A program made the translations under genes and the position numbers. From positions 62,001 to 126,000 of the forward strand of contig NZ_LRRH01000008.1 of NCBI RefSeq assembly GCF_001646785.1: a stretch of DNA of 64,000 bases, written 5' to 3'. This DNA is from Rhodococcus phenolicus. Lineage in GTDB: Bacteria; Actinomycetota; Actinomycetes; Mycobacteriales; Mycobacteriaceae. The notes beneath the pieces are model-generated. The model was not told the DNA's origin. It worked only from the letters and a program-made list of their open reading frames with translations, and did not search any database. Of this stretch, positions 1 through 64,000 are shown piece by piece (position 1 is the first letter of the stretch; every line of letters begins with the position of its first letter).

Positions 1-1060
1 CTGCGATGATCTCGGCGACGGGCCGGATCTCGTTCATACGACCGACGATCTGACCCGCCGGCATCGCGACGACCTCGGGGTCGCTGCCCGCCGAGATCCG
101 CTGATGCGCTTCGCTGACGAGGATGTTCTGCAGGGGCATCGGCAGCGGTGCCGGTGCATCCGGCTTCGCCCACGCGTCGGTCCACTTCGTCTTGAGCAGC
201 CGGGCGGGCTTACCCGAGTAGATCCGCGAGCGCACCGTGTCCGCGGAGGTCGCGCCGAGCAGCGCCCGCTGGATCGCGGTGGGTCCCTTGTCCGCGCCAC
301 CGAGCTTGTACTCGGAGGTGGTGAGCCAGTAGGACCCCATCCATACGCCGGACGCCCCCAGCGCCAGCGCCGCCGCGACCTGACGGCCGGACCCGATACC
401 ACCGGCCGCGAGAACCGACGCGGAATCACCCAGCGCGTCGACGATTTCGGGCCACAACACCATCGAGGCGATCTCGCCGGTGTGACCGCCGGCTTCGTAT
501 CCCTGCGCGATGACGATGTCGACGCCGTTCTCGACGTGGCGCTTCGCGTGGTCGACGGCGCCGGCGAGCGCCGCGACCGGCACACCGTGTTCGTGCGCGA
601 GGTCGATGACGTCCTTCGGCGGGGAACCGAGCGCGTTGGCGATCAGCGCCGGCCGGTGCGCGAGGGCGACGTCGACGTGCGAGCGAGCCACCGAATGCAA
701 CCACCCCAGGACACCGGTGGCGCGTTCTGCGTCGTCTCCGAGCGGGGGCACACCCAGTTCCGTGAGGGTCCGGTCCACGAATGCACGGTGCTCGGCCGGG
801 ATGAGCTTGTCGAGATCGACCGCAGCGCCCTCGGTCGGGACCTTCGCGGGCATCACGATGTCGACGCCGTACGGCTTGCCGTCGGTGTTCTCGTCCATCC
901 ATGTGAGCGTGTCGTCGAGCTCGTCCGGATCGTTGAACCGCACGCATCCGAGCACGCCGAGGCCCCCGGCCCGGCTGATGGCCGCGGCCACGTGCTCGGA
1001 GGGGGTGAACCCGAAGATCGGGTAGTCGATTCCGAACTTCTTGCTGAGATCGGTGTGCAT
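1..1060 (-). CDS. Nitronate monooxygenase-like flavoprotein (3' end cut by window edge)
   Basis: FMN-dependent TIM-barrel enzyme of the nitronate monooxygenase / 2-nitropropane dioxygenase family. It starts at an ATG 13 bp downstream of the fadD19 stop, after an AGAGGGG ribosome site, so it is probably co-transcribed with fadD19. Family signatures seen: an N-terminal YPIFGF segment, the glycine-rich AQGYEAGGHTGE flavin-phosphate motif and a following AAGGIGSG motif. About 353 residues are visible and the stop lies outside the window. IpdC, encoded at 36676, belongs to the same family and acts as a flavin-dependent reductase in steroid ring catabolism, so this one may act on a sterol side-chain CoA intermediate rather than on nitroalkanes. 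That role is inferred only from its operon. Confidence 0.85.
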   Translation of the reverse strand, partial: MHTDLSKKFGIDYPIFGFTPSEHVAAAISRAGGLGVLGCVRFNDPDELDDTLTWMDENTDGKPYGVDIVMPAKVPTEGAAVDLDKLIPAEHRAFVDRTLTELGVPPLGDDAERATGVLGWLHSVARSHVDVALAHRPALIANALGSPPKDVIDLAHEHGVPVAALAGAVDHAKRHVENGVDIVIAQGYEAGGHTGEIASMVLWPEIVDALGDSASVLAAGGIGSGRQVAAALALGASGVWMGSYWLTTSEYKLGGADKGPTAIQRALLGATSADTVRSRIYSGKPARLLKTKWTDAWAKPDAPAPLPMPLQNILVSEAHQRISAGSDPEVVAMPAGQIVGRMNEIRPVAEIIA

Positions 1061-1073
1061 CGCCGGTACCCCT

Positions 1074-2732
1074 CTACCCGGCCGCGACGGCGGAGCCGTT
1101 GACGTAGTCGTCGTCCGCCGGACGCGACTCGGTCTGCTCGTGGGCCCACCGGTAGTCGGGCTTGCCCGCCGGGGAACGCTTGATCTCGTCGACGTACCAG
1201 ACACTGCGCGGCACCTTGTATCCGGCGATCAGCGTGCGGCAGGCGTCCGCGAGCGACTTTGCGGACGGACGCTCACCGTCGCGGGCCGCGATGACCGCGG
1301 CGACACGCTGGCCCCAGCGTTCGTCGGGAACACCGACGACGAGGACGTCGAACACGTCCGGATGCGACTTGAGCGCGGCCTCGACTTCCTCGGGGTAGAT
1401 CTTCTCGCCGCCGCTGTTGATGGAGACCGAACCGCGGCCGAGCATCGTGACGCTGCCGTCCTCCTCGACCTGTGCGTAGTCCCCGGGGATCGAGTATCGG
1501 ACACCGTTGATCTCGCGGAAGGTGGCCGCGGTCTTGGCTTCGTCCTTGTAGTAGCCGATCGGGATGTGGCCGCTGCGGGCGATCTGGCCGATCTTGCCGG
1601 AGCCCGGTTCGACCGGGTTGCCGTCGTCGTCGAGCACCGAGGTGGAAGCGTCGATCTTCACGGTGGGGGCACCGACGTGCGACTGCCCCTTGGTGACGAA
1701 TCCGATTCCACCGAAGCCTGTTTCGGAGGAACCGATGGAGTCGGAGATCACCCGGTTCGGGAGCAGGTCGAGGAACTTGTCCTTGAGCGCCGGCGAGAAC
1801 AGCGCCGCGCTCGAACCGATGAAGAACAGGCTCGAAAGATCGTAGGGCTGTCCGGTTTCCGGGTTTCCCTCGTCGAGAGCGTCGAGCATCGGCTGCGCCA
1901 TCGCGTCGCCGGTGATGAAGATGAGGTTGACCTTGTGCGCGTCGATGGTCTGCCACACGGCGTGGCCGCTGAACTCGGCGAGCAGGACGGCCTTGCCGCC
2001 GCCGAACAGCGCCTGCAGCGTCGCCCACTGCGCTCCGCCGTGGATCATCGGCGGGATGGGCAGACGCACCAGGCCGGCGTTCTCGGCGCCCTGCTTCGCG
2101 AGGTCCCACTCGTCGGCGACATATTCGCCGGTCGCGAAGTTGATGCCGCCGCCGAGGACACGCCAGACGTCCTCGTGGCGCCACATGACACCCTTCGGCG
2201 CCCCCGTGGTGCCGCCGGTGTAGAGCATGTACAGGTCGTCGGCGCTGCGCTCACCGAAGTCGCGCTCGGGCGAACTCTGTGCCAACGCGGCCTCGTACTC
2301 GACGCCGCCGGAGGCCGTGAAGTCGAGATCGGTGCCGTCCTCGACCACGAGGACCGTCTTCAGCTGCGGCACGGACGGCAGCACATTGGCGACCTTGTCG
2401 GAATAGCGACGCTCGTGCACCAGCGCCACCATGTCGGAGTTGTCGAAGATGTACTGCAACTCGTTCTCGACGTACCGGTAGTTCACGTTGACCATGACGG
2501 CGCGGATCTTGAACACCGCCACCATCGCCTCGATCGCCTCGATGGTGTTGCGCGAGTAGATACCCACCTTGTCGCCCGGCTTCACGCCGTGTTCCAGCAG
2601 GTAGTGACCGAGCCGGTTGGCTCGCTCCTCCAGTTGCGCGTAACTGATCTCGCGACCTTCCGCCGCGAGGGCGACACGGTCGGGCACGAGGTCGATTGCA
2701 TGCTCTACGAGGTCTGCGATGTTAAGGGCCAC
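1074..2732 (-). CDS. fadD19: FadD19, steroid side-chain CoA ligase
   Basis: ATP-dependent acyl-CoA synthetase (ANL superfamily), 552 residues, very close in sequence to mycobacterial FadD19 (Rv3515c). FadD19 activates sterol side-chain carboxylates and in Rhodococcus is needed for C-24-branched sterols. Motifs seen: P-loop YTGGTTGAPKG at 171-181, the DSIGSSETGFGG adenylate-binding stretch, IPGDYAQVEEDG, GRGSVSINSGGEKIYPEEVE at the domain hinge, and the C-terminal catalytic lysine in SPAGKPDYRW. The gene is divergent from echA19 with a KstR-like box between them, as in M. tuberculosis, and the flavoprotein gene follows it 13 bp downstream. The ATG start gives the usual N-terminus (ALNIADLVEHAIDLVPDRVA). 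Confidence 0.95.
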   Translation of the reverse strand: MALNIADLVEHAIDLVPDRVALAAEGREISYAQLEERANRLGHYLLEHGVKPGDKVGIYSRNTIEAIEAMVAVFKIRAVMVNVNYRYVENELQYIFDNSDMVALVHERRYSDKVANVLPSVPQLKTVLVVEDGTDLDFTASGGVEYEAALAQSSPERDFGERSADDLYMLYTGGTTGAPKGVMWRHEDVWRVLGGGINFATGEYVADEWDLAKQGAENAGLVRLPIPPMIHGGAQWATLQALFGGGKAVLLAEFSGHAVWQTIDAHKVNLIFITGDAMAQPMLDALDEGNPETGQPYDLSSLFFIGSSAALFSPALKDKFLDLLPNRVISDSIGSSETGFGGIGFVTKGQSHVGAPTVKIDASTSVLDDDGNPVEPGSGKIGQIARSGHIPIGYYKDEAKTAATFREINGVRYSIPGDYAQVEEDGSVTMLGRGSVSINSGGEKIYPEEVEAALKSHPDVFDVLVVGVPDERWGQRVAAVIAARDGERPSAKSLADACRTLIAGYKVPRSVWYVDEIKRSPAGKPDYRWAHEQTESRPADDDYVNGSAVAAG

Positions 2733-2742
2733 GCCATCAAAG

Positions 2743-2756
2743 TAGAACGTGTTACC
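2743..2756. promoter_or_regulatory. Probable KstR box, fadD19/echA19 divergent promoter
   Basis: TAGAACGTGTTACC matches the KstR operator consensus TnnAACnnGTTnnA at every fixed base except the last. It lies 11 bp upstream of the fadD19 start and 54 bp upstream of echA19. KstR is the TetR-family repressor of sterol side-chain and A/B-ring genes. Binding here is inferred from the motif and from the same arrangement in mycobacteria. Confidence 0.7.
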
Positions 2757-2809
2757 GTTTCTGACAAGAGCCGAATGAGATCCAGTTCACAACACCGCAG
2801 GAGTCCCCA

Positions 2810-3646
2810 GTGTCCACTACCGCGCCGTCCGGCCCCACCGAAACCTCGGACATTTCGGAACGCGCGCCGCACTGCCTCGTCGAGCAGCGCGGCCACGTGC
2901 TCATCGTGACGATGAACCGACCCGAGGCCCGCAACGCCCTGTCGGGCGAGATGATGGCCATCATGACCGAGGCGTGGGACCGGGTCGACAACGATCCCGA
3001 GATCCGGGTCGCGATCCTCACCGGCGCAGGGGGCGCGTTCTGCGCGGGCGCGGACCTCAAGGACATGAACAGGTCCGCACCCGGCGACAAGTTCGAAGGC
3101 GGCGGCTGGGACCTGTCCAAGCTGCCCGCCCTGCTCAAAGGCCGTCGCCTCACCAAGCCGCTCATCGCCGCCGTCGAGGGACCGGCGATCGCCGGCGGCA
3201 CCGAAATCCTGCAGGGCACCGACATCCGAGTTGCGGGCGAGAACGCCAAGTTCGGTGTGTCCGAGGCGAAGTGGGCTCTGTTCCCCCTCGGCGGTTCGGC
3301 GGTTCGCCTCGTCCGTCAGATCCCCTACACGATCGCCGCGGAAATCCTCCTCACCGGCCGCCATCTGAAGGCGCCGGAGGCGAAGGAGATCGGTCTGATC
3401 GGGCACGTCGTCCCCGACGGCCAGGCCCTCGACAAAGCCCTCGAGATCGCCGAGACGATCGCCGCCAACGGCCCGCTCGCCGTCCAGGCCATCCTCAAGA
3501 CCATCCGCGACACCGAAGGCATGCACGAGGAAGAGGCCTTCCGCATCGACGCCGAACTCGGCGCCGCGGTGTTCAAGAGCGCCGACGCGAAGGAAGGTCC
3601 TCGCGCCTTCGCCGAGAAGCGCGCACCGAAGTTCACCGGCGCCTGA
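2810..3646 (+). CDS. echA19: EchA19, steroid enoyl-CoA hydratase
   Basis: Crotonase-family enoyl-CoA hydratase of 278 residues, closely resembling M. tuberculosis EchA19 (Rv3516), which hydrates sterol side-chain enoyl-CoA during beta-oxidation. Visible features: [10 protein letters not shown] near the N-terminus, the oxyanion segment [11 protein letters not shown], and [13 protein letters not shown] plus [12 protein letters not shown], which keep the two acidic residues expected of hydratases. Start is the GTG at 2810, after GGAG at 2800-2803. A more divergent N-terminal extension of about 20 residues precedes the crotonase fold. It is transcribed divergently from fadD19. Confidence 0.93.
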
Positions 3647-3729
3647 CCTCGCCCCCGCCCTCCCTACCACTCGCCCTCGGGTCGGGCCGTCCGCTCCCGC
3701 GGTCCGACACCGGGCGCGTCCGCCTTCCG

Positions 3730-3786
3730 CGGTCCGAGCGAATGTATCCCTCGTCTCCTTCAATCGACTGGGTGAACCACTCGCTC
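3730..3786 (+). repeat. 57-bp repeat, left copy (inverted relative to 4892-4948)
   Basis: This 57-bp segment, beginning CGGTCCGAGCGAATGTATCC and ending CCACTCGCTC, recurs in inverted orientation at 4892-4948 with four mismatches. The two copies bracket the gene at 3822-4778. The ends of this copy are themselves partly self-complementary, GAGCGA against TCGCTC. No transposase is nearby. Confidence 0.85.
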
Positions 3787-3821
3787 AGGTGCGGGAGGGC
3801 GTGGCGACGGCGAATCCCGGT

Positions 3822-4778
3822 TCACGCTCCGGGAATCACCACTCGAACGTTCGGGCGGGGACGCGACCGCGCCAACTCGAAGTGCCGGACCAGCTCGGCC
3901 ACCACCCGACCGGGACTGTCCCGAAGCGCACTGGGCGCGGTCGCCAGCACGATGATGCCCAGACCCTGCATTCTCGTCCGTCGCTCCAGCGTCCTCTTGT
4001 AATCGGCCGGCGAGAGGTGCCAGGCGAGCGAGTCGATCTCCCAGGCCATCGCGACCTCGTCGATCCAGCCGTCCGGACGTGCAACGAAATCGCCGTCGGC
4101 ATCGACGACGTCCCGGTTGAACACCATCTCCGGCAACCCACTGCGCAGCCAGAGTTTTCGTGCATGTGCTTCCGGCACCGAATGCACGTTCGCCGTGACC
4201 TCCTGCAGCACCTTCCGCGGGAACGCCGAACCTCGGCCGCTACCGGCCTCGAGTTCCTCCGACAACTGGGGCACCGTCGCTGCTCCACGCTGCACGACTT
4301 CCGCGATCAGCGCGCGGGTCGCGTCGAGTGTCGGGCACCGGCGTGCCGCGTCGAGAACGGCGCGAACGAGCGGCGCGCAGCGAAGCCCTCGACGCCCCAC
4401 CTGTTCCGGCATGCGATGCGTACGTTCCACCAATACGAATCCATTCGATTGGACGCGCTGTGCCGCCGGGAGCAGAATGTGGGCGCCGTCCCCGGCACTG
4501 TCGAATCCGTACTCGCGGAGAGCTGCACGCCCGGTCAGGATTGCCGTGTCACCGCTGTACATCAGTGCCGCGACGGATCGCTGGCGGTCCGTCAGCCGCC
4601 CGTTCCTCAGGTGGATGACCCCGGGGAGAACACGCTCCCAAGGACCACCCGGCCCGCATCTGTCGTGGATTGCCGAACCCGACACCCCGATGCTCCGCAG
4701 CGTCGAGTCCGCGATGATCCCGCGGTTCGCGATCCGAAGCAGTGCTTCGGGGTCCCCTGCCCATTCTCCTCGTCTCAT
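3822..4778 (-). CDS. AbiEi-like / PD-(D/E)XK-like orphan protein
   Basis: Protein of 318 residues of unknown role. The N-terminal half (about 10-120) resembles the winged-helix plus domain-of-unknown-function arrangement of AbiEi-type antitoxins: RIANRGIIADSTLRSIGVS, then a PWERVLPGVIHLRNG turn. The C-terminal third, with FVARPDGWIDEV followed by MAWEIDSLAWH, has the Asp...Glu-x-Asp spacing of DUF559/Vsr-like PD-(D/E)XK folds. Start chosen is ATG 4778; an upstream in-frame extension runs through the repeat and looks non-coding. It is a solitary gene flanked by the inverted 57-bp repeats and interrupts otherwise sterol-related genes. I see no toxin partner. Function is not established. Confidence 0.7.
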   Translation of the reverse strand: MRRGEWAGDPEALLRIANRGIIADSTLRSIGVSGSAIHDRCGPGGPWERVLPGVIHLRNGRLTDRQRSVAALMYSGDTAILTGRAALREYGFDSAGDGAHILLPAAQRVQSNGFVLVERTHRMPEQVGRRGLRCAPLVRAVLDAARRCPTLDATRALIAEVVQRGAATVPQLSEELEAGSGRGSAFPRKVLQEVTANVHSVPEAHARKLWLRSGLPEMVFNRDVVDADGDFVARPDGWIDEVAMAWEIDSLAWHLSPADYKRTLERRTRMQGLGIIVLATAPSALRDSPGRVVAELVRHFELARSRPRPNVRVVIPGA

Positions 4779-4891
4779 GCACCGATCATGCTGTGTCCTC
4801 GGCGACCTCGGTGCCCTCGATGCCGCATCTGTGGATGGATCGCGCGCCTGTGGACAAACTCCCCGCGCGGGTTGTCCCACCCGCTCGGTCC

Positions 4892-4948
4892 GAGCGAGTG
4901 GTACACCGAGTCGGCTGAAGGAGACGAGGGATACATTCGCTCGGACCG
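4892..4948 (-). repeat. 57-bp repeat, right copy, with 15-bp outer stem
   Basis: Inverted copy of the segment at 3730-3786, 53 of 57 positions identical. The right copy can also fold on itself: CGGTCCGAGCGAGTG at 4886-4900 pairs with CATTCGCTCGGACCG at 4934-4948 through 15 bp with one G-T wobble. It may act as a terminator or as a dispersed palindromic element. Confidence 0.85.
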
Positions 4949-4991
4949 CCGGGGCGGAACCGAACATCGGACCCGGGGCGGGGAGCGAAAG

Positions 4992-6029
4992 TCAGCCCAG
5001 TACGACGTCTGCCAGCGACCTCACGTGCTCGGCGTCGCGGCACGCTACGAGCAGCATCGTCACCCCCGCGTCCTCCCAGCGGCGTACGCCCTCGCGCACT
5101 TCGTCCCGATTGCCGATGATCATCGTCTCGGTGACCATTTCGTCCGGAATCGCAGCGGCCGCTTCGTCTTTGCGTCCCGACCGGAACAGTGCGGTCACTT
5201 CGTCGACGACCGCGTCGTAGCCCATCCGGCGGTACACCTGGGCGTGGAAGTTCAGTTCGGGGGCGCCCATTCCGCCGATGTAGAGCGCCATGATCGGTTT
5301 CTGCGCTGCGAGGGTGGCGGCCGTGTCGTCGGTGACGACGACCTGGCAGGTCGCGGCGACCTCGAAGTCCTCGCGGGTGCGCCGGGCGCCGGGGCGGGCG
5401 AAGCCCTCGTCGAGCCATTTGTTGTACATGGGTGCCAGGCGCGGCGAGTAGTAGATGGCGAGCCAGCCGTCGGCGATCTCTGCGGTGAGGGCCACGTTCT
5501 TCGGTCCCTCGGCGCCGAGCCAGATCGGGATGTCGGCGCGCAACGGGTGGGTGATCGGCTTGAGCGGTTTGCCGAGTCCGCTGGCGCCTTCGCCGGTGTA
5601 GGGCATCGGGTAGTGCGGGCCGTCGCTCGTCACCGGTTCCTTGCGCTCCAGGACCTTCCTCACGATGTCGACGTATTCGCGGGTGCGGGCGAGCGGCTTC
5701 GCGAACGGTTGGCCGTACCAGCCTTCGACGACCTGCGGTCCGGACACGCCGAGGCCGAGAATGTGCCGGCCGCCGCTGAGGTGGTCGAGGGTCAGCGACG
5801 CCATCGCTGTGGCGGTGGGCGTGCGCGCCGACAACTGGACGACGGAGGTGCCCAGGCGAACTCGTTCGGTTTCCGATCCCCACCATGCGAGCGGGGTGTA
5901 CGCGTCCGACCCCCAGGACTCCGCGGTGAAGATCGCGTCGTAGCCGGCGGCTTCGGCTGCGGTAACGAGTTCCGGTGCGTTCGCGGGCGGTTGTGCGCCC
6001 CAGTAGCCGAGCTGCAATCCCAGTTTCAT
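4992..6029 (-). CDS. LLM-class F420-dependent oxidoreductase (Rv3520c-like)
   Basis: Luciferase-like monooxygenase superfamily TIM barrel, 345 residues, resembling Rv3520c, the coenzyme-F420-type oxidoreductase gene at the equivalent place in the M. tuberculosis cholesterol cluster. Signatures: LGLQLGYWGAQ at the N-terminus, AAGYDAIFTAESWGSDAYTPLAWWG, and LTLDHLSGGRHILGLGVSGPQVVEGWYG, typical of F420-binding members. It is divergent from the DUF35-ltp4-ltp3 operon, with a KstR box in the shared promoter region, so it is probably a KstR target. The substrate is unknown. Confidence 0.85.
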   Translation of the reverse strand: MKLGLQLGYWGAQPPANAPELVTAAEAAGYDAIFTAESWGSDAYTPLAWWGSETERVRLGTSVVQLSARTPTATAMASLTLDHLSGGRHILGLGVSGPQVVEGWYGQPFAKPLARTREYVDIVRKVLERKEPVTSDGPHYPMPYTGEGASGLGKPLKPITHPLRADIPIWLGAEGPKNVALTAEIADGWLAIYYSPRLAPMYNKWLDEGFARPGARRTREDFEVAATCQVVVTDDTAATLAAQKPIMALYIGGMGAPELNFHAQVYRRMGYDAVVDEVTALFRSGRKDEAAAAIPDEMVTETMIIGNRDEVREGVRRWEDAGVTMLLVACRDAEHVRSLADVVLG

Positions 6030-6097
6030 CTGGCACCTTTCGCGATGGATACCGGTGTGGAACCGGCCTGGTCGGACGCTACCCTTGCCTCAAATCC

Positions 6098-6111
6098 TAG
6101 AACCTGTTCTA
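6098..6111. promoter_or_regulatory. KstR box, Rv3520c-like / DUF35 divergent promoter
   Basis: TAGAACCTGTTCTA fits the KstR consensus TnnAACnnGTTnnA exactly and is a near-perfect palindrome. It sits 10 bp before the GTG start of the DUF35 gene and 69 bp before the divergent LLM gene. Confidence 0.88.
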
Positions 6112-6120
6112 CTCGAAGTT

Positions 6121-7092
6121 GTGAGCCTGGGAAAGAGCGCGGTTGTCGAGCCACCGCTGAGCGCACCACTGAATCTGAAGTTCGACTACACCCGATCCAC
6201 CGGACCGACCGTGGGAGCCTTCGTCACAGGTCTGCGCGACGGCCGGATCGTGGGGGCACGCGGATCCGACGGGCGGGTGCTCGTTCCGCCGCCGGAGTAC
6301 GACCCGGTCACCCACGAACCGTTGCTGGATTTGGTGGAGGTCGGGCAGTCCGGGACGGTCGTCAGCTGGACGTGGAACGCGCTTCCGCTTCCGGGCCAGC
6401 CGTTCGACCGTCCGTTCGCGTGGGCGTTCATTCGCCTCGACGGCTCCGACTCCTCGATCCTGCACGCCGTCGACGTGACCTCCCCCGAGGACATCGAGAC
6501 CGGCATGCGCGTGCGGGTGCGCTGGGCCGCAGAGCGTGTCGGCAGCATCAACGACATCGCGGCGTTCGAGCCCGGTGAGGCCACCGACGCGGCATCGGCC
6601 GACGAGGGTGAGCCGGTCACGATGATCACCACTCCGGTCGACCTGCACTACAAGCACACCGCCTCGGCCGAGGAGTCCTACTACCTGCGCGGCCTGGCCG
6701 AAGGCAAGCTCATCGGCGGCCGCACCGGTCCGGGCGATCCGGTCTACGTTCCACCTCGCGGCTCGAGCCCGACCGACGGCATCCCGACCAAGGAACAGGT
6801 GGAGCTGTCCGACAAGGGCACGGTCACGACGTTCTGCATCGTCAACGTGCCGTTCCTGGGCCAGCAGATCAAGCCGCCGTACGTCGCGGCGTACGTCCTG
6901 CTCGACGGCGCGGACATCCCGTTCCTGCACCTGATCCTCGAGTGCGATGCCGCAGATGTGCGCATGGGCATGCGAGTCCAGGCCAAGTGGCGACCGCGCG
7001 AGGAGTGGGGCCACACCCTGCGCAACATCGAATACTTCCGTCCCACGGGCGAACCCGACGCGGACTACGACACCTTCAAACACCACCTCTAG
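6121..7092 (+). CDS. Two-domain DUF35 / OB-fold protein (Rv3521-like)
   Basis: Protein of 323 residues with two tandem OB-fold segments, about 20-150 and 175-310. Each carries the DUF35-type pattern of an aromatic-rich entry, a hydrophobic PLPGQPFDRPFAWAFIRLDG or FLGQQIKPPYVAAYVLLDG strand and a final GMRVRVRW/GMRVQAKW strand. DUF35 proteins such as ChsH2 form complexes with thiolase-like aldolases in steroid side-chain breakdown. Its position directly upstream of ltp4 and ltp3 suggests it is their partner, as for Rv3521. GTG 6121 is taken as start because the KstR box ends 9 bp upstream. No clear ribosome site is seen, so the message may be leaderless. A four-cysteine zinc finger is not evident. 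Confidence 0.82.
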   Translation: MSLGKSAVVEPPLSAPLNLKFDYTRSTGPTVGAFVTGLRDGRIVGARGSDGRVLVPPPEYDPVTHEPLLDLVEVGQSGTVVSWTWNALPLPGQPFDRPFAWAFIRLDGSDSSILHAVDVTSPEDIETGMRVRVRWAAERVGSINDIAAFEPGEATDAASADEGEPVTMITTPVDLHYKHTASAEESYYLRGLAEGKLIGGRTGPGDPVYVPPRGSSPTDGIPTKEQVELSDKGTVTTFCIVNVPFLGQQIKPPYVAAYVLLDGADIPFLHLILECDAADVRMGMRVQAKWRPREEWGHTLRNIEYFRPTGEPDADYDTFKHHL

Positions 7093-7107
7093 GGAGCACC
7101 GGGAACC

Positions 7108-8169
7108 ATGACAGACATCGCAGTCGTCGGCTTCGCCCACGCACCCCACGTGCGTGAAACCACCGGCACCACCAACGGCGTCGAAATGCTCATTCCGTGC
7201 TTCCAGGAGTTGTACGAGACACTCGGAATCACCAAGTCCGACATCGGGTTCTGGTGCTCGGGATCGTCCGACTATCTGGCCGGCCGGGCCTTCTCGTTCA
7301 TCTCGGCGATCGACGCGATCGGTGCCGTGCCGCCCATCAACGAATCGCACGTCGAGATGGACGCGGCCTGGGCCCTGTACGAGGCGTGGGTCAAGCTCAT
7401 CACCGGCGAGGTCGACACCGCGCTCGTGTACGGCTTCGGCAAGTCCTCCGCGGGCACGCTGCGTCGCACGCTCACCATGCAGCTCGACCCCTACCTGGTC
7501 GCACCGCTCGGTGTCGACTCGGTCTCCCTCGCCGGCCTGCAGGCCCGTTCGGGTCTCGAATCCGGCAAGTGGACCGAACGCCAGATGGCCGAGATCGCGG
7601 TCCGCAGCCGGGCCGCCGCCAAGAACAACCCGAAGGCGCAGCTCAGCGGCGACCTCGATCTCGAGGAGCTGCTCGCGCAGCCGTTCGTCGCCGATCCGCT
7701 GCGCAGGCACGACTGCGCACCCGTCACCGACGGGGCCGCCGCCGTCGTGCTGGCATCCGGCGACCGCGCCCGCGAACTGTGCGAGAACCCGGCCTGGATC
7801 ACGGGTATCGAGCACCGCATCGACTCACCGAACCTCGGCGCCCGCGACCTCACCGTCGCCCCGTCCGCGCAGGCCGCGGCCCGGGCCGTGACCGGTGGCG
7901 ACACCGCCTTCGACATCGCAGAACTGCACGCGCCGTTCACCCATCAGGAGCTGATCCTGCGCGAGGCCATCGGTCTGGACGACTCCACCGTGATCAACCC
8001 GTCGGGCGGCCCGCTGACCGGCAACCCGATGTTCTCCGGCGGCCTCGAGCGCATCGGATACGCCGCGCAGGCGATCATCGACGGACGCGCGGGCCGCGCA
8101 CTCGCACATGCGACGAGCGGTCCTGTGCTGCAACAGAATCTGGTAGCCGTTCTGGAGGGACGTAACTGA
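7108..8169 (+). CDS. ltp4: Ltp4, SCP2-thiolase-like steroid aldolase
   Basis: Thiolase-fold protein of 353 residues matching Rv3522/Ltp4. In Rhodococcus, Ltp3 and Ltp4 act as aldol-lyases in removal of C-24-branched sterol side chains. Thiolase-family landmarks seen: AVVGFAHAPH start, RHDCAPVTDGAAAVVLAS, AELHAPFTHQELI, and NPSGGPLTGNPMFSGGLERIGYA near the C-terminus. At the position of the usual nucleophilic cysteine the sequence reads SHVEMDAAWAL, with no Cys, which agrees with an aldolase rather than a thiolase. It follows the DUF35 gene by 15 bp and its stop precedes ltp3 by 1 bp. Confidence 0.9.
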   Translation: MTDIAVVGFAHAPHVRETTGTTNGVEMLIPCFQELYETLGITKSDIGFWCSGSSDYLAGRAFSFISAIDAIGAVPPINESHVEMDAAWALYEAWVKLITGEVDTALVYGFGKSSAGTLRRTLTMQLDPYLVAPLGVDSVSLAGLQARSGLESGKWTERQMAEIAVRSRAAAKNNPKAQLSGDLDLEELLAQPFVADPLRRHDCAPVTDGAAAVVLASGDRARELCENPAWITGIEHRIDSPNLGARDLTVAPSAQAAARAVTGGDTAFDIAELHAPFTHQELILREAIGLDDSTVINPSGGPLTGNPMFSGGLERIGYAAQAIIDGRAGRALAHATSGPVLQQNLVAVLEGRN

Positions 8170-8170
8170 C

Positions 8171-9346
8171 ATGGCCAAGCAACCGGCAGCGGTCCTCGGT
8201 ACGGGGCAGACCCACTACGTCGCCAAGCGGCACGACGTCTCCATGTCCGGTCTGGTCCGTGAGGCCATCGACCGCGCCATGCTCGACGCACAGGTCGGCT
8301 GGGACGACATCGACGCCGTCGTCATCGGTAAGGCACCCGACCTGTTCGAGGGCTCGATGATGCCCGAACTCGCGATGGTCGACGCGATCGGCGCGACCGG
8401 CAAGCCCATGCTGCGCGTGCACACCGCCGGCTCCGTCGGCGGCTCCACCGCGAACGTCGCGGCCAGCCTCGTGCAGTCCGGCGTGCACCGTCGCGTGCTG
8501 GCCGTCTCGTGGGAGAAGCAGTCCGAATCGAACGCGATGTGGGCGCTGTCCACACCCGTTCCGTTCACGATGCCCGTCGGGGCGGGCGCCGGCGGCTACT
8601 TCGCCCCGCACGTACGCTCCTACATCCGTCGTTCCGGCGCGCCCGAGCACATCGGCGCGATGGTCGCGGTCAAGGACCGACTCAACGGCGCCAAGAACCC
8701 GTACGCGCATCTCAAGCAGCCCGACATCACCCTCGAATCGGTGCAGGCATCCCAGATGCTGTGGGACCCGATCCGTTACGACGAGACCTGTCCCTCCTCC
8801 GACGGTGCGTGCGCCGTCGTGATCGGTGACGCCGACACCGCAGCGGCACGCGAAGCCGCCGGGCACAAGGTCGCGTGGATCCACTCGACGGCGATGCGCA
8901 CCGAACCGACCACCTACGCCGGTCGAGACCAGGTGAATCCGCAGGCCGGTCGTGTCGCGGCGGCCGCGCTGTGGAAGGACGCGGGCATCACCGATCCGAT
9001 CACCGAGATCGACTGCGCCGAGATCTACGTGCCGTTCTCGTGGTTCGAGCCGATGTGGCTCGAGAACCTCGGCTTTGCCGAGGAAGGTTCCGGGTGGAAG
9101 CTCACCGAGGCCGGTGACACCGCGATCGGTGGTCGTATCCCACTGAACATGTCGGGTGGCGTGCTGTCGTCGAACCCGATCGGCGCGTCCGGCATGATCC
9201 GCTTCGCGGAGGCCGCGATCCAGGTGATGGACAAGGCCGGCGACCATCAGGTCGAAGGCGCACGCAAGGCGCTCGGCCACGCGTACGGTGGTGGATCCCA
9301 GTACTTCTCGATGTGGGTCGTCTCTTCCGAGCGGCCTTCGCACTAG
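8171..9346 (+). CDS. ltp3: Ltp3, SCP2-thiolase-like steroid aldolase
   Basis: Thiolase-fold protein of 391 residues corresponding to Rv3523/Ltp3, the second aldolase-type enzyme of the pair. The would-be nucleophile region is VHTAGSVGGSTANVAASLV, with Ala in place of the catalytic Cys. Other landmarks: DETCPSSDGACAVVIGD, AEIYVPFSWFEPMW and NMSGGVLSSNPIGASGMIRFAEA. ATG 8171 lies immediately after the ltp4 stop, so translation is probably coupled. It presumably acts with Ltp4 and the DUF35 protein on beta-hydroxy side-chain CoA thioesters. Confidence 0.9.
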   Translation: MAKQPAAVLGTGQTHYVAKRHDVSMSGLVREAIDRAMLDAQVGWDDIDAVVIGKAPDLFEGSMMPELAMVDAIGATGKPMLRVHTAGSVGGSTANVAASLVQSGVHRRVLAVSWEKQSESNAMWALSTPVPFTMPVGAGAGGYFAPHVRSYIRRSGAPEHIGAMVAVKDRLNGAKNPYAHLKQPDITLESVQASQMLWDPIRYDETCPSSDGACAVVIGDADTAAAREAAGHKVAWIHSTAMRTEPTTYAGRDQVNPQAGRVAAAALWKDAGITDPITEIDCAEIYVPFSWFEPMWLENLGFAEEGSGWKLTEAGDTAIGGRIPLNMSGGVLSSNPIGASGMIRFAEAAIQVMDKAGDHQVEGARKALGHAYGGGSQYFSMWVVSSERPSH

Positions 9347-9359
9347 AAGGGACAGCTTC

Positions 9360-10241
9360 ATGGTGAAGTTCTCCGTCGGTGTCGCGATGACACCGCTGGA
9401 CCAGCTCCCCGAACTCGCGCGGACCGCCGAGGAGTGCGGGTTCTCGTCGATCGCGCTGCCGGATTCGTTGTTCTTCATGGAGAAGCAGACGGTCGACTAC
9501 CCGTACACGCCGGACGGGTCGCGGATGTGGACCGAGGACACCCCGTGGGTCGATCCGCTGATCGCGGCCGCCGCGATGGGGGCGGTGACGTCCACGATCG
9601 GGTTCTACACGCAGGTACTCAAACTGGGTTCCCGGAATCCGGTGCTGCTGGCCCGGCAGGTGGGGTCGGTCGCGAACCTCACCGGCAACCGGTTCGGTTT
9701 CGGCGTCGGAATCGGCTGGGCACCCGAGGAGTTCGAGTGGTGCGGTGCGCCGTACGCGAAGCGGGGCAAGCGCGTCGACGAGATGATCGAGGTCATCAAG
9801 CTGATCCTCGGCGGCGGCATGGTCGAGCACCACGGCGAGTTCTTCGACTTCGCCCGGTTGCAGATGAGTCCGGCACCGAGCAAGCCCGTGCCGTTCTACG
9901 TCGGCGGTCACACCGACGTGGCGCTGCGTCGCGCGGCGCGCGTCGGTGACGGCTGGACGTCCGCGATGATCAAGTTCGACGACCTGGTCGCCGTGATCGA
10001 CCGGTTGCGGGTGCTGCGCGCCGAATACGGCCGCAGCGACCTTCCGTTCGAGATCCAGGTCGTGTCCGTCGACCGGTTCGGTTCGTCCGGCTACGCCGAA
10101 CTCGCCGACGCCGGGGTCACCGACATCATCACCGTGCCGTGGATCTTCGACGGCCACGGCTTCGACTCTCCCCTGGAAGCGAAGAAGGAATCTTTGCATC
10201 GCTTCGCGGACAAGTACATTCACGGAAAGGGCGCTGCATGA
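9360..10241 (+). CDS. LLM-class F420-dependent oxidoreductase
   Basis: Luciferase-like monooxygenase family protein of 293 residues, TIGR03619-like: MVKFSVGVAMTPLDQLPELARTAEECGF at the start, LARQVGSVANLTGNRFGFGVGIGW, then KPVPFYVGGHTDVALRRAARVGDGW. ATG 9360 follows an AAGGGA ribosome site 13 bp after ltp3. The stop overlaps the next start by 4 bp, so it belongs to the ltp4-ltp3 operon. Reaction unknown; a sterol side-chain redox step would fit. Confidence 0.83.
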   Translation: MVKFSVGVAMTPLDQLPELARTAEECGFSSIALPDSLFFMEKQTVDYPYTPDGSRMWTEDTPWVDPLIAAAAMGAVTSTIGFYTQVLKLGSRNPVLLARQVGSVANLTGNRFGFGVGIGWAPEEFEWCGAPYAKRGKRVDEMIEVIKLILGGGMVEHHGEFFDFARLQMSPAPSKPVPFYVGGHTDVALRRAARVGDGWTSAMIKFDDLVAVIDRLRVLRAEYGRSDLPFEIQVVSVDRFGSSGYAELADAGVTDIITVPWIFDGHGFDSPLEAKKESLHRFADKYIHGKGAA

Positions 10242-10651
10242 GCGAGGAACATCCCGCACGGATCGCGGCGCGGGCGTCGCAGACCGCGGCGAGCGCACGA
10301 CGCAAGGACCAGTGGCTGGCGCTGTTCGCCGAGAACGGGTGTGTCGAAGACCCGGTCGGCCCGTCCGGTTTCGACCCGGAGGGCAAGGGCCACCACGGCC
10401 GGGACGCGATCGCGGCGTTCTACGACATGACGATCGCGAACACCGAGAGGCTCGAGTTCCTCGTCGACGACGTGCTGGTGTGCGGCGACGAGTGCGTCAA
10501 TATCGGCACGATCCGGACGACGCTGGCCGGCACCGTCATCGACGCCGAGGGTGTGTTCGTGTATCGGGTCGACGGCGACGGCAAGATCGTGTCGTTGCGG
10601 GCGTTCTGGGAGGTCGAGCGGGCCATGAAAACGGCTCGCCCCGTCGAATAG
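10238..10651 (+). CDS. NTF2/ketosteroid-isomerase-fold protein
   Basis: Protein of 137 residues with the SnoaL-like/NTF2 cone fold: helices QTAASARRKDQWLALFAENGCVEDPVG followed by HHGRDAIAAFYDMTIANTERLEF and alternating beta strands ending SLRAFWEVERAM. Size and layout match delta-5-3-ketosteroid isomerases and related hydratases. Start ATG overlaps the preceding stop (ATGA). It ends the ltp operon, so a steroid substrate is likely but unproved. I could not assign the KSI catalytic Tyr/Asp with confidence. Confidence 0.78.
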   Translation: MSEEHPARIAARASQTAASARRKDQWLALFAENGCVEDPVGPSGFDPEGKGHHGRDAIAAFYDMTIANTERLEFLVDDVLVCGDECVNIGTIRTTLAGTVIDAEGVFVYRVDGDGKIVSLRAFWEVERAMKTARPVE

Positions 10652-10667
10652 CCGGTACCCTCGGTCC

Positions 10668-11240
10668 ATGACCGTGGCCGGGATCGTTCTCGCTGCAGGG
10701 GACGGCTCGCGGTTGGGTGGTCGCGCGAAAGCGCTTCTACCCCACCGTGGCCGTCCCCTTCTGCTCACCGTCGTCGATGCACTGCGCGCGGGCGGTTGCG
10801 ACGAGGTCGTGGTGGTCGTCGGCGCGTTCGGCGACGAGGTGGCCGCGCAGTGCGGTGCGGGTGTCACCGCCGTTCGCAATCCGGAGTGGGCTGCGGGCAT
10901 GTCGACGTCTCTGCGGGCGGGTGTCGATGCGGCCGGAGATCACGGCACGGTGGCATTGACCGTGGTCGACTTCCCCGGCATCACAGCCGAACTCGTACGG
11001 ACCGTGCTGTCGGCGCACGAACCGGGAACGGTGACGCTGCCGGTGTTCGGCGACCGGCCGGGACATCCCGTCGTGTTCGACCGTACCGACGCGGTCGCCG
11101 CCGCCGATCAGGCAGCCGGCGACGAGGGTGCCAGGTCGTTCCTGGCCCGGAACCGTGACCGTGTGCGTCGACTCGACTGCTCGGCGCTGGCCGACGCCGC
11201 GGACATCGACACCCCCGAGGACCTGCACCGCTTGGGCTGA
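10668..11240 (+). CDS. MobA/MocA-like nucleotidyltransferase
   Basis: Protein of 190 residues with a GT-A nucleotidyltransferase fold: GIVLAAGDGSRLGGRAKALLPHRGRPLL is the diphosphate-binding N-terminus, VVDFPGIT the metal-binding stretch with Asp, and GDRPGHPVVFDR the later signature. This pattern is typical of MocA-type molybdenum cofactor cytidylyltransferases and their relatives. It starts 17 bp after the NTF2-fold gene, so it may be read through from the ltp operon, but no molybdoenzyme gene is seen in the window. Confidence 0.8.
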   Translation: MTVAGIVLAAGDGSRLGGRAKALLPHRGRPLLLTVVDALRAGGCDEVVVVVGAFGDEVAAQCGAGVTAVRNPEWAAGMSTSLRAGVDAAGDHGTVALTVVDFPGITAELVRTVLSAHEPGTVTLPVFGDRPGHPVVFDRTDAVAAADQAAGDEGARSFLARNRDRVRRLDCSALADAADIDTPEDLHRLG

Positions 11241-11280
11241 TCAACCCCTCGCGGCATCTGCGCACCCAACCCGACCAATA

Positions 11281-11298
11281 ATTGACTTATTAGTCAAT
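11281..11298. promoter_or_regulatory. Palindromic operator upstream of TetR gene
   Basis: ATTGACTTATTAGTCAAT has two perfect 7-bp arms around TATT. It is AT-rich against a GC-rich background and lies 20 bp before the TetR start. Autoregulation by that TetR protein is the simplest reading. Confidence 0.65.
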
Positions 11299-11317
11299 CA
11301 ATATATACGCTCGGGAC

Positions 11318-11929
11318 ATGGCACGTACGGTCGACCACGAACTCCAGGCGCGGCGCCGCTCCACAATCCTCGACGCCGCAACGATGCTGTTCGCCGAACG
11401 CGGCTTCGACGCCACACCCGTGACCGCGATCGCAAAGGCCGCCGGAGTCAGCTCCGGCACGGTCTTCCACTACTTCGGCGACAAACGCGGACTGTTCCGG
11501 GCGATCTTCGAACAGGACCTGCCGGAGTCGCGCGAACTTGTCGAGCGCTTCCGAGTCGCCGACGACCCGCTGGCCGCGATCCTCGACATGGTGGCCGAAC
11601 TCGTTGCTCCGTCGGAGAATCCGGCGTCGGCAGGCCTTGTGGTGGAGGTGATCCGGCAGGTCGCACACGACCCGGAACTCGCGCACGTGCTGAACGAAAC
11701 CGACGCTGTCGTCCACGCGGGCCTGCGCGATCTTCTGGTCCGCGCCCACGACCGGATCGACCCCGCGCTCGATCCCGACGCGGCCGCCACGTGGATCCAT
11801 GCGATCACCGACTCGGCATTCCTCTACGCGGACAACCCGACGGCGACCGCGCCCGTCGAGACCCTGCGCACGATCGTTCTGCGTTACCTGACCGGACACA
11901 GAAAGGAGCACCACCATGACGATGCGTGA
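11318..11929 (+). CDS. TetR-family regulator
   Basis: TetR/AcrR repressor of 203 residues. The N-terminal HTH is clear: RRSTILDAATMLFAERGFDATPVTAIAKAAGVSSGTVFHYFGDKRGLFRAIF, residues about 12-64. The C-terminal ligand domain is helical and unassigned. A perfect palindrome lies just upstream. It overlaps the start of the broken YqeB-like gene by 14 bp, so the two were probably one operon and the membrane protein may have been its target. Confidence 0.88.
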   Translation: MARTVDHELQARRRSTILDAATMLFAERGFDATPVTAIAKAAGVSSGTVFHYFGDKRGLFRAIFEQDLPESRELVERFRVADDPLAAILDMVAELVAPSENPASAGLVVEVIRQVAHDPELAHVLNETDAVVHAGLRDLLVRAHDRIDPALDPDAAATWIHAITDSAFLYADNPTATAPVETLRTIVLRYLTGHRKEHHHDDA

Positions 11930-12326
11930 CGACGCGACCCGTGTCCACGTCTCCTACGCCCTTCCCACACTTCTGGCGGTCGCGTGCACCGCAGCAGGTA
12001 CCGGACTCGGCTTCGTCGCTCCCCCGTTGTCACGGTGGGCTGTCGAAACCTTGCCGGCGGTCCCCGGACCACTCGAGCTCCTCGCCGAGCTCACCGCAGC
12101 CTGGACCGTCCCGATTCTCACCGCCGTCGGGGTCGTCGCGGGAACAGCGCTCGCTGCGACCGTGGTCGCCGAAGCCCTCGCCCTCACCGTCGATTCCGGT
12201 GGCGTGCTGCTCGACCAGAACGACGACGAGTTGTAGATCCCCCGCGCCAAGGCGCACGCCGTGTTCCTCGACGACCGCGCCTCCCACCAGGAGTTCCGGT
12301 ACCTCGAGCAGCCCCGAAACGGTTGA
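11916..12326 (+). pseudogene. YqeB-like membrane protein, interrupted by TAG and shortened
   Basis: The intact part (11916-12236) encodes 106 residues with two hydrophobic membrane segments, ALPTLLAVACTAAGTGLGFV and WTVPILTAVGVVAGTALAATVV, followed by LTVDSGGVLLDQNDDEL. An in-frame TAG at 12234 stops it. The same frame continues with IPRAKAHAVFLDDR, which resembles the IPRA...AVFLDG strand of the domain that follows the membrane helices in YqeB-type proteins, and then ends at TGA 12324 without the rest of the domain. I read this as a nonsense mutation plus 3' loss. The shorter product could still be made. Confidence 0.6.
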
Positions 12327-12368
12327 TGGGGACCTTCGTTCGGATTCTCCGAACCAAGGTCCCCATCA
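12324..12368. terminator. Bidirectional hairpin terminator
   Basis: TGATGGGGACCTT pairs perfectly with AAGGTCCCCATCA, and inside it GTTCGG pairs with CCGAAC around ATTCT, with one C-C mismatch between. It lies between the convergent YqeB-like remnant and cyp125. Confidence 0.82.
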
Positions 12369-12384
12369 CCGGGGAATGCGGGCG

Positions 12385-15467
<3,083 letters not shown>

Positions 15468-15545
15468 CCTTCGCCTCTTCCCACGTGGCGGGAACCGGCA
15501 ATACTGGAGGAGGTTCTGCCAGCTCTCGAGAAGGGATGTCACTCC

Positions 15546-16205
15546 ATGACAACCACGAACCATGATCAGGTCCTCGACCGCCGCGAGATCGCCGCGGCCC
15601 TGTTGCGCGCGCTCGAACGCCGCCACGAGGTACTCGATGCCATCGTCGAGAGCAACGATCGCTCCGAGGCCGTCGCCACGATCGCTCAACTGCTCGACAC
15701 GAACGAGTTGTGCGCGGAGGCCGTGCTGAACCTGCCGTTCCGGCGGCTGACGAAGGCCGAGCGCAAGAAGATCCGCGAGGAACTCGAGGATCTCGACGCC
15801 GTGCTCACCTGGACACCGGCCGAACGTCCCTACGCGACAGGCGCGCATTTCCGGTTGCGTCCGTTCACCCACAGCGATGAGGACCGCTCACTGTTCGCGG
15901 AGCGGTGCGCCGAGACCCTCGGCGACAACAGCGACCCCAAGGTCGACGCCGAGCGGGAGGCGGGCGAGTCCCGAATCGACGACGAGGCTGCCGTGTGGCT
16001 GGTCGCCGAGGACCTGTCCGGTGCCGAGCCCAAGAGCGTCGGGTTCGCGTTCGGTGAGCTCAACGGCAACGAGGTCGACGTCGCGATCTGGGTGCGGTCG
16101 GATCTGCGCAAGCAGGGTTACGGCACCGCGACCCTCAAGCAGGCCCGCACCGAACTGGCCGCGTATTTCCCGGGGTCGACGCTGATCGTCCGCACCCCCG
16201 CTTAG
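15546..16205 (+). CDS. GyrA-like segment fused to a GNAT acetyltransferase domain
   Basis: Protein of 219 residues. Residues about 15-85 read like the coiled-coil tower of DNA gyrase/topoisomerase IV A subunits, with DAIVESNDRSEAVATIAQLL then AEAVLNLPFRRLTKAERKKI; compare the GyrA pattern QAQAILDMQLRRLAALER. Residues about 100-219 resemble a GNAT domain: FRLRPFTHSDEDRSLF, WLVAEDLSGAEPKSVGFAFGEL, then VAIWVRSDLRKQGYGTATLKQA, where RKQGYGTA is the acetyl-CoA pyrophosphate loop. No catalytic tyrosine winding domain is present, so it cannot be a gyrase. Function unknown; it sits 78 bp after the Ddn-like gene. Confidence 0.72.
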   Translation: MTTTNHDQVLDRREIAAALLRALERRHEVLDAIVESNDRSEAVATIAQLLDTNELCAEAVLNLPFRRLTKAERKKIREELEDLDAVLTWTPAERPYATGAHFRLRPFTHSDEDRSLFAERCAETLGDNSDPKVDAEREAGESRIDDEAAVWLVAEDLSGAEPKSVGFAFGELNGNEVDVAIWVRSDLRKQGYGTATLKQARTELAAYFPGSTLIVRTPA

Positions 16206-16211
16206 CAACCC

Positions 16212-16257
16212 CTCGTGCGGGGTTCCGGCAGCGCCCGCTACCGGAACCCCGCACGAG
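16212..16257. terminator. Bidirectional hairpin terminator (46 nt)
   Basis: CTCGTGCGGGGTTCCGG at 16212-16228 is perfectly complementary to CCGGAACCCCGCACGAG at 16241-16257, with an inner AGC/GCT pairing. It sits between two convergent genes. It is closely related in sequence and identical in length to the hairpin at 26422-26467. Confidence 0.9.
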
Positions 16258-16261
16258 TCGT

Positions 16262-17176
16262 TTATGCGCCGTAGACCGGAGTCGGCGGCTGGGCTTCGGC
16301 GATCAGCTTCTCGACGACCGGGCCGAGCTCCTTCGGATCCCAGCGCTCGCCCTTGTCCACGACGTCACCGTGGCGCCAGCCGTCGGCCACCGACACCTTG
16401 CCGCCCTCGACCTCGAACACTCGGCCCGTGACATCCTTGGATTCGGCGCTGCCGAGCCACACCACCAGCGGCGAGACGTTCTCCGGCGCCATCGCGTCGA
16501 AGCCCTCCTCCGGCGCGGCCATCATCTCGGCCATCGCACCACCGGCACCGACGGTCATGCGGGTCCGCGCGGACGGCGCGATCGCGTTGACGGTCACGCC
16601 GTAACGGGCGAACTCTGCGGCGGCCTGGATCGTCAGCGCGGCGATGCCCGCCTTGGCCGCGGCGTAGTTGCCCTGGCCGATGCTGCCCATCAGACCCGCA
16701 CCGGAGCTGGTGTTGATGATCCGGGCATCGACGGGGTTACCGGCCTTGGACTCGCCGCGCCAGTACGTCATCGCGTGCCGCATCGGCGCGAAATGCCCCT
16801 TGAGGTGCACGCGGGTGACCAGGTCCCACTCGTCTTCGCTCATGTTCGCGAGCATGCGGTCGCGGAGGAACCCGGCGTTGTTGACCAGAACGTCGAGGCG
16901 CCCGAAGTTGTCGAGTGCGGTCTTGATCAGGTTCGCGGCGCCGTCCCAGTCGGCGACGTCGTCGCCGTTGACCACGGCGTCGCCGCCGGCCGCGCGGATC
17001 TCCTCGACGACCTGCTCCCCCGGGCTCTCACCGGTTGCCGAGCCGTCGCCGCCGACACCGATGTCGTTGACGACGACCTTGGCGCCTTCCGCGGCGAACG
17101 CCAGCGCGTGGGCCCGGCCGAGCCCGCGCCCGGCGCCCGTCACGATGACGACGCGACCGTCCAGCAGTCCACTCAC
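16262..17176 (-). CDS. Short-chain dehydrogenase (Rv3548c-like)
   Basis: Classical SDR of 304 residues, longer than average through a C-terminal extension ending in TPVYGA. Motifs: TGAGRGLG cofactor loop, NNAG (LVNNAGFLRDR), the catalytic Ser in INTSSGAG and YxxxK in NYAAAKAG. It resembles Rv3548c, a KstR2-regulon gene adjacent to Rv3549c. Start overlaps the stop of the upstream SDR by 4 bp (ATGA). Probably a dehydrogenase/hydratase-type step on a C/D-ring CoA intermediate; the exact substrate is not known to me. Confidence 0.88.
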   Translation of the reverse strand: MSGLLDGRVVIVTGAGRGLGRAHALAFAAEGAKVVVNDIGVGGDGSATGESPGEQVVEEIRAAGGDAVVNGDDVADWDGAANLIKTALDNFGRLDVLVNNAGFLRDRMLANMSEDEWDLVTRVHLKGHFAPMRHAMTYWRGESKAGNPVDARIINTSSGAGLMGSIGQGNYAAAKAGIAALTIQAAAEFARYGVTVNAIAPSARTRMTVGAGGAMAEMMAAPEEGFDAMAPENVSPLVVWLGSAESKDVTGRVFEVEGGKVSVADGWRHGDVVDKGERWDPKELGPVVEKLIAEAQPPTPVYGA

Positions 17177-17949
17177 TTTGTCTCCTTCGTTCGGGCCGCT
17201 GCCAGGTAGGCAGGGCTTTCCCCGCCGCCGTGCACGGTCAGGGTCGATCCGCTGACATATGCCGCCAGCGGGGATGCGAGAAACGCGGCGCAGTTGCCGA
17301 TGTCATCGGGGGTGGCGAGCCGTCCCGCCGGCACGGTCGCGCCGACCGCGGCGATACCGTCGTCGTCGCCGTAGAACAGGTGCGACTGCTCGGTGTGGAC
17401 CATGCCGACCACGACGGAGTTCACCCGGACCTTCGGTGCCCACTCGACGCCGAGGGTCGACGACAGGCTGTCGAGCCCGGCCTTCGCCGCACCGTAGGCC
17501 GCCGTGCCCGGTGTCGGCCGGTGCGCGCTCACGCTCGAGATGTTGACGATCGAGCCGCCGCCCTCCTGCTGCTGCATCACCGCGTTGGCGGCCTGCGCGA
17601 CGATCAGCGGTGCGAGCAGGTTGAGCTCGACGATCTTGGCGTGGAACTTGGCGCTCGCGTCGGCGGCGAGGGCGAACGGCGATCCGCCGGCATTGTTGAC
17701 CAGCACGTCGAGCTTGCCGTGGCGGGCCACGATGGTGTCGACGAGTTCGCGGACCCTGTCGGGGTCGCGCACATCGCATTCGAGGAATTCGGCGGCGCGG
17801 CCGTCGATCTCGATGTCGTGGTCGGGCCGGGTGCGCGCACACGTCACGACGGTCGCGCCTGCCCGCAGGAACGTGCGGGTGATGCCGGCGCCGACGCCGC
17901 GCACACCTCCGGTGATCAGTACTACTGCGCCGTCGAGTCCCAGATCCAT
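17173..17949 (-). CDS. Short-chain dehydrogenase (Rv3549c-like)
   Basis: SDR of 258 residues: TGGVRGVG cofactor loop, LVNNAGGSPFA, NISSVSAHRPTPGTAAYGAAKAG with the Ser-Tyr-Lys triad, and a C-terminal YVSGSTLTVHGGGE. Equivalent to Rv3549c by sequence and gene order. ATG 17949 lies 55 bp downstream of the KstR2-type box at 18004-18021. In M. tuberculosis its promoter faces echA20; here the echA20 gene is 16 kb away beyond an insert. Confidence 0.88.
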   Translation of the reverse strand: MDLGLDGAVVLITGGVRGVGAGITRTFLRAGATVVTCARTRPDHDIEIDGRAAEFLECDVRDPDRVRELVDTIVARHGKLDVLVNNAGGSPFALAADASAKFHAKIVELNLLAPLIVAQAANAVMQQQEGGGSIVNISSVSAHRPTPGTAAYGAAKAGLDSLSSTLGVEWAPKVRVNSVVVGMVHTEQSHLFYGDDDGIAAVGATVPAGRLATPDDIGNCAAFLASPLAAYVSGSTLTVHGGGESPAYLAAARTKETK

Positions 17950-18000
17950 CCGTGCCTCCGCTTCGATTCGTGCGCCCGATTCCGCGGGGCGCATCCGTAA

Positions 18001-18027
18001 CTTACCAAGCAATCGCTTGGTTCGGTA
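18001..18027 (+). repeat. 27-bp direct repeat, left copy
   Basis: Identical over 27 bp, same orientation, to 34186-34212; it includes the palindromic operator. The two copies bracket the ring-degradation insert. Confidence 0.9.
18004..18021. promoter_or_regulatory. KstR2-type operator, left copy
   Basis: ACCAAGCAATCGCTTGGT is an 18-bp near-perfect palindrome 55 bp upstream of the Rv3549c-like SDR. The 27 bp 18001-18027 recur base for base, same orientation, at 34186-34212 before echA20. A variant, ACCAAGCAATTGCTAGGT, lies between fadE30 and fadD3. Assignment to KstR2 rests on these three regulon positions. Confidence 0.82.
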
Positions 18028-18184
18028 TGGGGCGGTCCCGATCGGCCCCGAACGGTCCGAGAGATCCCGACGGTGGCGCACCGAAGAATCTTGGCGGAGA
18101 ACGGTTTTCGCCGGTGGACTAGTAGAGGACCGGGACGGCCCGCTCGGCCTCGGCCGACCCGAGGCGCAGCGCACGGTGTGCCGG

Positions 18185-18796
18185 CTACGCCGCCAGGTGT
18201 ACCAGCAGCAGCCGGCAGCTGCGCCGGATGTCGGTTTCGGTCCCCTCGAGGGTGGCCCGGCCGTTGAGGAACGCGATGATCACGCCGTACCAGAGCATCG
18301 ACAGCAGCCGCAGCACGTCGCGGTCCGCGTCGGTGGGATCGGCGATACCCGCGGCGTCGAGCACGATCTTCTGGAACTGCTCCTCGACCTTGACCGAGTC
18401 GGGCACCGCACCGGCCGCGGCCGTGCCGTTGGACTGCAGCATCGCCAACGCCAACGACGGGTGCGCGACGAGCTCACGGGTCATCTCGATCAGCGTCTCG
18501 CAGATCGCGTCCTGCACGGACAGGCCGCGATCCGGCGCCGGATCCGGCCGACGCGTTTCGAACCGCTCGAGCCGATGCAGCATCACACCCACGAACAGGT
18601 GCGTCTTCGACGGGAAATACCGGTAGAGCGTTCCGATGGCGACACCCGCCCGCTTGGCGACCTCGGTCATCTGCACGTGCGCAAGGTCGTGCTCGGTCGC
18701 GAGATGCGCAGCCGCATCGAGAATGCGTACGTGCCGCTCCCGCTGGTCCGCCGAAGACGGTTCGGCGCCGTCGCGCGCCACACCGATCCTGGGCAT
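18185..18796 (-). CDS. KstR-like TetR regulator
   Basis: TetR-family protein of 203 residues. Its HTH region, DQRERHVRILDAAAHL to RAGVAIGTLYRYFPSKTHLF, is strikingly like that of KstR (AQRERRKRILDA...VAVGTLYRYFPSKVHLL), the sterol-catabolism repressor. The C-terminal half is more divergent. It is not next to fadE34 as true kstR is in mycobacteria, so it may be a KstR paralogue controlling the second ring-degradation set. ATG 18796 is preceded by AAAGGGGA. It is divergent from the hsaB-like gene. Confidence 0.82.
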   Translation of the reverse strand: MPRIGVARDGAEPSSADQRERHVRILDAAAHLATEHDLAHVQMTEVAKRAGVAIGTLYRYFPSKTHLFVGVMLHRLERFETRRPDPAPDRGLSVQDAICETLIEMTRELVAHPSLALAMLQSNGTAAAGAVPDSVKVEEQFQKIVLDAAGIADPTDADRDVLRLLSMLWYGVIIAFLNGRATLEGTETDIRRSCRLLLVHLAA

Positions 18797-18859
18797 TGTC
18801 GATCCCCTTTCACATCCGATCGGGGTCGATTGTCCCATCGCCTCGCCTCCGGGCAGGCG

Positions 18860-18883
18860 TCCCGGGCAGGTTGCGGCCCGGGA
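18860..18883. promoter_or_regulatory. Inverted repeat in kstR-like / hsaB-like intergenic region
   Basis: TCCCGGGC and GCCCGGGA, 8-bp perfect arms separated by 8 bp, midway between two divergent starts. A candidate operator for the KstR-like protein; a short hairpin is the alternative. No canonical KstR box is seen here. Confidence 0.4.
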
Positions 18884-18942
18884 TGTCCGCTGAGCGAGAA
18901 TCGGGCAGGGGGCGGTGACGGTCCGCCCATAGGCTCGGATCC

Positions 18943-19503
18943 GTGAGTGTCGCCCCGTCCGGGGCGACCCGGACCGAATCGGAGCCGAGGCACATGCACA
19001 CCCAGACGCGGCCCCTGACCACCCCTAGCGAGGCGCCCTCCCCCACCGAGATGCGGCATGCGATGAGTCACTTCGCGACCGGCGTCACGATCGTGACCGG
19101 CTTGGACGACGACGGTCCGGTCGGCTTCGCGTGCCAGTCGTTCGCGTCGGTGTCGCTCGAGCCGCCGCTGGTGCTGTTCTGCGCCGACCATCGGGGCCGC
19201 GCCTGGCCGCGGATCCGCCGGACCGGCCGGTTCGCGATCAATGTGCTGCGCGAGGACCAGTCGGATCTGTGTGCCAGGTTCGGGTCGTCGCGCGGCGCCC
19301 GCTACGAGGGCCTGGACTGGGAGACGTCGCGCTGGGGCACGCCGGCACTGCCCGGGGTGCTTCTTCGCGTGCACGCCGAGGTCGACGACGTGCATGTCGC
19401 GGGTGACCACGACGTGGTGATCGGCCGGGTCGTCGAGCTCGAATGTCTCGACGACGACCGGCCGATGCTGTTCTACCGTGGAGCGTTCGGGGTCGGCGGC
19501 TGA
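18943..19503 (+). CDS. HsaB-like flavin reductase
   Basis: Flavin reductase of 186 residues from GTG 18943, or about 169 from ATG 18994. It resembles HsaB, which supplies reduced flavin to the 3-HSA hydroxylase HsaA. Conserved core: MSHFATGVTIVT, PVGFACQSFASVSLEPPLVLFCADH, FAINVLREDQSDLCARFGS, and LLFYRG-like RPMLFYRGAFG. The C-terminal extension of M. tuberculosis HsaB is missing. It is transcribed towards the hsaC/hsaA-like genes, convergent with the SnoaL-fold gene. Partnership with the HsaA-like protein at 20970 is inferred. Confidence 0.82.
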   Translation: MSVAPSGATRTESEPRHMHTQTRPLTTPSEAPSPTEMRHAMSHFATGVTIVTGLDDDGPVGFACQSFASVSLEPPLVLFCADHRGRAWPRIRRTGRFAINVLREDQSDLCARFGSSRGARYEGLDWETSRWGTPALPGVLLRVHAEVDDVHVAGDHDVVIGRVVELECLDDDRPMLFYRGAFGVGG

Positions 19504-19515
19504 CGGAAGGTCGGC

Positions 19516-19995
19516 TCAGCGCACGCCCGCGGCGAGGAGGTCGCGGGCGTCGGCGCGACCGTCCAGGACACGCGCGATGCGCAGCTTCACCTGCCACCGG
19601 CCGTCCCCGCGCACTAGTTCCCACCGGTTCGCGGTGACCCGAGCTACGCGGAAACCCTTGTCGGTGTTGAGGATCAGCTGCGAATGGCAGGTGACGACCG
19701 CAGTGTCACCGTCGACCCGGATGTTCAGCGGATCCATCAGGTGGCCGCAGCCGCCGTGGATGAACCGCTGGTGCGCTTCGGAACGCACCATCGCCGTGAT
19801 CTCGTCACGGCCACGGTACGCACCCGAATCGACCTCGTACACACCGTCCTCGGTCCACAGCGCGCCGACCGCCTCGGCCGAGCCGCTGTCGACGGCCGGA
19901 CCGTAGGTGGTGACGAGCTGCTGGATCGCGAGGGTGTCCTCGAGCAGTTCGACTCGCCGCGCAAGTTTTTCGACGAGTTCAGCCTGATCGGTCAC
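19516..19995 (-). CDS. SnoaL-like (NTF2-fold) protein
   Basis: Protein of 159 residues with the SnoaL_4 / ring-hydroxylating beta-subunit-like fold: LEDTLAIQQLVTTYGPAVDSG, LWTEDGVYEVDSGAYRGRDEI, RFIHGGCGHLMDPLNIRVDGDTAVVTCHSQLIL. GTG 19995 is used because it follows the hsaC-like stop by 8 bp. Last gene of the iclR-hsaD-hsaA-hsaC-like operon. Possibly an isomerase or hydratase for a ring-cleavage product; not determined. Confidence 0.8.
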   Translation of the reverse strand: MTDQAELVEKLARRVELLEDTLAIQQLVTTYGPAVDSGSAEAVGALWTEDGVYEVDSGAYRGRDEITAMVRSEAHQRFIHGGCGHLMDPLNIRVDGDTAVVTCHSQLILNTDKGFRVARVTANRWELVRGDGRWQVKLRIARVLDGRADARDLLAAGVR

Positions 19996-20003
19996 CTCGG
20001 TCC

Positions 20004-20933
20004 CTACGATCGCGCGCTCGGCGGCGCGAACGCGGCGAGGGGCTCGGAACCGGACCAGTCGTGGCCCCAGTAGCTGTCGGCGGTGATCTCCTCGGCGGTG
20101 TAGAACGTCTCGTCGACGAGCATGCCTTCGGTACCGAACTCGATGTCCCAGCCACCCGGAGCCCGGACGTAGAACGAGACCATCTTGTCGTTCGTGTGGC
20201 GGCCGAGCGTCGAGGAGATCGAGAAGCCCAGGGCCCGGACCCGATCCAGAGCCTGCCCGACCGCGTCGAGGGAGTCGACCTCGAGCATCAGGTGCACCAG
20301 CCCGGGCAGCTCGGTCGGCGGCGCAGGGCACAGCGCGAGGCTGTGATGGCGGCGGTTGACACCGAGGAACCGCACGCGGCGCACGGGCGGCGGCGCCGAC
20401 GGCCCGCCGACGCGGATCGCACCGCGCGGCAGGAAGCCGAGAACATCGGTGTAGAAGTCGTAGACCTTGTCGAACTGCGCGCTCGGCAGCACGACGTGGC
20501 CGAGCCCTTCCTCACCGGTGTGGAACCGGCCCGCGAACGGGGTCACGACCGGGCTGTGGTCGAGCACCGGCCCGAAGAACACCTCGACGCGGGTTCCGCC
20601 CGGATCGTCGAACGCGATGACCTGCTCGGCGTCGCGGTACGTCGACTCCTCTTCCGACAGCACCTCGACGGCGATACCGGCCTTCTCCACGGCCTCGCGT
20701 ACCCGCGCGAGCGCGAACTGGTCGCGGACCTCCCAGCCGACGGCCAGGGCCCTGTCCGTATCGCCGGGCAGCACGATCAGGCGCGCACGGCGCTCGTCGA
20801 TCCGCAGGTACAGCCCGTCCGTTTCCGGCCCGGAGCCGACCGCCAGGCCGAGCCCGTCGACGACGAGTTCACGCCACCGCGCGATGTCTGTGGTCTGGAT
20901 CCTGAGATAGCCCAGTCCCCGAATGTCCGTCAT
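20004..20933 (-). CDS. HsaC-like extradiol dioxygenase
   Basis: Type I extradiol dioxygenase of 309 residues resembling HsaC/BphC, which opens the catecholic steroid A ring (3,4-DHSA) by meta-cleavage. Iron ligands are in place: His146 (GLGHVVLP), His214 (GLVHLMLEVD) and Glu265 (WDIEFGTEG); the acid-base histidine pair is in NRRHHSLAL. It lies 36 bp after the hsaA-like gene and 8 bp before the SnoaL-fold gene. A paralogue of the main HsaC, whose gene is not in this window. Confidence 0.88.
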   Translation of the reverse strand: MTDIRGLGYLRIQTTDIARWRELVVDGLGLAVGSGPETDGLYLRIDERRARLIVLPGDTDRALAVGWEVRDQFALARVREAVEKAGIAVEVLSEEESTYRDAEQVIAFDDPGGTRVEVFFGPVLDHSPVVTPFAGRFHTGEEGLGHVVLPSAQFDKVYDFYTDVLGFLPRGAIRVGGPSAPPPVRRVRFLGVNRRHHSLALCPAPPTELPGLVHLMLEVDSLDAVGQALDRVRALGFSISSTLGRHTNDKMVSFYVRAPGGWDIEFGTEGMLVDETFYTAEEITADSYWGHDWSGSEPLAAFAPPSARS

Positions 20934-20969
20934 GTTCGATAGTCCTTGGTGAGAAGTGGTTTCGGGCCG

Positions 20970-22148
20970 TCAGATCATCGAGCGCATCATGCCCTGCGGC
21001 TCTTCACCGAGCTGGGTCAGCGTGGCCGCGTGGAAGATCGAGCCGGGCACGTGGATGGCGTGGCTCAGGCCTGCGTGGGCGTCACGCCAGAACCGCTGCA
21101 ACGGGTTGGTCAGCTGCAACGCACCGCCGCCGGCCCGCGCGAAGATCTCGTCGACCGCGCGCACCGCACGCCAGGCCGCGGCCGTCTGGGTGCGCCGGCC
21201 GATGGCGCGCATCTCGAACGTGACCTCCTGCCCCTTCTCGGTCATGTCCCAGAAGCGGTCGACGGTCTCGAGGATCGCGGCACGGGACGCGGCGATCTCG
21301 GCGGCCGCGTCACCGAGCGCGGACAGCACGTACGGGTCCTGCTTGATCGCGGTGCCGGACACCGTCACCCGCGACCGCTGCGTCTCGATGTAGCAGTTGA
21401 GGGCGCCTTCGGCGATGCCGATCAGCGACGAGGTGATACCGAGCGGGAAGATGCACGAGAACGGGAAGCGGTAGAGCGTCTCGTCCCGGCCGGCGTCCTG
21501 CCATGCGACACCGCCCATGACGCGTTCGGCGGACAGGGTCCGGTACTCGGGCAGGAAGGCGTTCTCGATGACGAGATCCTTCGAGCCGGTGCCGCGCAGG
21601 CCCACGACGTTCCAGCTGTCCTGATCGATGCGGTAGTCGGAGCGCGGCACGAGCACGTGCAGCGACTTCGGCGGGTTGAGCCGATTGCCGTCCTTGTCGC
21701 CGACCGCGGCGCCGATCATGACCCAGTCGCAATGGTCGGTTCCGGACGAGAAGGACCAGCGGCCGTTGAGGATGTAGCCGCCGTCGACGGGGGTGGCCAC
21801 GCCCATCGGTGCGTACGGCGAGGCGATCCAGGTGTCCGGATCGTTGCCCCAGACCTCGTTCTGCGCCTTGGGATCGAAGAACGCCATCTCCCAGGGGTGC
21901 ACACCGACGATGCCGGAGACCCAGCCGGTGGCGCCGTCCATGGCTCCGAGAGCCATCGCGGTCTCGGCGAATTCACGCGGGTGCGCTTCGAGGCCACCGA
22001 ACTCGGCGGGCTGGAGCATCCGGATGACCCCGGAATCGCGCAGTCGCTTGGCACTGCGATCGGTCAGGCGCATGAGCTTGTCGCCTTCGGCGCCGTCGGC
22101 GCGGATCTCGTCCGCGAACGGTGTGATGGAGTCGAGAACCTGTCCCAT
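20970..22148 (-). CDS. HsaA-like flavin-dependent hydroxylase (oxygenase part)
   Basis: Protein of 392 residues with the acyl-CoA-dehydrogenase-like fold of two-component flavin monooxygenases such as HsaA (3-hydroxy-9,10-seconandrost-1,3,5(10)-triene-9,17-dione 4-hydroxylase). Seen: GVIRMLQPAEFGGLEAHPREF, MDGATGWVSGIVGVHPWEMAFFD, LNGRWSFSSGTDHCDWVMIGA, and the C-terminal NPLQRFWRDAHAGLSHAI typical of the group. It needs a flavin reductase; the HsaB-like gene at 18943 is the nearest candidate. Confidence 0.88.
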   Translation of the reverse strand: MGQVLDSITPFADEIRADGAEGDKLMRLTDRSAKRLRDSGVIRMLQPAEFGGLEAHPREFAETAMALGAMDGATGWVSGIVGVHPWEMAFFDPKAQNEVWGNDPDTWIASPYAPMGVATPVDGGYILNGRWSFSSGTDHCDWVMIGAAVGDKDGNRLNPPKSLHVLVPRSDYRIDQDSWNVVGLRGTGSKDLVIENAFLPEYRTLSAERVMGGVAWQDAGRDETLYRFPFSCIFPLGITSSLIGIAEGALNCYIETQRSRVTVSGTAIKQDPYVLSALGDAAAEIAASRAAILETVDRFWDMTEKGQEVTFEMRAIGRRTQTAAAWRAVRAVDEIFARAGGGALQLTNPLQRFWRDAHAGLSHAIHVPGSIFHAATLTQLGEEPQGMMRSMI

Positions 22149-22235
22149 GATCTACCGGCTTTCTGGTGTGGTGCCCGGGTTCACCCAGGCGGACGTCCGG
22201 TGGAAGTCGCGCCCGCCGAGCGGGATCGGTGAGGG

Positions 22236-22253
22236 GTGAGCGTGTTCGCTCAC
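22236..22253. other. Intercistronic hairpin at the end of the hsaD-like gene
   Basis: GTGAGCG, loop TGTT, CGCTCAC: a 7-bp stem-loop covering the hsaD-like stop codon, before the 101-bp gap to the hsaA-like gene. It could set relative expression of the two genes. Confidence 0.4.
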
Positions 22254-23116
22254 GCGTCCTTGCGGTTGAGGAAGGCCAGGACGGCGTCGAGCCACGCGTC
22301 GCGGGCCTCGATCATCGTCCAGTGCCCGCAGTTCGGGAACACGTGCAGCTCGCCGTTGCGCAGTTCGCGCATGGGGAGCATTGCCATGTCGACGGGGCTC
22401 ACGCGGTCGTCGCGGCCCCACGTGATGAGCGTCGGCGCGGTAATCTTGCCGAGCTGCGCCCAGTAGGGGGTCTCGGTGGACGCGAGCGCGGCGCGGGCAC
22501 CGGCCTCGAACGCGGCCGTGCTGTACATGCGGCGTGCGATCTCGAGGGTCTTCGGTTCGGTGGCGAGTTCCCAGCGCTCCTGGATCAATTCGTCGGTGAC
22601 GATCGCGGGGTCGTACACCATCGAGCGGAGCCAGCGAACGAGCTTCTCACGCGTCGGGTCGTCGGTGAACTCCATCAGGAGGCGGATACCTTCACCGGGC
22701 GACGGCGCGAACACCGAGCGTCCGGCGCCACCGATCGTGACGAGCTTGTGCACGCGGTCGGGTTCGGCGATGGCGAACTGGGTGCCGACGATGCCGCCCA
22801 TCGAGTTGCCGATGATCGACACCCGGTCGAGGCCGAGGGCGTCGAGGAAGTCGGTGACCGCGAAGCGGGCCATCACCATGGGGTGGCCCTCGCACGGGTC
22901 GCTGACGCCGAATCCGGGGAATTCGAGGACGAGGCAGCGGAAGTGCTCGGCGAGGTCGGCGAGCACCCCGCGGTAGTTCCGCCAGCCGGTCACGCCCGGG
23001 CCGGAGCCGTGCAGCAGGAGCAGGGGCGGCCCGTCGCCGGCTTCGTGGTATCGGAGGACACCACGGTCGGTCGTGATGGACTTCGCGGTCTCCTCGTAGC
23101 TGAGTTCCGTCGTCAT
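22250..23116 (-). CDS. HsaD-like meta-cleavage product hydrolase
   Basis: Alpha/beta hydrolase of 288 residues resembling HsaD (4,9-DSHA hydrolase), which splits the C-C bond after steroid A-ring cleavage. Catalytic triad visible: Ser105 in GNSMGG, Asp in WGRDDRVSP and His in NCGHWTMIEA. The oxyanion stretch LLLLHGSGPGVTGWRNYRG is typical of MCP hydrolases. It is the second gene of a leftward operon, 64 bp after iclR, followed by hsaA-like and hsaC-like genes. Confidence 0.88.
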   Translation of the reverse strand: MTTELSYEETAKSITTDRGVLRYHEAGDGPPLLLLHGSGPGVTGWRNYRGVLADLAEHFRCLVLEFPGFGVSDPCEGHPMVMARFAVTDFLDALGLDRVSIIGNSMGGIVGTQFAIAEPDRVHKLVTIGGAGRSVFAPSPGEGIRLLMEFTDDPTREKLVRWLRSMVYDPAIVTDELIQERWELATEPKTLEIARRMYSTAAFEAGARAALASTETPYWAQLGKITAPTLITWGRDDRVSPVDMAMLPMRELRNGELHVFPNCGHWTMIEARDAWLDAVLAFLNRKDA

Positions 23117-23180
23117 GATCGGTACATTCCCAGCGCTGCCCGTACCGTGCGCGCAGGCTCCCGGTGAACGGGACCGGTCC

Positions 23181-24098
23181 CTACGCCCATGCCCCGGCAT
23201 CGTCCGCGACCAGCTGCGCGGCCGTGTCCGGCACCGCGAAGGATGCGGAATCGTCGGCGAGACGGCGGCCACGACGCGGCGCCCCCAACTCGGGGTAGAG
23301 CATGCGCGAGATGTCGCGGGCGGCGTCCGCGACGAGCGGCGCGATGCGCTCGAGGTGGCCGGGCCGTGCCGGGCCGCACAGCGAGATGCCCGCGACCGGG
23401 CCCTGCGGGCTGCGGACGGGTGCACCGACGCATGCCATGCCGGCCATCGCCTCGCCCGTTTCGAACGCGAGCCCGTGACGCTGCCGGATACGGCCCAGTT
23501 CGCGGTGCAGCACCGCGAGGTCGGAGATGGTGCGGTCGGTGCGGCGCGACAGTCCGGCGCCGTACAGCGCGTCCACCTGTTCCGGCTGCAGGCCCGCCAG
23601 GATCGCCTTGCCGCACGCGGTCGCGTGGGCGGCGACGCGTCCGCCGACGCGGGAGGTCAGGGTGGCGGCGAGCTGCCCGCCGACCTTGTCGAGGTAGACG
23701 ATCTCGCCGCGGTCCAGGACCGCGAGATGCGCCACCATCCCGGTCTGCAGGTGCAGCTCGTGGAGCACCTGGGCAGCGGCCTCGCGGATGCGCCCGTGGC
23801 CGTTGTCACCGGCGCCGAGGGACTTGGCGCGGCGGCCGAGGCAGTAACCGAACGACGCGTGGTCGACCCATTCGAGCCGGACCATCTGGTCGAGGATGCG
23901 GTGGACGGTGGAGCGGGGAAGCCCGGTACGGCAGGCCACTTCTTCGAGGGTGAGCCGGGAGGAGGCGTTGTCGAAGGCGTCGAGGATGAGTGTCATACGC
24001 TCGACCATGGATGCCGGAAGTTCGCGCTGCGGCGCCGCGGCCCGCGTCGATTCCGGTTCGGACATGAATTCGCTTGCAGCATTTCCGGATTCGAACAT
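23181..24098 (-). CDS. IclR-family regulator
   Basis: Protein of 305 residues. N-terminal winged helix at about 40-95: SMVERMTLILDAFDNASSRLTLEEVACRTGLPRSTVHRILDQMVRLEWV. The C-terminal GAF-like effector domain has GMVAHLAVLDRGEIVYLDKV and AHATACGKAILAGL. ATG 24098 is preceded by GGAGGAGG. As first gene of the hsaD/hsaA/hsaC-like operon it probably senses a ring-degradation intermediate and controls this operon and the divergent LLM-OYE pair. Confidence 0.88.
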   Translation of the reverse strand: MFESGNAASEFMSEPESTRAAAPQRELPASMVERMTLILDAFDNASSRLTLEEVACRTGLPRSTVHRILDQMVRLEWVDHASFGYCLGRRAKSLGAGDNGHGRIREAAAQVLHELHLQTGMVAHLAVLDRGEIVYLDKVGGQLAATLTSRVGGRVAAHATACGKAILAGLQPEQVDALYGAGLSRRTDRTISDLAVLHRELGRIRQRHGLAFETGEAMAGMACVGAPVRSPQGPVAGISLCGPARPGHLERIAPLVADAARDISRMLYPELGAPRRGRRLADDSASFAVPDTAAQLVADDAGAWA

Positions 24099-24179
24099 TG
24101 GCGTTACCTCCTCCAACCCCTCGATGTGGGGGCAACCCGAGGGACTGAAATTCATTCTTGTGATCGACGCAACAAGTAT

Positions 24180-24191
24180 CACCGATCGGTG
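24180..24191. promoter_or_regulatory. 12-bp perfect palindrome, iclR/LLM divergent promoter
   Basis: CACCGATCGGTG, flanked by GTAT and GATAC so that the symmetry extends imperfectly. It is 82 bp upstream of iclR and 159 bp from the LLM gene. A candidate IclR operator. Confidence 0.45.
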
Positions 24192-24349
24192 CCCGATACA
24201 CAACATCCCACTGAGCAGGAAGGTCCGGGGCCCCGCCCCGATCGGGCCGGGTACAACGGTCGGAAAGGGACGATCACGCGCTCCACACCCACGCCACCGG
24301 CCGCCGGCGACGCGGGGCGCGCCGGGTTCGGTACGAGGGGTCCGATCGC

Positions 24350-25264
24350 ATGTACATAGGTGTCACATCTCCCGTGGTCATCGACCATCCCGACTCCCGG
24401 GTCGAGTGGGAACGCCACGCCGGCATCGACGAGCTGGCGCGCGTCGCCGAGGCCGCCGACCGGCTCGGCTACCACCACGTCACGTGCAGCGAACACGTCG
24501 CCGTCCCCTCCCGGATCGCCGCCGAGCGCGGCGGGGTGTACTGGGATCCGCTCGCGACCTTCGGCTACCTTGCGGCCCGCACCCACCGGATCAGGCTCAA
24601 CACCCGCGTGCTCGTGCTCGGCTACCACCATCCCCTCGAGATCGCCAAGCGCTACGGCACCCTCGACGCGATCAGCGGCGGTCGCCTGGTGCTCGGGCTC
24701 GGCGTCGGCAGCCTGGAAGAGGAGTTCGCACTGCTCGGCGCGTCCTTCGCGGACCGGGGCGCCCGCGCCGACGAAGCACTCCTCGCCCTGCGTGCCGGAC
24801 TGTCGAACCCGAACCCGGAGTTCCACGGCACCTTCTACGACTACGCGGACGTCGAGGTGCGGCCACATGCGGTCCAGCCGCGGGTGCCGTTCTGGATCGG
24901 CGGGCGCACCGCACGGTCGCTGCGGCGCGCCGTCACGCTCGGTGACGGCTGGCTGCCCTTCGGTCTCACCGTGCAGCAGATCGACGAGATGCTGCGCCGA
25001 GTGGATCTGCCGGCCGGTTTCGACGTCGTCCTCGACGCCGGTCGTCTCCTCGATCCGCTCGGTGACCGCGATGCGGCCCTGCGCGCCCTCGACCGCCGCC
25101 GCGCGATCGGCGCCACCGTCGTGAGTGCCGGCATCGTGTCCACCGGCGCCGACCACTATTGCGATCAGCTCTCCGCGCTGCACGAGTACGCCGGCGAAGC
25201 CGGGGTGACCTTCGAATCCTCTCCTCCGAAAACCCCTTCCGATATCGACGAAAGTTCCCGGTAA
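24350..25264 (+). CDS. LLM-class F420-dependent oxidoreductase
   Basis: Luciferase-like protein of 304 residues, TIGR03619-type: MYIGVTSPVVIDHPDSRVEWERHAGIDELARVAEAADRLGY, HVTCSEHVAVPS, RYGTLDAISGGRLVLGLGVGSLEEEFALLG, and VPFWIGGRTARSLRRAVTLGDGW. It is divergent from iclR and followed 3 bp later by the OYE gene. Third of four LLM enzymes in the window. Substrate unknown. Confidence 0.83.
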   Translation: MYIGVTSPVVIDHPDSRVEWERHAGIDELARVAEAADRLGYHHVTCSEHVAVPSRIAAERGGVYWDPLATFGYLAARTHRIRLNTRVLVLGYHHPLEIAKRYGTLDAISGGRLVLGLGVGSLEEEFALLGASFADRGARADEALLALRAGLSNPNPEFHGTFYDYADVEVRPHAVQPRVPFWIGGRTARSLRRAVTLGDGWLPFGLTVQQIDEMLRRVDLPAGFDVVLDAGRLLDPLGDRDAALRALDRRRAIGATVVSAGIVSTGADHYCDQLSALHEYAGEAGVTFESSPPKTPSDIDESSR

Positions 25265-25267
25265 CGC

Positions 25268-26413
25268 ATGACGAAAACCCTGTCCCCGCTCTTCCGTCCG
25301 CTGTCGGTGCGTTCGCTCGAGCTGCCCAACCGGATCGTGATGTCGCCGATGACCCGGTCGCACTCCCCCGGCGGCATGCCGGGAGCCGATGTCGCCGAGT
25401 ACTACCGGCGGCGTGCGGCCGGCGGCACCGGCCTGATCGTCACCGAGGGCGTCGCGATCGACCACCCGACGGCCGTCGACAACCCCCGGGTCCCGCGGAT
25501 GCACGGCGACGAAGCCCTGGACGGCTGGCGGCGCGTCGTCGACGCCGTCCACGCCGAGGGTGGACGGATCGTTCCGCAGCTGTGGCATGTCGGTCCACTG
25601 TGGGGAGCGATGACCAGCAAGGTGGACCCGGCGCTGACGCCGATGCGCCCGTCGGGCCTGTGGGGCGAGCCCGGTGTCACCGCCTACTCGGACGAGTACG
25701 TCGAGCAGGCGTCGCAGCCGTGCCGGCCGATGACCGCCGACGACATCGCCGATGTCGTCGACGCGTACGCGCGGGCCGCCCGTGCCGCGCTCGACGTCGG
25801 ATTCGACGGGATCGCGCTGCACGGCGGCCACGGATACCTGCTCGATGCGTTCCTGTGGGCGAGCACCAACCGGCGCGACGACGAATGGGGCGGCGACCTG
25901 GAGCGGCGCACTCGCTTCCCGGCAGCGGTGGTCGCGGCGATCCGCGCGGAGATCGGCGAGGACGCCCCGATCTTCTTCCGGTTCTCGCAGCACAAGCAGC
26001 AGGACTACACCGCGCGGATCGCGGAGACCCCGGAGGAACTGGGCACGATCCTGGGTGCCCTGGCCGACGCGGGAGTCGACGTGTTCGACGCCAGCATTCG
26101 CCGATTCGACGTCGCCGCGTTCGATGGCAGCGACCTCTCGCTCGCGGGGTGGGCCAAGAAACTCACCGGCGCGCTGTCGATGGCCGTCGGCAGTGTAGGG
26201 ATCGCGACCACGTTGCGGGAGACTCGGCTCGGCGCGGCCGCACCGTCCCGCGACAACATTCCCGAACTCGAACGCCGGCTCGCGGCCGGCGAGTTCGATC
26301 TCGCCGCGATCGGCCGGTTGCATCTCGCCGATCCGCAGCTCGCGGCGACCCTGCGGGCCGGTGGCCCGCTGCCCGAATTCGACCGCGGCGTACACGAGCT
26401 CACGCTCACCTGA
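25268..26413 (+). CDS. Old yellow enzyme family flavin oxidoreductase
   Basis: NADH:flavin oxidoreductase of 381 residues with an OYE TIM barrel: LPNRIVMSPMTRSHS at the FMN site, QLWHVGPLWGA, GFDGIALHGGHGYLLDAFLWASTNRRDDEWGGDLERRTRF with the substrate-binding His pair region, and AVGSVGIATT plus AAIGRLHLADPQ for the phosphate site. Members reduce activated C=C bonds; a steroid enone or enoyl intermediate is plausible from context. Ends in a strong bidirectional terminator. Confidence 0.88.
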   Translation: MTKTLSPLFRPLSVRSLELPNRIVMSPMTRSHSPGGMPGADVAEYYRRRAAGGTGLIVTEGVAIDHPTAVDNPRVPRMHGDEALDGWRRVVDAVHAEGGRIVPQLWHVGPLWGAMTSKVDPALTPMRPSGLWGEPGVTAYSDEYVEQASQPCRPMTADDIADVVDAYARAARAALDVGFDGIALHGGHGYLLDAFLWASTNRRDDEWGGDLERRTRFPAAVVAAIRAEIGEDAPIFFRFSQHKQQDYTARIAETPEELGTILGALADAGVDVFDASIRRFDVAAFDGSDLSLAGWAKKLTGALSMAVGSVGIATTLRETRLGAAAPSRDNIPELERRLAAGEFDLAAIGRLHLADPQLAATLRAGGPLPEFDRGVHELTLT

Positions 26414-26421
26414 GTCCAGCA

Positions 26422-26467
26422 CCCGTGCGCGTTTCCGGTAGCTCCGGCTACCGGAAACGCGCACGGG
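26422..26467. terminator. Bidirectional hairpin terminator (46 nt)
   Basis: A 21-bp perfect stem (26422-26442 with 26447-26467) closed by a TCCG loop, core GTTTCCGGTAGC / GCTACCGGAAAC. It separates the convergent OYE and MFS genes. Stem differences from the hairpin at 16212-16257 are compensated on both arms. Confidence 0.92.
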
Positions 26468-26477
26468 CACCGGGTCG

Positions 26478-27920
26478 TCAGTCGGCGGTCCGTCGCGGGA
26501 TCATCGCCGTCAGGACGATGGCGACGACCGTGCAGATCACGATCATGGCGCCGACCAGGTTGAGCCCGGTGACGGTCATCGCACCGCCGGCGGTGACGGT
26601 CGCGGCGAGGATCATCGTCGCGAGCGACGTGCCGACACCTTGACCCGCCATCCGCAGCACCGTCTGGGTTCCGGTGGTCTCACTGGTGTTGCGTTCCGGC
26701 ACGGATTCGACGATGAGGTTGGGCAACGCGGTGTACGCGAACGCCGTCGCGATCGACACCACGACGACCATCGCGGTCATCGCGAGTTCCGAGCTGTGGG
26801 CGGTCAGCATCACGACCACACCCACGACGAACAGCACGCTGCCGAGCAGCATGGACGTGCGTGCTCCGACGGCAGCGGCGATACGGCCGCTGATCGGCGT
26901 GCACGCGAACCCGAACAGGGACCCGATGAACGAGAGCCACCCGGCGTACGTCGCGGACAGGCCGAGGCCGAACGAACCTGTCGTCGGGGATTGCATCACG
27001 ATCGGGATGATCATGGTCACCACACCGAGCGGGCCCATCGCGATGGCGAGTGTCGCGAGCATCGTCAGGGTGAACTTGCGATCGGCGAACAGCCGCACGC
27101 TGATGAGCGGGTTCGCGACCTTCAGTTCCCAGCGCACGAGCAGCACGAGCCCGGCGAGTCCACCGATCACGAGGGCGAGGAAACGCGGATCGGTCCAGCC
27201 CCACGCGCCCACCTTGTTGATGCCGAGCAGTACCGCGGCGACCGACGCGGCGAAGATGACGGCGCCGATGTAGTCGATCGGCTCCTTGGTTCCCTTCGGG
27301 GCGCGCCACGGCAGGACGAACAGCACGAGCAGCAGAGAGAACAGCGAGTATCCGGCGGCGACCACGAAGATCATGTGCCAGCTCGCGTAGTCGATGAGCA
27401 ACCCCGCGACGAGCAGCGAGGCGGCACCGGCGGTGACCGCGGTACCGGAGATCAACGCGACGGCAACGGGAACACGCGCGGCCGGAAGGTGTTCCCGCGC
27501 CAGCCCGATGCACAACGGCAGGATCGCGCCGGCGACACCCTGGATGGTTCGGCCGACGATGATGCTGCCGAGGCTGTCGCCCAGGGCGCTGACGAGCGAG
27601 CCGAGGGCGGCGAGGGCGAGCAGGACGACGAGCACGCGTTCGCGGCCGTACATGTCGCCCAGCCGGCCGCATGCGGCCGCGGATGCCGCGGCCACGAGCA
27701 GGAACGCCGTGACGGCCCAGCCAACGGTGGTGGCGTCACTGTCGAAATCTTCGATGAGCGTGGGGATCGCCGCATACATCATCGAAGTTTCGAAGGCACT
27801 GATGATCTCGACGGCGATCAGTACCGCCACGATCACCCAGACGGGACGTTGGCGGGCATAACGCCCCTTGACGGGCGGATCGGGATCCAGGTGGTCGACT
27901 CGGGTCGCATCGGAGGTCAC
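26478..27920 (-). CDS. MFS transporter, drug:H+ antiporter-like (14-TMS type)
   Basis: Major facilitator of 480 residues starting at GTG 27920. About 14 hydrophobic helices can be counted, starting PVWVIVAVLIAVEIISAFETSMMYAAIP. The loop after helix 2 reads GRLGDMYGRERVLVV (motif A), and motif C-like ALISGTAVTAGAASLLV is present. This size and pattern fit DHA2-type exporters. Its neighbours suggest it exports or imports a steroid or intermediate, but efflux of an unrelated compound cannot be excluded. Confidence 0.85.
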   Translation of the reverse strand: MTSDATRVDHLDPDPPVKGRYARQRPVWVIVAVLIAVEIISAFETSMMYAAIPTLIEDFDSDATTVGWAVTAFLLVAAASAAACGRLGDMYGRERVLVVLLALAALGSLVSALGDSLGSIIVGRTIQGVAGAILPLCIGLAREHLPAARVPVAVALISGTAVTAGAASLLVAGLLIDYASWHMIFVVAAGYSLFSLLLVLFVLPWRAPKGTKEPIDYIGAVIFAASVAAVLLGINKVGAWGWTDPRFLALVIGGLAGLVLLVRWELKVANPLISVRLFADRKFTLTMLATLAIAMGPLGVVTMIIPIVMQSPTTGSFGLGLSATYAGWLSFIGSLFGFACTPISGRIAAAVGARTSMLLGSVLFVVGVVVMLTAHSSELAMTAMVVVVSIATAFAYTALPNLIVESVPERNTSETTGTQTVLRMAGQGVGTSLATMILAATVTAGGAMTVTGLNLVGAMIVICTVVAIVLTAMIPRRTAD

Positions 27921-28084
27921 AGATTCGATTCCAGACGTTCAGCGCACCACGTAGCGCGGTACGCGGGGGGAAGGAAATGGACGAGGGCCGGCACACTCTG
28001 GGCCGGCAACCGTGTCCCACACCACTTTCCCGTCTCGAATGTGTCTGCCCCGTCCAAGGTCTCGCTCAGCGGGAACTCGAAGAA

Positions 28085-28117
28085 GAAGGCGCCCACGGTA
28101 TGTCCGTGGACGCCTTC
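28085..28117. terminator. Hairpin between SDR and MFS genes
   Basis: GAAGGCG with CGCCTTC outside and CCACGG with CCGTGG inside, loop TATGT. It is the second hairpin downstream of the leftward SDR gene; the rest of the 264-bp gap to the MFS start shows no convincing gene. Confidence 0.5.
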
Positions 28118-28138
28118 GTCGTTGCACCTTCACCCGTG

Positions 28139-28170
28139 AGTGCCGCGGCGAGCGAAGCCGCCGCGGCACT
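28139..28170. terminator. Hairpin terminator of the SDR/KshA-like operon
   Basis: AGTGCCGCGGC pairs with GCCGCGGCACT (11 bp) around a 10-nt loop, ending 14 bp beyond the SDR stop on the leftward strand. Confidence 0.75.
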
Positions 28171-28184
28171 TCTCGGCCGATGCC

Positions 28185-28988
28185 TCAGCGGTTGAGCAGG
28201 GCGCGCATCGCCTCGGCCGCACCGCGAACCATCGCGTCGCGGGGGAATCCGCTGCGCTTGATCGCGGCCTTGTAGTTGCCGCCCGCGACCCACACGGGCC
28301 CGTCGGCCAGATGCTCGAGACCTTCGCGCGCGACATCCTCGGGCTCGGACACGAGCATGCCCGGTACATCGAAGTTCAGTCCGGCGCGTTCCATCGCGGG
28401 CGTACGGGTGACACCGAGGACCAGCTCGAGGACATCGACGCCGTGCGGCGCGAGTTCGAGCCACAGGCTTTCCGCGAACACCCGGCTGAACGCCTTCGAT
28501 GCCGCGTAGATGCTCTGGTGTTCCGAACCCATGTACCCGGCGAGGGATCCGAGCAGCATGATCCCGCCGCGACCCATGTCCTTCATTCGCGCCCCGAACA
28601 GGTGCGCGAGCTCGATCTGCCGGTGCACGTTCAGGTCGATGACTCCCCGGAAGCCGTCGAGGTCACCGGTGACGAATTCGTGGCCGTAGCTGTTCGCTCC
28701 GGCGTTGAAGATGAAGAGCCCGACCTCGAGATCCGCGGTGGCCGTGCGGATCTGCTCGACCGCATCGTCGACGAGCAGATCCAGTGCGAGCGTGCGCACC
28801 TCGACACCGTGCTCGCGTACCGCGGAAGCGGTGTCCTCGAGCGGTCCCGGCTTGCGTGCGATCAGCAGCAGATCGAATCCGGCGCGACCGAGTTCGTCGG
28901 CGAAGGCCGCGCCGACTCCCTCGGAACCACCGGCGATCACCGCCCACTTGCCGTAGCGAGCACTGTCGATCTGCAGGGTTTCGGTCAT
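28185..28988 (-). CDS. Short-chain dehydrogenase
   Basis: SDR of 267 residues with an atypical cofactor loop, AVIAGGSEGVGAAFADELGRAGFDLLLIARK, and the catalytic motif SIYAASKAFSRVFAESLWLEL (YAASK). NAGANSYG replaces the usual NNAG. Such classical SDRs often reduce ketones on steroids or fatty acyl chains. It lies 44 bp after the small Cys protein in the KshA-like operon, suggesting a steroid hydroxy/keto interconversion. Substrate unknown. Confidence 0.82.
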   Translation of the reverse strand: MTETLQIDSARYGKWAVIAGGSEGVGAAFADELGRAGFDLLLIARKPGPLEDTASAVREHGVEVRTLALDLLVDDAVEQIRTATADLEVGLFIFNAGANSYGHEFVTGDLDGFRGVIDLNVHRQIELAHLFGARMKDMGRGGIMLLGSLAGYMGSEHQSIYAASKAFSRVFAESLWLELAPHGVDVLELVLGVTRTPAMERAGLNFDVPGMLVSEPEDVAREGLEHLADGPVWVAGGNYKAAIKRSGFPRDAMVRGAAEAMRALLNR

Positions 28989-29032
28989 CACTCGTCCTTC
29001 GAAAACTGTCGGTACGCGAACTGGAATCGGAA

Positions 29033-29290
29033 CTACTGGAGGATCGGACCTGGGACGGGCGCGTCGTCGAGAACCTCGACCAGCCCCTCGGCGGCGGCGC
29101 GGGTCAGGCTGGCCTCCATCGCCGAGCACGTGATCACCGGTGCACCCGGCCGCCGCCCCGGTCCGGACGCGCTGCCGAACTCACGGCAGCGGCTGCGCGC
29201 CTCGGCGCTCCACTGGACCTCGGTGTGTTCCCAGCTGTTCTTCTGCACCAGCACCTGCGCCTGGCATTCACTGCACCGAAGTGGCTGCAT
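29033..29290 (-). CDS. Small cysteine-containing protein next to KshA-like oxygenase
   Basis: Protein of 85 residues: MQPLRCSECQAQVLVQKNSWEHTEVQWSAEA is not written further here; C6-x2-C9 form a zinc-ribbon-like knuckle, with Cys35 and a later Cys. ATG 29290 lies inside the end of the kshA-like gene (23-bp overlap), which indicates translational coupling. It is too short for a plant-type ferredoxin and lacks the four-Cys spacing. An assembly factor or metal-binding accessory protein for the Rieske enzyme is a guess from position. Confidence 0.68.
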   Translation of the reverse strand: MQPLRCSECQAQVLVQKNSWEHTEVQWSAEARSRCREFGSASGPGRRPGAPVITCSAMEASLTRAAAEGLVEVLDDAPVPGPILQ

Positions 29291-30446
29291 TCTTGCCCGC
29301 CTCCGCTGCGCTTGCCGCCCTGGCTGCGAGGTTCTCATCGACTTCCTTCATCCACGCCGCGACCGGGCGCGTGGTGTCCATCTCGAATTCGAAGCGGTCG
29401 GTCATCTCGGGCTTGACGTCCGCGACATCGACGTAGAACTGCTCGTACCACCGGCGCAGCTGGTAGACGGGACCGTCCTCCTCGCACAGCAGCGGGTTCT
29501 CGATCCGGGTCTTGTTCTTCCAGATCTCGATGTCCTGCTCGAAGCCGCGCGCGATGAAGTCACCGAACTTCTGCGCCGTCTCGAGAGCGGCTTCGCCTTC
29601 GAGCTGGGGCGACTTCTTGACGATCATGCCGTACATGAGCACGAACTTGTCGGCCGACACCGGGTAGTGGCAGTTCAGCAGCACCGATTCGATGTCGTAG
29701 CCCTCGTACTGGTACTTCAGATCGTCGATCATGAACGACGGGCCGAAGTACGACGCCTCCGACCGGCTGCCCAGCATCTTCGGCTGTCCCTCGGTGTTCG
29801 GGCGCATGTCGTCGCGTGCCTTGCCGTTCATGACCTGCGTCGCGACATGCCCTTCGAAGACGTTCTTGAAGAACGTCGGGAACGAGTAGTGCACGTAGAA
29901 GAAGTGCGCCATGTCGACGATGTTGTCGATGATCTCGCGGCAGTTGGTGTCGACCTCGGTGGTGTACCAGACCCAGTCCGTCCAGTCGTCACTGGTGGCG
30001 CCCTCGATACGGGGGATCGCGACCTCCGCCGGCGGCTGGTTGCCTTCGGGGTCGTGCCAGACGAACAGCAGACCGTCCTGGTCGAGGGTGGGCCACGCCC
30101 GGGTCCTTGCGAGCGGCGGAACACGGCGGGCATAGGGGATGTTCGTGCACTTGCCCTTGCCGCCCCACCGCCAGTCGTGGAACGGGCACGCGATGTCGTC
30201 GCCCTTGATCGTTCCCTGGCTGAGATCGCCGCCCATGTGCCGGCAGTACCCGTCGAGGATCTTGATCTCTCCGGCGGAATCGGCCCACACCACGAGCTTG
30301 GTGCCGAACGCCTCGATGGAGTGCGGCTTCCCGTCGCGGAAGCTGTCCGTCAGTCCGAGGCAGTGCCAGCCGCGGGCGAAGCGGGTGGGGGCGGTACCGG
30401 TGACGATCTCGCGGATGTCGGAAGTACCGGAGGTTTCCAAGCTCAC
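29268..30446 (-). CDS. kshA: KshA-like 3-ketosteroid 9alpha-hydroxylase, oxygenase component
   Basis: Rieske non-heme iron oxygenase of 392 residues close to KshA (Rv3526), which hydroxylates C9 of 3-ketosteroids and, with KstD, opens ring B. Rieske ligands Cys68, His70, Cys87, His90 (CRH...CPFH); mononuclear iron ligands Asp178... by motif N-I-V-D-M-A-H-x4-H, with His181 and His186. GTG 30446 is the start. A reductase (KshB) is not in the window. Rhodococci commonly carry several kshA copies with different steroid preferences, and this is one of them. A KstR-like box lies 54 bp upstream. Confidence 0.9.
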   Translation of the reverse strand: MSLETSGTSDIREIVTGTAPTRFARGWHCLGLTDSFRDGKPHSIEAFGTKLVVWADSAGEIKILDGYCRHMGGDLSQGTIKGDDIACPFHDWRWGGKGKCTNIPYARRVPPLARTRAWPTLDQDGLLFVWHDPEGNQPPAEVAIPRIEGATSDDWTDWVWYTTEVDTNCREIIDNIVDMAHFFYVHYSFPTFFKNVFEGHVATQVMNGKARDDMRPNTEGQPKMLGSRSEASYFGPSFMIDDLKYQYEGYDIESVLLNCHYPVSADKFVLMYGMIVKKSPQLEGEAALETAQKFGDFIARGFEQDIEIWKNKTRIENPLLCEEDGPVYQLRRWYEQFYVDVADVKPEMTDRFEFEMDTTRPVAAWMKEVDENLAARAASAAEAGKNAATSVQ

Positions 30447-30499
30447 GGCCGGCCGTCCTTTCGGTGGTGAGGGTCGGTGGGATCGAAAGCGCTACTGGG

Positions 30500-30513
30500 T
30501 TTTACGTGTTCAA
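30500..30513. promoter_or_regulatory. KstR-like box upstream of kshA-like gene
   Basis: On the leftward strand TTGAACACGTAAAA matches TnnAACnnGTTnnA except for one base (GTA instead of GTT). It is 54 bp upstream of the kshA-like GTG. It may bind KstR or the KstR-like paralogue at 18185. Confidence 0.55.
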
Positions 30514-30586
30514 CCATTGTCACGGTAGGTGAGCCGGACAACAGCCGAATCGTCGGTCTCACTCGGTGGGACCCCCGAGAGCGTGC

Positions 30587-32254
30587 TCAGGACACCGGCG
30601 CCGGGAGCAACGCCGCGCGACCGTTCGCGGTGAATTCACGCTCGATGTCGGCGCGCATCGACTCGTCGAGCAGCACGTACTCGGTGGTGCGTGCCACACG
30701 CACGTAGACCGGGTCGCCGGTGTGCCACGCGACCGCGCGCAGCGGCGCCTTGTCGATCTTGTTGCTGCCGGTGAGCGGGATGTGGTCGGTGACCCGCACG
30801 AACCGCGGCCACCACTTGTCACCCATGTCCGGTTGTGCGGCGAGGTCGCGGCCGAACGCTTCGGGGTCGAAGACGGCACCGGCGTCCATCTCGACGGCGC
30901 ACATCACCTGGTCGCCGGTCGTCGGGTCCGGCACCGCGAACACCGGCGCCGACAGCACGCCGGGCAGCCGCTGCAGGATCCGCTCGACGGGCGCCGCCGC
31001 GAAGTTCTCGCTGTCCACCCGCAGCCAGTCCGACGACCGGCCCGCGAAGTAGAAGTACCCGTCCTCGTCGCGGTAGCCGAGGTCGCCGGTCCAGAAGTCC
31101 TCGCCGCGGATCCGGTCCGCGACCGCACCAGGGTTCTTGTAGTACCCCTCGAACGACGCGGCCGCGCCGATCGCGACGATCTGTCCGACGGCCTCGGGGT
31201 TCAGCAGCCGGCCGGTCGGGTCGAAGCGCCCGCGGGGACATTCGAGGCCGGTGTTCTCGTCGAGGATGCGCGCCTCGGAACCGCCGGCGGCGACACCCAG
31301 CGACCCGGTCGGGGTGTCCGGTGTGCGGTTGATGCGCAGGACCCCTTCGCTCGAGCCGTAGCCCTCGATCACGGTGCAGCCGAACCTCTCGGAGAACCGC
31401 GCCACGTCCACTTCGGACGCTTCGGTGCCGAAGGCCACCTCGAGGGTGCCGGTCCGGTCACGGGGATCTTCGGGCCGGTTCAGCACGTACGACAGGGCGC
31501 GGCCGACGTAGTTGACGAAGGTCGCGCCGAAGCGGTGGATGTCCTCGGAGAACCGGCTCGCGGAGAACTTGCGGATGAGGCCGACGGTCGCGCCCACCCG
31601 CATCGCGGTCCCGAGGTTGAGCATGACCGCGTTGCCGTGGAACAACGGCATGCACAGGTAGGCGACGGAGTCGCGGCGCATATGGGTGCGTTCGACGAGC
31701 ACGTCGACGAGCCGTCCGAGACGGCCCTGGGTGACGATCACCGCCTTCGGCCTGCCCGTCGATCCGGAGCTGAACAGCAACAGCGCGATGTCGTCACCCG
31801 CGGGAACGGTGTCCGGGAGGGCTGCGCCGCGGTAGGGCTCGAGGAACCGCTCGTAGCCGGGCGTGTCGATGTCGACGATGCGGTCGGCGGCAAGTCCGTG
31901 GTCGGTGCCGACGACGAGATGCGCCAGCCGTGACTCGGTGACGAGCAGGTCGATGTCGGCCTGGCGGATGTCGTCGGCGATCTCCGGCCCGCTGCGGCTG
32001 GCGTTGATCCCCACGACCACGGCTCCGGCGAGGGCACCCGCTCCGATCCAGAACACGAAATCGGGCACGTTCTCGAGGAGCACACCGATGTGACGCTGAC
32101 GACCGTGCGGCGGTGGCACGGCCGCCACCAGCGCTGCGGCGCGGTCCGCGCTGTGCTGCACGACCTCGTCCCAGGTCCATTGCCGGTCCTCGAACCGCAC
32201 TCCGATCTTGTCGTCGCCCTTGCGAGCACGCACGACCTCGGCGAACGTCTGCAC
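30587..32254 (-). CDS. FadD17-like acyl-CoA synthetase
   Basis: ANL-superfamily ligase of 555 residues resembling FadD17 (Rv3506), an enzyme linked to C-24 branched sterol side chains. Motifs: [71 protein letters not shown], and the catalytic lysine in [16 protein letters not shown] 32254 is preferred to GTG 32260 because GGAGG lies 5 bp before it. Divergent from another ligase gene. Confidence 0.82.
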
Positions 32255-32421
32255 TGCCACCTCCGAATCGTTGCGGACGCCCGCGTGCGGACATCCCGGA
32301 CAAGCACGTTAGGAGGGGCCACCCGCCGCATCTGTGCAGGTCCCACTCACCGGTACATTCGGATGGCGGCGCGGTGAGCGTGAGACTCTTCGGCCGGATG
32401 TTCGGTCGAGAAGGGAGGCTC

Positions 32422-34107
32422 GTGTTGACCGTGCCACCCGATCCTCAGCGCTTCGTCGACCAGCTGATCTCCCGCCTCACGGGTCGCGGCGGGATGTTCG
32501 AGATCGTGATGAGCGATGTACTCGGCACCGAGATGCCCGTCATGCGGAACCGGGACCGCGCCGTCGCGGATCTGCTGGAGCGTTCGCAGGCGTGGGGCGA
32601 CCGCGAGTACCTCGTCACGACGACGCGGCGGATCTCGTTCGCAGAGCACGCACGGGAGGCGTATGCGCTCGCGGCGGCGCTGCAGCAGCGATACGGGGTC
32701 GGCGTCGGCGACCGGGTCGCGATCCTGTCCGCGAACCGGCCCGAGTGGGTCACCGCGTTCTGGGCGACGCAGGCGCTCGGGGCGATCACGGTGGGGTTGA
32801 ACGCGTGGTGGGCGCAGCCCGAGCTCGAGTTCGGGATCCGCAACTCCGCGCCGCGCGTGCTGTTCGTGGACGAGCAGCGCGCGGAGTCAGCGGCCGGTCT
32901 CGGCCCGGACGGCCCCGTCGTGCTGACCCTCGAGGAGGATCTGCCCCGGCTGATCGCCGAGTTCGACGGGTCACGGCCTCCGGCACCGCAGGTCGACGAG
33001 GACGATCCGGCCGTCCTGTTCTACACCTCGGGTACGAGCGGAGACCCGAAGGGCGCATTGCATTCGCAGCGGAACCTGTTGGCGGTCACGGACTATCATC
33101 GTTTCCTCGACGCGATCACCGCGACGTGGAGCGGTGAGGTGTACGAGCGGGACGCTCCTTGCGACGCGCGGCATCTGCTGACTTCTCCCGTGTGCCACAT
33201 CACGAGCCTGCACAACACGATCGTCCCGGTGCTCGCGACCGGCAGCACCATCGTGATGAACCAGGGCTGGTTCGGCGTGCATCCCGTCCTCGAAATCATC
33301 GAGAACGAGCAGATCACGCATTGGAACGCCGTCCCGTCCATGGCGGCGCGGATGCTCGAGGTCGACGACCTGGACAGGTACGACCTGAGTTCGCTGGTCC
33401 GATTCACCCTGTCGTCGGAGCCGACGACGCCGGAGGTCAAGCAGCAGCTGCGCGAGCGGCTGCCGTTCGGCCGGTTCACGGTCGTCGACAGCTACAGCAT
33501 GACCGAGTGCAGCACGTCGATCGCCGTGGCGAGCGCGCAGGAACTCGAGCAGTACCCGGGCACGGTCGGGCCGCCGATCATCACGGTGAGCATGGAGATC
33601 CGGGACGAGCACGGTGGCTGGCTGCCGGACGGGCAGGCCGGCGAGGTGTGCGTGCGCAGCCCATTCGTGATGCTCGGCTACTGGCGGGACGACGCCGCCA
33701 CGGCGGCGGCGATCACCCCGGATCGGTGGCTGAGGACGGGCGACTTCGGTGTGATCGAGAACGGCCGGCTGCGGCTGCTGGGCCGGCGCTCCGATCTGAT
33801 CGAGCAGAACGGCGAGGACATCTACCCCTCCGAGGTGGAGCGGGTGCTCGGTGCGCACCCGGCCGTGCGCGAATGCCTGGTCAGCGGCGAGCCGCATCCC
33901 GAGTGGGGCGAGGAGGTGTGTGCGGTCGTGGTTCTCGTCCCCGGTGTGGAGGCCACGAAGGAGGAGCTCACGGCCTATCTCGCCGATCGGCTCGCGTACT
34001 TCAAGGTACCGACCCGCTGGCGCCTGACCCGGGAAATGCTGCCGCGCAACACAACCGGCAAGATTGTGCGCCGCCGCCCCTCCGAGGACGATCCGACCGG
34101 GCGCTGA
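32422..34107 (+). CDS. Acyl-CoA synthetase
   Basis: Class I adenylate-forming ligase of 561 residues. Motifs: [77 protein letters not shown] and [11 protein letters not shown] with the catalytic Lys. GTG 32422 follows AAGGGAGG at 3 bp spacing; TTG 32425 would have better spacing, and GTG 32374 is also in frame. It closes the 16-kb insert. It resembles steroid-cluster FadD enzymes, but I cannot name the orthologue. Confidence 0.82.
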
Positions 34108-34185
34108 AACGGCGCTGCGCCTCCCGCCGGCTCGATCCACCGGCGCCCCCTTGCGGTCCTGTGCCGGGGAGCGGCTGTGTGCTAG

Positions 34186-34212
34186 CTTACCAAGCAATCG
34201 CTTGGTTCGGTA
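34186..34212 (+). repeat. 27-bp direct repeat, right copy
   Basis: Identical over 27 bp to 18001-18027. The outward flank (TAGC before, CCGACG after) differs except for TAnC on the left side. Confidence 0.9.
34189..34206. promoter_or_regulatory. KstR2-type operator, right copy
   Basis: ACCAAGCAATCGCTTGGT, 26 bp before the echA20 ATG. The surrounding 27 bp (34186-34212) are identical to 18001-18027 in direct orientation, and the neighbouring bases TAnCTTACC also match. Confidence 0.85.
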
Positions 34213-34231
34213 CCGACGTAAGGAACATGCC

Positions 34232-34993
34232 ATGGGCATCACCTCCACCTCCGACGGCGCGGGAATCACCACGGTCACCGTCGACTACCCGCCCGTGAAC
34301 GCCATTCCGTCCGCCGGATGGTTCGAGCTCGCCGACGCCGTCCTGGCCGCCGGCAAGGACCCCGACACCCACGTCGTGATCCTGCGGTCCGAGGGACGCG
34401 GCTTCAACGCCGGCGTCGACATCAAGGAAATGCAGGCCACCGAAGGTTTCGACGCGCTGATCGCCGCCAACCACGGTTGCGCCGCCGCATTCTCCGCCGT
34501 CTACGACTGCGAGGTCCCCGTCGTCGTCGCCGTCAACGGCTTCTGCGTGGGCGGCGGCATCGGTCTGGTCGGCAACGCCGACGTCATCGTCGCTTCCGAC
34601 GACGCGGTCTTCGGTCTTCCCGAGGTGGACCGCGGCGCGCTCGGCGCCGCCACCCACCTCTCGCGGCTGGTGCCGCAGCACCTGATGCGCACCCTGTACT
34701 ACACGGCGCAGAACGTCACCGCGCAGCAGCTCCACCACTTCGGTTCCGTCTACAAAGTGGTCCCCCGCGGCGACCTCGACGCCGCCGCCCTCGAGGTCGC
34801 CGCCCTGATCGCCGCGAAGGACACCCGCGTGATCCGCCGCGCCAAGGAAGCGATCAACCGCATCGACCCGGTGGACGTGAAGACCGCCTACCGCATCGAA
34901 CAGGGCTTCACCTTCGAGCTGAACCTCGCCGGCGTCGCCGACGAGCACCGCGACGAGTTCGTCGCGACCGGCAAGCCGCGTGCGAACAAGTAG
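34232..34993 (+). CDS. echA20: EchA20, steroid D-ring-opening hydrolase
   Basis: Crotonase-family protein of 253 residues matching Rv3550. In the mycobacterial/rhodococcal HIP pathway EchA20 hydrolyses the ring-D ketone of HIEC-CoA to give COCHEA-CoA. Seen: VTVDYPPVNAIPSAGWFELAD, GRGFNAGVDIKEMQ, AVNGFCVGGGIGLVGNADVIVASDDAVFGLPEVDRGALG. ATG 34232 has AAGGAA upstream. First gene of echA20-ipdABC under the KstR2 box. Confidence 0.93.
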   Translation: MGITSTSDGAGITTVTVDYPPVNAIPSAGWFELADAVLAAGKDPDTHVVILRSEGRGFNAGVDIKEMQATEGFDALIAANHGCAAAFSAVYDCEVPVVVAVNGFCVGGGIGLVGNADVIVASDDAVFGLPEVDRGALGAATHLSRLVPQHLMRTLYYTAQNVTAQQLHHFGSVYKVVPRGDLDAAALEVAALIAAKDTRVIRRAKEAINRIDPVDVKTAYRIEQGFTFELNLAGVADEHRDEFVATGKPRANK

Positions 34994-35006
34994 GGAGAGA
35001 AAAACA

Positions 35007-35909
35007 GTGCGTGACAAGAGGATTACTCTCGACGAGGCCGTCGGACAGCTGCGCAGCGGCATGACCATCGGCCTCGGCGGCTGGGGTTCGCGGCGTAAGC
35101 CCATGGCGTTCGTGCGCGCGATCCTGCGCTCGGACGTCAAGGACCTGACCGTCGTCACCTACGGCGGACCGGACCTGGGTCTGCTGTGCTCGGCCGGCAA
35201 GGTCAAGAAGGCCTACTACGGCTTCGTCTCGCTCGATTCGGCGCCGTTCTACGACCCGTGGTTCTCCAAGGCCCGCACCGAGGGCACGATCGTGGCCCGC
35301 GAGATGGACGAGGGCATGGTCAAGTGCGGTCTCGAAGCCGCCGCCGCCCGCCTGCCGTTCCTGCCGATCCGCGCCGGTCTCGGCTCGGACGTGCCGAACT
35401 TCTGGGGCGAGGAACTGCAGACCGTCACCTCCCCCTACGCCGACGCCTCCGGCAAGCACGAGACGCTCATCGCGATGCCCGCGCTGAACCTGGATGCGGC
35501 GTTCGTGCACCTGAACATCGGTGACGCCCACGGCAACGCCGGCTACCAGGGCGTCGACCCGTACTTCGACGACCTGTACTGCCTGGCCGCGGAGAAGCGT
35601 TTCGTCTCCGTCGAGAAGATCGTCGAGACCGAGCAGCTCGTCAAGGAGGTTCCGCTGCAGCAGCTGATCCTCAACCGCATGATGGTCGACGGCGTCGTCG
35701 AGGCCCCGAACGGCGCCCACTTCACCCTCGCCGGCGAGTCCTACGGCCGCGACGAGAAGTTCCAGCGCCACTACGCCGAGGCCGCCAAGACGCCCGAGTC
35801 GTGGCAGGTGTTCGTCGACCGGTTCCTGTCCGGATCCGAGGACGACTACCAGGCCGCCGTCGAGAAGTTCCACGCGGATTCCGAAAAGACCGGGGAGCAG
35901 AAGGCATGA
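35007..35909 (+). CDS. ipdA: IpdA, COCHEA-CoA hydrolase alpha subunit
   Basis: Protein of 300 residues in the class I CoA-transferase family (Rv3551). IpdAB hydrolyses and opens the last steroid ring in COCHEA-CoA and is not a CoA transferase. Seen: MTIGLGGWGSRRKPMAFVRAIL, VVTYGGPDLGLLCSAGKVKKAYYGFVSLD, TIVAREMDEGMVKCGLEAAAARLPFLPIRAGLGSD. GTG 35007 follows GGGAGA. Its stop overlaps the ipdB start by 4 bp, as expected for two subunits made together. Confidence 0.95.
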   Translation: MRDKRITLDEAVGQLRSGMTIGLGGWGSRRKPMAFVRAILRSDVKDLTVVTYGGPDLGLLCSAGKVKKAYYGFVSLDSAPFYDPWFSKARTEGTIVAREMDEGMVKCGLEAAAARLPFLPIRAGLGSDVPNFWGEELQTVTSPYADASGKHETLIAMPALNLDAAFVHLNIGDAHGNAGYQGVDPYFDDLYCLAAEKRFVSVEKIVETEQLVKEVPLQQLILNRMMVDGVVEAPNGAHFTLAGESYGRDEKFQRHYAEAAKTPESWQVFVDRFLSGSEDDYQAAVEKFHADSEKTGEQKA

Positions 35910-36679
35910 CCTCCACCACTGTCACCTCAACCGACGCCGTCACTCGCGCCGAGTACTGCGCGATCGCATGTGCCGACATCTTCGCCGGCGCCGGCGAGAT
36001 CATGGCCAGCCCGATGTCGACCATGGCGCTGATCGGTGCGCGCCTGGCGCGCCTGACCACCGAACCGGACCTTCTCATCACCGACGGTGAGGCGCTGATC
36101 TTCGCCGACACCCCCGCCGTCGGCGCGAAGGGCGCGATCGAGGGCTGGATGCCGTTCCGCAAGGTGTTCGACGTCGTCGCCTCCGGGCGCCGCCACGTCG
36201 TCATGGGCGCCAACCAGATCGACCGCCACGGCAACCAGAACCTCTCGGCATTCGGCCCGCTGCAGCAGCCGACCCGCCAGATGTTCGGGGTGCGCGGGGC
36301 GCCGGGCAACACCATCAACCACCCCACCAGCTACTGGGTCGGCAAGCACAACAAGCGCGTGTTCTGCGACAAGGTCGACGTCGTCGCCGGTGTCGGCTGG
36401 GACAAGGTCGATCCGGAGAACCCGGCGTACCGGCACCTGAACGTCTACCGCGTGGTCACCAACCTCGGTGTCTTCGACTTCGGCGGCCCCGGACACACGT
36501 TCCGCGCGCTGAGCCTGCACCCGGGCGTCACCGCCGACGAGGTCGCCGAGAACACCTCCTTCGAGGTCGCCGGTCTGGCCGAGGCCGGCCTCACCCGCGA
36601 GCCCAGCGCCGAGGAACTGCGCATCATCCGCGAGGTGCTGGATCCGAAGAACCTGCGCGACCGCGAGGTCTCGGCGTGA
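35906..36679 (+). CDS. ipdB: IpdB, COCHEA-CoA hydrolase beta subunit
   Basis: Protein of 257 residues matching Rv3552, partner of IpdA. Family features: LARLTTEPDLLITDGEALIFADTP, GANQIDRHGNQNLSAFG, RGAPGNTINHPTSYWVGKHNKRVFCDKVD, VVTNLGVFDFGGPGHTFRALSLHPGVTADEV. ATG 35906 overlaps ipdA and the TGA overlaps the ipdC GTG, so translation is coupled through all three genes. Confidence 0.95.
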   Translation: MTSTTVTSTDAVTRAEYCAIACADIFAGAGEIMASPMSTMALIGARLARLTTEPDLLITDGEALIFADTPAVGAKGAIEGWMPFRKVFDVVASGRRHVVMGANQIDRHGNQNLSAFGPLQQPTRQMFGVRGAPGNTINHPTSYWVGKHNKRVFCDKVDVVAGVGWDKVDPENPAYRHLNVYRVVTNLGVFDFGGPGHTFRALSLHPGVTADEVAENTSFEVAGLAEAGLTREPSAEELRIIREVLDPKNLRDREVSA

Positions 36680-37740
36680 GCACCCCCCGTTTGAGCACGG
36701 CGCTGACCGAACTGGTCGGCATCGAGCACCCGATCGTTCAGACCGGCATGGGCTGGGTGTCCGGTCCGCGCCTGACCGCGGCCACCTGTAACGCCGGCGG
36801 GCTGGGCATCCTGGCGTCGGCGACGATGACCTACGAGGAGCTCGAGGTCGCGGTCGCGAAGACGAAGTCGTTGACGGACAAGCCGTTCGGCGTGAACATG
36901 CGCGCCGACGCATCCGACGCGGGGCAGCGGTGCGATCTGCTCATCCGCGAGGGTGTCAAGGTCGCGTCCTTCGCGCTCGCGCCGAAGAAGGACCTGATCG
37001 CCAAGCTCAAGGACAACGGCATCATCGTCGTCCCGTCGATCGGGGCGGCCAAGCACGCCGTGAAGGTCGCCTCGTGGGGTGCCGACGCGGTGGTCGTGCA
37101 GGGCGGCGAAGGCGGTGGCCACACGGGCGGTGTCGCGACGACGCTGCTGCTGCCGTCGGTGCTCGACGCCGTCGACATCCCGGTGATCGCCGGCGGTGGT
37201 TTCTTCGACGGCCGCGGCCTGGCCGCGGCGCTGTCGTACGGTGCGGCGGGTGTCGCGATGGGCACCCGGTTCCTGCTCACCAGCGACTCGGCGGTGCCGG
37301 ATTCGGTGAAGCAGCAGTACCTCTCACGTGGCCTGCAGGACACCACGGTGTCGGTGAAGGTCGACGGCATGCCGCATCGGGTGCTCAACACCGACCTGGT
37401 CAACGCGCTCGAGAAGTCCAGCTACGCAACCGGACTCGTCGCCGCGACGAAGAACGCCATGAAGTTCAAGGCGATGACCGGCATGAAGTGGTCGACGCTG
37501 ATCAAGGACGGTCTGGCCATGAAGAAGGCCGGCGACCGGACGTGGCAGCAGATCATCATGGCCGCCAACACCCCGATGCTGCTCAAGGCCGGACTGGTCG
37601 AGGGCAACACCGAGGCCGGTGTGCTGGCGTCGGGTCAGGTGGTCGGCATGATCGACGACCTGCCCAGCTGCCAGGAGCTGATCGACCGGATCGTGACCGA
37701 GGCCGTCGAACGCATCGACGCCCTGTCCGCGCTGCGCTAG
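36676..37740 (+). CDS. ipdC: IpdC, flavin-dependent steroid enoyl-CoA reductase
   Basis: Nitronate-monooxygenase-fold FMN protein of 354 residues corresponding to Rv3553/IpdC, needed with IpdF in processing the HIP-CoA 5-hydroxyl/ring C before ring opening. Seen: EHPIVQTGMGWVSGPRLTAATCNAGGLGIL, VVVQGGEGGGHTGG, IPVIAGGGFFDGRGLAAALSYGAAGVAMGTRFLLT. The same fold as the partial gene at 1-1060. Last gene of the echA20-ipdABC operon, followed by a hairpin with a T-run. Confidence 0.92.
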   Translation: MSTPRLSTALTELVGIEHPIVQTGMGWVSGPRLTAATCNAGGLGILASATMTYEELEVAVAKTKSLTDKPFGVNMRADASDAGQRCDLLIREGVKVASFALAPKKDLIAKLKDNGIIVVPSIGAAKHAVKVASWGADAVVVQGGEGGGHTGGVATTLLLPSVLDAVDIPVIAGGGFFDGRGLAAALSYGAAGVAMGTRFLLTSDSAVPDSVKQQYLSRGLQDTTVSVKVDGMPHRVLNTDLVNALEKSSYATGLVAATKNAMKFKAMTGMKWSTLIKDGLAMKKAGDRTWQQIIMAANTPMLLKAGLVEGNTEAGVLASGQVVGMIDDLPSCQELIDRIVTEAVERIDALSALR

Positions 37741-37751
37741 TCACGCCGCAC

Positions 37752-37800
37752 CGAAGCGCCGCCTCCGCCCTCCGGGCGCGGGGGCGGCGCTTCGTCTTTT
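37752..37800 (+). terminator. Intrinsic terminator after ipdC
   Basis: CGAAGCGCCGCC (37752-37763) pairs with GGCGGCGCTTCG (37783-37794), followed by TCTTTT. The T-run gives it rightward polarity. Confidence 0.88.
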
Positions 37801-37855
37801 CCCGGGCGCGTCGCGTCCGCGGTACTTCACAGAGCCGCCCTCGTCGGATAACGTC

Positions 37856-37868
37856 AGAATGTCATTCT
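37856..37868. promoter_or_regulatory. Palindrome upstream of SDR gene
   Basis: AGAATGTCATTCT (5-bp arms, GTC centre), 38 bp before the SDR ATG, in an AT-rich stretch that also holds TTCTTGATTACGAGAA. A regulator site is likely; the regulator is not identified. Confidence 0.45.
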
Positions 37869-37906
37869 TGATTACGAGAACAATATTTCAGACGAGAGGC
37901 GGTTCC

Positions 37907-38680
37907 ATGACCGACGCGATACCGGCACCGTTCGACCGATTCGGCCTCGACGGCAAGGTCGCGCTCATCACCGGCGGCAGCCGCGGCATGGGCAAGGAGA
38001 TCGCGCTCGCGTTCGCACGCGCCGGCGCCGACGTCGTGGTCGCGAGCCGCAAGACCGAGAACTGCGAGAAGGTCGCCGCCGAAATCCAGGAGACCACCGG
38101 CCGGCGCGCACTTGCCTACGCCTGCCACATGGGCCACTGGGACGAGATCGAAGGACTCGTCGACGCCACCTACGCGACGTTCGGGCGCATCGACATCCTC
38201 GTCAACAACGCCGGCATGTCCCCGGTCTACCGGAACATCGCCGACGTCACCGAGTCGCTGTGGGACAGCGTGCTGGGCCTCAACCTCAAAGGCCCGTTCC
38301 GGTTGACGCAACTCGTCGGACCCCGCATGAAGGAGCAGGGCAGCGGCTCGATCATCAATGTGAGCAGCAGCGGGTCCCTGCACCCCTCCGGCGCATTCAT
38401 CCACTACGCCTCCGCCAAGAGCGGCCTCAACGCCATGACCGAAGGTTTCGCGGATCTGCTCGCCCCCGAGGTGCGCGTCAACACCCTCATGCCCGGCCCG
38501 TACCGCACCGACATCTCCAATGCCTGGACACCCGAACAGATCCGGCAGTCGGGCGAGGCCGTACACCTGCAGCGGATCGGCGAACCTCACGAGATCGTCG
38601 GCGCTGCACTGTTTCTCGCGAGCGACGCCTCGAGCTTCACGACCGGCACGATTGTCCGGTCCGACGGGGGGTTCCGCTGA
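37907..38680 (+). CDS. Short-chain dehydrogenase
   Basis: Classical SDR of 257 residues: ALITGGSRGMGKEIALAFARAGADVVVASRK, ILVNNAGMSPV, IINVSSSGSLHPSGAFIHYASAKSGLNAM (catalytic Ser, Tyr, Lys), and the C-terminal SFTTGTIVRSDGGFR. ATG 37907 is chosen because GAGAGGCGG precedes it; an upstream in-frame ATG lies inside the palindromic promoter. It stands alone between the ipd operon terminator and the CocE-like gene, so its pathway is uncertain. Confidence 0.87.
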   Translation: MTDAIPAPFDRFGLDGKVALITGGSRGMGKEIALAFARAGADVVVASRKTENCEKVAAEIQETTGRRALAYACHMGHWDEIEGLVDATYATFGRIDILVNNAGMSPVYRNIADVTESLWDSVLGLNLKGPFRLTQLVGPRMKEQGSGSIINVSSSGSLHPSGAFIHYASAKSGLNAMTEGFADLLAPEVRVNTLMPGPYRTDISNAWTPEQIRQSGEAVHLQRIGEPHEIVGAALFLASDASSFTTGTIVRSDGGFR

Positions 38681-38772
38681 GCAACAGCAGACATCCGTGC
38701 GCAGATCATTGACCCTCTCCACCGATCGGGATAGGTTGCTCCGGGGTTTTCACCGTCCACAGGGGGTTCCGG

Positions 38773-40797
38773 GTGAAGAGGCGATTCCTGCGCGGCGCGA
38801 TCGCGTCGTTGGCCGTCACAGCCGTCGCGACCACCGCTGCGGTCACTGCCGCACCGGCCGCGGGGGCCGATCCGTCGGGAGGCGCCGACGCCGTTGCCTG
38901 GCAGGCGGCGGTCGACGCCTCCGACGCATACCCGAACACCGCCGTCGAATGGGACGTACCCATCACGATGAGCGACGGCACCGTTCTGCGCGCCAACGTC
39001 TTCCGTCCGGCGGATGCGAGCGGAACACCGATCACCGACCCGACGCCGGTCGTCCTCAACCTCACGCCCTACACGAAACTGATCTCCACACTGGGAACGC
39101 TCGTGGGTGACGATCCCACGATCGCGCCGCTGGTCGAAGGGCTCGGCGACGTACTGAACTTCGCCGCCCCGTTCGACGGGGTCACCGAACTCGCGAAGAC
39201 GACCGGCGGCGGATTCGTGCAGACATTCGGACTCAACCGCGACCTCGTGCAGAACGGGTACACGCAGGTCATCGTCGACGTCCGCGGCACCGGCTTCTCA
39301 CAGGGCGAATGGCAGGTCCTCGGCCCGCGGGAGCAGCAGGACACCGTCGAGGTCATCGACTGGGCATCGAAGCAGCCGTGGTCGAACGGTCACGTCGGAA
39401 CGAGCGGGGTCTCCTACTCGGCGATCAACCAGCTGCAAGGTGCAGGCCTGCAGCCGGATGCGCTCGACGCGGTGTTCGCGGTGGAACCCGGCAACGATCT
39501 GCTGCGCGACATCGTCGGCACCGGTGGCGCACTCGGCATCGGATTCATGCCGCTCTGGCTCACCCTCGTCAACGGCCTCAAGTGGATTCCCGACGTGCAG
39601 GCGCTGCTGCAGGGCAACTTCGACGCGCAATGGCTGCGCGACCGCCTCGCCGACCCCGCGACCAAGCTCCCCGAACTCACCGAGGCGGTCACCGCCCCCA
39701 CGGTCGAAGGGGTCTCCCCCGGCGCTCTCGAGGTCGCGCAGGACGGGCCGTTCTATCGGGAACGCAGCGCGAACCTCGAGGCGATCGAGGTGCCCAGCTT
39801 CGTCTTCGGCGGGTGGCACGACATCTTCGCCAACAGCGAGCCCGACATCTACAACCGCATCCCCGTGGCGCCCGGAGAGAAACAGCTCATGATGGGCGAC
39901 GGCTATCACGTCGTCGCGGGCACCGACTTCGGCAAGCCCGGCTACCCGCCGAAGCTCGGCACCCTCCAGCGCGCCTGGTTCGACCACTGGCTCAGGGGCA
40001 TCGACAACGGCATCGAGAACTACGGTCCCGTGACGCTGTACCAACAGGGCGGCGGATGGACCACTACCGGCCGGTTCACCCGCGCCGGAACAGAATTCGA
40101 GAAGTTCTACCTATCGGGCACACCGAGCGGAACCGCCGGTCACGCCGCATACGACGGGACGCTCACATCCGACGCACCCACCGGCAACCAGGATCTGACG
40201 GTCGCGCCGGGGCTGCGCGGGTTCTGCTCTCGCGAATCGGCTGTCGGCACAGCCGGAATCGCGGTGCTGCTCGGTTCGAACTGCACCGAGGACGCCCGGT
40301 TCAACGAAGCGGAGGGCCTGACCTTCACCGGCGCCCCGGTCACCGAACCGACCGAGATCTCCGGTGGCGTCAACGTGCACCTGAACACCGTGCTCGACGC
40401 CCCCGACGGCTTCTGGACGGTGACCGTGAACGACGTGGCACCCGACGGCCGTTCGACCGTACTGACCTCCGGTTCGCTCGTCGCGTCGCTGCGCGCGATC
40501 GACGACTCCCGGAGCACCTTCACCCCGTCCGGCGACTACGCGAATGCCGTCCCCCATCTGACGCTCGACACGCGGCAGCTCGTCCGGCCCGGGGTGCCCA
40601 CCCAGCTCGACATCTCCACGGTGCTCACCGACGCAATCCTGCTGCCGGGTCACCGGCTCCGGATCAACGTGTACGCGTCGAGTGTGCCGCGGTCGCTGCC
40701 GCTGGGCCCGATGCTGCACGACAGCGGGCTGAAGCCGCAGCACATCCGGCTCGACCCGTCCGCGCCGAGCTTCGCGTCCGTCCAGATCGTGGGTTAG
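38773..40797 (+). CDS. Secreted CocE/NonD-family hydrolase
   Basis: Serine hydrolase of 674 residues of the X-Pro dipeptidyl-peptidase/cocaine-esterase class. Signal peptide: KRR, hydrophobic stretch LRGAIASLAVTAVATTAAVTAA, likely cut after AAGA. Then the peptidase S15 core: VVLNLTPYTK, VDVRGTGFSQGEWQ, nucleophile in NGHVGTSGVSYSA, and acid/His parts around FGGWHDIF and MMGDGYHVV, with a C-terminal jelly-roll domain (about 450-674). Extracellular ester or amide cleavage is expected. GTG 38773 is the start. Its stop overlaps the convergent LLM gene stop by 4 bp. Confidence 0.88.
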   Translation: MKRRFLRGAIASLAVTAVATTAAVTAAPAAGADPSGGADAVAWQAAVDASDAYPNTAVEWDVPITMSDGTVLRANVFRPADASGTPITDPTPVVLNLTPYTKLISTLGTLVGDDPTIAPLVEGLGDVLNFAAPFDGVTELAKTTGGGFVQTFGLNRDLVQNGYTQVIVDVRGTGFSQGEWQVLGPREQQDTVEVIDWASKQPWSNGHVGTSGVSYSAINQLQGAGLQPDALDAVFAVEPGNDLLRDIVGTGGALGIGFMPLWLTLVNGLKWIPDVQALLQGNFDAQWLRDRLADPATKLPELTEAVTAPTVEGVSPGALEVAQDGPFYRERSANLEAIEVPSFVFGGWHDIFANSEPDIYNRIPVAPGEKQLMMGDGYHVVAGTDFGKPGYPPKLGTLQRAWFDHWLRGIDNGIENYGPVTLYQQGGGWTTTGRFTRAGTEFEKFYLSGTPSGTAGHAAYDGTLTSDAPTGNQDLTVAPGLRGFCSRESAVGTAGIAVLLGSNCTEDARFNEAEGLTFTGAPVTEPTEISGGVNVHLNTVLDAPDGFWTVTVNDVAPDGRSTVLTSGSLVASLRAIDDSRSTFTPSGDYANAVPHLTLDTRQLVRPGVPTQLDISTVLTDAILLPGHRLRINVYASSVPRSLPLGPMLHDSGLKPQHIRLDPSAPSFASVQIVG

Positions 40798-41798
40798 GAC
40801 CGCACGCTTGGCAACACCCGGGCCGCGACGTCCTCGAGCAACTCGTACGGCAGATCGTAGGAGCCGACGTGCTGGAGGAACACCGCGTCCGCGCCTGCCT
40901 CGCGGACCGCGGTGAGCCGCGCGGCGATCTCCTCACCGGTGCCGTAGAGGCAGAACTCGCGGGCGAAGGCGGTCACGGCCTCGTCGCTCACGTACGGATC
41001 ACACGCGCGAACCGCGGCGTCCCAATCCTCGGCGTGCACCAGGTCGGGGTACACACCGGGCACCCGGTCCGGCACCTCGACCTGCACGCCGGCCAGCGCA
41101 AGGAAAGACGCACCGCCGTTCTGTGCGATCCGCGCACAGATGGGCTTGAGCTCACGCGCGGCCCGCGGCACGTCGTCGGTCACCCGGCAGAACGCCGACA
41201 CCGTCGTGCGCACCCCGGACCGTCCGACGGTCCGCGCGCCGTCCCGCACCCTGGCGACGGCCGCCGCGAGCGGGGCCGGTGACACGCCGGACAGCAGGAT
41301 CGCGCCGTCGGCGATCTCGCCCGCGAGCGCGAGGTTGCGGGGTCCGGTCGCAGCGATGTGGATCGGCACCGCCGCCGGATCGCGCAACCGCGAGACGGTT
41401 CCGTCGAAGTCCACCGCCCGGCCGGCGAGCAGGTCCCGCACGACCATGACCCCGGCCCGCAATCGAGCGCGGGTCGATTGCCGCAGACCGGCCGGGGCGA
41501 CGGCGCTGTCACCGACCCCGACGCCGAGGACGAAACGTCCCGGTGCGAGTTCGGCGACCGTGCGTGCCGAGGAGGCGACCACACTCGGATGCCGGGTCTC
41601 GACGTTCGTGACCGCGGTGCCGAGCGTGACCGTCTCCGTCGCGGTGGCCGCGGCCGCGGCCACCGCGAACACATCCCGCCACAGCAGTTGCGAGTCGGGG
41701 AACCAGACCTCGTCGAATCCGGCGCGTTCGGCGTCCCGGGTGAGTTCGGCGATCCGGCCGGCAGGCGCGCACGGCGGGATGCGTAGCCCGACTCTCAC
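40794..41798 (-). CDS. LLM-class flavin/F420-dependent oxidoreductase
   Basis: Luciferase-like protein of 334 residues: VGLRIPPCAPAGRIAELTRDAERAGFDEVWFPDSQLLWRDVFAV, LAPGRFVLGVGVGDSAVAPAG, IHIAATGPRNLALAGEIADG. GTG 41798 overlaps the stop of the upstream hydrolase by 4 bp, so it is the last gene of the aromatic-degradation operon. It could be an F420-dependent reductase or an FMN monooxygenase; a role in the same pathway is inferred only from the operon. Confidence 0.82.
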   Translation of the reverse strand: MRVGLRIPPCAPAGRIAELTRDAERAGFDEVWFPDSQLLWRDVFAVAAAAATATETVTLGTAVTNVETRHPSVVASSARTVAELAPGRFVLGVGVGDSAVAPAGLRQSTRARLRAGVMVVRDLLAGRAVDFDGTVSRLRDPAAVPIHIAATGPRNLALAGEIADGAILLSGVSPAPLAAAVARVRDGARTVGRSGVRTTVSAFCRVTDDVPRAARELKPICARIAQNGGASFLALAGVQVEVPDRVPGVYPDLVHAEDWDAAVRACDPYVSDEAVTAFAREFCLYGTGEEIAARLTAVREAGADAVFLQHVGSYDLPYELLEDVAARVLPSVRS

Positions 41799-42634
41799 AG
41801 CAGGAACTTCAGGGCGAGTTCGTTGAAGCGGTCCGCATGCTCGTGCTGCGGCCAGTGACCGCACTCGGGGAAGATCTCGAGGGCCGAGCCCGGGATGGAC
41901 TCCTGCATGCGGTTGGCCTCCGGCACGTCACCGAAGGGGTTCTGGGCGCCCCACACGATCAGGGCCGGCGCGACGATGCGTGCCATCTGTTCGGGGCTCA
42001 GCAGATCCACGACCCGGTTCTCCATGTTCTGCAGGCACAGCAGGTGATCGATCCCGGCCACGAACTCGGGGCGGTGGTAGATCGCGTGCCGGACGTCGAC
42101 GAGTTCGTCCGAGACGTTCGCGGCATCGTGCATGAGCAGTTCGAGCCGCTGCCGGGTCAGGGCGCGGTCGTCGCTCGACACCGCAGCCTTCGTGCTGCTG
42201 CGGATCCGGTCCATCACCTCCGGGTTGGCCACGGTCCCACCGGGTGCGACGAGCACGATCCTGGACACCCGATCCGGATGGTCCGCGGCGAGCCGGCCGG
42301 CGACCCAGCCACCGAGGGACTCGCCGATGAAATGCGCACGTTCGATACCGCGGCTGTCGAGGTAGTCGAGCACGTGCCGCACGTAGCGCGGGATCCGGAG
42401 GTCACCACCGGGATTCTCGGTGTAGCCGTGTCCGAGCATGTCGAGGGCGTGAACCTCGAAGTGCTCCGAGAACGTCGGGATGTTGCGGACGAACGCTTCG
42501 AGGTGGCCGCTGGTGCCGTGCAGCATCACCACCGCTTCGCCGGCGCCGGCGCGCAGTACGCGGGTACGGGCACCGTTCACCGGTGCGTAGGACATCTCGA
42601 ATGCGGTTCCGGTCAGGTCGGTCCAGATGGTCAT
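41795..42634 (-). CDS. Alpha/beta hydrolase, probable meta-cleavage product hydrolase
   Basis: Hydrolase of 279 residues with the MhpC/HsaD-like pattern: VVMLHGTSGHLEAFVRNIPTF, LDMLGHGYTENPG, nucleophile in FIGESLGGWVAGRLA, Asp in VWGAQNPFGDV region, His in ECGHWPQHEHADRFN. Directly after the ring-cleavage dioxygenase gene (4-bp overlap), so C-C hydrolysis of its product is the natural assignment. Overlaps the LLM gene by 4 bp downstream. Confidence 0.85.
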   Translation of the reverse strand: MTIWTDLTGTAFEMSYAPVNGARTRVLRAGAGEAVVMLHGTSGHLEAFVRNIPTFSEHFEVHALDMLGHGYTENPGGDLRIPRYVRHVLDYLDSRGIERAHFIGESLGGWVAGRLAADHPDRVSRIVLVAPGGTVANPEVMDRIRSSTKAAVSSDDRALTRQRLELLMHDAANVSDELVDVRHAIYHRPEFVAGIDHLLCLQNMENRVVDLLSPEQMARIVAPALIVWGAQNPFGDVPEANRMQESIPGSALEIFPECGHWPQHEHADRFNELALKFLL

Positions 42635-43614
42635 GCGGGTAGCTCCTCTTCGGTCGCAGTGGGCAAGCTGATGTGTTCGGGGGTGAGCAGGCACACGCCC
42701 ATTCCGGTGAGCCAGTTCGGCACCGCGCCGTATCCGAGGGTGCGGGCCTTGGCCGGGCTGGACGAGGCGAGCGCCGCGGTCATCGCGATCCAGGCACGCA
42801 ATTCGTGGGCGCCGTTGCCACCCTCTCGTTCGAGCTGCTCGTCGCTCATGTCGAGCAGTGGTGTGAGGTCACCGGATTCGAGAAGGCCGAGAAAACGGGC
42901 GTCGAACTCTTCGTTGATGTTCGGCTCCGCGGCACGGATGATCTGCCGGCGGCGTACTTCGTATTCGCTCCAGGACGTGCGCCCGTTCAGCCACGCCTCC
43001 ACCAGGAAACGATCGTCGTCGGACAATGTCTCGAACCATTTGGGCCACGGAAGACGGTGCGACAGACCCCCGGACGCGACCACCGCGATGCGCTTCGATT
43101 CGCCGTCCGCCGCAACGGCTCTTCCGATCGCGGACCCCAGCGCGTGGCACCGTCTCAGCGACGGTAGCGGGGGCGCGAACATGTTGATCACGATCGGCAC
43201 GATCGGAACGTCCAGTTCCGGGATCAGGTGTTGCAGCGAGTGCGTGATCCCGTGGTCGACGGTCAGGCGCAAGGAGAAGGCCGGATCGAATCCGTCGGAG
43301 ACGAGTCCGTCGACGATCCGGCGTGCCAGTGCCGTATCGACCGGGAGCGGACCGTTCGGCGTTTCCGCCTCGCCGGCACCGAGCACCTCCGCGACACCGA
43401 TCGTGAACGCGGGCATCAGATCCAGGAACATACCCCGGAAGTGGTTGGACCCGATCACGACGACGGCGTCGGGGGCCGCTTCGGCGAGTGCGGCGCGCGC
43501 CTCGTGGAGCCCTTCGCGGAACACGTTGGCCGCCGGCTGATTCGCCACCTCCTCCCAGTGGGTGTTCATCAGGGTGCTGTGCGAGGCACCCACCCCCAGA
43601 ACGAAATCGCTCAC
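42631..43614 (-). CDS. LigB/MhpB-type class III extradiol dioxygenase
   Basis: Protein of 327 residues resembling MhpB, the 2,3-dihydroxyphenylpropionate 1,2-dioxygenase. Conserved His-bearing motifs: VGASHSTLM, VVIGSNHFRGMFLDLMPAFTIGV, LRLTVDHGITHSLQHL, and ASGGLSHRLP; also the C-terminal VPNWLTGMGVCLL. It should meta-cleave a catechol with a side chain, using Fe(II). GTG 43614 overlaps the M20 stop by 4 bp and its own stop overlaps the hydrolase start by 4 bp. Confidence 0.9.
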   Translation of the reverse strand: MSDFVLGVGASHSTLMNTHWEEVANQPAANVFREGLHEARAALAEAAPDAVVVIGSNHFRGMFLDLMPAFTIGVAEVLGAGEAETPNGPLPVDTALARRIVDGLVSDGFDPAFSLRLTVDHGITHSLQHLIPELDVPIVPIVINMFAPPLPSLRRCHALGSAIGRAVAADGESKRIAVVASGGLSHRLPWPKWFETLSDDDRFLVEAWLNGRTSWSEYEVRRRQIIRAAEPNINEEFDARFLGLLESGDLTPLLDMSDEQLEREGGNGAHELRAWIAMTAALASSSPAKARTLGYGAVPNWLTGMGVCLLTPEHISLPTATEEELPA

Positions 43615-44927
43615 GGGATGCTCCGTTCTCGGGTGCACAGCGTGATCGCGGTGTGCACGATGGCCCGGGTCAGGCGGACTGCCTCCCGGATGTCGACCAC
43701 GTTCATTCCGGACGGGAAGTCCAGTGCCATCGGAGCATCCGCTCCGATTCGGTCCATCCCGATGCGCGCGGTCGGAAGACCGCGTGCGCGCAGGATGTTG
43801 GCGTCGGTGGCGCCGCTGTTCGCGACGATCGGTTCGTGTGGCCGGCCGGCGATCTCCTCCCAGGCGGCCACGGCAGCCGCCACCACCGGAGCGTCGCGGC
43901 CGGTGGCTGTGCCGGGGATCGACAGCACCATGTCCCAGTCGAGGTCGATCCCGGGATGCTCCGCGACGATCGCGTCGACCGCCGCCGCGAACTCGCGGCG
44001 GACCTCGGCGGGTGTCGAGCGGGGGCTGGTGCGGAGGTCGATCATGAAGCGGCACAACGCAGGTGCGACCGCGGCCATGCGCGGCCAGCCACCCTCCACC
44101 GAGGCCACGATGCCCTGCGGAGCGACGAGACCGTCGGTGTGCCGTGCCGCGTACTCCGGGAACCAGCCTTCCAGCGCGGCGATCACCGTCGCGGCGTCCG
44201 CGATGGCGTTGCGGTAGGGCATCCGATGCCTGCTGCCCACATAGGTGTAGGTGCCGCGCACACGGACCTCGAACCAGCACAGGCCGACTTCCTCCCACGC
44301 GACGGCCCATCCCGGTTTCGCGATCAGGGCATGGTCGGCCCACCATCCCTGTTCGAGCAGGAAGGAGCACCCGGCGCCCTGTCCCGTGTTGCGGCGGGTG
44401 AGGCCGCGGGTGGTGCGGCCGTTGGTCGGCATTCCACCGGCACCCAGACCGACGATCAGGTCTCCGCGCAACGGAATCCCGGCCTTTGCGACGACTTCGG
44501 CGGCCGCGACGACGGCCGCGGCATGACCCTTGGGATTGCTCGCGCCCAAGCCGAGCACGTGGTGCCCGCGCACCTCGGCGCGCGCGCGCATGTCCGCGCG
44601 CAGTTGCGGCCCGACCCACGGCGTGTCCTCGTCGGGATCACCGACGGTGAGCGTGTCGATCGGCGCGTAGAGCAGGAGGTCTTCGCCGCTCCCGTCGCCG
44701 CGGAGCCGGCCGACCGCGTTCGCCTGGCGGTCGTCGATCGCCTGGTAGTGGGCTTCGAGTCCGCTTGCTTCGAGGGTCGCCGTCGACCATCGGGCGAGTT
44801 CGGCCTCCTCCCCGGTGGGGCTCGGAATGTCGACCATGCCCACGACCAGTTCCGTGAGCCGTTCGGCGTCGATGAGGGCGGACGCGGACTCGAACCAGGT
44901 TCGCTGCTGCTCCGACGTCGCGCTCAT
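43611..44927 (-). CDS. M20-peptidase-fold protein lacking metal ligands
   Basis: Protein of 438 residues with the M20/ArgE-type two-domain layout. The equivalents of the dizinc ligands appear replaced: HxD is APID (Pro89 for His), GxGxxD-KG is GLGASNPKG (Asn131 for Asp), the EE pair is GLGAGG (about 162-163), the EPT Glu is AKPG (Lys204), and the final His region reads ALDFPSGMNVVDI. The fold landmark NSGATDANILRARGLPTARIGMD is kept. It may be a pseudo-hydrolase or use other chemistry. Coupled by 4-bp overlaps to the small membrane peptide and the dioxygenase genes. Confidence 0.8.
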   Translation of the reverse strand: MSATSEQQRTWFESASALIDAERLTELVVGMVDIPSPTGEEAELARWSTATLEASGLEAHYQAIDDRQANAVGRLRGDGSGEDLLLYAPIDTLTVGDPDEDTPWVGPQLRADMRARAEVRGHHVLGLGASNPKGHAAAVVAAAEVVAKAGIPLRGDLIVGLGAGGMPTNGRTTRGLTRRNTGQGAGCSFLLEQGWWADHALIAKPGWAVAWEEVGLCWFEVRVRGTYTYVGSRHRMPYRNAIADAATVIAALEGWFPEYAARHTDGLVAPQGIVASVEGGWPRMAAVAPALCRFMIDLRTSPRSTPAEVRREFAAAVDAIVAEHPGIDLDWDMVLSIPGTATGRDAPVVAAAVAAWEEIAGRPHEPIVANSGATDANILRARGLPTARIGMDRIGADAPMALDFPSGMNVVDIREAVRLTRAIVHTAITLCTRERSIP

Positions 44928-45061
44928 CGGGCACCCCGGTGGACGGTGCGCACGGTCGTGCCGCGCCCCAGTCTTGCGAGCGGTCGGGTGCGCTGCGCTG
45001 CGACGAGCGCGGCACCGGTGGTGAGAACGGCCAGGACGGTCACGGTGAGGACGCGAGACAC
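44924..45061 (-). CDS. 45-residue single-pass membrane peptide
   Basis: Small ORF starting at GTG 45061, preceded by ACAGGAG at good spacing, and ending in TGA that overlaps the M20 ATG by 4 bp (ATGA). The product begins VSRVLTVTVLAVLTTGAALV, one hydrophobic segment, followed by a basic tail rich in Arg (RTRPLARLGRG). The overlaps and ribosome site argue that it is translated. It could be a membrane anchor or a coupling leader for the M20 gene. No homologue recognised. Confidence 0.6.
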   Translation of the reverse strand: MSRVLTVTVLAVLTTGAALVAAQRTRPLARLGRGTTVRTVHRGAR

Positions 45062-45066
45062 GGAAA

Positions 45067-45873
45067 TCAACTCCTGTCGGTGAAGAAGGCAAGGGCGAGC
45101 GCGGCGACGATGCCGGGACGCTCGGACTGGGGATGGTGGGCCGTGCGGGCGACGACGGCCAGGTCGCCGCGCGGCAACGCGTCGGCGAGTGCGGCCGCGT
45201 ACTCCGGCCCGGCGAACGGGTCGTGGCGCCCCCACATCACGAGAGTCGGGGCGGCGACGGCACCGAGGTGGACCCCGAGGTCCTCGGGCCGGCTGCCGTC
45301 AGCGGTGGCCAGTGCGGTGTCCGTGCTGCCGGCACCGTGCCGGTCCGACACCAGACCGGAAGGCACGAGATCGTGGTCGTACCACTCCAATTCCGTCACC
45401 AGAGCGCGCATCTTGGCCAGGCTCGGCCCGGTTCCCCCGTAGTAGCCGGCCCGTGCCCGGGCGCCGAGATCAGGGTCGCGCGGGAGACCCGCCCGGCCAC
45501 CGGGGTCCGGGGTGGGCTGGCTTCCGATCGCCACGATGCGGCGCACGGACGCGGGACGATCGGCCCCCAGCTGCAGTGCCACCGAGCCACCCAGCGATTG
45601 GGCCAGGATGTCGACCCGGTCGAGCCCGAGTCGGTCGAGCAGCCCGGCGAGGGCTCCGGCGGCGTCGGCCAGGGGGTGTGCGGTCGGGGCGCGACGGGGT
45701 GAGCGTCCGAAGCCCGGAAGATCCACCCAGAGCCATCGGCGGTCGGGACGAGCTCTCATCACTGCCCCGAAGTCGGAGGTGGAATGGCACCCGGGGCCAC
45801 CCCCGTGCAGGACGACGGTGACCGGTCCCCCGGCGGATCCGGCCCAGCCGTAGGCCACTTCGTCTGTGGTCAC
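45067..45873 (-). CDS. Alpha/beta hydrolase
   Basis: Hydrolase of 268 residues: VTVVLHGGGPGCHSTSDFGAVM (oxyanion), LWVDLPGFGRSPRR, nucleophile in ILAQSLGGSVALQLGA, Asp in MWGRHDPFAGPE, and His in ARTAHHPQSERPG. Resembles meta-cleavage product hydrolases, so the operon has two candidates for C-C hydrolysis; this one may instead cut an ester or amide. GTG 45873 is 10 bp after the Rieske gene stop; no strong ribosome site is seen. Confidence 0.8.
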   Translation of the reverse strand: MTTDEVAYGWAGSAGGPVTVVLHGGGPGCHSTSDFGAVMRARPDRRWLWVDLPGFGRSPRRAPTAHPLADAAGALAGLLDRLGLDRVDILAQSLGGSVALQLGADRPASVRRIVAIGSQPTPDPGGRAGLPRDPDLGARARAGYYGGTGPSLAKMRALVTELEWYDHDLVPSGLVSDRHGAGSTDTALATADGSRPEDLGVHLGAVAAPTLVMWGRHDPFAGPEYAAALADALPRGDLAVVARTAHHPQSERPGIVAALALAFFTDRS

Positions 45874-45883
45874 GACGGGACGC

Positions 45884-47119
45884 TCAGTGGCCGATGCGGC
45901 GTTCGGTCGGTTGGACGACCGGGCCGACCTGTTCGACGTGGCGACGCCAGGCCGTGATCGACAGGTCGGGACGGTAGAGCCGTTCCGGCGGGGCATCGGT
46001 GACGTTCACCATCCACGCGTCCTGGCGGGTGAACTGGCCGTGGAACAACCAGCGGAACGCGGCGAGATACTTCGCCTTGAAAGCCAGTGCGGTCAGGCCC
46101 GTCTCGAATCGAACCATGAGCTGGACGTAGCGCACGTGGTCGGCGTCGACCGGGACGTACCACTCGTAGTGGATGAACTTCGGGTACGCAACACGCAGCA
46201 GGCCGGGCATGCGGACCGACACGAAACCGGGGATGTTCATCCCGGCGATCACCGGGTTCGCGTCGCCGTTCTTGCCCGGGTGGTCCGGCAACGGGATGCG
46301 CTTCCACCACCGCTTGTTGGTGAACGTGCCCACGCCGGGGAACTCCGCCTCCCAGTGGATCTTGTCCTGCACCCGGACGAGCCACCCGTCCTTCTCGACG
46401 ATGCGGGTCTCGTTCCAGGTCGGCATGACCTTGAACAGACGCCACAACGCCGTGTTGTGAAGGTATTTCGCGTGTCCCTCGTCGAATCCGTTCTCGGCGG
46501 CGAACCGCCAGTTGCCCTCGCGGACCTCCGTCCGGCCACCGAGGACGAGCGTGTTGTCGGTGAGTTCGGCGGGAATGTCGCGTTCGACGGGGGGCGCCGG
46601 GTTCTCCGGTGTCACCTCGCCGATGTAGACCCACAGCAGACCGAGCCGTTCCTCGACGGGATACGTCGCGACCGAGAGTTTGCCGCAGATGGGGCTGTCC
46701 GGCCCGTCGGTGATGACGGCCTTCAGCTTGCCGTCGTCGGTGCCGAAGGTCCAGCCGTGGTACGCGCAGCTGATCGTGCCGGGGAACTCGCGTCGCCCGT
46801 GGGACAGGGGCACGCCGCGGTGCGGGCACCGGTCGTGGAGTCCGCGCACGACGTCGCCGTCCCGGACGAGCACGATGCGCTCACCTGCCAGGGTGATCGG
46901 CACGGGATCGTCGCCGACCTGATGGGCCCAGATCGTGGGGTACCAGTAGTTGCGGAAGCCGTGCGCCGCCGCGTTGTAGGTCGGCCACGACGTCCAGTCG
47001 GCGCCTTCCTGCACGGGCGGCCCGGGCTCCACGGGAGTCGTGTTGCCGGCCTTCGCGTTACGTGATCGTGCGGGCCGGCGGGGCGCGACGTCAGGAGTCT
47101 CCGAGGTGGGTGCGCTCAC
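45884..47119 (-). CDS. Rieske ring-hydroxylating oxygenase, single-subunit type
   Basis: Oxygenase component of 411 residues. Rieske ligands Cys98, His100, Cys118, His121 (RCPHRG...CAYHGW); iron site N210...D213-x2-His216-x4-His221 in AAENGFDEGHAKYLH. Similar in layout to phthalate- and carbazole-type oxygenases that lack a beta subunit. It should hydroxylate or demethylate an aromatic substrate using electrons from the reductase encoded just upstream. GTG 47119 has GGAGG 5 bp before. A 40-residue N-terminal extension is low-complexity and basic. Confidence 0.88.
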   Translation of the reverse strand: MSAPTSETPDVAPRRPARSRNAKAGNTTPVEPGPPVQEGADWTSWPTYNAAAHGFRNYWYPTIWAHQVGDDPVPITLAGERIVLVRDGDVVRGLHDRCPHRGVPLSHGRREFPGTISCAYHGWTFGTDDGKLKAVITDGPDSPICGKLSVATYPVEERLGLLWVYIGEVTPENPAPPVERDIPAELTDNTLVLGGRTEVREGNWRFAAENGFDEGHAKYLHNTALWRLFKVMPTWNETRIVEKDGWLVRVQDKIHWEAEFPGVGTFTNKRWWKRIPLPDHPGKNGDANPVIAGMNIPGFVSVRMPGLLRVAYPKFIHYEWYVPVDADHVRYVQLMVRFETGLTALAFKAKYLAAFRWLFHGQFTRQDAWMVNVTDAPPERLYRPDLSITAWRRHVEQVGPVVQPTERRIGH

Positions 47120-47186
47120 AATTCCTCCAATATTTCGTTCCGGCACCCGGGTGATCCGGTCGTGAAAGTGCCGTATGCGCAGTTGT

Positions 47187-48131
47187 TCACAGGTCGACCA
47201 CGAGTTCGGCGCTCGACGCGCGCGAGACACAGGGATAGACGATGTCGGTGCGTTCCGTGTCGAGGAGCGCATCGCGGTGAAGCGGCCTGCCGTCGAGAAC
47301 CCGCGTCTCGCAGCTTCCGCAGACGCCGTCCCGGCACGCGTTCGGCAGTGCGATGCCGGCCGCGTCCAGGACATCGAGAGCCGAGCAGTCGGCGGGCACG
47401 GTCAGACGCAGACCGGAGCGGGCGAGCACCAGGTCGAACGCCTGCAGATCGTCCTCGTCGTCGCGCGGACTAGCCGAGAACCGCTCGACGTGCAGCGTGC
47501 CCGCCGGCCATGCGGAGCACCGATCCTCCACTGCCGCAATCAATCCCTCGGGACCACAGCAGTAGACGGCACTGCCGTCGGCCGGCTCGCCGAGCGCCGC
47601 ATCCAGATCCGGGTGTCCGGACTCGTCGAACGGCCGCACCTCGACGCGGTCGCCGTAGCCGTCCAGTTCCGCGAGATAGGCCATGGACCTGCGGGAGCGG
47701 CCGCCGTAGATCAGCCGCCAGTTCCGGCCTTCGGCGTGCAGTCTCCGGATCATCGGGAGCAGCGGCGTGATTCCCACGCCGCCCGCGATCATCAGGTAGT
47801 CGCTCGCCTCGACGAGCGGGAAGTTGTTGCGGGGACCCCCGATTTCGACGAGGTCGCCGGGCCGCAGCACCGTGTGCACGTAGCGGGAGCCACCCGAGGA
47901 CGCCGGCTCGAGGAGCACTGCGATCCGGTAGCGGTAGCGGTCCTCCGGAGAGCCGACCAGCGAGTACTGCCGTACGTGATCCGGCAACCCGAGGTCGATG
48001 TGCGCGCCCGGCTCCCATGCCGGCAGCGCACGATTCTCCGGATCGGCGAGCTCCACACCGAGCACACAATCCGATTCCCGCCTGAGGGCGACGACCTCGA
48101 GTTCCAGGACGCCGGTATCGCCGTCGATCAT
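47187..48131 (-). CDS. PDR/VanB-type ferredoxin-NAD(P) reductase
   Basis: Reductase of 314 residues with FMN, NAD and plant-type [2Fe-2S] domains in that order. Flavin loop RQYSLVGSPED, NAD loop MIAGGVGITPLLPMIRRL, CCGPEGLI, and cluster ligands Cys266, Cys271, Cys274 and Cys301 (CRDGVCGSC...YPC). It feeds electrons to the Rieske oxygenase. ATG 48131 has GGAGG at proper spacing. First gene of the leftward operon, 18 bp downstream of a CGTACGTTGTACG palindrome. Confidence 0.92.
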   Translation of the reverse strand: MIDGDTGVLELEVVALRRESDCVLGVELADPENRALPAWEPGAHIDLGLPDHVRQYSLVGSPEDRYRYRIAVLLEPASSGGSRYVHTVLRPGDLVEIGGPRNNFPLVEASDYLMIAGGVGITPLLPMIRRLHAEGRNWRLIYGGRSRRSMAYLAELDGYGDRVEVRPFDESGHPDLDAALGEPADGSAVYCCGPEGLIAAVEDRCSAWPAGTLHVERFSASPRDDEDDLQAFDLVLARSGLRLTVPADCSALDVLDAAGIALPNACRDGVCGSCETRVLDGRPLHRDALLDTERTDIVYPCVSRASSAELVVDL

Positions 48132-48148
48132 GTTCACCTCCAAAGGTT

Positions 48149-48161
48149 CGTACGTTGTACG
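48149..48161. promoter_or_regulatory. Candidate TetR operator, reductase promoter
   Basis: CGTACGTTGTACG: perfect 5-bp arms around GTT, 18 bp before the reductase ATG, with another GTAC right after. One of three related 13-bp palindromes. Confidence 0.6.
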
Positions 48162-48250
48162 GTACTTAGAACCCACTCGTCCCGCAACCGTTGACTTCCG
48201 TGCGGCGAACTGGTGTGATGCGGGGCCCTCGGTTCGCCGGAACGATGTCC

Positions 48251-48263
48251 GATACGCTGTATC
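48251..48263. promoter_or_regulatory. Candidate TetR operator, tetR promoter
   Basis: GATACGCTGTATC: perfect arms around GCT, 22 bp upstream of the TetR ATG. Shares the TAC-N3-GTA core with 48149-48161. Confidence 0.55.
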
Positions 48264-48284
48264 CGCGATCAGACGAGGAGTCCC

Positions 48285-48977
48285 ATGCCACGGCCACAGA
48301 ACCGCTCGCAGCGCCGCGACACGCCGCTCACGCCCGAGCTGATCATCGAAGCTGCCCTGCGCCTGTCCGATTCGGAGGCGGATCTCGACCGCCTGACCGT
48401 GCGACGCCTCGCCTCCGACCTGGGTGTGGGTGCGATGACGCTCTACAGCTATTTCCGCAGCAAGGAAGAGATCCTCGACGGCATGGCCGACCACGTGCTC
48501 GGCCGGATGACGCTGCCCGACAAGCCCGATGCCGACCCGGCCGAAGCGCTTCGCACCGTCGGCCGTGCCTTCCTCACGATGATGCGTGAGCATCCGAGCG
48601 TCGTCCGGCTGTTCGCAAGCCGCGTCACCGACAGCCGCGCCGCGCTGCGCGGCGCCATGGAGGCGGTCCTGCAGCGCCTGGTGGACGCCGGCATCCCGGG
48701 GCCCACGGCCGTCCGCTGCTACGGGTTTCTGATCACCTACGCGATCGGTTTCGCCAGCTACCAGGCCCCTCGCCCCTGGGGCAGACTCGACGGGCAGGAC
48801 GACGCCGAGGCGCGGCGCCAGCGCAGCCATTTCTACGCGGCCCTGCCGATCGACGAATTCCCGCAGGTCGTGGGCAATGCCGAGGAAGTCGCCGAACTGG
48901 CGTCCGATTCGCAGTTCGAGGCCGGTCTCAGCGCCTACATCGAGGCAACGGTGCGCGCCCTCCCCGACCGGGCCTGA
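48285..48977 (+). CDS. TetR-family regulator of the aromatic island
   Basis: TetR protein of 230 residues: HTH region LTPELIIEAALRLSDSEADLDRLTVRRLASDLGVGAMTLYSYFRSKEEILDGMADHVL, then a TetR_C-type ligand domain with WGRLDGQDDAEARRQRSHFYAALP. Divergent from the reductase-Rieske operon and upstream of the transporter operon, with similar palindromes before all three units; the likely pathway repressor. Confidence 0.88.
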   Translation: MPRPQNRSQRRDTPLTPELIIEAALRLSDSEADLDRLTVRRLASDLGVGAMTLYSYFRSKEEILDGMADHVLGRMTLPDKPDADPAEALRTVGRAFLTMMREHPSVVRLFASRVTDSRAALRGAMEAVLQRLVDAGIPGPTAVRCYGFLITYAIGFASYQAPRPWGRLDGQDDAEARRQRSHFYAALPIDEFPQVVGNAEEVAELASDSQFEAGLSAYIEATVRALPDRA

Positions 48978-48993
48978 ACCTCTCCGCCACAGG

Positions 48994-49029
48994 GCCGGTT
49001 GCCCCGCGTCTGCACGCGGGGCAACCGGC
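48994..49029 (+). terminator. Hairpin terminator after tetR
   Basis: GCCGGTTGCCCCGCGT pairs perfectly with ACGCGGGGCAACCGGC around CTGC (16 bp), followed by TTCCTCC. Confidence 0.9.
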
Positions 49030-49158
49030 TTCCTCCGTGATGTGCCTGTGGCCGAACCCGCTCCGGCGGGACTGCGGGCACGTCGACGTAAACATCTCGT
49101 CAACTCAGGAAAACAAAGCTCCCGATTCGGCGCCCACCCTTGACACCCGCTCCAAGTC

Positions 49159-49171
49159 CGTACAGAGTACC
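49159..49171. promoter_or_regulatory. Candidate TetR operator, transporter promoter
   Basis: CGTACAGAGTACC: 5-bp arms with one mismatch around AGA; another GTACG follows 7 bp later. Confidence 0.5.
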
Positions 49172-49375
49172 AATCAATGTACGACCGGGTGCCGGGGTCG
49201 TTCACGGCATACATCCCCCAAGGAGAATGTATGCGCGACCTCGCCACACACAGCGACGTAACCGGTTCATACACAGCGGATCTCACTCCGCCGCAGGAGA
49301 CTTCGATCGGCCCCGTCTCCTCGACTCCCCCTGTTCGCTCGGCCGAGTTCCACGGCCCGCCCCCGGAGGACGATC
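49172..49375 (+). other. Long leader of the transporter operon, with SD-preceded ATG
   Basis: Between the operator and the transporter there is an ATG at 49231 after CAAGGAGAATGT, a good ribosome site. Its frame (MRDLATHSDVTGSYTADL...) runs through the leader and into the transporter gene in another frame. It may be a leader peptide frame or simply a 5' UTR. No recognised riboswitch or protein family. Confidence 0.3.
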
Positions 49376-50701
49376 ATGTCCCTCTCGACCAGCCCCACCA
49401 CCGAACGACGCAGACGAGCCGTATTCGCCAGCTGGATCGGCACGACGATCGAGTACTACGACTTCTCCGGCTACGGTCTGGCGGCGTCCCTGATCTTTCC
49501 CACCCTGTTCTTCCCGTCGACGAATCCGGCCGTCGCCACCCTGCTCTCCCTGTCGACATTCGCGGTCGGTTACATCGCGAGACCAGTGGGCGCCGCCGTG
49601 TTCGGTCACTACGGTGACCGGATCGGACGCAAGAAGGCGCTCGTGTTCACCCTCGTCCTGATGGGCGCATCGACCTTCGCGATCGGTCTGCTGCCGACCT
49701 ACGCGCAGATCGGCCTGATCGCTCCGGTACTGCTCGTCGTGGCGCGGCTGCTCCAGGGGTTCTCCGTGGGCGGCGAATACGGTGGCGCGGTCCTGATGAC
49801 CGTCGAGCATTCCGGTGAACGCAAGGGCTTCCTCGGGTCGCTGGTGAACACCGGCGCCACCGCGGGGCTGATTCTCGCGAATGTCGTATTCCTGGCGGTG
49901 TTCCAGCTTCCCGAAGACCACCTGATGTCGTGGGGCTGGAGGGTTCCCTTCCTGCTGAGCGGCATCCTGGTGGTGATCGGCCTCGTCGCCCGGGTCACGT
50001 TGGAAGAGACCCCGGATTTCGAGAAGGCCAAGCAGCACAGTGCCATTCAGCAGCGTCCGCTCGTCGACGTGCTGACGAACCACACCTCGACCGTGCTGTT
50101 GCTCGCTCTCGGGATCGTGGCCGCCGGGACCGCCTTCACCATGACCACCGTGTACTCCCTGAGCTACGGCACCACCGTTCTGGGGCTGAGCAGCGGTACC
50201 ATGCTCGCGGTGCTCCTGCCGGCCACCGTCACCATCCTGATCGGCCTGCCCCTGTTCGGAGCCCTCGCGGACCGCATCGGTGTCCGGAAGGTATTCCTCG
50301 GCGGCGCTGCGTCCCTGGTGGTCCTGCCGTTCTGCTGGTTCGCGCTCATGGAGACCCGCCAGTACGGAATGATGCTCCTCGGCTTCGCCCTGCTGTTCGT
50401 CGGATATTCCGCCAACTACGCGGTGGTGCCCGCCTACTTCTCCCAGGTCTTCCCCGCGTCCGTGCGGTTCACCGGAATGTCGATCGGACTCACGATCGGA
50501 CTCATCGGCGGCAACGCCATCGCCCCCTCGGTGTCCTCGCTCCTGTGGGACGCCACCGGTGGCTGGCTCGGGATCGCGCTCTACATGGCGATCACCGCGG
50601 CGGTCTCGCTCGTCGCCGGACTGTTCCTGCGGCTTCCCGGTACCGGAACCGTGCGCGACGCGTCGTCGGTGGCGGTCTCGGCGGAGGCGAACCGCTCATG
50701 A
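49376..50701 (+). CDS. MHS-type MFS transporter
   Basis: Major facilitator of 441 residues of the metabolite:H+ symporter family (ShiA/ProP-like): SWIGTTIEYYDFSGYGLAASL at the first helix, GHYGDRIGRKKALVFTLVLMG (motif A), LLQGFSVGGEYGGAVLMTVEHSGERKGF typical of MHS members, and 12 helices. ATG 49376 follows GGAGG. It likely imports the aromatic acid metabolised by this island. Stop overlaps the next start (ATGA). Confidence 0.9.
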   Translation: MSLSTSPTTERRRRAVFASWIGTTIEYYDFSGYGLAASLIFPTLFFPSTNPAVATLLSLSTFAVGYIARPVGAAVFGHYGDRIGRKKALVFTLVLMGASTFAIGLLPTYAQIGLIAPVLLVVARLLQGFSVGGEYGGAVLMTVEHSGERKGFLGSLVNTGATAGLILANVVFLAVFQLPEDHLMSWGWRVPFLLSGILVVIGLVARVTLEETPDFEKAKQHSAIQQRPLVDVLTNHTSTVLLLALGIVAAGTAFTMTTVYSLSYGTTVLGLSSGTMLAVLLPATVTILIGLPLFGALADRIGVRKVFLGGAASLVVLPFCWFALMETRQYGMMLLGFALLFVGYSANYAVVPAYFSQVFPASVRFTGMSIGLTIGLIGGNAIAPSVSSLLWDATGGWLGIALYMAITAAVSLVAGLFLRLPGTGTVRDASSVAVSAEANRS

Positions 50702-51540
50702 CATCACCGGCTCTGCTCCGGCACGGTTTCGCCGACACCCGGCACGGACAGGTGCACTATGTCCGGCAGGGACACGGCCTACCGGTGCTCCTGCTCCACC
50801 AAACACCTCGCAGTTGGGACGAGTACCGCGACGTCATCCCGATCCTCGCCCGGGACTTCCACGTGATCGCCATGGACACATTGGGTTTCGGGTCGTCGAC
50901 TCGCCCGCCGACACCGTGGACCGTCGAAACGTTCGCCGAGGGCGTGCTCGACCTGTGCGACGAACTCGGACTGGGTTCGTTCGCACTGGTCGGCCACCAC
51001 ACCGGGGCCGTCGTCGCGGTCGAGGTCGCCGCAACCCGGCCCGACCGCATCGAGGCACTCGTCCTGTCGGGCATGCCGTTCGTCGATGCTCCCCGACGGC
51101 GCGCCGTCGAGCAACGGCCGCCCATCGACCACGTCGTCCCACAGCCCGACGGCTCCCACCTGCTGCAGCTGTGGAACAACCGGGCCCCGTACTACCCATC
51201 GGACCGCCCGGACCTGCTCGACCGGCTGGTGCACGATGCCACCGGCGTTCTCGACGAGGTCGAACACGGGCACGTCGCCGTGAACCGCTATCGGATGGAG
51301 GACCGGATCGGCGCGATCACCGCACCCACGCTGGCCGTGTGCGGGGAACACGACGAGTTCTCGCTACCGGATCAACCGCGAATCGTCGGCGCGATCCCCG
51401 GCGCGCGGGCAACGGTCCTCCCCGACACCGGTGTTCCCGCCGTCGACCATCGGCCGGACCGGTTCGCGGCCGTGGTCCGCGACTTCCTCACCGAATCGAT
51501 CGACCCGAGGGTCCGCGCCCGCGACCCCGAAGGAGCCTGA
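50698..51540 (+). CDS. Alpha/beta-hydrolase-fold protein with His at the nucleophile elbow
   Basis: Protein of 280 residues with a normal fold: PVLLLHQTPRSWDEYRDVIP, VIAMDTLGFGSSTRP, CGEHDEFSLPDQPRIVG. The nucleophile elbow is LVGHHTGAVVA, with His101 where Ser, Asp or Cys is expected, so a classic hydrolase mechanism is unlikely unless another residue serves. Could be a lyase or cofactor-free enzyme of this fold. Translationally coupled to the transporter gene and followed 1 bp later by another hydrolase gene. Confidence 0.8.
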   Translation: MTSPALLRHGFADTRHGQVHYVRQGHGLPVLLLHQTPRSWDEYRDVIPILARDFHVIAMDTLGFGSSTRPPTPWTVETFAEGVLDLCDELGLGSFALVGHHTGAVVAVEVAATRPDRIEALVLSGMPFVDAPRRRAVEQRPPIDHVVPQPDGSHLLQLWNNRAPYYPSDRPDLLDRLVHDATGVLDEVEHGHVAVNRYRMEDRIGAITAPTLAVCGEHDEFSLPDQPRIVGAIPGARATVLPDTGVPAVDHRPDRFAAVVRDFLTESIDPRVRARDPEGA

Positions 51541-51541
51541 C

Positions 51542-52390
51542 ATGGAAACGCACACCCGAACGATCCCCCTGGACGGCGCGCAACTGACCTATCACGTGTC
51601 GCGGCCCGACGCGCCGGGAACCCCGACGATCCTGCTGCATCCGTGGTTCGGCTGCTGGCAGTTCTGGGCCTCGACGATGGACGCGCTGTCGGACCGGCCG
51701 TGCTTCGCAGTCGACTTCTATTCCCTGGCGGGCGAAGGCGGCCGGCCCTCGGCCGGGCCGACCGATCTCGCGGACGCCGTGCTGCGCATGCTCGACGCGG
51801 AACAACTCGACCGGGTCGATGTGGTGGGCAATTCCGTCGGCGGCATCGTCGCCCAGATCATCGCCTCGTCCGTGCCGCAGCGGGTACGGCGCCTCGTCCT
51901 GGTCGGCACCGGAGCGAACACCGTCGGTGCCCTCCCCGCATTCGCGGAAACGGTCGACCGGTGGACTGCGGCGACCCGCGCCGGTGAAGGCCCGTCGCGC
52001 ACAGCGATCGAGGACACCGTCGGAATGCTGTTCACCGGTAGACCACGATCCGACGTGTGGGAGACCTACATCGCGGCCGTGGCCGGCGCCGACGCCGCCT
52101 ACATGGGTTCGGTTCTCACCGCGGCGCGCGCTCTCGACCTCGTGCCCCGGCTGCCCGGCATCACCGCACCGACACTGATCGTCCGTGGGACCGAGGACTG
52201 TGCGCGGACCGCCGAGCATGCCGCCGTCCTGGCGGCCGGGATCCCCGTCGCGCGCTCGATCGAGATGGAAGGCGCCGGGCATTCGCCCATGGTCGACCAT
52301 CCCGCCGACTTCGCACGACTGGTCGCGGAGCACGTCGGCGCCGACATCGACGCCGCCGCAACCCGAACCGCAGCAGCCGGCACCCGATGA
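51542..52390 (+). CDS. Alpha/beta hydrolase
   Basis: Hydrolase of 282 residues: TILLHPWFGCWQFWASTMDAL, VDFYSLAGEGGRPSAGP, nucleophile in VVGNSVGGIVAQI, IVRGTEDCARTAEHA and His in EGAGHSPMVDHPADF. The elbow and His are intact. Overlaps the next start by 4 bp. Possibly an enol-lactone, ester or amide hydrolase of the local pathway. Confidence 0.82.
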   Translation: METHTRTIPLDGAQLTYHVSRPDAPGTPTILLHPWFGCWQFWASTMDALSDRPCFAVDFYSLAGEGGRPSAGPTDLADAVLRMLDAEQLDRVDVVGNSVGGIVAQIIASSVPQRVRRLVLVGTGANTVGALPAFAETVDRWTAATRAGEGPSRTAIEDTVGMLFTGRPRSDVWETYIAAVAGADAAYMGSVLTAARALDLVPRLPGITAPTLIVRGTEDCARTAEHAAVLAAGIPVARSIEMEGAGHSPMVDHPADFARLVAEHVGADIDAAATRTAAAGTR

Positions 52391-53175
52391 GTCTTGGATT
52401 CGGGCACCGCGGCCGGATCGGCCACCTCTACCCCTCGGGTGGATTGTGCGACTACGAAATTCAGCTCATGGCACCCGAGGGAATCCAGCTCGTCACCACC
52501 CGCCTGCCGTTTCCGGCGACCGGGATCGAGGACGACCTGCGTCTCGTCGAGGACCTGGAGTCACACGCCCGGATGCTGGCCGACGCGCAGGTCGACATCA
52601 TCGCACTCAACTGCACCGCGGCCACGCTGCTCGCCGGACCCGAGCGGCTGAATCGGCGGATCACCGACGCGACGGGGATCGAGTCCGTGACCACGATCGA
52701 GGCGGTGCTGGCCGCCCTCGCCGAGACAGCCGTCCGGCGGGTCGCACTCGTGACCCCCTATCCGGAAGACGTCGCCGCCGCCGAGATCGAATATCTGCGT
52801 GCGCACGGAATCGAGGTGACGGCCGATATCGGAATACCCTGTGCGACACCGGTCGAGCAGTCGATGATCGACCCTGCTCGCTGGCGGCGCCTCGCCGAGT
52901 CCGTCGAGCGCGACAACGCAGACGCAATTCTGCTCAGCTGTGCGGGTATTCGAATATCCGGGGAGATCGATGTGATCGAGCGACGGACCGGCCTGCCCGT
53001 GATCACCAGCAATCAAGCCCTGCTGTGGCACATTCTGCGGACGCTCGATGTTGCCCCGCTGCCGGACCGGTTCGGCTCACTGCTCACCGGGCGGTTCCCG
53101 GATCGCGAGGTCGCGAAGTCAGCGCAGCCGGGCGGCGAGCATCCCGGTCAGCGCGTCCAGGCACAGCCGTCGTAG
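52387..53175 (+). CDS. Maleate isomerase / Asp-Glu racemase superfamily protein
   Basis: Protein of 262 residues with the two-cysteine layout of maleate cis-trans isomerase: Cys76 in IIALNCTAATLLAG and Cys185 in AILLSCAGIRISG. Other segments: GRIGHLYPSGGLCDYEIQLMAPEG and VALVTPYPEDVAAAEIEYLRAHGIEV. Arylmalonate decarboxylases share the fold but keep only the second Cys, so an isomerase is preferred. The last 57 bp overlap the convergent tetR gene. A maleate-type end product would fit ring cleavage of a pyridine or gentisate-like compound, which does not match the LigB enzyme simply. Confidence 0.8.
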   Translation: MSLGFGHRGRIGHLYPSGGLCDYEIQLMAPEGIQLVTTRLPFPATGIEDDLRLVEDLESHARMLADAQVDIIALNCTAATLLAGPERLNRRITDATGIESVTTIEAVLAALAETAVRRVALVTPYPEDVAAAEIEYLRAHGIEVTADIGIPCATPVEQSMIDPARWRRLAESVERDNADAILLSCAGIRISGEIDVIERRTGLPVITSNQALLWHILRTLDVAPLPDRFGSLLTGRFPDREVAKSAQPGGEHPGQRVQAQPS

Positions 53176-53703
53176 CTGGGCGGCGGTGATCCTGGGATCC
53201 TCCAGCCACTCGATACACACGCTGCGCACGAACGAGATCCAGCCACGCACCGCGAGCGCGACGAAATCAAGATCGGTCGCATCGGGCCCCAGCGCGTCGA
53301 CGATCCGCTGCTGCTGCACGTCCAGTTCCGCATCGACGATGCCGCGGATGCTCGCGTCGGCGGAACCGGCACCCCGGTTGACTGCCAGCACACCCTGCGC
53401 ATGGGACTCGATGTAGTCCAGGTAGGCGTCCAGGCCCGCCGCGATCCGGTCGTGCACCGACAGTGCCGGATCCGGTTCGGTGACGGCGAGCAACCGGTCG
53501 GACTCGCGTTGCACCACTGCCGCCAGGAAGTCGCGCTTCGTCGGAAAGTAGTGGTACATCAGGCCCCGCGAGACCCCGGCGAGCTCCGCGACTTCCTCGA
53601 TGCGCACGTCCTCGTAGGCGTGCTGCGAGAACAGCCGGGCACCGATGTCGAGCAGTTCGGTGCGCCGCTGGTCGGGGCTCAGTCGTCGCCGCGGGGATGC
53701 CAC
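53119..53703 (-). CDS. TetR-family regulator
   Basis: TetR protein of 194 residues from GTG 53703: QRRTELLDIGARLFSQHAYEDVRIEEVAELAGVSRGLMYHYFPTKRDFLAAVV is a strong HTH. C-terminal domain unassigned. Divergent from the P450 gene 95 bp away, so it probably controls that gene. Its 3' end overlaps the isomerase gene. Confidence 0.85.
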   Translation of the reverse strand: MASPRRRLSPDQRRTELLDIGARLFSQHAYEDVRIEEVAELAGVSRGLMYHYFPTKRDFLAAVVQRESDRLLAVTEPDPALSVHDRIAAGLDAYLDYIESHAQGVLAVNRGAGSADASIRGIVDAELDVQQQRIVDALGPDATDLDFVALAVRGWISFVRSVCIEWLEDPRITAAQLRRLCLDALTGMLAARLR

Positions 53704-53798
53704 ATCGCCAAATCTACTTCTTGACAGGGCGGCGTCCGGGCGTAGCGTGGCTACTGTACGTCGGTTCAATAAGGGTTCGACTGTCCGGGGGACGCACC

Positions 53799-55205
53799 AT
53801 GGCCGTGGCAACATCGCACGTGTTCGACACCGAGATCCCGCATCCGCCGTGGCGCCTGCCCCTGCTCGGCGATGCGCTGGGCATGTCGCTGAGCACGCCG
53901 GTCCAGAACTCGATGGACATGCACCGCCGGCTCGGCCCCGTCTTCGAACGACGCCCGTTCGGGCTGCGCTTCGTGTTCGTGTGCTCCGGCGAACTCACCG
54001 CCGAACTGTCCGACGACCACCGCTTCGCCAAACACCTCGCGCCCGGGGTCGAGGCCCTGCGCAGCCTCGCCGGGGACGGCCTGTTCACCGCGTTCAACGA
54101 CGAGCCGAACTGGCGGCACGCGCACGAACTGCTCGCTCCCGCGTTCACCCAGTCCGCGATGCGCTCGTACCACACGACGATGTTGGACGTGACCGCCGAT
54201 CTGCTCGACCACTGGGACCGCCGGGCCGCCGCGAACGGTCGCGTGGACGTGGCGGCCGACATGACGAAGCTGACCCTCGAGACGATCGGCCGCACCGGAT
54301 TCAGCTACTCGTTCTCCCCGTTCGAGCGCGAACGTGCGCACCCGTTCGTCGAGGCGATGGTCGGCGGGCTGGCGTTCTCCCAGCGCAGCGCACTGCGGCG
54401 ACTGCCCGTCGTCGGACGGTACCTGTTCCCCAAGGCGAAACGACAGTACGACCTGGATCGCGCGTATCTGCACCGGGTCGTGGACGAGGTCGTCCGCAGC
54501 CGGCAGGCCGCGGGCGACACCGGGCACGACGATCTGCTCGAGCTGATGCTGCGGGCGGCCCGGGAGAACGACCCGAACCGGATCGACGACGAGAACATCC
54601 GCAACCAGGTGCTCACCTTCCTCGTCGCCGGCCATGAAACCACTTCGGGTGCACTGTCGTTCGCGCTCTACTATCTGATGCGCAACCCGGAGGTGTTCGC
54701 CCGCGCACGGGCCGAGGTCGACGCGGTGTGGGGCGACGACGTCCCCGCGTTCGAACAGGTCGCGAAACTGCGGTACGTACGCCGGGTGCTCGACGAAGCT
54801 CTGCGACTGTGGCCGACCGCGCCCGCCTACGCCCGCGAGGCGCGGGAGGACACGATGCTCGGCGGACGGTACCGGCTGAGGAAGGGCGACTGGGTGCTGG
54901 TTCTGCTCCCGTCGGTGCACCGCGACCCCGAGGTGTGGGGTCCCGACGCCGAGGTGTTCGATCCGGATCGCTTTCTGCCCGAACGGGTCCGGGCGCGGGC
55001 GGGGCACGTGTACAAACCGTTCGGAACAGGCGAACGCGCCTGCATCGGACGCCAGTTCGCCCTGCACGAAGCCACGCTGGTTCTGGGAAGTCTGTTGCGC
55101 CGCTTCGATTTCGATCTCGATCCGGCTTACCGGCTGCGGATCGCCGAGCGCCTGACCCTGATGCCGCAGAACCTGCGCCCCACGGTGTCGCGGCGCACCC
55201 GCTGA
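53799..55205 (+). CDS. Stand-alone CYP102-like cytochrome P450
   Basis: P450 of 468 residues that follows the BM3 (CYP102A1) heme domain closely: NWRHAHELLAPAFTQSAMRSYHTTMLDV, I-helix FLVAGHETTSGALSFALYYLM, VLDEALRLWPTAPAYAREAREDTMLGG, and heme loop KPFGTGERACIGRQFALHEATLVLG. It ends where the heme domain ends; no FMN/FAD reductase part follows, and no ferredoxin gene is adjacent. Fatty acid hydroxylation is the family habit. ATG 53799 is used; the ribosome site is weak (GGGGGA). Confidence 0.87.
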   Translation: MAVATSHVFDTEIPHPPWRLPLLGDALGMSLSTPVQNSMDMHRRLGPVFERRPFGLRFVFVCSGELTAELSDDHRFAKHLAPGVEALRSLAGDGLFTAFNDEPNWRHAHELLAPAFTQSAMRSYHTTMLDVTADLLDHWDRRAAANGRVDVAADMTKLTLETIGRTGFSYSFSPFERERAHPFVEAMVGGLAFSQRSALRRLPVVGRYLFPKAKRQYDLDRAYLHRVVDEVVRSRQAAGDTGHDDLLELMLRAARENDPNRIDDENIRNQVLTFLVAGHETTSGALSFALYYLMRNPEVFARARAEVDAVWGDDVPAFEQVAKLRYVRRVLDEALRLWPTAPAYAREAREDTMLGGRYRLRKGDWVLVLLPSVHRDPEVWGPDAEVFDPDRFLPERVRARAGHVYKPFGTGERACIGRQFALHEATLVLGSLLRRFDFDLDPAYRLRIAERLTLMPQNLRPTVSRRTR

Positions 55206-55226
55206 CGCTTGCGGGCACGCCGTCGG

Positions 55227-55496
55227 TCAGCCGCGCGCCGCGATGCGCGCCTGCACCTCGGGACGACGCAACGGCGGGACCGTCGCCGGGGGCTGCCGGC
55301 GCTCCGGCAGGGCGGCGAGCAGCCGTGCGGTGGTCGCGGTGACCTCCGCGACCGCCTGCTCGAACGGTTCGCGGGTGGCATCGGACAGCTTCTGGATACC
55401 GCTGACCTTACGGACGTATTGCCGCGCGGCAGCTTCGATCTCCTCCGCCGTGGCAGCAGGTTCGAGTCCGCGCAGTTCGGTGATGTTCCGGCACAT
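55227..55496 (-). CDS. DUF2277 family protein
   Basis: Protein of 89 residues starting MCRNITELRGLEPAATAEEIEAAARQYVRKVSG, the signature of DUF2277 (MCRNI...LRGLEP...ATxEEI). Compact helical protein of unknown function, widespread in actinobacteria. Convergent with the P450 gene, 21 bp apart. Confidence 0.88.
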   Translation of the reverse strand: MCRNITELRGLEPAATAEEIEAAARQYVRKVSGIQKLSDATREPFEQAVAEVTATTARLLAALPERRQPPATVPPLRRPEVQARIAARG

Positions 55497-55602
55497 GGGT
55501 CCGAGGGTAGTCCCGGTCGGCCGAGTTGACACCGGACCGGAAAATACAGACGTATGGCCCAATTCCGTCGTATCGTCGATCGAACCCTACGGAAGGAGCC
55601 GA

Positions 55603-56007
55603 ATGAGAATCCGATACGTGAGCGCCGCCGCGGCCGTGTTGTCCACCGCAGCAATCGTCCTGACCACTCCCGGTGTCGCCGGTGCGGCGGCCACCGCGGA
55701 TGTCGTCCCGGGACGGGCCCGGGTGAAGGTGACCGTGCACGGTGTGCCCGTGCATCCGGAAAGCTGTCGCGTCGATCCCGATGCCGACGGGGACACCCAG
55801 AGCCTGCCGCTGGAACCGTCGGGAACGATGGTCGCGCACAACGTCGCCCCCGGCCCGCGGCGGGTGGTGGTGTGGTGCCCCGACGGCGGCGTCATCTACC
55901 AGAACGTCGTCCACGTCCTGCCGGCCGATCCGGTCGCCGACGTGGTCGACACGGTGTTCCGCACGGCGGGCAGCAGCGACCGCGTCACCGACCCGACGCT
56001 CCGCTAG
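55603..56007 (+). CDS. Small secreted protein
   Basis: Protein of 134 residues with a signal peptide: RIRYV, hydrophobic SAAAAVLSTAAIVLTTPGVAG, probable cut after AGA-A. The mature part has two cysteines (HPESCRVDPDADG, VVVWCPDGG) that could form a disulfide and a beta-rich pattern. ATG 55603 has GGAAGGAG upstream. No family recognised. Confidence 0.75.
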   Translation: MRIRYVSAAAAVLSTAAIVLTTPGVAGAAATADVVPGRARVKVTVHGVPVHPESCRVDPDADGDTQSLPLEPSGTMVAHNVAPGPRRVVVWCPDGGVIYQNVVHVLPADPVADVVDTVFRTAGSSDRVTDPTLR

Positions 56008-56033
56008 CACCGAATATCGGATCCCGAAGCGAG

Positions 56034-56082
56034 CCGCGGTGTCCGTCCCGCCCCACCCTGCCGGGCAGGACGGACACCGCGG
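56034..56082. terminator. Bidirectional hairpin terminator
   Basis: CCGCGGTGTCCGTCC pairs with GGACGGACACCGCGG (15 bp), with an inner CCTGC/GCAGG hairpin. It separates the convergent secreted-protein gene and fadA6. Confidence 0.85.
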
Positions 56083-56091
56083 GTTCCGCTG

Positions 56092-57246
56092 TCAGGATTC
56101 GATGCGCTCGATGATGGTGACGTTGGCGGTACCGCCGCCCTCGCAGATGGTGAGCAGACCGTAGCGGCCACCGATGCGCTCGAGCTCGTTGAGCAGGGTC
56201 GCCATGAGCTTGGTGCCGGTCGCGCCGAGCGGGTGGCCGAGGGCGATGGCGCCGCCGTTGACGTTGACCTTGGCCGGGTCGGCGCCGATCTCCTTGATCC
56301 ACGCGAGCACGACGGGTGCGAACGCCTCGTTGATCTCGATGAGGTCGATGTCGTCGATCGTCAGGCCGGTCTTCTCGAGGGCGTACTGCGTGGCCGGGAT
56401 CGGCGCCGACAGCATGAAGATCGGGTCGTCGCCGCGGGCGCTCACATGGTGGATGCGGGCGCGGGGCTTGAGTCCGTGCTTCTTCACCGCTTCGTCGGAC
56501 GCGAGCAGCAGTGCGCTGGCGCCGTCGGAGATCTGGCTGGCGACGGCGGCGGTCATCTTGCCACCCTCGACGAGCACGTTCAGACCGGCCATCTTCTCCA
56601 GGCTGGTGTCGCGGGGGCCCTCGTCGACGGTCGCGTCACCGAGCGGAACGATCTCGTTGTCGAAGCGGCCCGCGGCGATCGCCGCCTTGGCGCGTTCGTG
56701 GCTCTGCAGCGCCCACTTCTCGAGGTCCTCGCGGCTGATGTCCCACTTGTCGGCGATCATCTCGGCACCCTTGAACTGGGACACCTCCTGGTTGCCGTAA
56801 CGCTCGGTCCACCCCTTCGACTCGGCCGTGGGGGTGGTGAAGCCGAACTGCTCGCCGACCACCATCGCCGACGAGATCGGGATCTGGCTCATGTTCTGCA
56901 CGCCGCCGGCGACGATCAGGTCGGCGGTGCCGGCGAGGATGGCCTGCGCGCCGAACTGGATGGCCTGCTGGCTCGAACCGCACTGACGATCCACGGTCAC
57001 GCCCGGCACGTGCTGCGGGAGTCCCGCGGCGAGCCACGCCATGCGGGCGATGTTGCCGGCCTGCCCTCCGACGGCGTCGACGCAACCGAACACGACGTCG
57101 TCGACGTCCGACGGGTCGATGCCCGTGCGCTCGACGAGCGCCGCGATGATGTGCGCACCCAGGTCGATCGGGTGGACACCTGCCAGGCCGCCGTTCTTCT
57201 TGCCGATCGGGGTACGCACCGCGTCGACGATGTATGCCTCGGTCAT
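56092..57246 (-). CDS. fadA6: FadA6, HIP-pathway thiolase
   Basis: Thiolase of 384 residues matching Rv3556c, which acts late in C/D-ring breakdown on the ring-opened CoA ester. Complete catalytic set: Cys in TVDRQCGSSQQA, NEAFAP, ALGHPLGATG and the Cys of CEGGGTANVT. ATG 57246 is 8 bp after the kstR2 stop, with AGGAG overlapping that stop. Last gene of the leftward fadE30-ipdF-kstR2-fadA6 run. Confidence 0.94.
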   Translation of the reverse strand: MTEAYIVDAVRTPIGKKNGGLAGVHPIDLGAHIIAALVERTGIDPSDVDDVVFGCVDAVGGQAGNIARMAWLAAGLPQHVPGVTVDRQCGSSQQAIQFGAQAILAGTADLIVAGGVQNMSQIPISSAMVVGEQFGFTTPTAESKGWTERYGNQEVSQFKGAEMIADKWDISREDLEKWALQSHERAKAAIAAGRFDNEIVPLGDATVDEGPRDTSLEKMAGLNVLVEGGKMTAAVASQISDGASALLLASDEAVKKHGLKPRARIHHVSARGDDPIFMLSAPIPATQYALEKTGLTIDDIDLIEINEAFAPVVLAWIKEIGADPAKVNVNGGAIALGHPLGATGTKLMATLLNELERIGGRYGLLTICEGGGTANVTIIERIES

Positions 57247-57254
57247 GGTTGCTC

Positions 57255-57869
57255 CTAGGAGGATTCGGGTCCCGACAGGCCGTCGAGGACGATGCTGAGG
57301 TACTGCTGTGCCACGCGGTCGGCGGTGAGAGCACCGCCGGGCCGGTACCAGCGCACCGCGACCCACACGGTGTCGCGCAGGAACCGGAAGACCAGTTCGA
57401 CGTCGACGTCGGGACGGAAGCTGCCGTCCTCGACGCCCCGTTCGATGACGCCGACCCACAGGTCGCGGAATTCGGTGTTGAGTTCGGCGATGTACGCGAA
57501 CCGCTCGTTGCCGACGAGGTGCTTGGCCTCGTCCTGGTAGATCGCGACCGCCGCGTGCGACTTGTCGATCGACTCGTACGACGCGGTGATGAGCGCCTCG
57601 AGGGTCGCGCGGGAGTCGAGGCCGGCGGCGACGATCTTGCGGTAACGGCCGAACAGGTCGTCGAGGAAGCCGCGGAGGATCTCGTCGACCATCGACTCCT
57701 TCGAATCGAAGTGGTGATAGAGGCTGCCCGAGAGGATCCCCGCCGCGTCGGCGATGTCGCGGACGGTGGTCGCGCGCACGCCACGCGAGGCGAACAGGTC
57801 GGCGGCGATGTCGAGCAGTTCGCCGCGGCGTCCGGACTTTCCGGCGGCGTCGTCACGAGGTGGAGTCAT
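57255..57869 (-). CDS. kstR2: KstR2, TetR repressor of HIP catabolism
   Basis: TetR protein of 204 residues equivalent to Rv3557c; KstR2 is released by HIP-CoA. HTH: GRRGELLDIAADLFASRGVRATTVRDIADAAGILSGSLYHHFDSKESMVDEIL. Located between ipdF and fadA6 in the operon it controls, so it is autoregulated via the box at 59964-59981 unless a promoter lies in the 72-bp gap, which is filled mostly by a hairpin. Confidence 0.93.
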   Translation of the reverse strand: MTPPRDDAAGKSGRRGELLDIAADLFASRGVRATTVRDIADAAGILSGSLYHHFDSKESMVDEILRGFLDDLFGRYRKIVAAGLDSRATLEALITASYESIDKSHAAVAIYQDEAKHLVGNERFAYIAELNTEFRDLWVGVIERGVEDGSFRPDVDVELVFRFLRDTVWVAVRWYRPGGALTADRVAQQYLSIVLDGLSGPESS

Positions 57870-57893
57870 GGGTGCATCCTTTCAAGCGGCCCC

Positions 57894-57933
57894 GTGTGTC
57901 TTTTGTGCCACCGGGGTGGCCACAAAGACACAC
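57894..57933. terminator. Long hairpin between ipdF and kstR2
   Basis: GTGTGTCTTTTGTG pairs with CACAAAGACACAC (one bulged T), and CCAC with GTGG inside. It occupies most of the gap between ipdF stop and kstR2 start on the leftward strand. No T-run follows, so partial termination or attenuation is possible rather than a full stop. Confidence 0.7.
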
Positions 57934-57941
57934 CGGGGTGG

Positions 57942-58742
57942 TCACGCCCGCTGCGAGGAGATCGAGACGACCTCGCCGGTGAGGTAGGTGGTGTAGTCGC
58001 TGGCGAGCATCGCGATGGTCGCGGCGATCTCCCACACGTCCGCGGCCCGCCCGAAGGCTTCGCCGGCGGCGAGGCGGTCGAGCAGCTCCTCGCTGGTGAC
58101 CTTCGCGAGGAACGCGTGCCGCGCGATGGACGGCGCGACCGCGTTGATCCGCACTCCGTATTCGGCGGCTTCGATCGCCGAGCAGCGGGTCAGTGCCATG
58201 ACACCGGCCTTGGCGGCCGCATAGTGCGCCTGCGAGTGCTGGGCCCGCCAGCCGAGGACCGATGCGTTGTTGACGAGCACACCGCCGTGGTCGACGCTGC
58301 GGAAGTAACGCAGCGCAGCGCGGGTGGCGCGGAACGTGCTGGTGAGGGTGATGTCGAGGACGCGGTCCCACTGGTCGTCGGTCATGTCGACGACGGGCGT
58401 CTCACCGCCGAGGCCGGCGTTGTTGACCAGGACGTCGATGCGGCCGAGCTGTTCCGCGGCACCGGTGATCAGCGCGTCGACCTGCTCGGTGGACGAGACG
58501 TCACACACGATCGAGGTGACCTGCTGGTCCGGGAACTCGGCGGCGAGCTTCTCGACGGTCTCGGCGAGGCGGCGTTCGTGGAAGTCGGAGACGAGCACGT
58601 CGCCGCCTTCGAGCAGCGCGCGCCGCGCGGTCGCGAAGCCGATGCCGGTGCCGGCGGCGGCGGTCACGACGACCTTCTTGCCGGCGAGCAGTCCGTGGCC
58701 GGGGGTTTCGACGGGAACTTCCGCCAGGGGTGAAGTGGTCAC
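57942..58742 (-). CDS. ipdF: IpdF, HIP-CoA keto reductase (SDR)
   Basis: SDR of 266 residues corresponding to Rv3559c: KKVVVTAAAGTGIGFATARRALLEGGDVLVSDFHERR, VLVNNAGLGGETPV, VLVNNASVLGWRAQHSQAHYAAAKAGVMALT. IpdF interconverts the 5-keto/5-hydroxy forms of HIP-CoA-type intermediates. GTG 58742 overlaps the fadE30 stop by 4 bp... the overlap is GTGA, 3 bp shared. Part of the leftward KstR2 operon. Confidence 0.92.
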   Translation of the reverse strand: MTTSPLAEVPVETPGHGLLAGKKVVVTAAAGTGIGFATARRALLEGGDVLVSDFHERRLAETVEKLAAEFPDQQVTSIVCDVSSTEQVDALITGAAEQLGRIDVLVNNAGLGGETPVVDMTDDQWDRVLDITLTSTFRATRAALRYFRSVDHGGVLVNNASVLGWRAQHSQAHYAAAKAGVMALTRCSAIEAAEYGVRINAVAPSIARHAFLAKVTSEELLDRLAAGEAFGRAADVWEIAATIAMLASDYTTYLTGEVVSISSQRA

Positions 58743-59947
58743 GCGCGTGCCTCTCGGGGAAGGCCGAGCACCCGCTCGGCGATGATGTTGCGCTGAATTT
58801 CGTTGGAACCGCCGTAGATGGTGTCGGCGCGGGTGAACAGGAACAACCGCTGCCATTCGGCGAGTTCGAGGTGTTCGGGGTCGGTGATCACGGACGGGGT
58901 GCCGGCGTGGTCCTGGTCCGGGCCGACGAGGGAAGCCGCTCCCTGCACGTCCATGGCGAGCTTGCCGAGGTCGCGATGCCAGTTGGCCCACAACAGTTTC
59001 TGCACGGATGCCTGACCGGGGTCGGCGCCGTCGAGGGTGCGCACCGCGTGGGCGCGCATGACGCGCAGGCCGATGCGTGCGCGGGCGATGCGTTCGCGGA
59101 TGTGCGGGTCGTTCGTCGCACCGGATGCTTCGGCGAGCGCGACGATCGCGTCGAGTTCGCGGGCGAACCCGATCTGCTGGCCGAGGGTGGAGACGCCGCG
59201 TTCGAAGGTGAGCAGCGCCATCGCGACCTTCCAGCCGTCTCCGGGCGCGCCGACGACGAGTTCGGCGTCGGTGACGGCGTCGTCGAAGAACACCTCGTTG
59301 AACTCGGAGGTGCCGGTGAGCTGCTGGATGGGCCGGACGGTGATGCCGGGCTGGTCGAGCGGCACGAGCAGGAAGCTCAGGCCCTGGTGCCGGCTCGAGC
59401 CGGGTTCTGTGCGGCACACGACGAACGCCCACTGGGCGACGTGCGCGAGGGACGTCCACACCTTCTGTCCGTTGATCACCCACTTGTCGCCGTCGAGTCG
59501 CGCGGTGGTCGAGACGTTGGCGAGGTCGGACCCGGCGCCGGGCTCGGAGTAGCCCTGGGCCCACAGCTCGGTGACGTTGCGGATGCCGGGCAGGAACCGC
59601 TTCTTCTGCTCGTCGGTTCCGAACGCGACGAGGGTCGGGCCGAGCAGTTCCTCACCGAGGTGGTTGACCCGCGCGGGCGCGTTCGCCTTGGCGTACTCCT
59701 GGTGGAAGATCACCTGCTGTTCGAGGGTCGCACCGCGGCCGCCGTACTCGGTCGGCCATCCGATGCAGGTCCATCCGGCGGCAGCCAGATGTCGATCCCA
59801 GGCGAGCCGTTGTTCGAAGAACTCGTGCTCACTTCCGGGGCCGCCCTTACCTCTGAGCTCGGCGAATTCGCCGGTCAGGTTTTCTTCGAGCCACTGGCGG
59901 ACGGTGGCCGCAAACTCTGCGTTCTCGAGACTCTCGCTCTGATCCAC
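58739..59947 (-). CDS. fadE30: FadE30, HIP-CoA acyl-CoA dehydrogenase
   Basis: Acyl-CoA dehydrogenase of 402 residues matching Rv3560c, which oxidises the propionyl side chain of 5-OH-HIP-CoA. Seen: GWPTEYGGRGATLEQQVIF, LWAQGYSEPGAGSDLANVSTTARLDGDKWVINGQKVWTSLAHVAQW, and the C-terminal DTIYGGSNEIQRNIIAERVLGLPREA. GTG 59947 gives the N-terminus VDQSESLENAEFAATV. Divergent from fadD3 across the KstR2 box. Protein annotated elsewhere with a longer start would overlap fadD3. Confidence 0.94.
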   Translation of the reverse strand: MDQSESLENAEFAATVRQWLEENLTGEFAELRGKGGPGSEHEFFEQRLAWDRHLAAAGWTCIGWPTEYGGRGATLEQQVIFHQEYAKANAPARVNHLGEELLGPTLVAFGTDEQKKRFLPGIRNVTELWAQGYSEPGAGSDLANVSTTARLDGDKWVINGQKVWTSLAHVAQWAFVVCRTEPGSSRHQGLSFLLVPLDQPGITVRPIQQLTGTSEFNEVFFDDAVTDAELVVGAPGDGWKVAMALLTFERGVSTLGQQIGFARELDAIVALAEASGATNDPHIRERIARARIGLRVMRAHAVRTLDGADPGQASVQKLLWANWHRDLGKLAMDVQGAASLVGPDQDHAGTPSVITDPEHLELAEWQRLFLFTRADTIYGGSNEIQRNIIAERVLGLPREARA

Positions 59948-59963
59948 GTCTGTACGATAACCT

Positions 59964-59981
59964 ACCAAGCAATTGCTAGGT
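59964..59981. promoter_or_regulatory. KstR2-type operator, fadE30/fadD3
   Basis: ACCAAGCAATTGCTAGGT, centred on AGCAATTGCT, with CCT/AGG extending the symmetry outwards. It lies 16 bp from the fadE30 GTG and 10 bp from the fadD3 GTG, so both promoters are covered. Confidence 0.87.
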
Positions 59982-59991
59982 AGGGAGCTCA

Positions 59992-61539
59992 GTGACTGCA
60001 CATCCGAGAACCACGCCGGCCGCCCTGGACCGCGCCGCCGGCGACCACGCCGACCGGCTCGCCATCGCCGACGGCGATATTCGTCTGACCTTCGCACAGC
60101 TTCGCGACCAGGTCCGGGACTTCGCCGCCGCGCTCGTCGCGAGCGGACTCGAACCGGGAGGCCGCGTCGCGCTGTGGTCGCCCAACACGTACCACTGGGT
60201 GATCGCCGCACTCGGCACACACTGGGCCGGGGGCGTGCTCGTACCCATCAACACGCGATACACCGGAGCCGAGGCCGCCGACATCGTCGAGCGCGTGCAC
60301 GCCGCGGCGCTCGTCGTCGTCGGCGAGTTCCTCGGAACCGACCGCTACCGCCAGCTGCGCGAGGCCGCACCCGAACTGCACGTGCCCACCGTCGTCCGCG
60401 TCCCGGTCGGCGGCGACGACACTCCCACCGAGAACGTCACGGACTGGGACACCTTCCTGGCACAGGCAACCGAGGACGCCCGCACCGAGGCCGACGCACG
60501 CGCCGCCGCGGTCGGTGCCGACGACGTCTCCGACATCCTGTTCACGTCCGGCACCACCGGCCGCAGCAAGGGCGTGCTCAGCGCACACCGTCAGGCCGTC
60601 GGCGTCGCCCGGGCGTGGGCCGACTGCGCCGAACTGACGGTCGAGGACAACTACCTCATCATCAACCCGTTCTTCCACACCTTCGGATACAAGGCCGGCA
60701 TCCTCGCCGCCCTGCTCTCCGGCACCACCGTGGTGCCGATGGCGGTGTTCGACGTGGAGAGGGTCATGGCGATGGTGTCCGCGGAGCAGATCAGCGTGCT
60801 CCCGGGAGCGCCGACGATCTACCAGAGCATCCTCGATCACCCGCGCCGCGACGAATTCGACCTGTCGAACCTGCGCGTCGCCGTCACCGGGGCCGCACCG
60901 GTGCCCGTCGCACTCGTCGAACGCATGCAGACCGAACTGGCCTTCGACGCGGTGATCACCGCCTACGGCCAGACCGAAGCGGTCGTCGCGACCATGTGCC
61001 GCACCGACGACGACCCGGTCACCGTGTCCACCTCCTCCGGCCGCGCCACCGCCGAGTTCGAGGTCCGCATCGGCGACAAGGGCGAGATCCTGCTGCGCGG
61101 ACCCAATGTGATGCTCGGCTACCTGGACGATCCGGAAGCGACCGCCAAGACCATCGACGCCGACGGCTGGCTCCACACCGGTGACGTCGGAACTCTCGAC
61201 GAGCGCGGCTATCTCGACATCACCGACCGTCTCAAGGACATGTACATCAGCAACGGCTTCAACGTGTACCCGGCCGAGATCGAGGCGGCGTTGCTGCGTC
61301 TGCCCGGCGTGCACGAGGTCGCCGTGATCGGCGTCCCCGACGAGCGCGCCGGCGAAGTCGGGCGCGCCTTCGTCGCGACCCTGCCCGGAGCCGAACTCAC
61401 CGAAGACACGGTGATCGCGTTCTGCAAGGAACGACTCGCGGGCTTCAAGGTCCCCCGTTCGGTGCGATTCGTCGACCACCTGCCCCGGAACCCATCCGGC
61501 AAGGTTCTGAAAAACGTTCTGCGTGAGGAGAAATCATGA
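59992..61539 (+). CDS. fadD3: FadD3, HIP-CoA ligase
   Basis: Acyl-CoA synthetase of 515 residues matching Rv3561, which activates HIP (the steroid C/D-ring propionate) with CoA. Motifs: DILFTSGTTGRSKGVLSAHRQ, ITAYGQTEAVVATMCR, WLHTGDVGTLDERGYLDITDRLKDMYISNGFNVYPAEIEA, and LPRNPSGKVLKN with the catalytic Lys. GTG 59992 follows AGGGAG. First gene of the rightward KstR2 operon; its stop overlaps the next start by 4 bp. Confidence 0.95.
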   Translation: MTAHPRTTPAALDRAAGDHADRLAIADGDIRLTFAQLRDQVRDFAAALVASGLEPGGRVALWSPNTYHWVIAALGTHWAGGVLVPINTRYTGAEAADIVERVHAAALVVVGEFLGTDRYRQLREAAPELHVPTVVRVPVGGDDTPTENVTDWDTFLAQATEDARTEADARAAAVGADDVSDILFTSGTTGRSKGVLSAHRQAVGVARAWADCAELTVEDNYLIINPFFHTFGYKAGILAALLSGTTVVPMAVFDVERVMAMVSAEQISVLPGAPTIYQSILDHPRRDEFDLSNLRVAVTGAAPVPVALVERMQTELAFDAVITAYGQTEAVVATMCRTDDDPVTVSTSSGRATAEFEVRIGDKGEILLRGPNVMLGYLDDPEATAKTIDADGWLHTGDVGTLDERGYLDITDRLKDMYISNGFNVYPAEIEAALLRLPGVHEVAVIGVPDERAGEVGRAFVATLPGAELTEDTVIAFCKERLAGFKVPRSVRFVDHLPRNPSGKVLKNVLREEKS

Positions 61540-62405
61540 CCGTCCCGTTCGAGCCCGATGTCGTCACGTACGAGGTGCGTGACGGGGTCGCGATCGTCAC
61601 CCTGAACCGCCCGGACTACCGCAACGCGCAGAACTCGGTGATGACCTACGCACTCGACGCGGCCTTCGAGCGCGCGGTCGAGGACGACGAGGTCAAGGTG
61701 ATCGTCCTGGCCGGCAACGGCAAGCACTTCTCGGCGGGCCACGACCTGGGCACCCCCGGCCGCGACCACCACGTGCACTACGACAACAAGGCCGTGATGT
61801 GGTGGGACCACGTCGACAAGCCGGGCGGCGACCAGCGCTACGCCCGCGAGATGGAGGTCTACCTCGGGATGTGCCGCCGCTGGCGGGAGATCCCCAAGCC
61901 CGTCATCGCGTCGGTGCAGGGCGCCTGCATCGCCGGCGGCCTCATGCTCGCATGGGTGTGCGACCTGATCGTCGCGTCCGAGGACGCGTTCTTCTCCGAT
62001 CCCGTGGTGCGCATGGGCATTCCGGGTGTCGAGTACTTCGCACACCCGTGGGTGCTCGGTACCCGCTTCGCGAAGGAGATCCTCTACACCGGTGACCGCT
62101 TCACCGCGCAGCGCGCGTACGAGGTCGGCATGGTCAGCCGGGTCGTGCCGCGTGAGGAACTCGAGAGCGAAACCCTGGCATTGGCAGGACGCATCGCCGA
62201 GATGCCACGCTTCGGCCTGGCCCTGACCAAGCGTGCCGTGAACCAGTGCGAGGACCAGATGGGCATGCGCAACGGCATGGACTCGGTGTTCGGCCTGCAC
62301 CACTTCGCGCACTCCTACAACGCCGAGGTCGGCACCGATTCGCTCGGCGGCATGAACGCCAAGTCGATGGCGGCCAGCGCCCGTCCCGTCCAGGAAGGCA
62401 AGTGA
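61536..62405 (+). CDS. echA13: EchA13-like enoyl-CoA hydratase
   Basis: Crotonase-family protein of 289 residues with a characteristic insert after the oxyanion loop: HFSAGHDLGTPGRDHHVHYDNKAVMWWDHVDKPGG. Later: KPVIASVQGACIAGGLMLAWVCDLIVASEDAFFSDPVVRMGIPGVEYFAHPW. It resembles EchA13 (Rv1935c), which in Rhodococcus lies with the KstR2 regulon. The symbol is a best match by memory. Coupled to fadD3 (ATGA) and overlapping fadE31 by 1 bp. Confidence 0.85.
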   Translation: MTVPFEPDVVTYEVRDGVAIVTLNRPDYRNAQNSVMTYALDAAFERAVEDDEVKVIVLAGNGKHFSAGHDLGTPGRDHHVHYDNKAVMWWDHVDKPGGDQRYAREMEVYLGMCRRWREIPKPVIASVQGACIAGGLMLAWVCDLIVASEDAFFSDPVVRMGIPGVEYFAHPWVLGTRFAKEILYTGDRFTAQRAYEVGMVSRVVPREELESETLALAGRIAEMPRFGLALTKRAVNQCEDQMGMRNGMDSVFGLHHFAHSYNAEVGTDSLGGMNAKSMAASARPVQEGK

Positions 62406-63565
62406 TGGACCTCGAGTTCGACGACGCCACCGTCGCATTCCGCGACGAGGTACGGGCGTTCCTCGCCGAGAACGTGCCGTCCACCCCACTGAGGTCGATG
62501 GACACGAAGGACGGTTTCGAGGAGCACCGGCAGTGGGAACGCACCCTCGCCGACGCCCGCCTGTCCGTCGTGTCCTGGCCCGCCGAACTCGGCGGCCGTG
62601 ACGCGACCCTGCAGCAGTGGGTGATCTTCGAGGAGGAGTACTACCGCGCCGGCGCGCCCGGCCGGGTCAGCCAGAACGGCATCTTCCTGCTCGCCCCCAC
62701 CCTGTTCGAGCACGCCACCCCGGAACAGCTCGCGCGCATCATGCCGCGCATGGCCCGCGCCGACGACATCTGGGCCCAGGCCTGGTCCGAACCCGAATCC
62801 GGGAGCGACCTGGCGTCACTGCGCTCGACGGCGACCCGCACCGACGGCGGATGGCTGCTCAACGGCCAGAAGACGTGGAGCTCCCGCGCGAGCTACGCCG
62901 ACTGGGGCTTCGGCCTGTTCCGCTCCGACCCGGATGCCCAGCGCCACAAGGGCATCACGTACTTCATGTTCGACCTGCGCTCCCCCGGTGTCACCGTCCG
63001 CCCGATCGACCAGCTCGACGGCGAACCCGGCTTCGCGGAGATCTTCCTCGAGAACGTGTTCGTGCCGGACGACCCGGCGAACCCCGGTGACTCCGGTGTC
63101 ATCGGCGGTGTCAACGAGGGCTGGCGCGTCGCGATGAGCACCGCCTCGAACGAGCGTGGCCTGTCGTTGCGCGCCCCGGGCCGCTTCCTCGCGGCAACGG
63201 ACCGGCTGCTGGACCTGTACCGTACCTCCCCTCTGCACGGCGACGCCGCGCTGCGGAACCGGGTGGCGGACGCGTGGATCGGTGCGCGGGCGTACGAGCT
63301 GTCCACGTGGGGCACCGTCACCCGGCTCGAGGCCGGCGGCGAGCTCGGCGCCGAATCGTCGATCAACAAGGTGTTCTGGTCCGAATGGGACATCGCCACC
63401 CACGAGACCGCTCTCGCCCTGCAGGGCCCGGAGGCCGAGCTGGTGGACTCCTGGACCGACGGCTACCTCTTCTCGCTGTCCGGCCCGATCTACGCGGGCA
63501 CCAACGAGATCCAGAAGAACGTCATCGCCGAGCGACTGCTCGGCCTACCGAAGGGCGACCGATGA
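62405..63565 (+). CDS. fadE31: FadE31, acyl-CoA dehydrogenase
   Basis: Acyl-CoA dehydrogenase of 386 residues corresponding to Rv3562: WPAELGGRDATLQQWVIFEEEYYRAGAPGRVS, IWAQAWSEPESGSDLASLRSTATRTDGGWLLNGQKTWSSRASYADWGF, and SLSGPIYAGTNEIQKNVIAERLLGLPKGDR. Probably one of the two chains of an alpha2beta2 dehydrogenase with FadE32. ATG 62405 shares a base with the preceding TGA; its own TGA overlaps the fadE32 ATG. Confidence 0.92.
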   Translation: MDLEFDDATVAFRDEVRAFLAENVPSTPLRSMDTKDGFEEHRQWERTLADARLSVVSWPAELGGRDATLQQWVIFEEEYYRAGAPGRVSQNGIFLLAPTLFEHATPEQLARIMPRMARADDIWAQAWSEPESGSDLASLRSTATRTDGGWLLNGQKTWSSRASYADWGFGLFRSDPDAQRHKGITYFMFDLRSPGVTVRPIDQLDGEPGFAEIFLENVFVPDDPANPGDSGVIGGVNEGWRVAMSTASNERGLSLRAPGRFLAATDRLLDLYRTSPLHGDAALRNRVADAWIGARAYELSTWGTVTRLEAGGELGAESSINKVFWSEWDIATHETALALQGPEAELVDSWTDGYLFSLSGPIYAGTNEIQKNVIAERLLGLPKGDR

Positions 63566-64000
63566 GATTCGCACTCGACGAGTCCCACGAGGACTTCGCG
63601 GCGAGCATCGACGCGCTGCTCACCAAGTCGGACATGCCGGCGGTGATCCGCGCCTGGAACACCGGGGACACCGAACCCGGCCTGAAGGTGTGGCAGCGCC
63701 TCGCCGAGACCGGCGTCAACGGCCTGCTGGTCGCCGAGGAGCACGACGGTCTCGGCGCCGACGCGATCGATCTGATCGTCGCCGTCGAGCAGCTCGGCCG
63801 CCACGCGGTGCCCGGTCCCGTCGTCGAAACCGTCGCCGTCGCACCGGCTCTGCTCGCCGCGGTCGCGCCCGACCGGCTGGGCGCGCTGGCGTCCGGTTCC
63901 CTCGCCACGGTCGCTGCGGCACCGCACGTGCCGTACGCGGTCGACGCGGACACCGCCGATCTGATCCTGCTCGTGGAGGATTCGACGGTGTCCACGGGTA
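63562..64000 (+). CDS. fadE32: FadE32, acyl-CoA dehydrogenase (cut by window edge)
   Basis: N-terminal 146 residues only: MRFALDESHEDFAASIDALLTKSDMPAVIRAWNTGD, then GVNGLLVAEEHDGLGADAIDLIVAVEQLGRHAVPGPVVETVAVAP. This matches the N-terminal helical domain of the degenerate-type FadE subunits such as Rv3563 in the same gene order. Likely partner of FadE31. The stop and catalytic part lie beyond the window. Confidence 0.9.
   Translation, partial: MRFALDESHEDFAASIDALLTKSDMPAVIRAWNTGDTEPGLKVWQRLAETGVNGLLVAEEHDGLGADAIDLIVAVEQLGRHAVPGPVVETVAVAPALLAAVAPDRLGALASGSLATVAAAPHVPYAVDADTADLILLVEDSTVSTG

Follow-up and report, generated by a model that had tools for sequence, protein, structure and literature searches.

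Two KstR2-type boxes flank a bile-acid-like gene block where other genera carry a single box

How does an operator shared by two divergent operons come to lie on both sides of a gene block? Passages on the KstR2 regulon in PMC3068626 (Kendall et al. 2010) describe one box for two divergent operons, whereas in the window (the whole 64,000-nucleotide stretch of Rhodococcus phenolicus DNA analysed here) this box occurs twice and 16 kb separates the operons. On the left are SDR1 (Rv3548c-type, 16265..17176, minus strand) and SDR2 (Rv3549c-type, 17176..17949, minus strand), both assigned by position, of which SDR2 adjoins echA20 in other genera; on the right are echA20 (34232..34993, plus strand, with its true start at 34232) and, 3' of it, ipdA, ipdB and ipdC (35040..37740, plus strand; named from position and literature, ipdA with an approximate start). 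The original prediction had SDR2 and echA20 facing each other; they are divergent, back to back. We consider it probable that the block came to lie in their shared promoter and that the operator ended up doubled, with one copy on each flank.

The SDR2-side box (TAACTTACCAAGCAATCGCTTGGTTCGGTA) occupies 17998..18027 and the echA20-side box (TAGCTTACCAAGCAATCGCTTGGTTCGGTA) 34183..34212, both on the plus strand. As predicted, the two agree at every position over 27 bp and run in the same direction (18001-18027 and 34186-34212); a random repeat of 27 bp in 64 kb at 68% GC has an estimated frequency of the order of 1e-6. A third box (59958..59987, plus strand; 77% to the first) precedes a fadD3-type ligase (59992..61539, plus strand; FadD3 family, 740 bits, cut-off 657) and, again as predicted, lacks the TTCGGTA of the first. 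Exact matches to CCAAGCAATYGCTWGG occur at three places only in the 6.28-Mb genome, namely these three boxes. Allowing two mismatches added one place, but the backwards-read pattern was equally frequent (6+3 versus 4+3), so the looser matches carry no meaning; the pattern CCAAGCAATYGCTTGG with one mismatch gave three forward matches in the genome and none for the control. This last comparison belonged to a box survey of 251 genomes of the family, from which the control was the part used.

Both window boxes equal, over 24 bp, the R. jostii ro04652/04653 KstR2 site in Table 3 of PMC3068626, which lies between the same two genes. Through this instance, the KstR2 palindrome AnCAAGnnCTTGnT or its listed R. 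jostii variant is present in the Rv3549c/Rv3550-type intergenic region, while the window holds no strict 14-bp KstR2 motif. As far as the passages and tables of that paper go, the flanking genes, the presence of three boxes in the region and a nearby kstR2 are shared with the window, and electrophoretic mobility shift assays were positive for the M. tuberculosis sites, with R. jostii given as 'nd'. The window genome encodes a KstR2 protein, the presumed regulator of the boxes (57258..57869, minus strand; E 7.7e-77 to KstR2 4w1u and 3e-110 to 2ibd, with TetR domains). A box precedes R. jostii ro04598 (PMC3068626), in contrast to the window kstR2, which has none in front by the patterns used. 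KstR2 would control both window boxes, and the claim that both operons keep their control stands as a prediction from box conservation. Alignment points to a candidate echA20 promoter at 34159..34188 (plus strand), directly preceding the box, with CTGTGC at 34159-34164, an 18-bp spacer and TGC-TAGCTT, the −10 at 34183-34188; the −10 part is also present in one-box relatives.

Between the boxes, 14 proteins were scanned. From left to right they are a KstR-like TetR regulator (18188..18838, minus; 117 bits to KstR, cut-off 280, TetR domains), an HsaB-like flavin reductase (18991..19503, plus; 190 bits, cut-off 230), a SnoaL-like protein (19519..19923, minus), an HsaC/BphC-like extradiol dioxygenase (20007..20933, minus; HsaC 323 bits, cut-off 450; BphC 368.9, cut-off 366.45), an HsaA-like monooxygenase (20973..22148, minus; 381 bits, cut-off 450), an HsaD-like hydrolase (22253..23113, minus; 256 bits, cut-off 400), an IclR-family regulator (23184..24098, minus), an F420-dependent LLM oxidoreductase (24350..25264, plus), an old-yellow-enzyme family oxidoreductase (25268..26413, plus), an MFS transporter (26478..27920, minus), SDR3 (28185..28991, minus), a KshA-type Rieske oxygenase (29268..30446, minus; Pfam KshA_C 314.7 bits; solved KshA 4qdf_B, E 1.4e-233), a candidate CasI-like C3 side-chain steroid-CoA ligase (30587..32260, minus; 617 bits, cut-off 900) and a CasG-type steroid-24-oyl-CoA synthetase, a C5 side-chain CoA ligase over its cut-off (32506..34107, plus; 805.6 bits against 750, start uncertain). 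The SnoaL-like, IclR, LLM, old-yellow-enzyme, MFS and SDR3 assignments come from profile search. The predicted gene identities were right in kind, although the KstR-, HsaA-, HsaB-, HsaC- and HsaD-like proteins all fall under the NCBIfam cut-offs for those names; KshA was confirmed, and of the two predicted ligases one exceeds the CasG cut-off and the other is CasI-like. The block looks to be of bile-acid (cholate) type. A rhodococcal cholate (bile-acid) catabolic cluster was reportedly described by Mohn in 2012, and the rhodococcal cholate cluster has, as in the window, CasG-type and CasI-like ligases, KshA- and HsaA/B/C/D-like enzymes and a KstR-like regulator.

Other genera show the uninterrupted order. 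Across 80 named echA20 loci, SDR2 lies 66-205 bp from echA20 in 72; the remaining eight have SDR1 adjacent (2), belong to the window's genus (4) or are uninformative or odd (2). Uninterrupted SDR2-box-echA20 occurs in Prescottella, R. koreensis, R. triatomae, R. spelaei, R. spongiicola, R. xishaensis and Speluncibacter, and also in Gordonia, Williamsia, Dietzia, Mycobacterium/Mycolicibacterium and one Nocardia MAG. All 74 loci with SDR2 or SDR1 adjacent have a single box place in the gap (places two bases apart being counted as one near-palindromic box read on both strands), with no further SDR-side box within the DNA examined. Separately, 24 named loci have one or two extra box places 5.5-10.7 kb downstream of echA20.

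Within the window's genus, both flanks carry a box in 16 of 18 genomes, and steroid block genes lie between these boxes or next to them. Two CCAAGCAATCGCTTGG boxes lie on one contig in 13 of the 18, spaced 9,583-34,058 bp apart; in three others (G005, G010 and G013) they are on different contigs with block genes beside them, which at the echA20 box of G013 amounts to a 29% thiolase fragment. One box elsewhere (G005b) was omitted from the pair counts, and because the degenerate pattern used for this survey was no rarer than its reversed control, we placed weight on exact cores and positions. The remaining two genomes, G003 and G015, show a single box at the site without the block. This gene-order comparison favours insertion, and two outcomes set beforehand as contrary to it, SDR and echA20 apart everywhere or the block beside a single box in distant genera, were not seen. 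The window genome is a 232-contig draft, in which a chance repeat or an assembly artefact might arise, but the same layout recurs in 16 genomes and lies on contigs of more than 5 Mb in four of them (G002, G004, G006 and G017), which leaves chance or artefact barely credible.

The 27-bp identity, read originally as what remains of an insertion with site duplication, is no footprint by itself. Near one-box relatives share 25-26 of 26 letters with it (25 in seven one-box named loci, against 17-23 in the other 67, and all 26 in the single boxes of G003 and G015), so selection can keep these letters. Few changes can suffice to create a TetR operator, and the block might have settled on one side of a single box that remained with one operon, while selection gave the other a KstR2 operator of its own with convergent letters; with the letters this conserved, identity alone needs no duplication. 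Two features make such convergence unlikely. The common stretch exceeds the palindrome, with AACTTA on the left and TT[CT]GG on the right (each found in 15 of the 16 boxes on the SDR side), and both copies share a chromosomal, not gene-relative, orientation, that of the relatives' single box, in each of the 14 genomes where both cores are non-palindromic (13 with the two on one contig, plus G013 judged by its flanking genes). For independent operators, both features would have to come from coincidence or from constraint acting over the whole stretch, although shared orientation, as one event, weighs by at most a factor of two. CCAAGC-4-GCTTGG is the sole palindrome present in all rows upstream of SDR2 (16/16) and of echA20 (16/16). 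No palindrome for the block's own regulator appeared in all rows of any of 11 block genes tested, the best being a 5-bp arm before hsaD (11/14 rows). Throughout the 16, TGTGCT is missing on the SDR side; the echA20-side flanks, left and right and in the window too, match near one-box relatives.

On six flanking proteins (1826 columns), the 16 block-bearing genomes form one clade with support 98/98; this tree comes from genes at the locus itself and includes 32 of the 47 concatenated rows (18 from the genus and 14 named outgroups). The rpoB-rpoC data leave the clade open: in their best tree the 16 are not a clade and G003 and G015 sit beside the zopfii group (support 56/17), yet forcing the clade costs 0.61 log units (p-AU 0.446). 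Nor are G003 and G015 undisturbed examples of a one-box site. SDR2 is absent from them (best copies 58% and 56%), and because it is missing, deletion of SDR2, box and block together is possible there; an independent loss of SDR2 would follow from the tree alone. Deletions at the site may thus happen, as one would expect had the split state been ancestral and the one-box state of other genera arisen by block loss. That history would require many genera to have lost the block separately and precisely, in each case with one box remaining in a gap of 66-205 bp, and is highly improbable.

Box-mediated integration would leave a direct repeat of some 27-30 bp at each end. A circle with its own KstR2-type box could, by such site-specific recombination at the chromosomal box, yield junctions like the two boxes, but we judge this very unlikely: the 14 scanned block proteins include no integrase or transposase (smaller ORFs lay outside the scan), the block occurs in 16 species with varying length, and 20 stand-alone cluster regions (13-20 kb each, partial clusters), taken as potential box-carrying donors, held no CCAAGC-N4-GCTWGG box. 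Within 400 bp inside the block ends there were no direct 10-bp matches and only inverted matches of 10-12 bp; neither these ends nor the 14 proteins showed the marks of an integrative or transposable element. The suggested check of base composition at the block edges gave no compositional sign of insertion (block GC 0.687 versus 0.677 and 0.684 alongside). Candidate hairpin terminators in the lig2-box and TetR-box stretches did not exceed shuffled sequences in folding (z −0.02 and −0.72, the latter from a shortened sequence).

Under the preferred reading, insertion into the shared promoter with doubling of the operator, a single KstR2 operator between SDR2 (left) and echA20 (right) would serve both operons, as in other genera, until a bile-acid-type block entered the promoter in the common ancestor of the 16 genomes, probably as a single event. 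The operator would then stand in two direct copies, one per flank, doubled rather than newly evolved. The echA20-side copy would have retained the old promoter (−35 CTGTGC, extended −10 TGC-TAGCTT, box right behind), and the SDR2-side copy the SDR2-proximal part, without the first letters of the echA20 −10 (TGTGCT). Both copies would since have been held nearly unchanged, presumably via selection for KstR2 binding, and one two-way switch would therefore have become two. Later gains and losses of block genes would account for the 9.6-34.1 kb between boxes.

The block itself has, judged from its gene trees, a mosaic history. A stand-alone copy in G003 is sister to the block copies for kshA and SDR3 (SH-aLRT 91 and 89), with no such relation for hsaA (99), hsaD (89) or hsaC (82), and the G003 CasG is 70-73% identical to that of a further locus in six block genomes versus 63-65% to their block copies (six of seven; G012 has no block CasG). 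Because the gene trees disagree, we make no claim that the lineage's stand-alone cluster simply moved here. In 15 of the 16 block-bearing genomes another place carries a second CasG-like gene (50-61%), so that a further locus of cholate type may persist. Cholic acid supports growth of R. ruber Chol-4, according to a passage in PMC6498646.

Passages in PMC4810484 and PMC8399759 depict the cholate cluster as a separate one, distant from the cholesterol cluster and lacking C/D-ring genes, with R. equi as the named exception; the window block, in contrast, lies inside the promoter of the C/D-ring regulon, which qualifies those statements on remoteness. The arrangement was not found in the literature searched (titles, abstract starts and passages). 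It offers a comparative case in which a catabolic cluster splits a shared bidirectional operator and, across a 16-genome clade, each half still has the operator, and makes it testable whether bile-acid genes lodged in the C/D-ring regulon come under altered control.

One such change, that the doubled operator gave block genes access to KstR2 and made two bidirectional switches from one C/D-ring switch, seems doubtful; if true, bile-acid side-chain genes would answer to HIP-CoA. Two points speak against it: on the operon side of the SDR2 box the −10 letters have been lost (CAACTT), and the operons concerned carry other conserved elements of their own. For it, both boxes again lie between divergent genes in a nine-genome subclade. 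At the SDR2 box of eight of the nine, an operon reads away, its first gene 94-121 bp off in six and placed by alignment in G016 and G017; in G016 its products are a dehydratase-domain protein, an Ltp-type thiolase and two acyl-CoA dehydrogenases. Next to the echA20 box, a thiolase gene faces away, 76-148 bp off in seven genomes, and the arrangement in G008 and the contig-cut G013 agrees by alignment.

The original prediction placed two identical KstR2-type boxes in direct orientation on either side of the steroid gene block, and this was confirmed: the SDR2 box (17998-18027) and the echA20 box (34183-34212) have 27 bp in common without a mismatch (18001-18027 and 34186-34212) and lie 16,185 bp apart. 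Exact CCAAGCAATYGCTWGG occurs in three places genome-wide, namely these two and a third box before fadD3 (59958-59987); for looser matches, a reversed control pattern was equally frequent. The window boxes share 24 bp with the R. jostii KstR2 motif between ro04652 and ro04653, KstR2 binding to the orthologous M. tuberculosis site was seen in gel shift, and M. smegmatis has a single motif in a 60-bp gap with divergent orthologues on either side (R. jostii motif, gel shift and M. smegmatis gap from PMC3068626). R. jostii ro04598 has a listed KstR2-type box, whereas none was found with the patterns used upstream of the window's kstR2 (57258-57869, minus strand; searched 57258-58060), which may be transcribed from a fadE30-side promoter.

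Gene order, in both named genomes and those of the window's genus, supports the proposal that the block entered between SDR2 and echA20; the repeat, by itself, is not the scar of that event. Among the best 80 echA20 loci in a single scan of named genomes, 72 have SDR2 (the Rv3549c-type gene, by position) 66-205 bp before echA20, and two (R. erythropolis and R. sp. P-2) have the Rv3548c-type SDR1 in its stead. Each of these 74 gaps has one box place. The window's genus supplies four of the 80 loci: block genes stand upstream of echA20 in L093, L094 (R. coprophilus) and L100 (R. zopfii), and L104 starts 944 bases before echA20, a stretch containing a 29% thiolase fragment. The sequence of L144 starts too near echA20 to judge gene order. 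In a metagenome-assembled Mycobacterium (L152:2068-3754), the SDR2-echA20 gap is 1.7 kb with a box beside echA20 only, possibly a second, unrelated interruption.

Of 18 genomes of the window's genus, 13 have two boxes on the same contig, spaced from 9,583 bp (G012) to 34,058 bp (G001), three have them on separate contigs (G005, G010 and G013) and two have a single box (G003 and G015). By tblastn with window proteins, 16 genomes carry block genes in the interval separating the boxes or next to a box, and G003 and G015 have the order SDR1-box-echA20 without the block there; a search of these two for an SDR2 orthologue found none. A tree built from six flanking proteins unites the 16 block-bearing genomes in a single clade (98/98), sister to G003 and G015; an rpoB-rpoC tree gave no decision on the node uniting the 16. 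The simplest reading, based partly on genes of the same locus, is a single insertion in the ancestor of these 16. The block has shrunk to 9.6 kb in G012 (L013, L024), and stretches unmatched to window proteins occur between the OYE and SDR3 genes in G001 (14.7 kb; L016-L017) and after hsaB in G006 (9.1 kb; L021) and G008 (7.1 kb; L027-L028).

Where SDR2 is missing beside echA20, SDR1 stands at the box instead (R. erythropolis and R. sp. P-2, L106 and L107; G003, L031; G015, L033). Because the first two and the last two fall on separate branches of the flanking-gene tree, SDR2 may have been lost at the box twice.

Box pairs within one genome share from 23/30 (G010) to 30/30 letters. Since near one-box relatives have nearly the same letters, this identity reflects conservation, not recent origin: of the window's 26 box letters, the 74 one-box loci match 25 in seven cases, 23 in two, 22 in one and 17-21 in 64. 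Both G010 boxes (L037:7065; L038) have an AATT centre replacing AATC: either the two changed in parallel, each becoming a perfect palindrome, or one copy was converted to match the other.

The echA20 box retains flanks found in near one-box relatives, the nearest of which have TGTG[AC]TAAC before the box. Upstream of echA20, all 18 genus genomes carry CTG[TG]G[CGT], 18 bp, TGC-TA[AG]C[TC]T, the box and a conserved leader; we read the hexamer and TGC-TA[AG]C[TC]T as a candidate promoter. Among the SDR2-side boxes of the 16 block-bearing genomes, 15 have AACTTA, 15 have TT[CT]GG and none has TGTGCT. These flanks fit one ancestral bidirectional promoter divided between the operons, each retaining the part it needed plus a stretch common to both, which sets a lower bound on the length doubled.

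In the window, the genes at the block edges point outward, TetR (minus) toward the SDR2 box and the CasG-type ligase gene lig2 (32506-34107, plus) toward the echA20 box; therefore each box now faces one operon. The edges differ in a nine-genome subclade. In eight of its members, G012 being the exception, an operon led by a dehydratase-domain protein is transcribed away from the SDR2 box. At the echA20 box a thiolase gene likewise points away; this was measured in seven genomes and seen by alignment in the other two, G008 and G013. KstR2 might reach these genes, but at the SDR2 box the missing -10 letters on the operon's side count against this.

By its gene content, the block looks like a ring-degradation cluster of bile-acid type: one ligase exceeds the CasG cut-off, the other is CasI-like, the oxygenase is KshA, and the Hsa-like and KstR-like proteins score under the cut-offs for those family names. 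Related clusters occur at other positions in G003, G015 and other genera; excerpts of PMC4810484 and PMC8399759 describe the Rhodococcus cholate cluster as separate from the cholesterol cluster, C/D-ring genes included, except in R. equi. The block's ancestry is mosaic: kshA and SDR3 are consistent with shared descent with the stand-alone cluster of G003, and hsaA, hsaD, hsaC and CasG are not. All block-bearing genomes but one (15 of 16) have an additional CasG-like gene outside the block. G000 also has an extra HsaA/HsaC pair (G000:C57:1096-2001; 72/77% to the block copies). Its neighbours are SnoaL-, IclR-, TetR- and thiolase-like, which makes this region a further steroid-type cluster of that genome.
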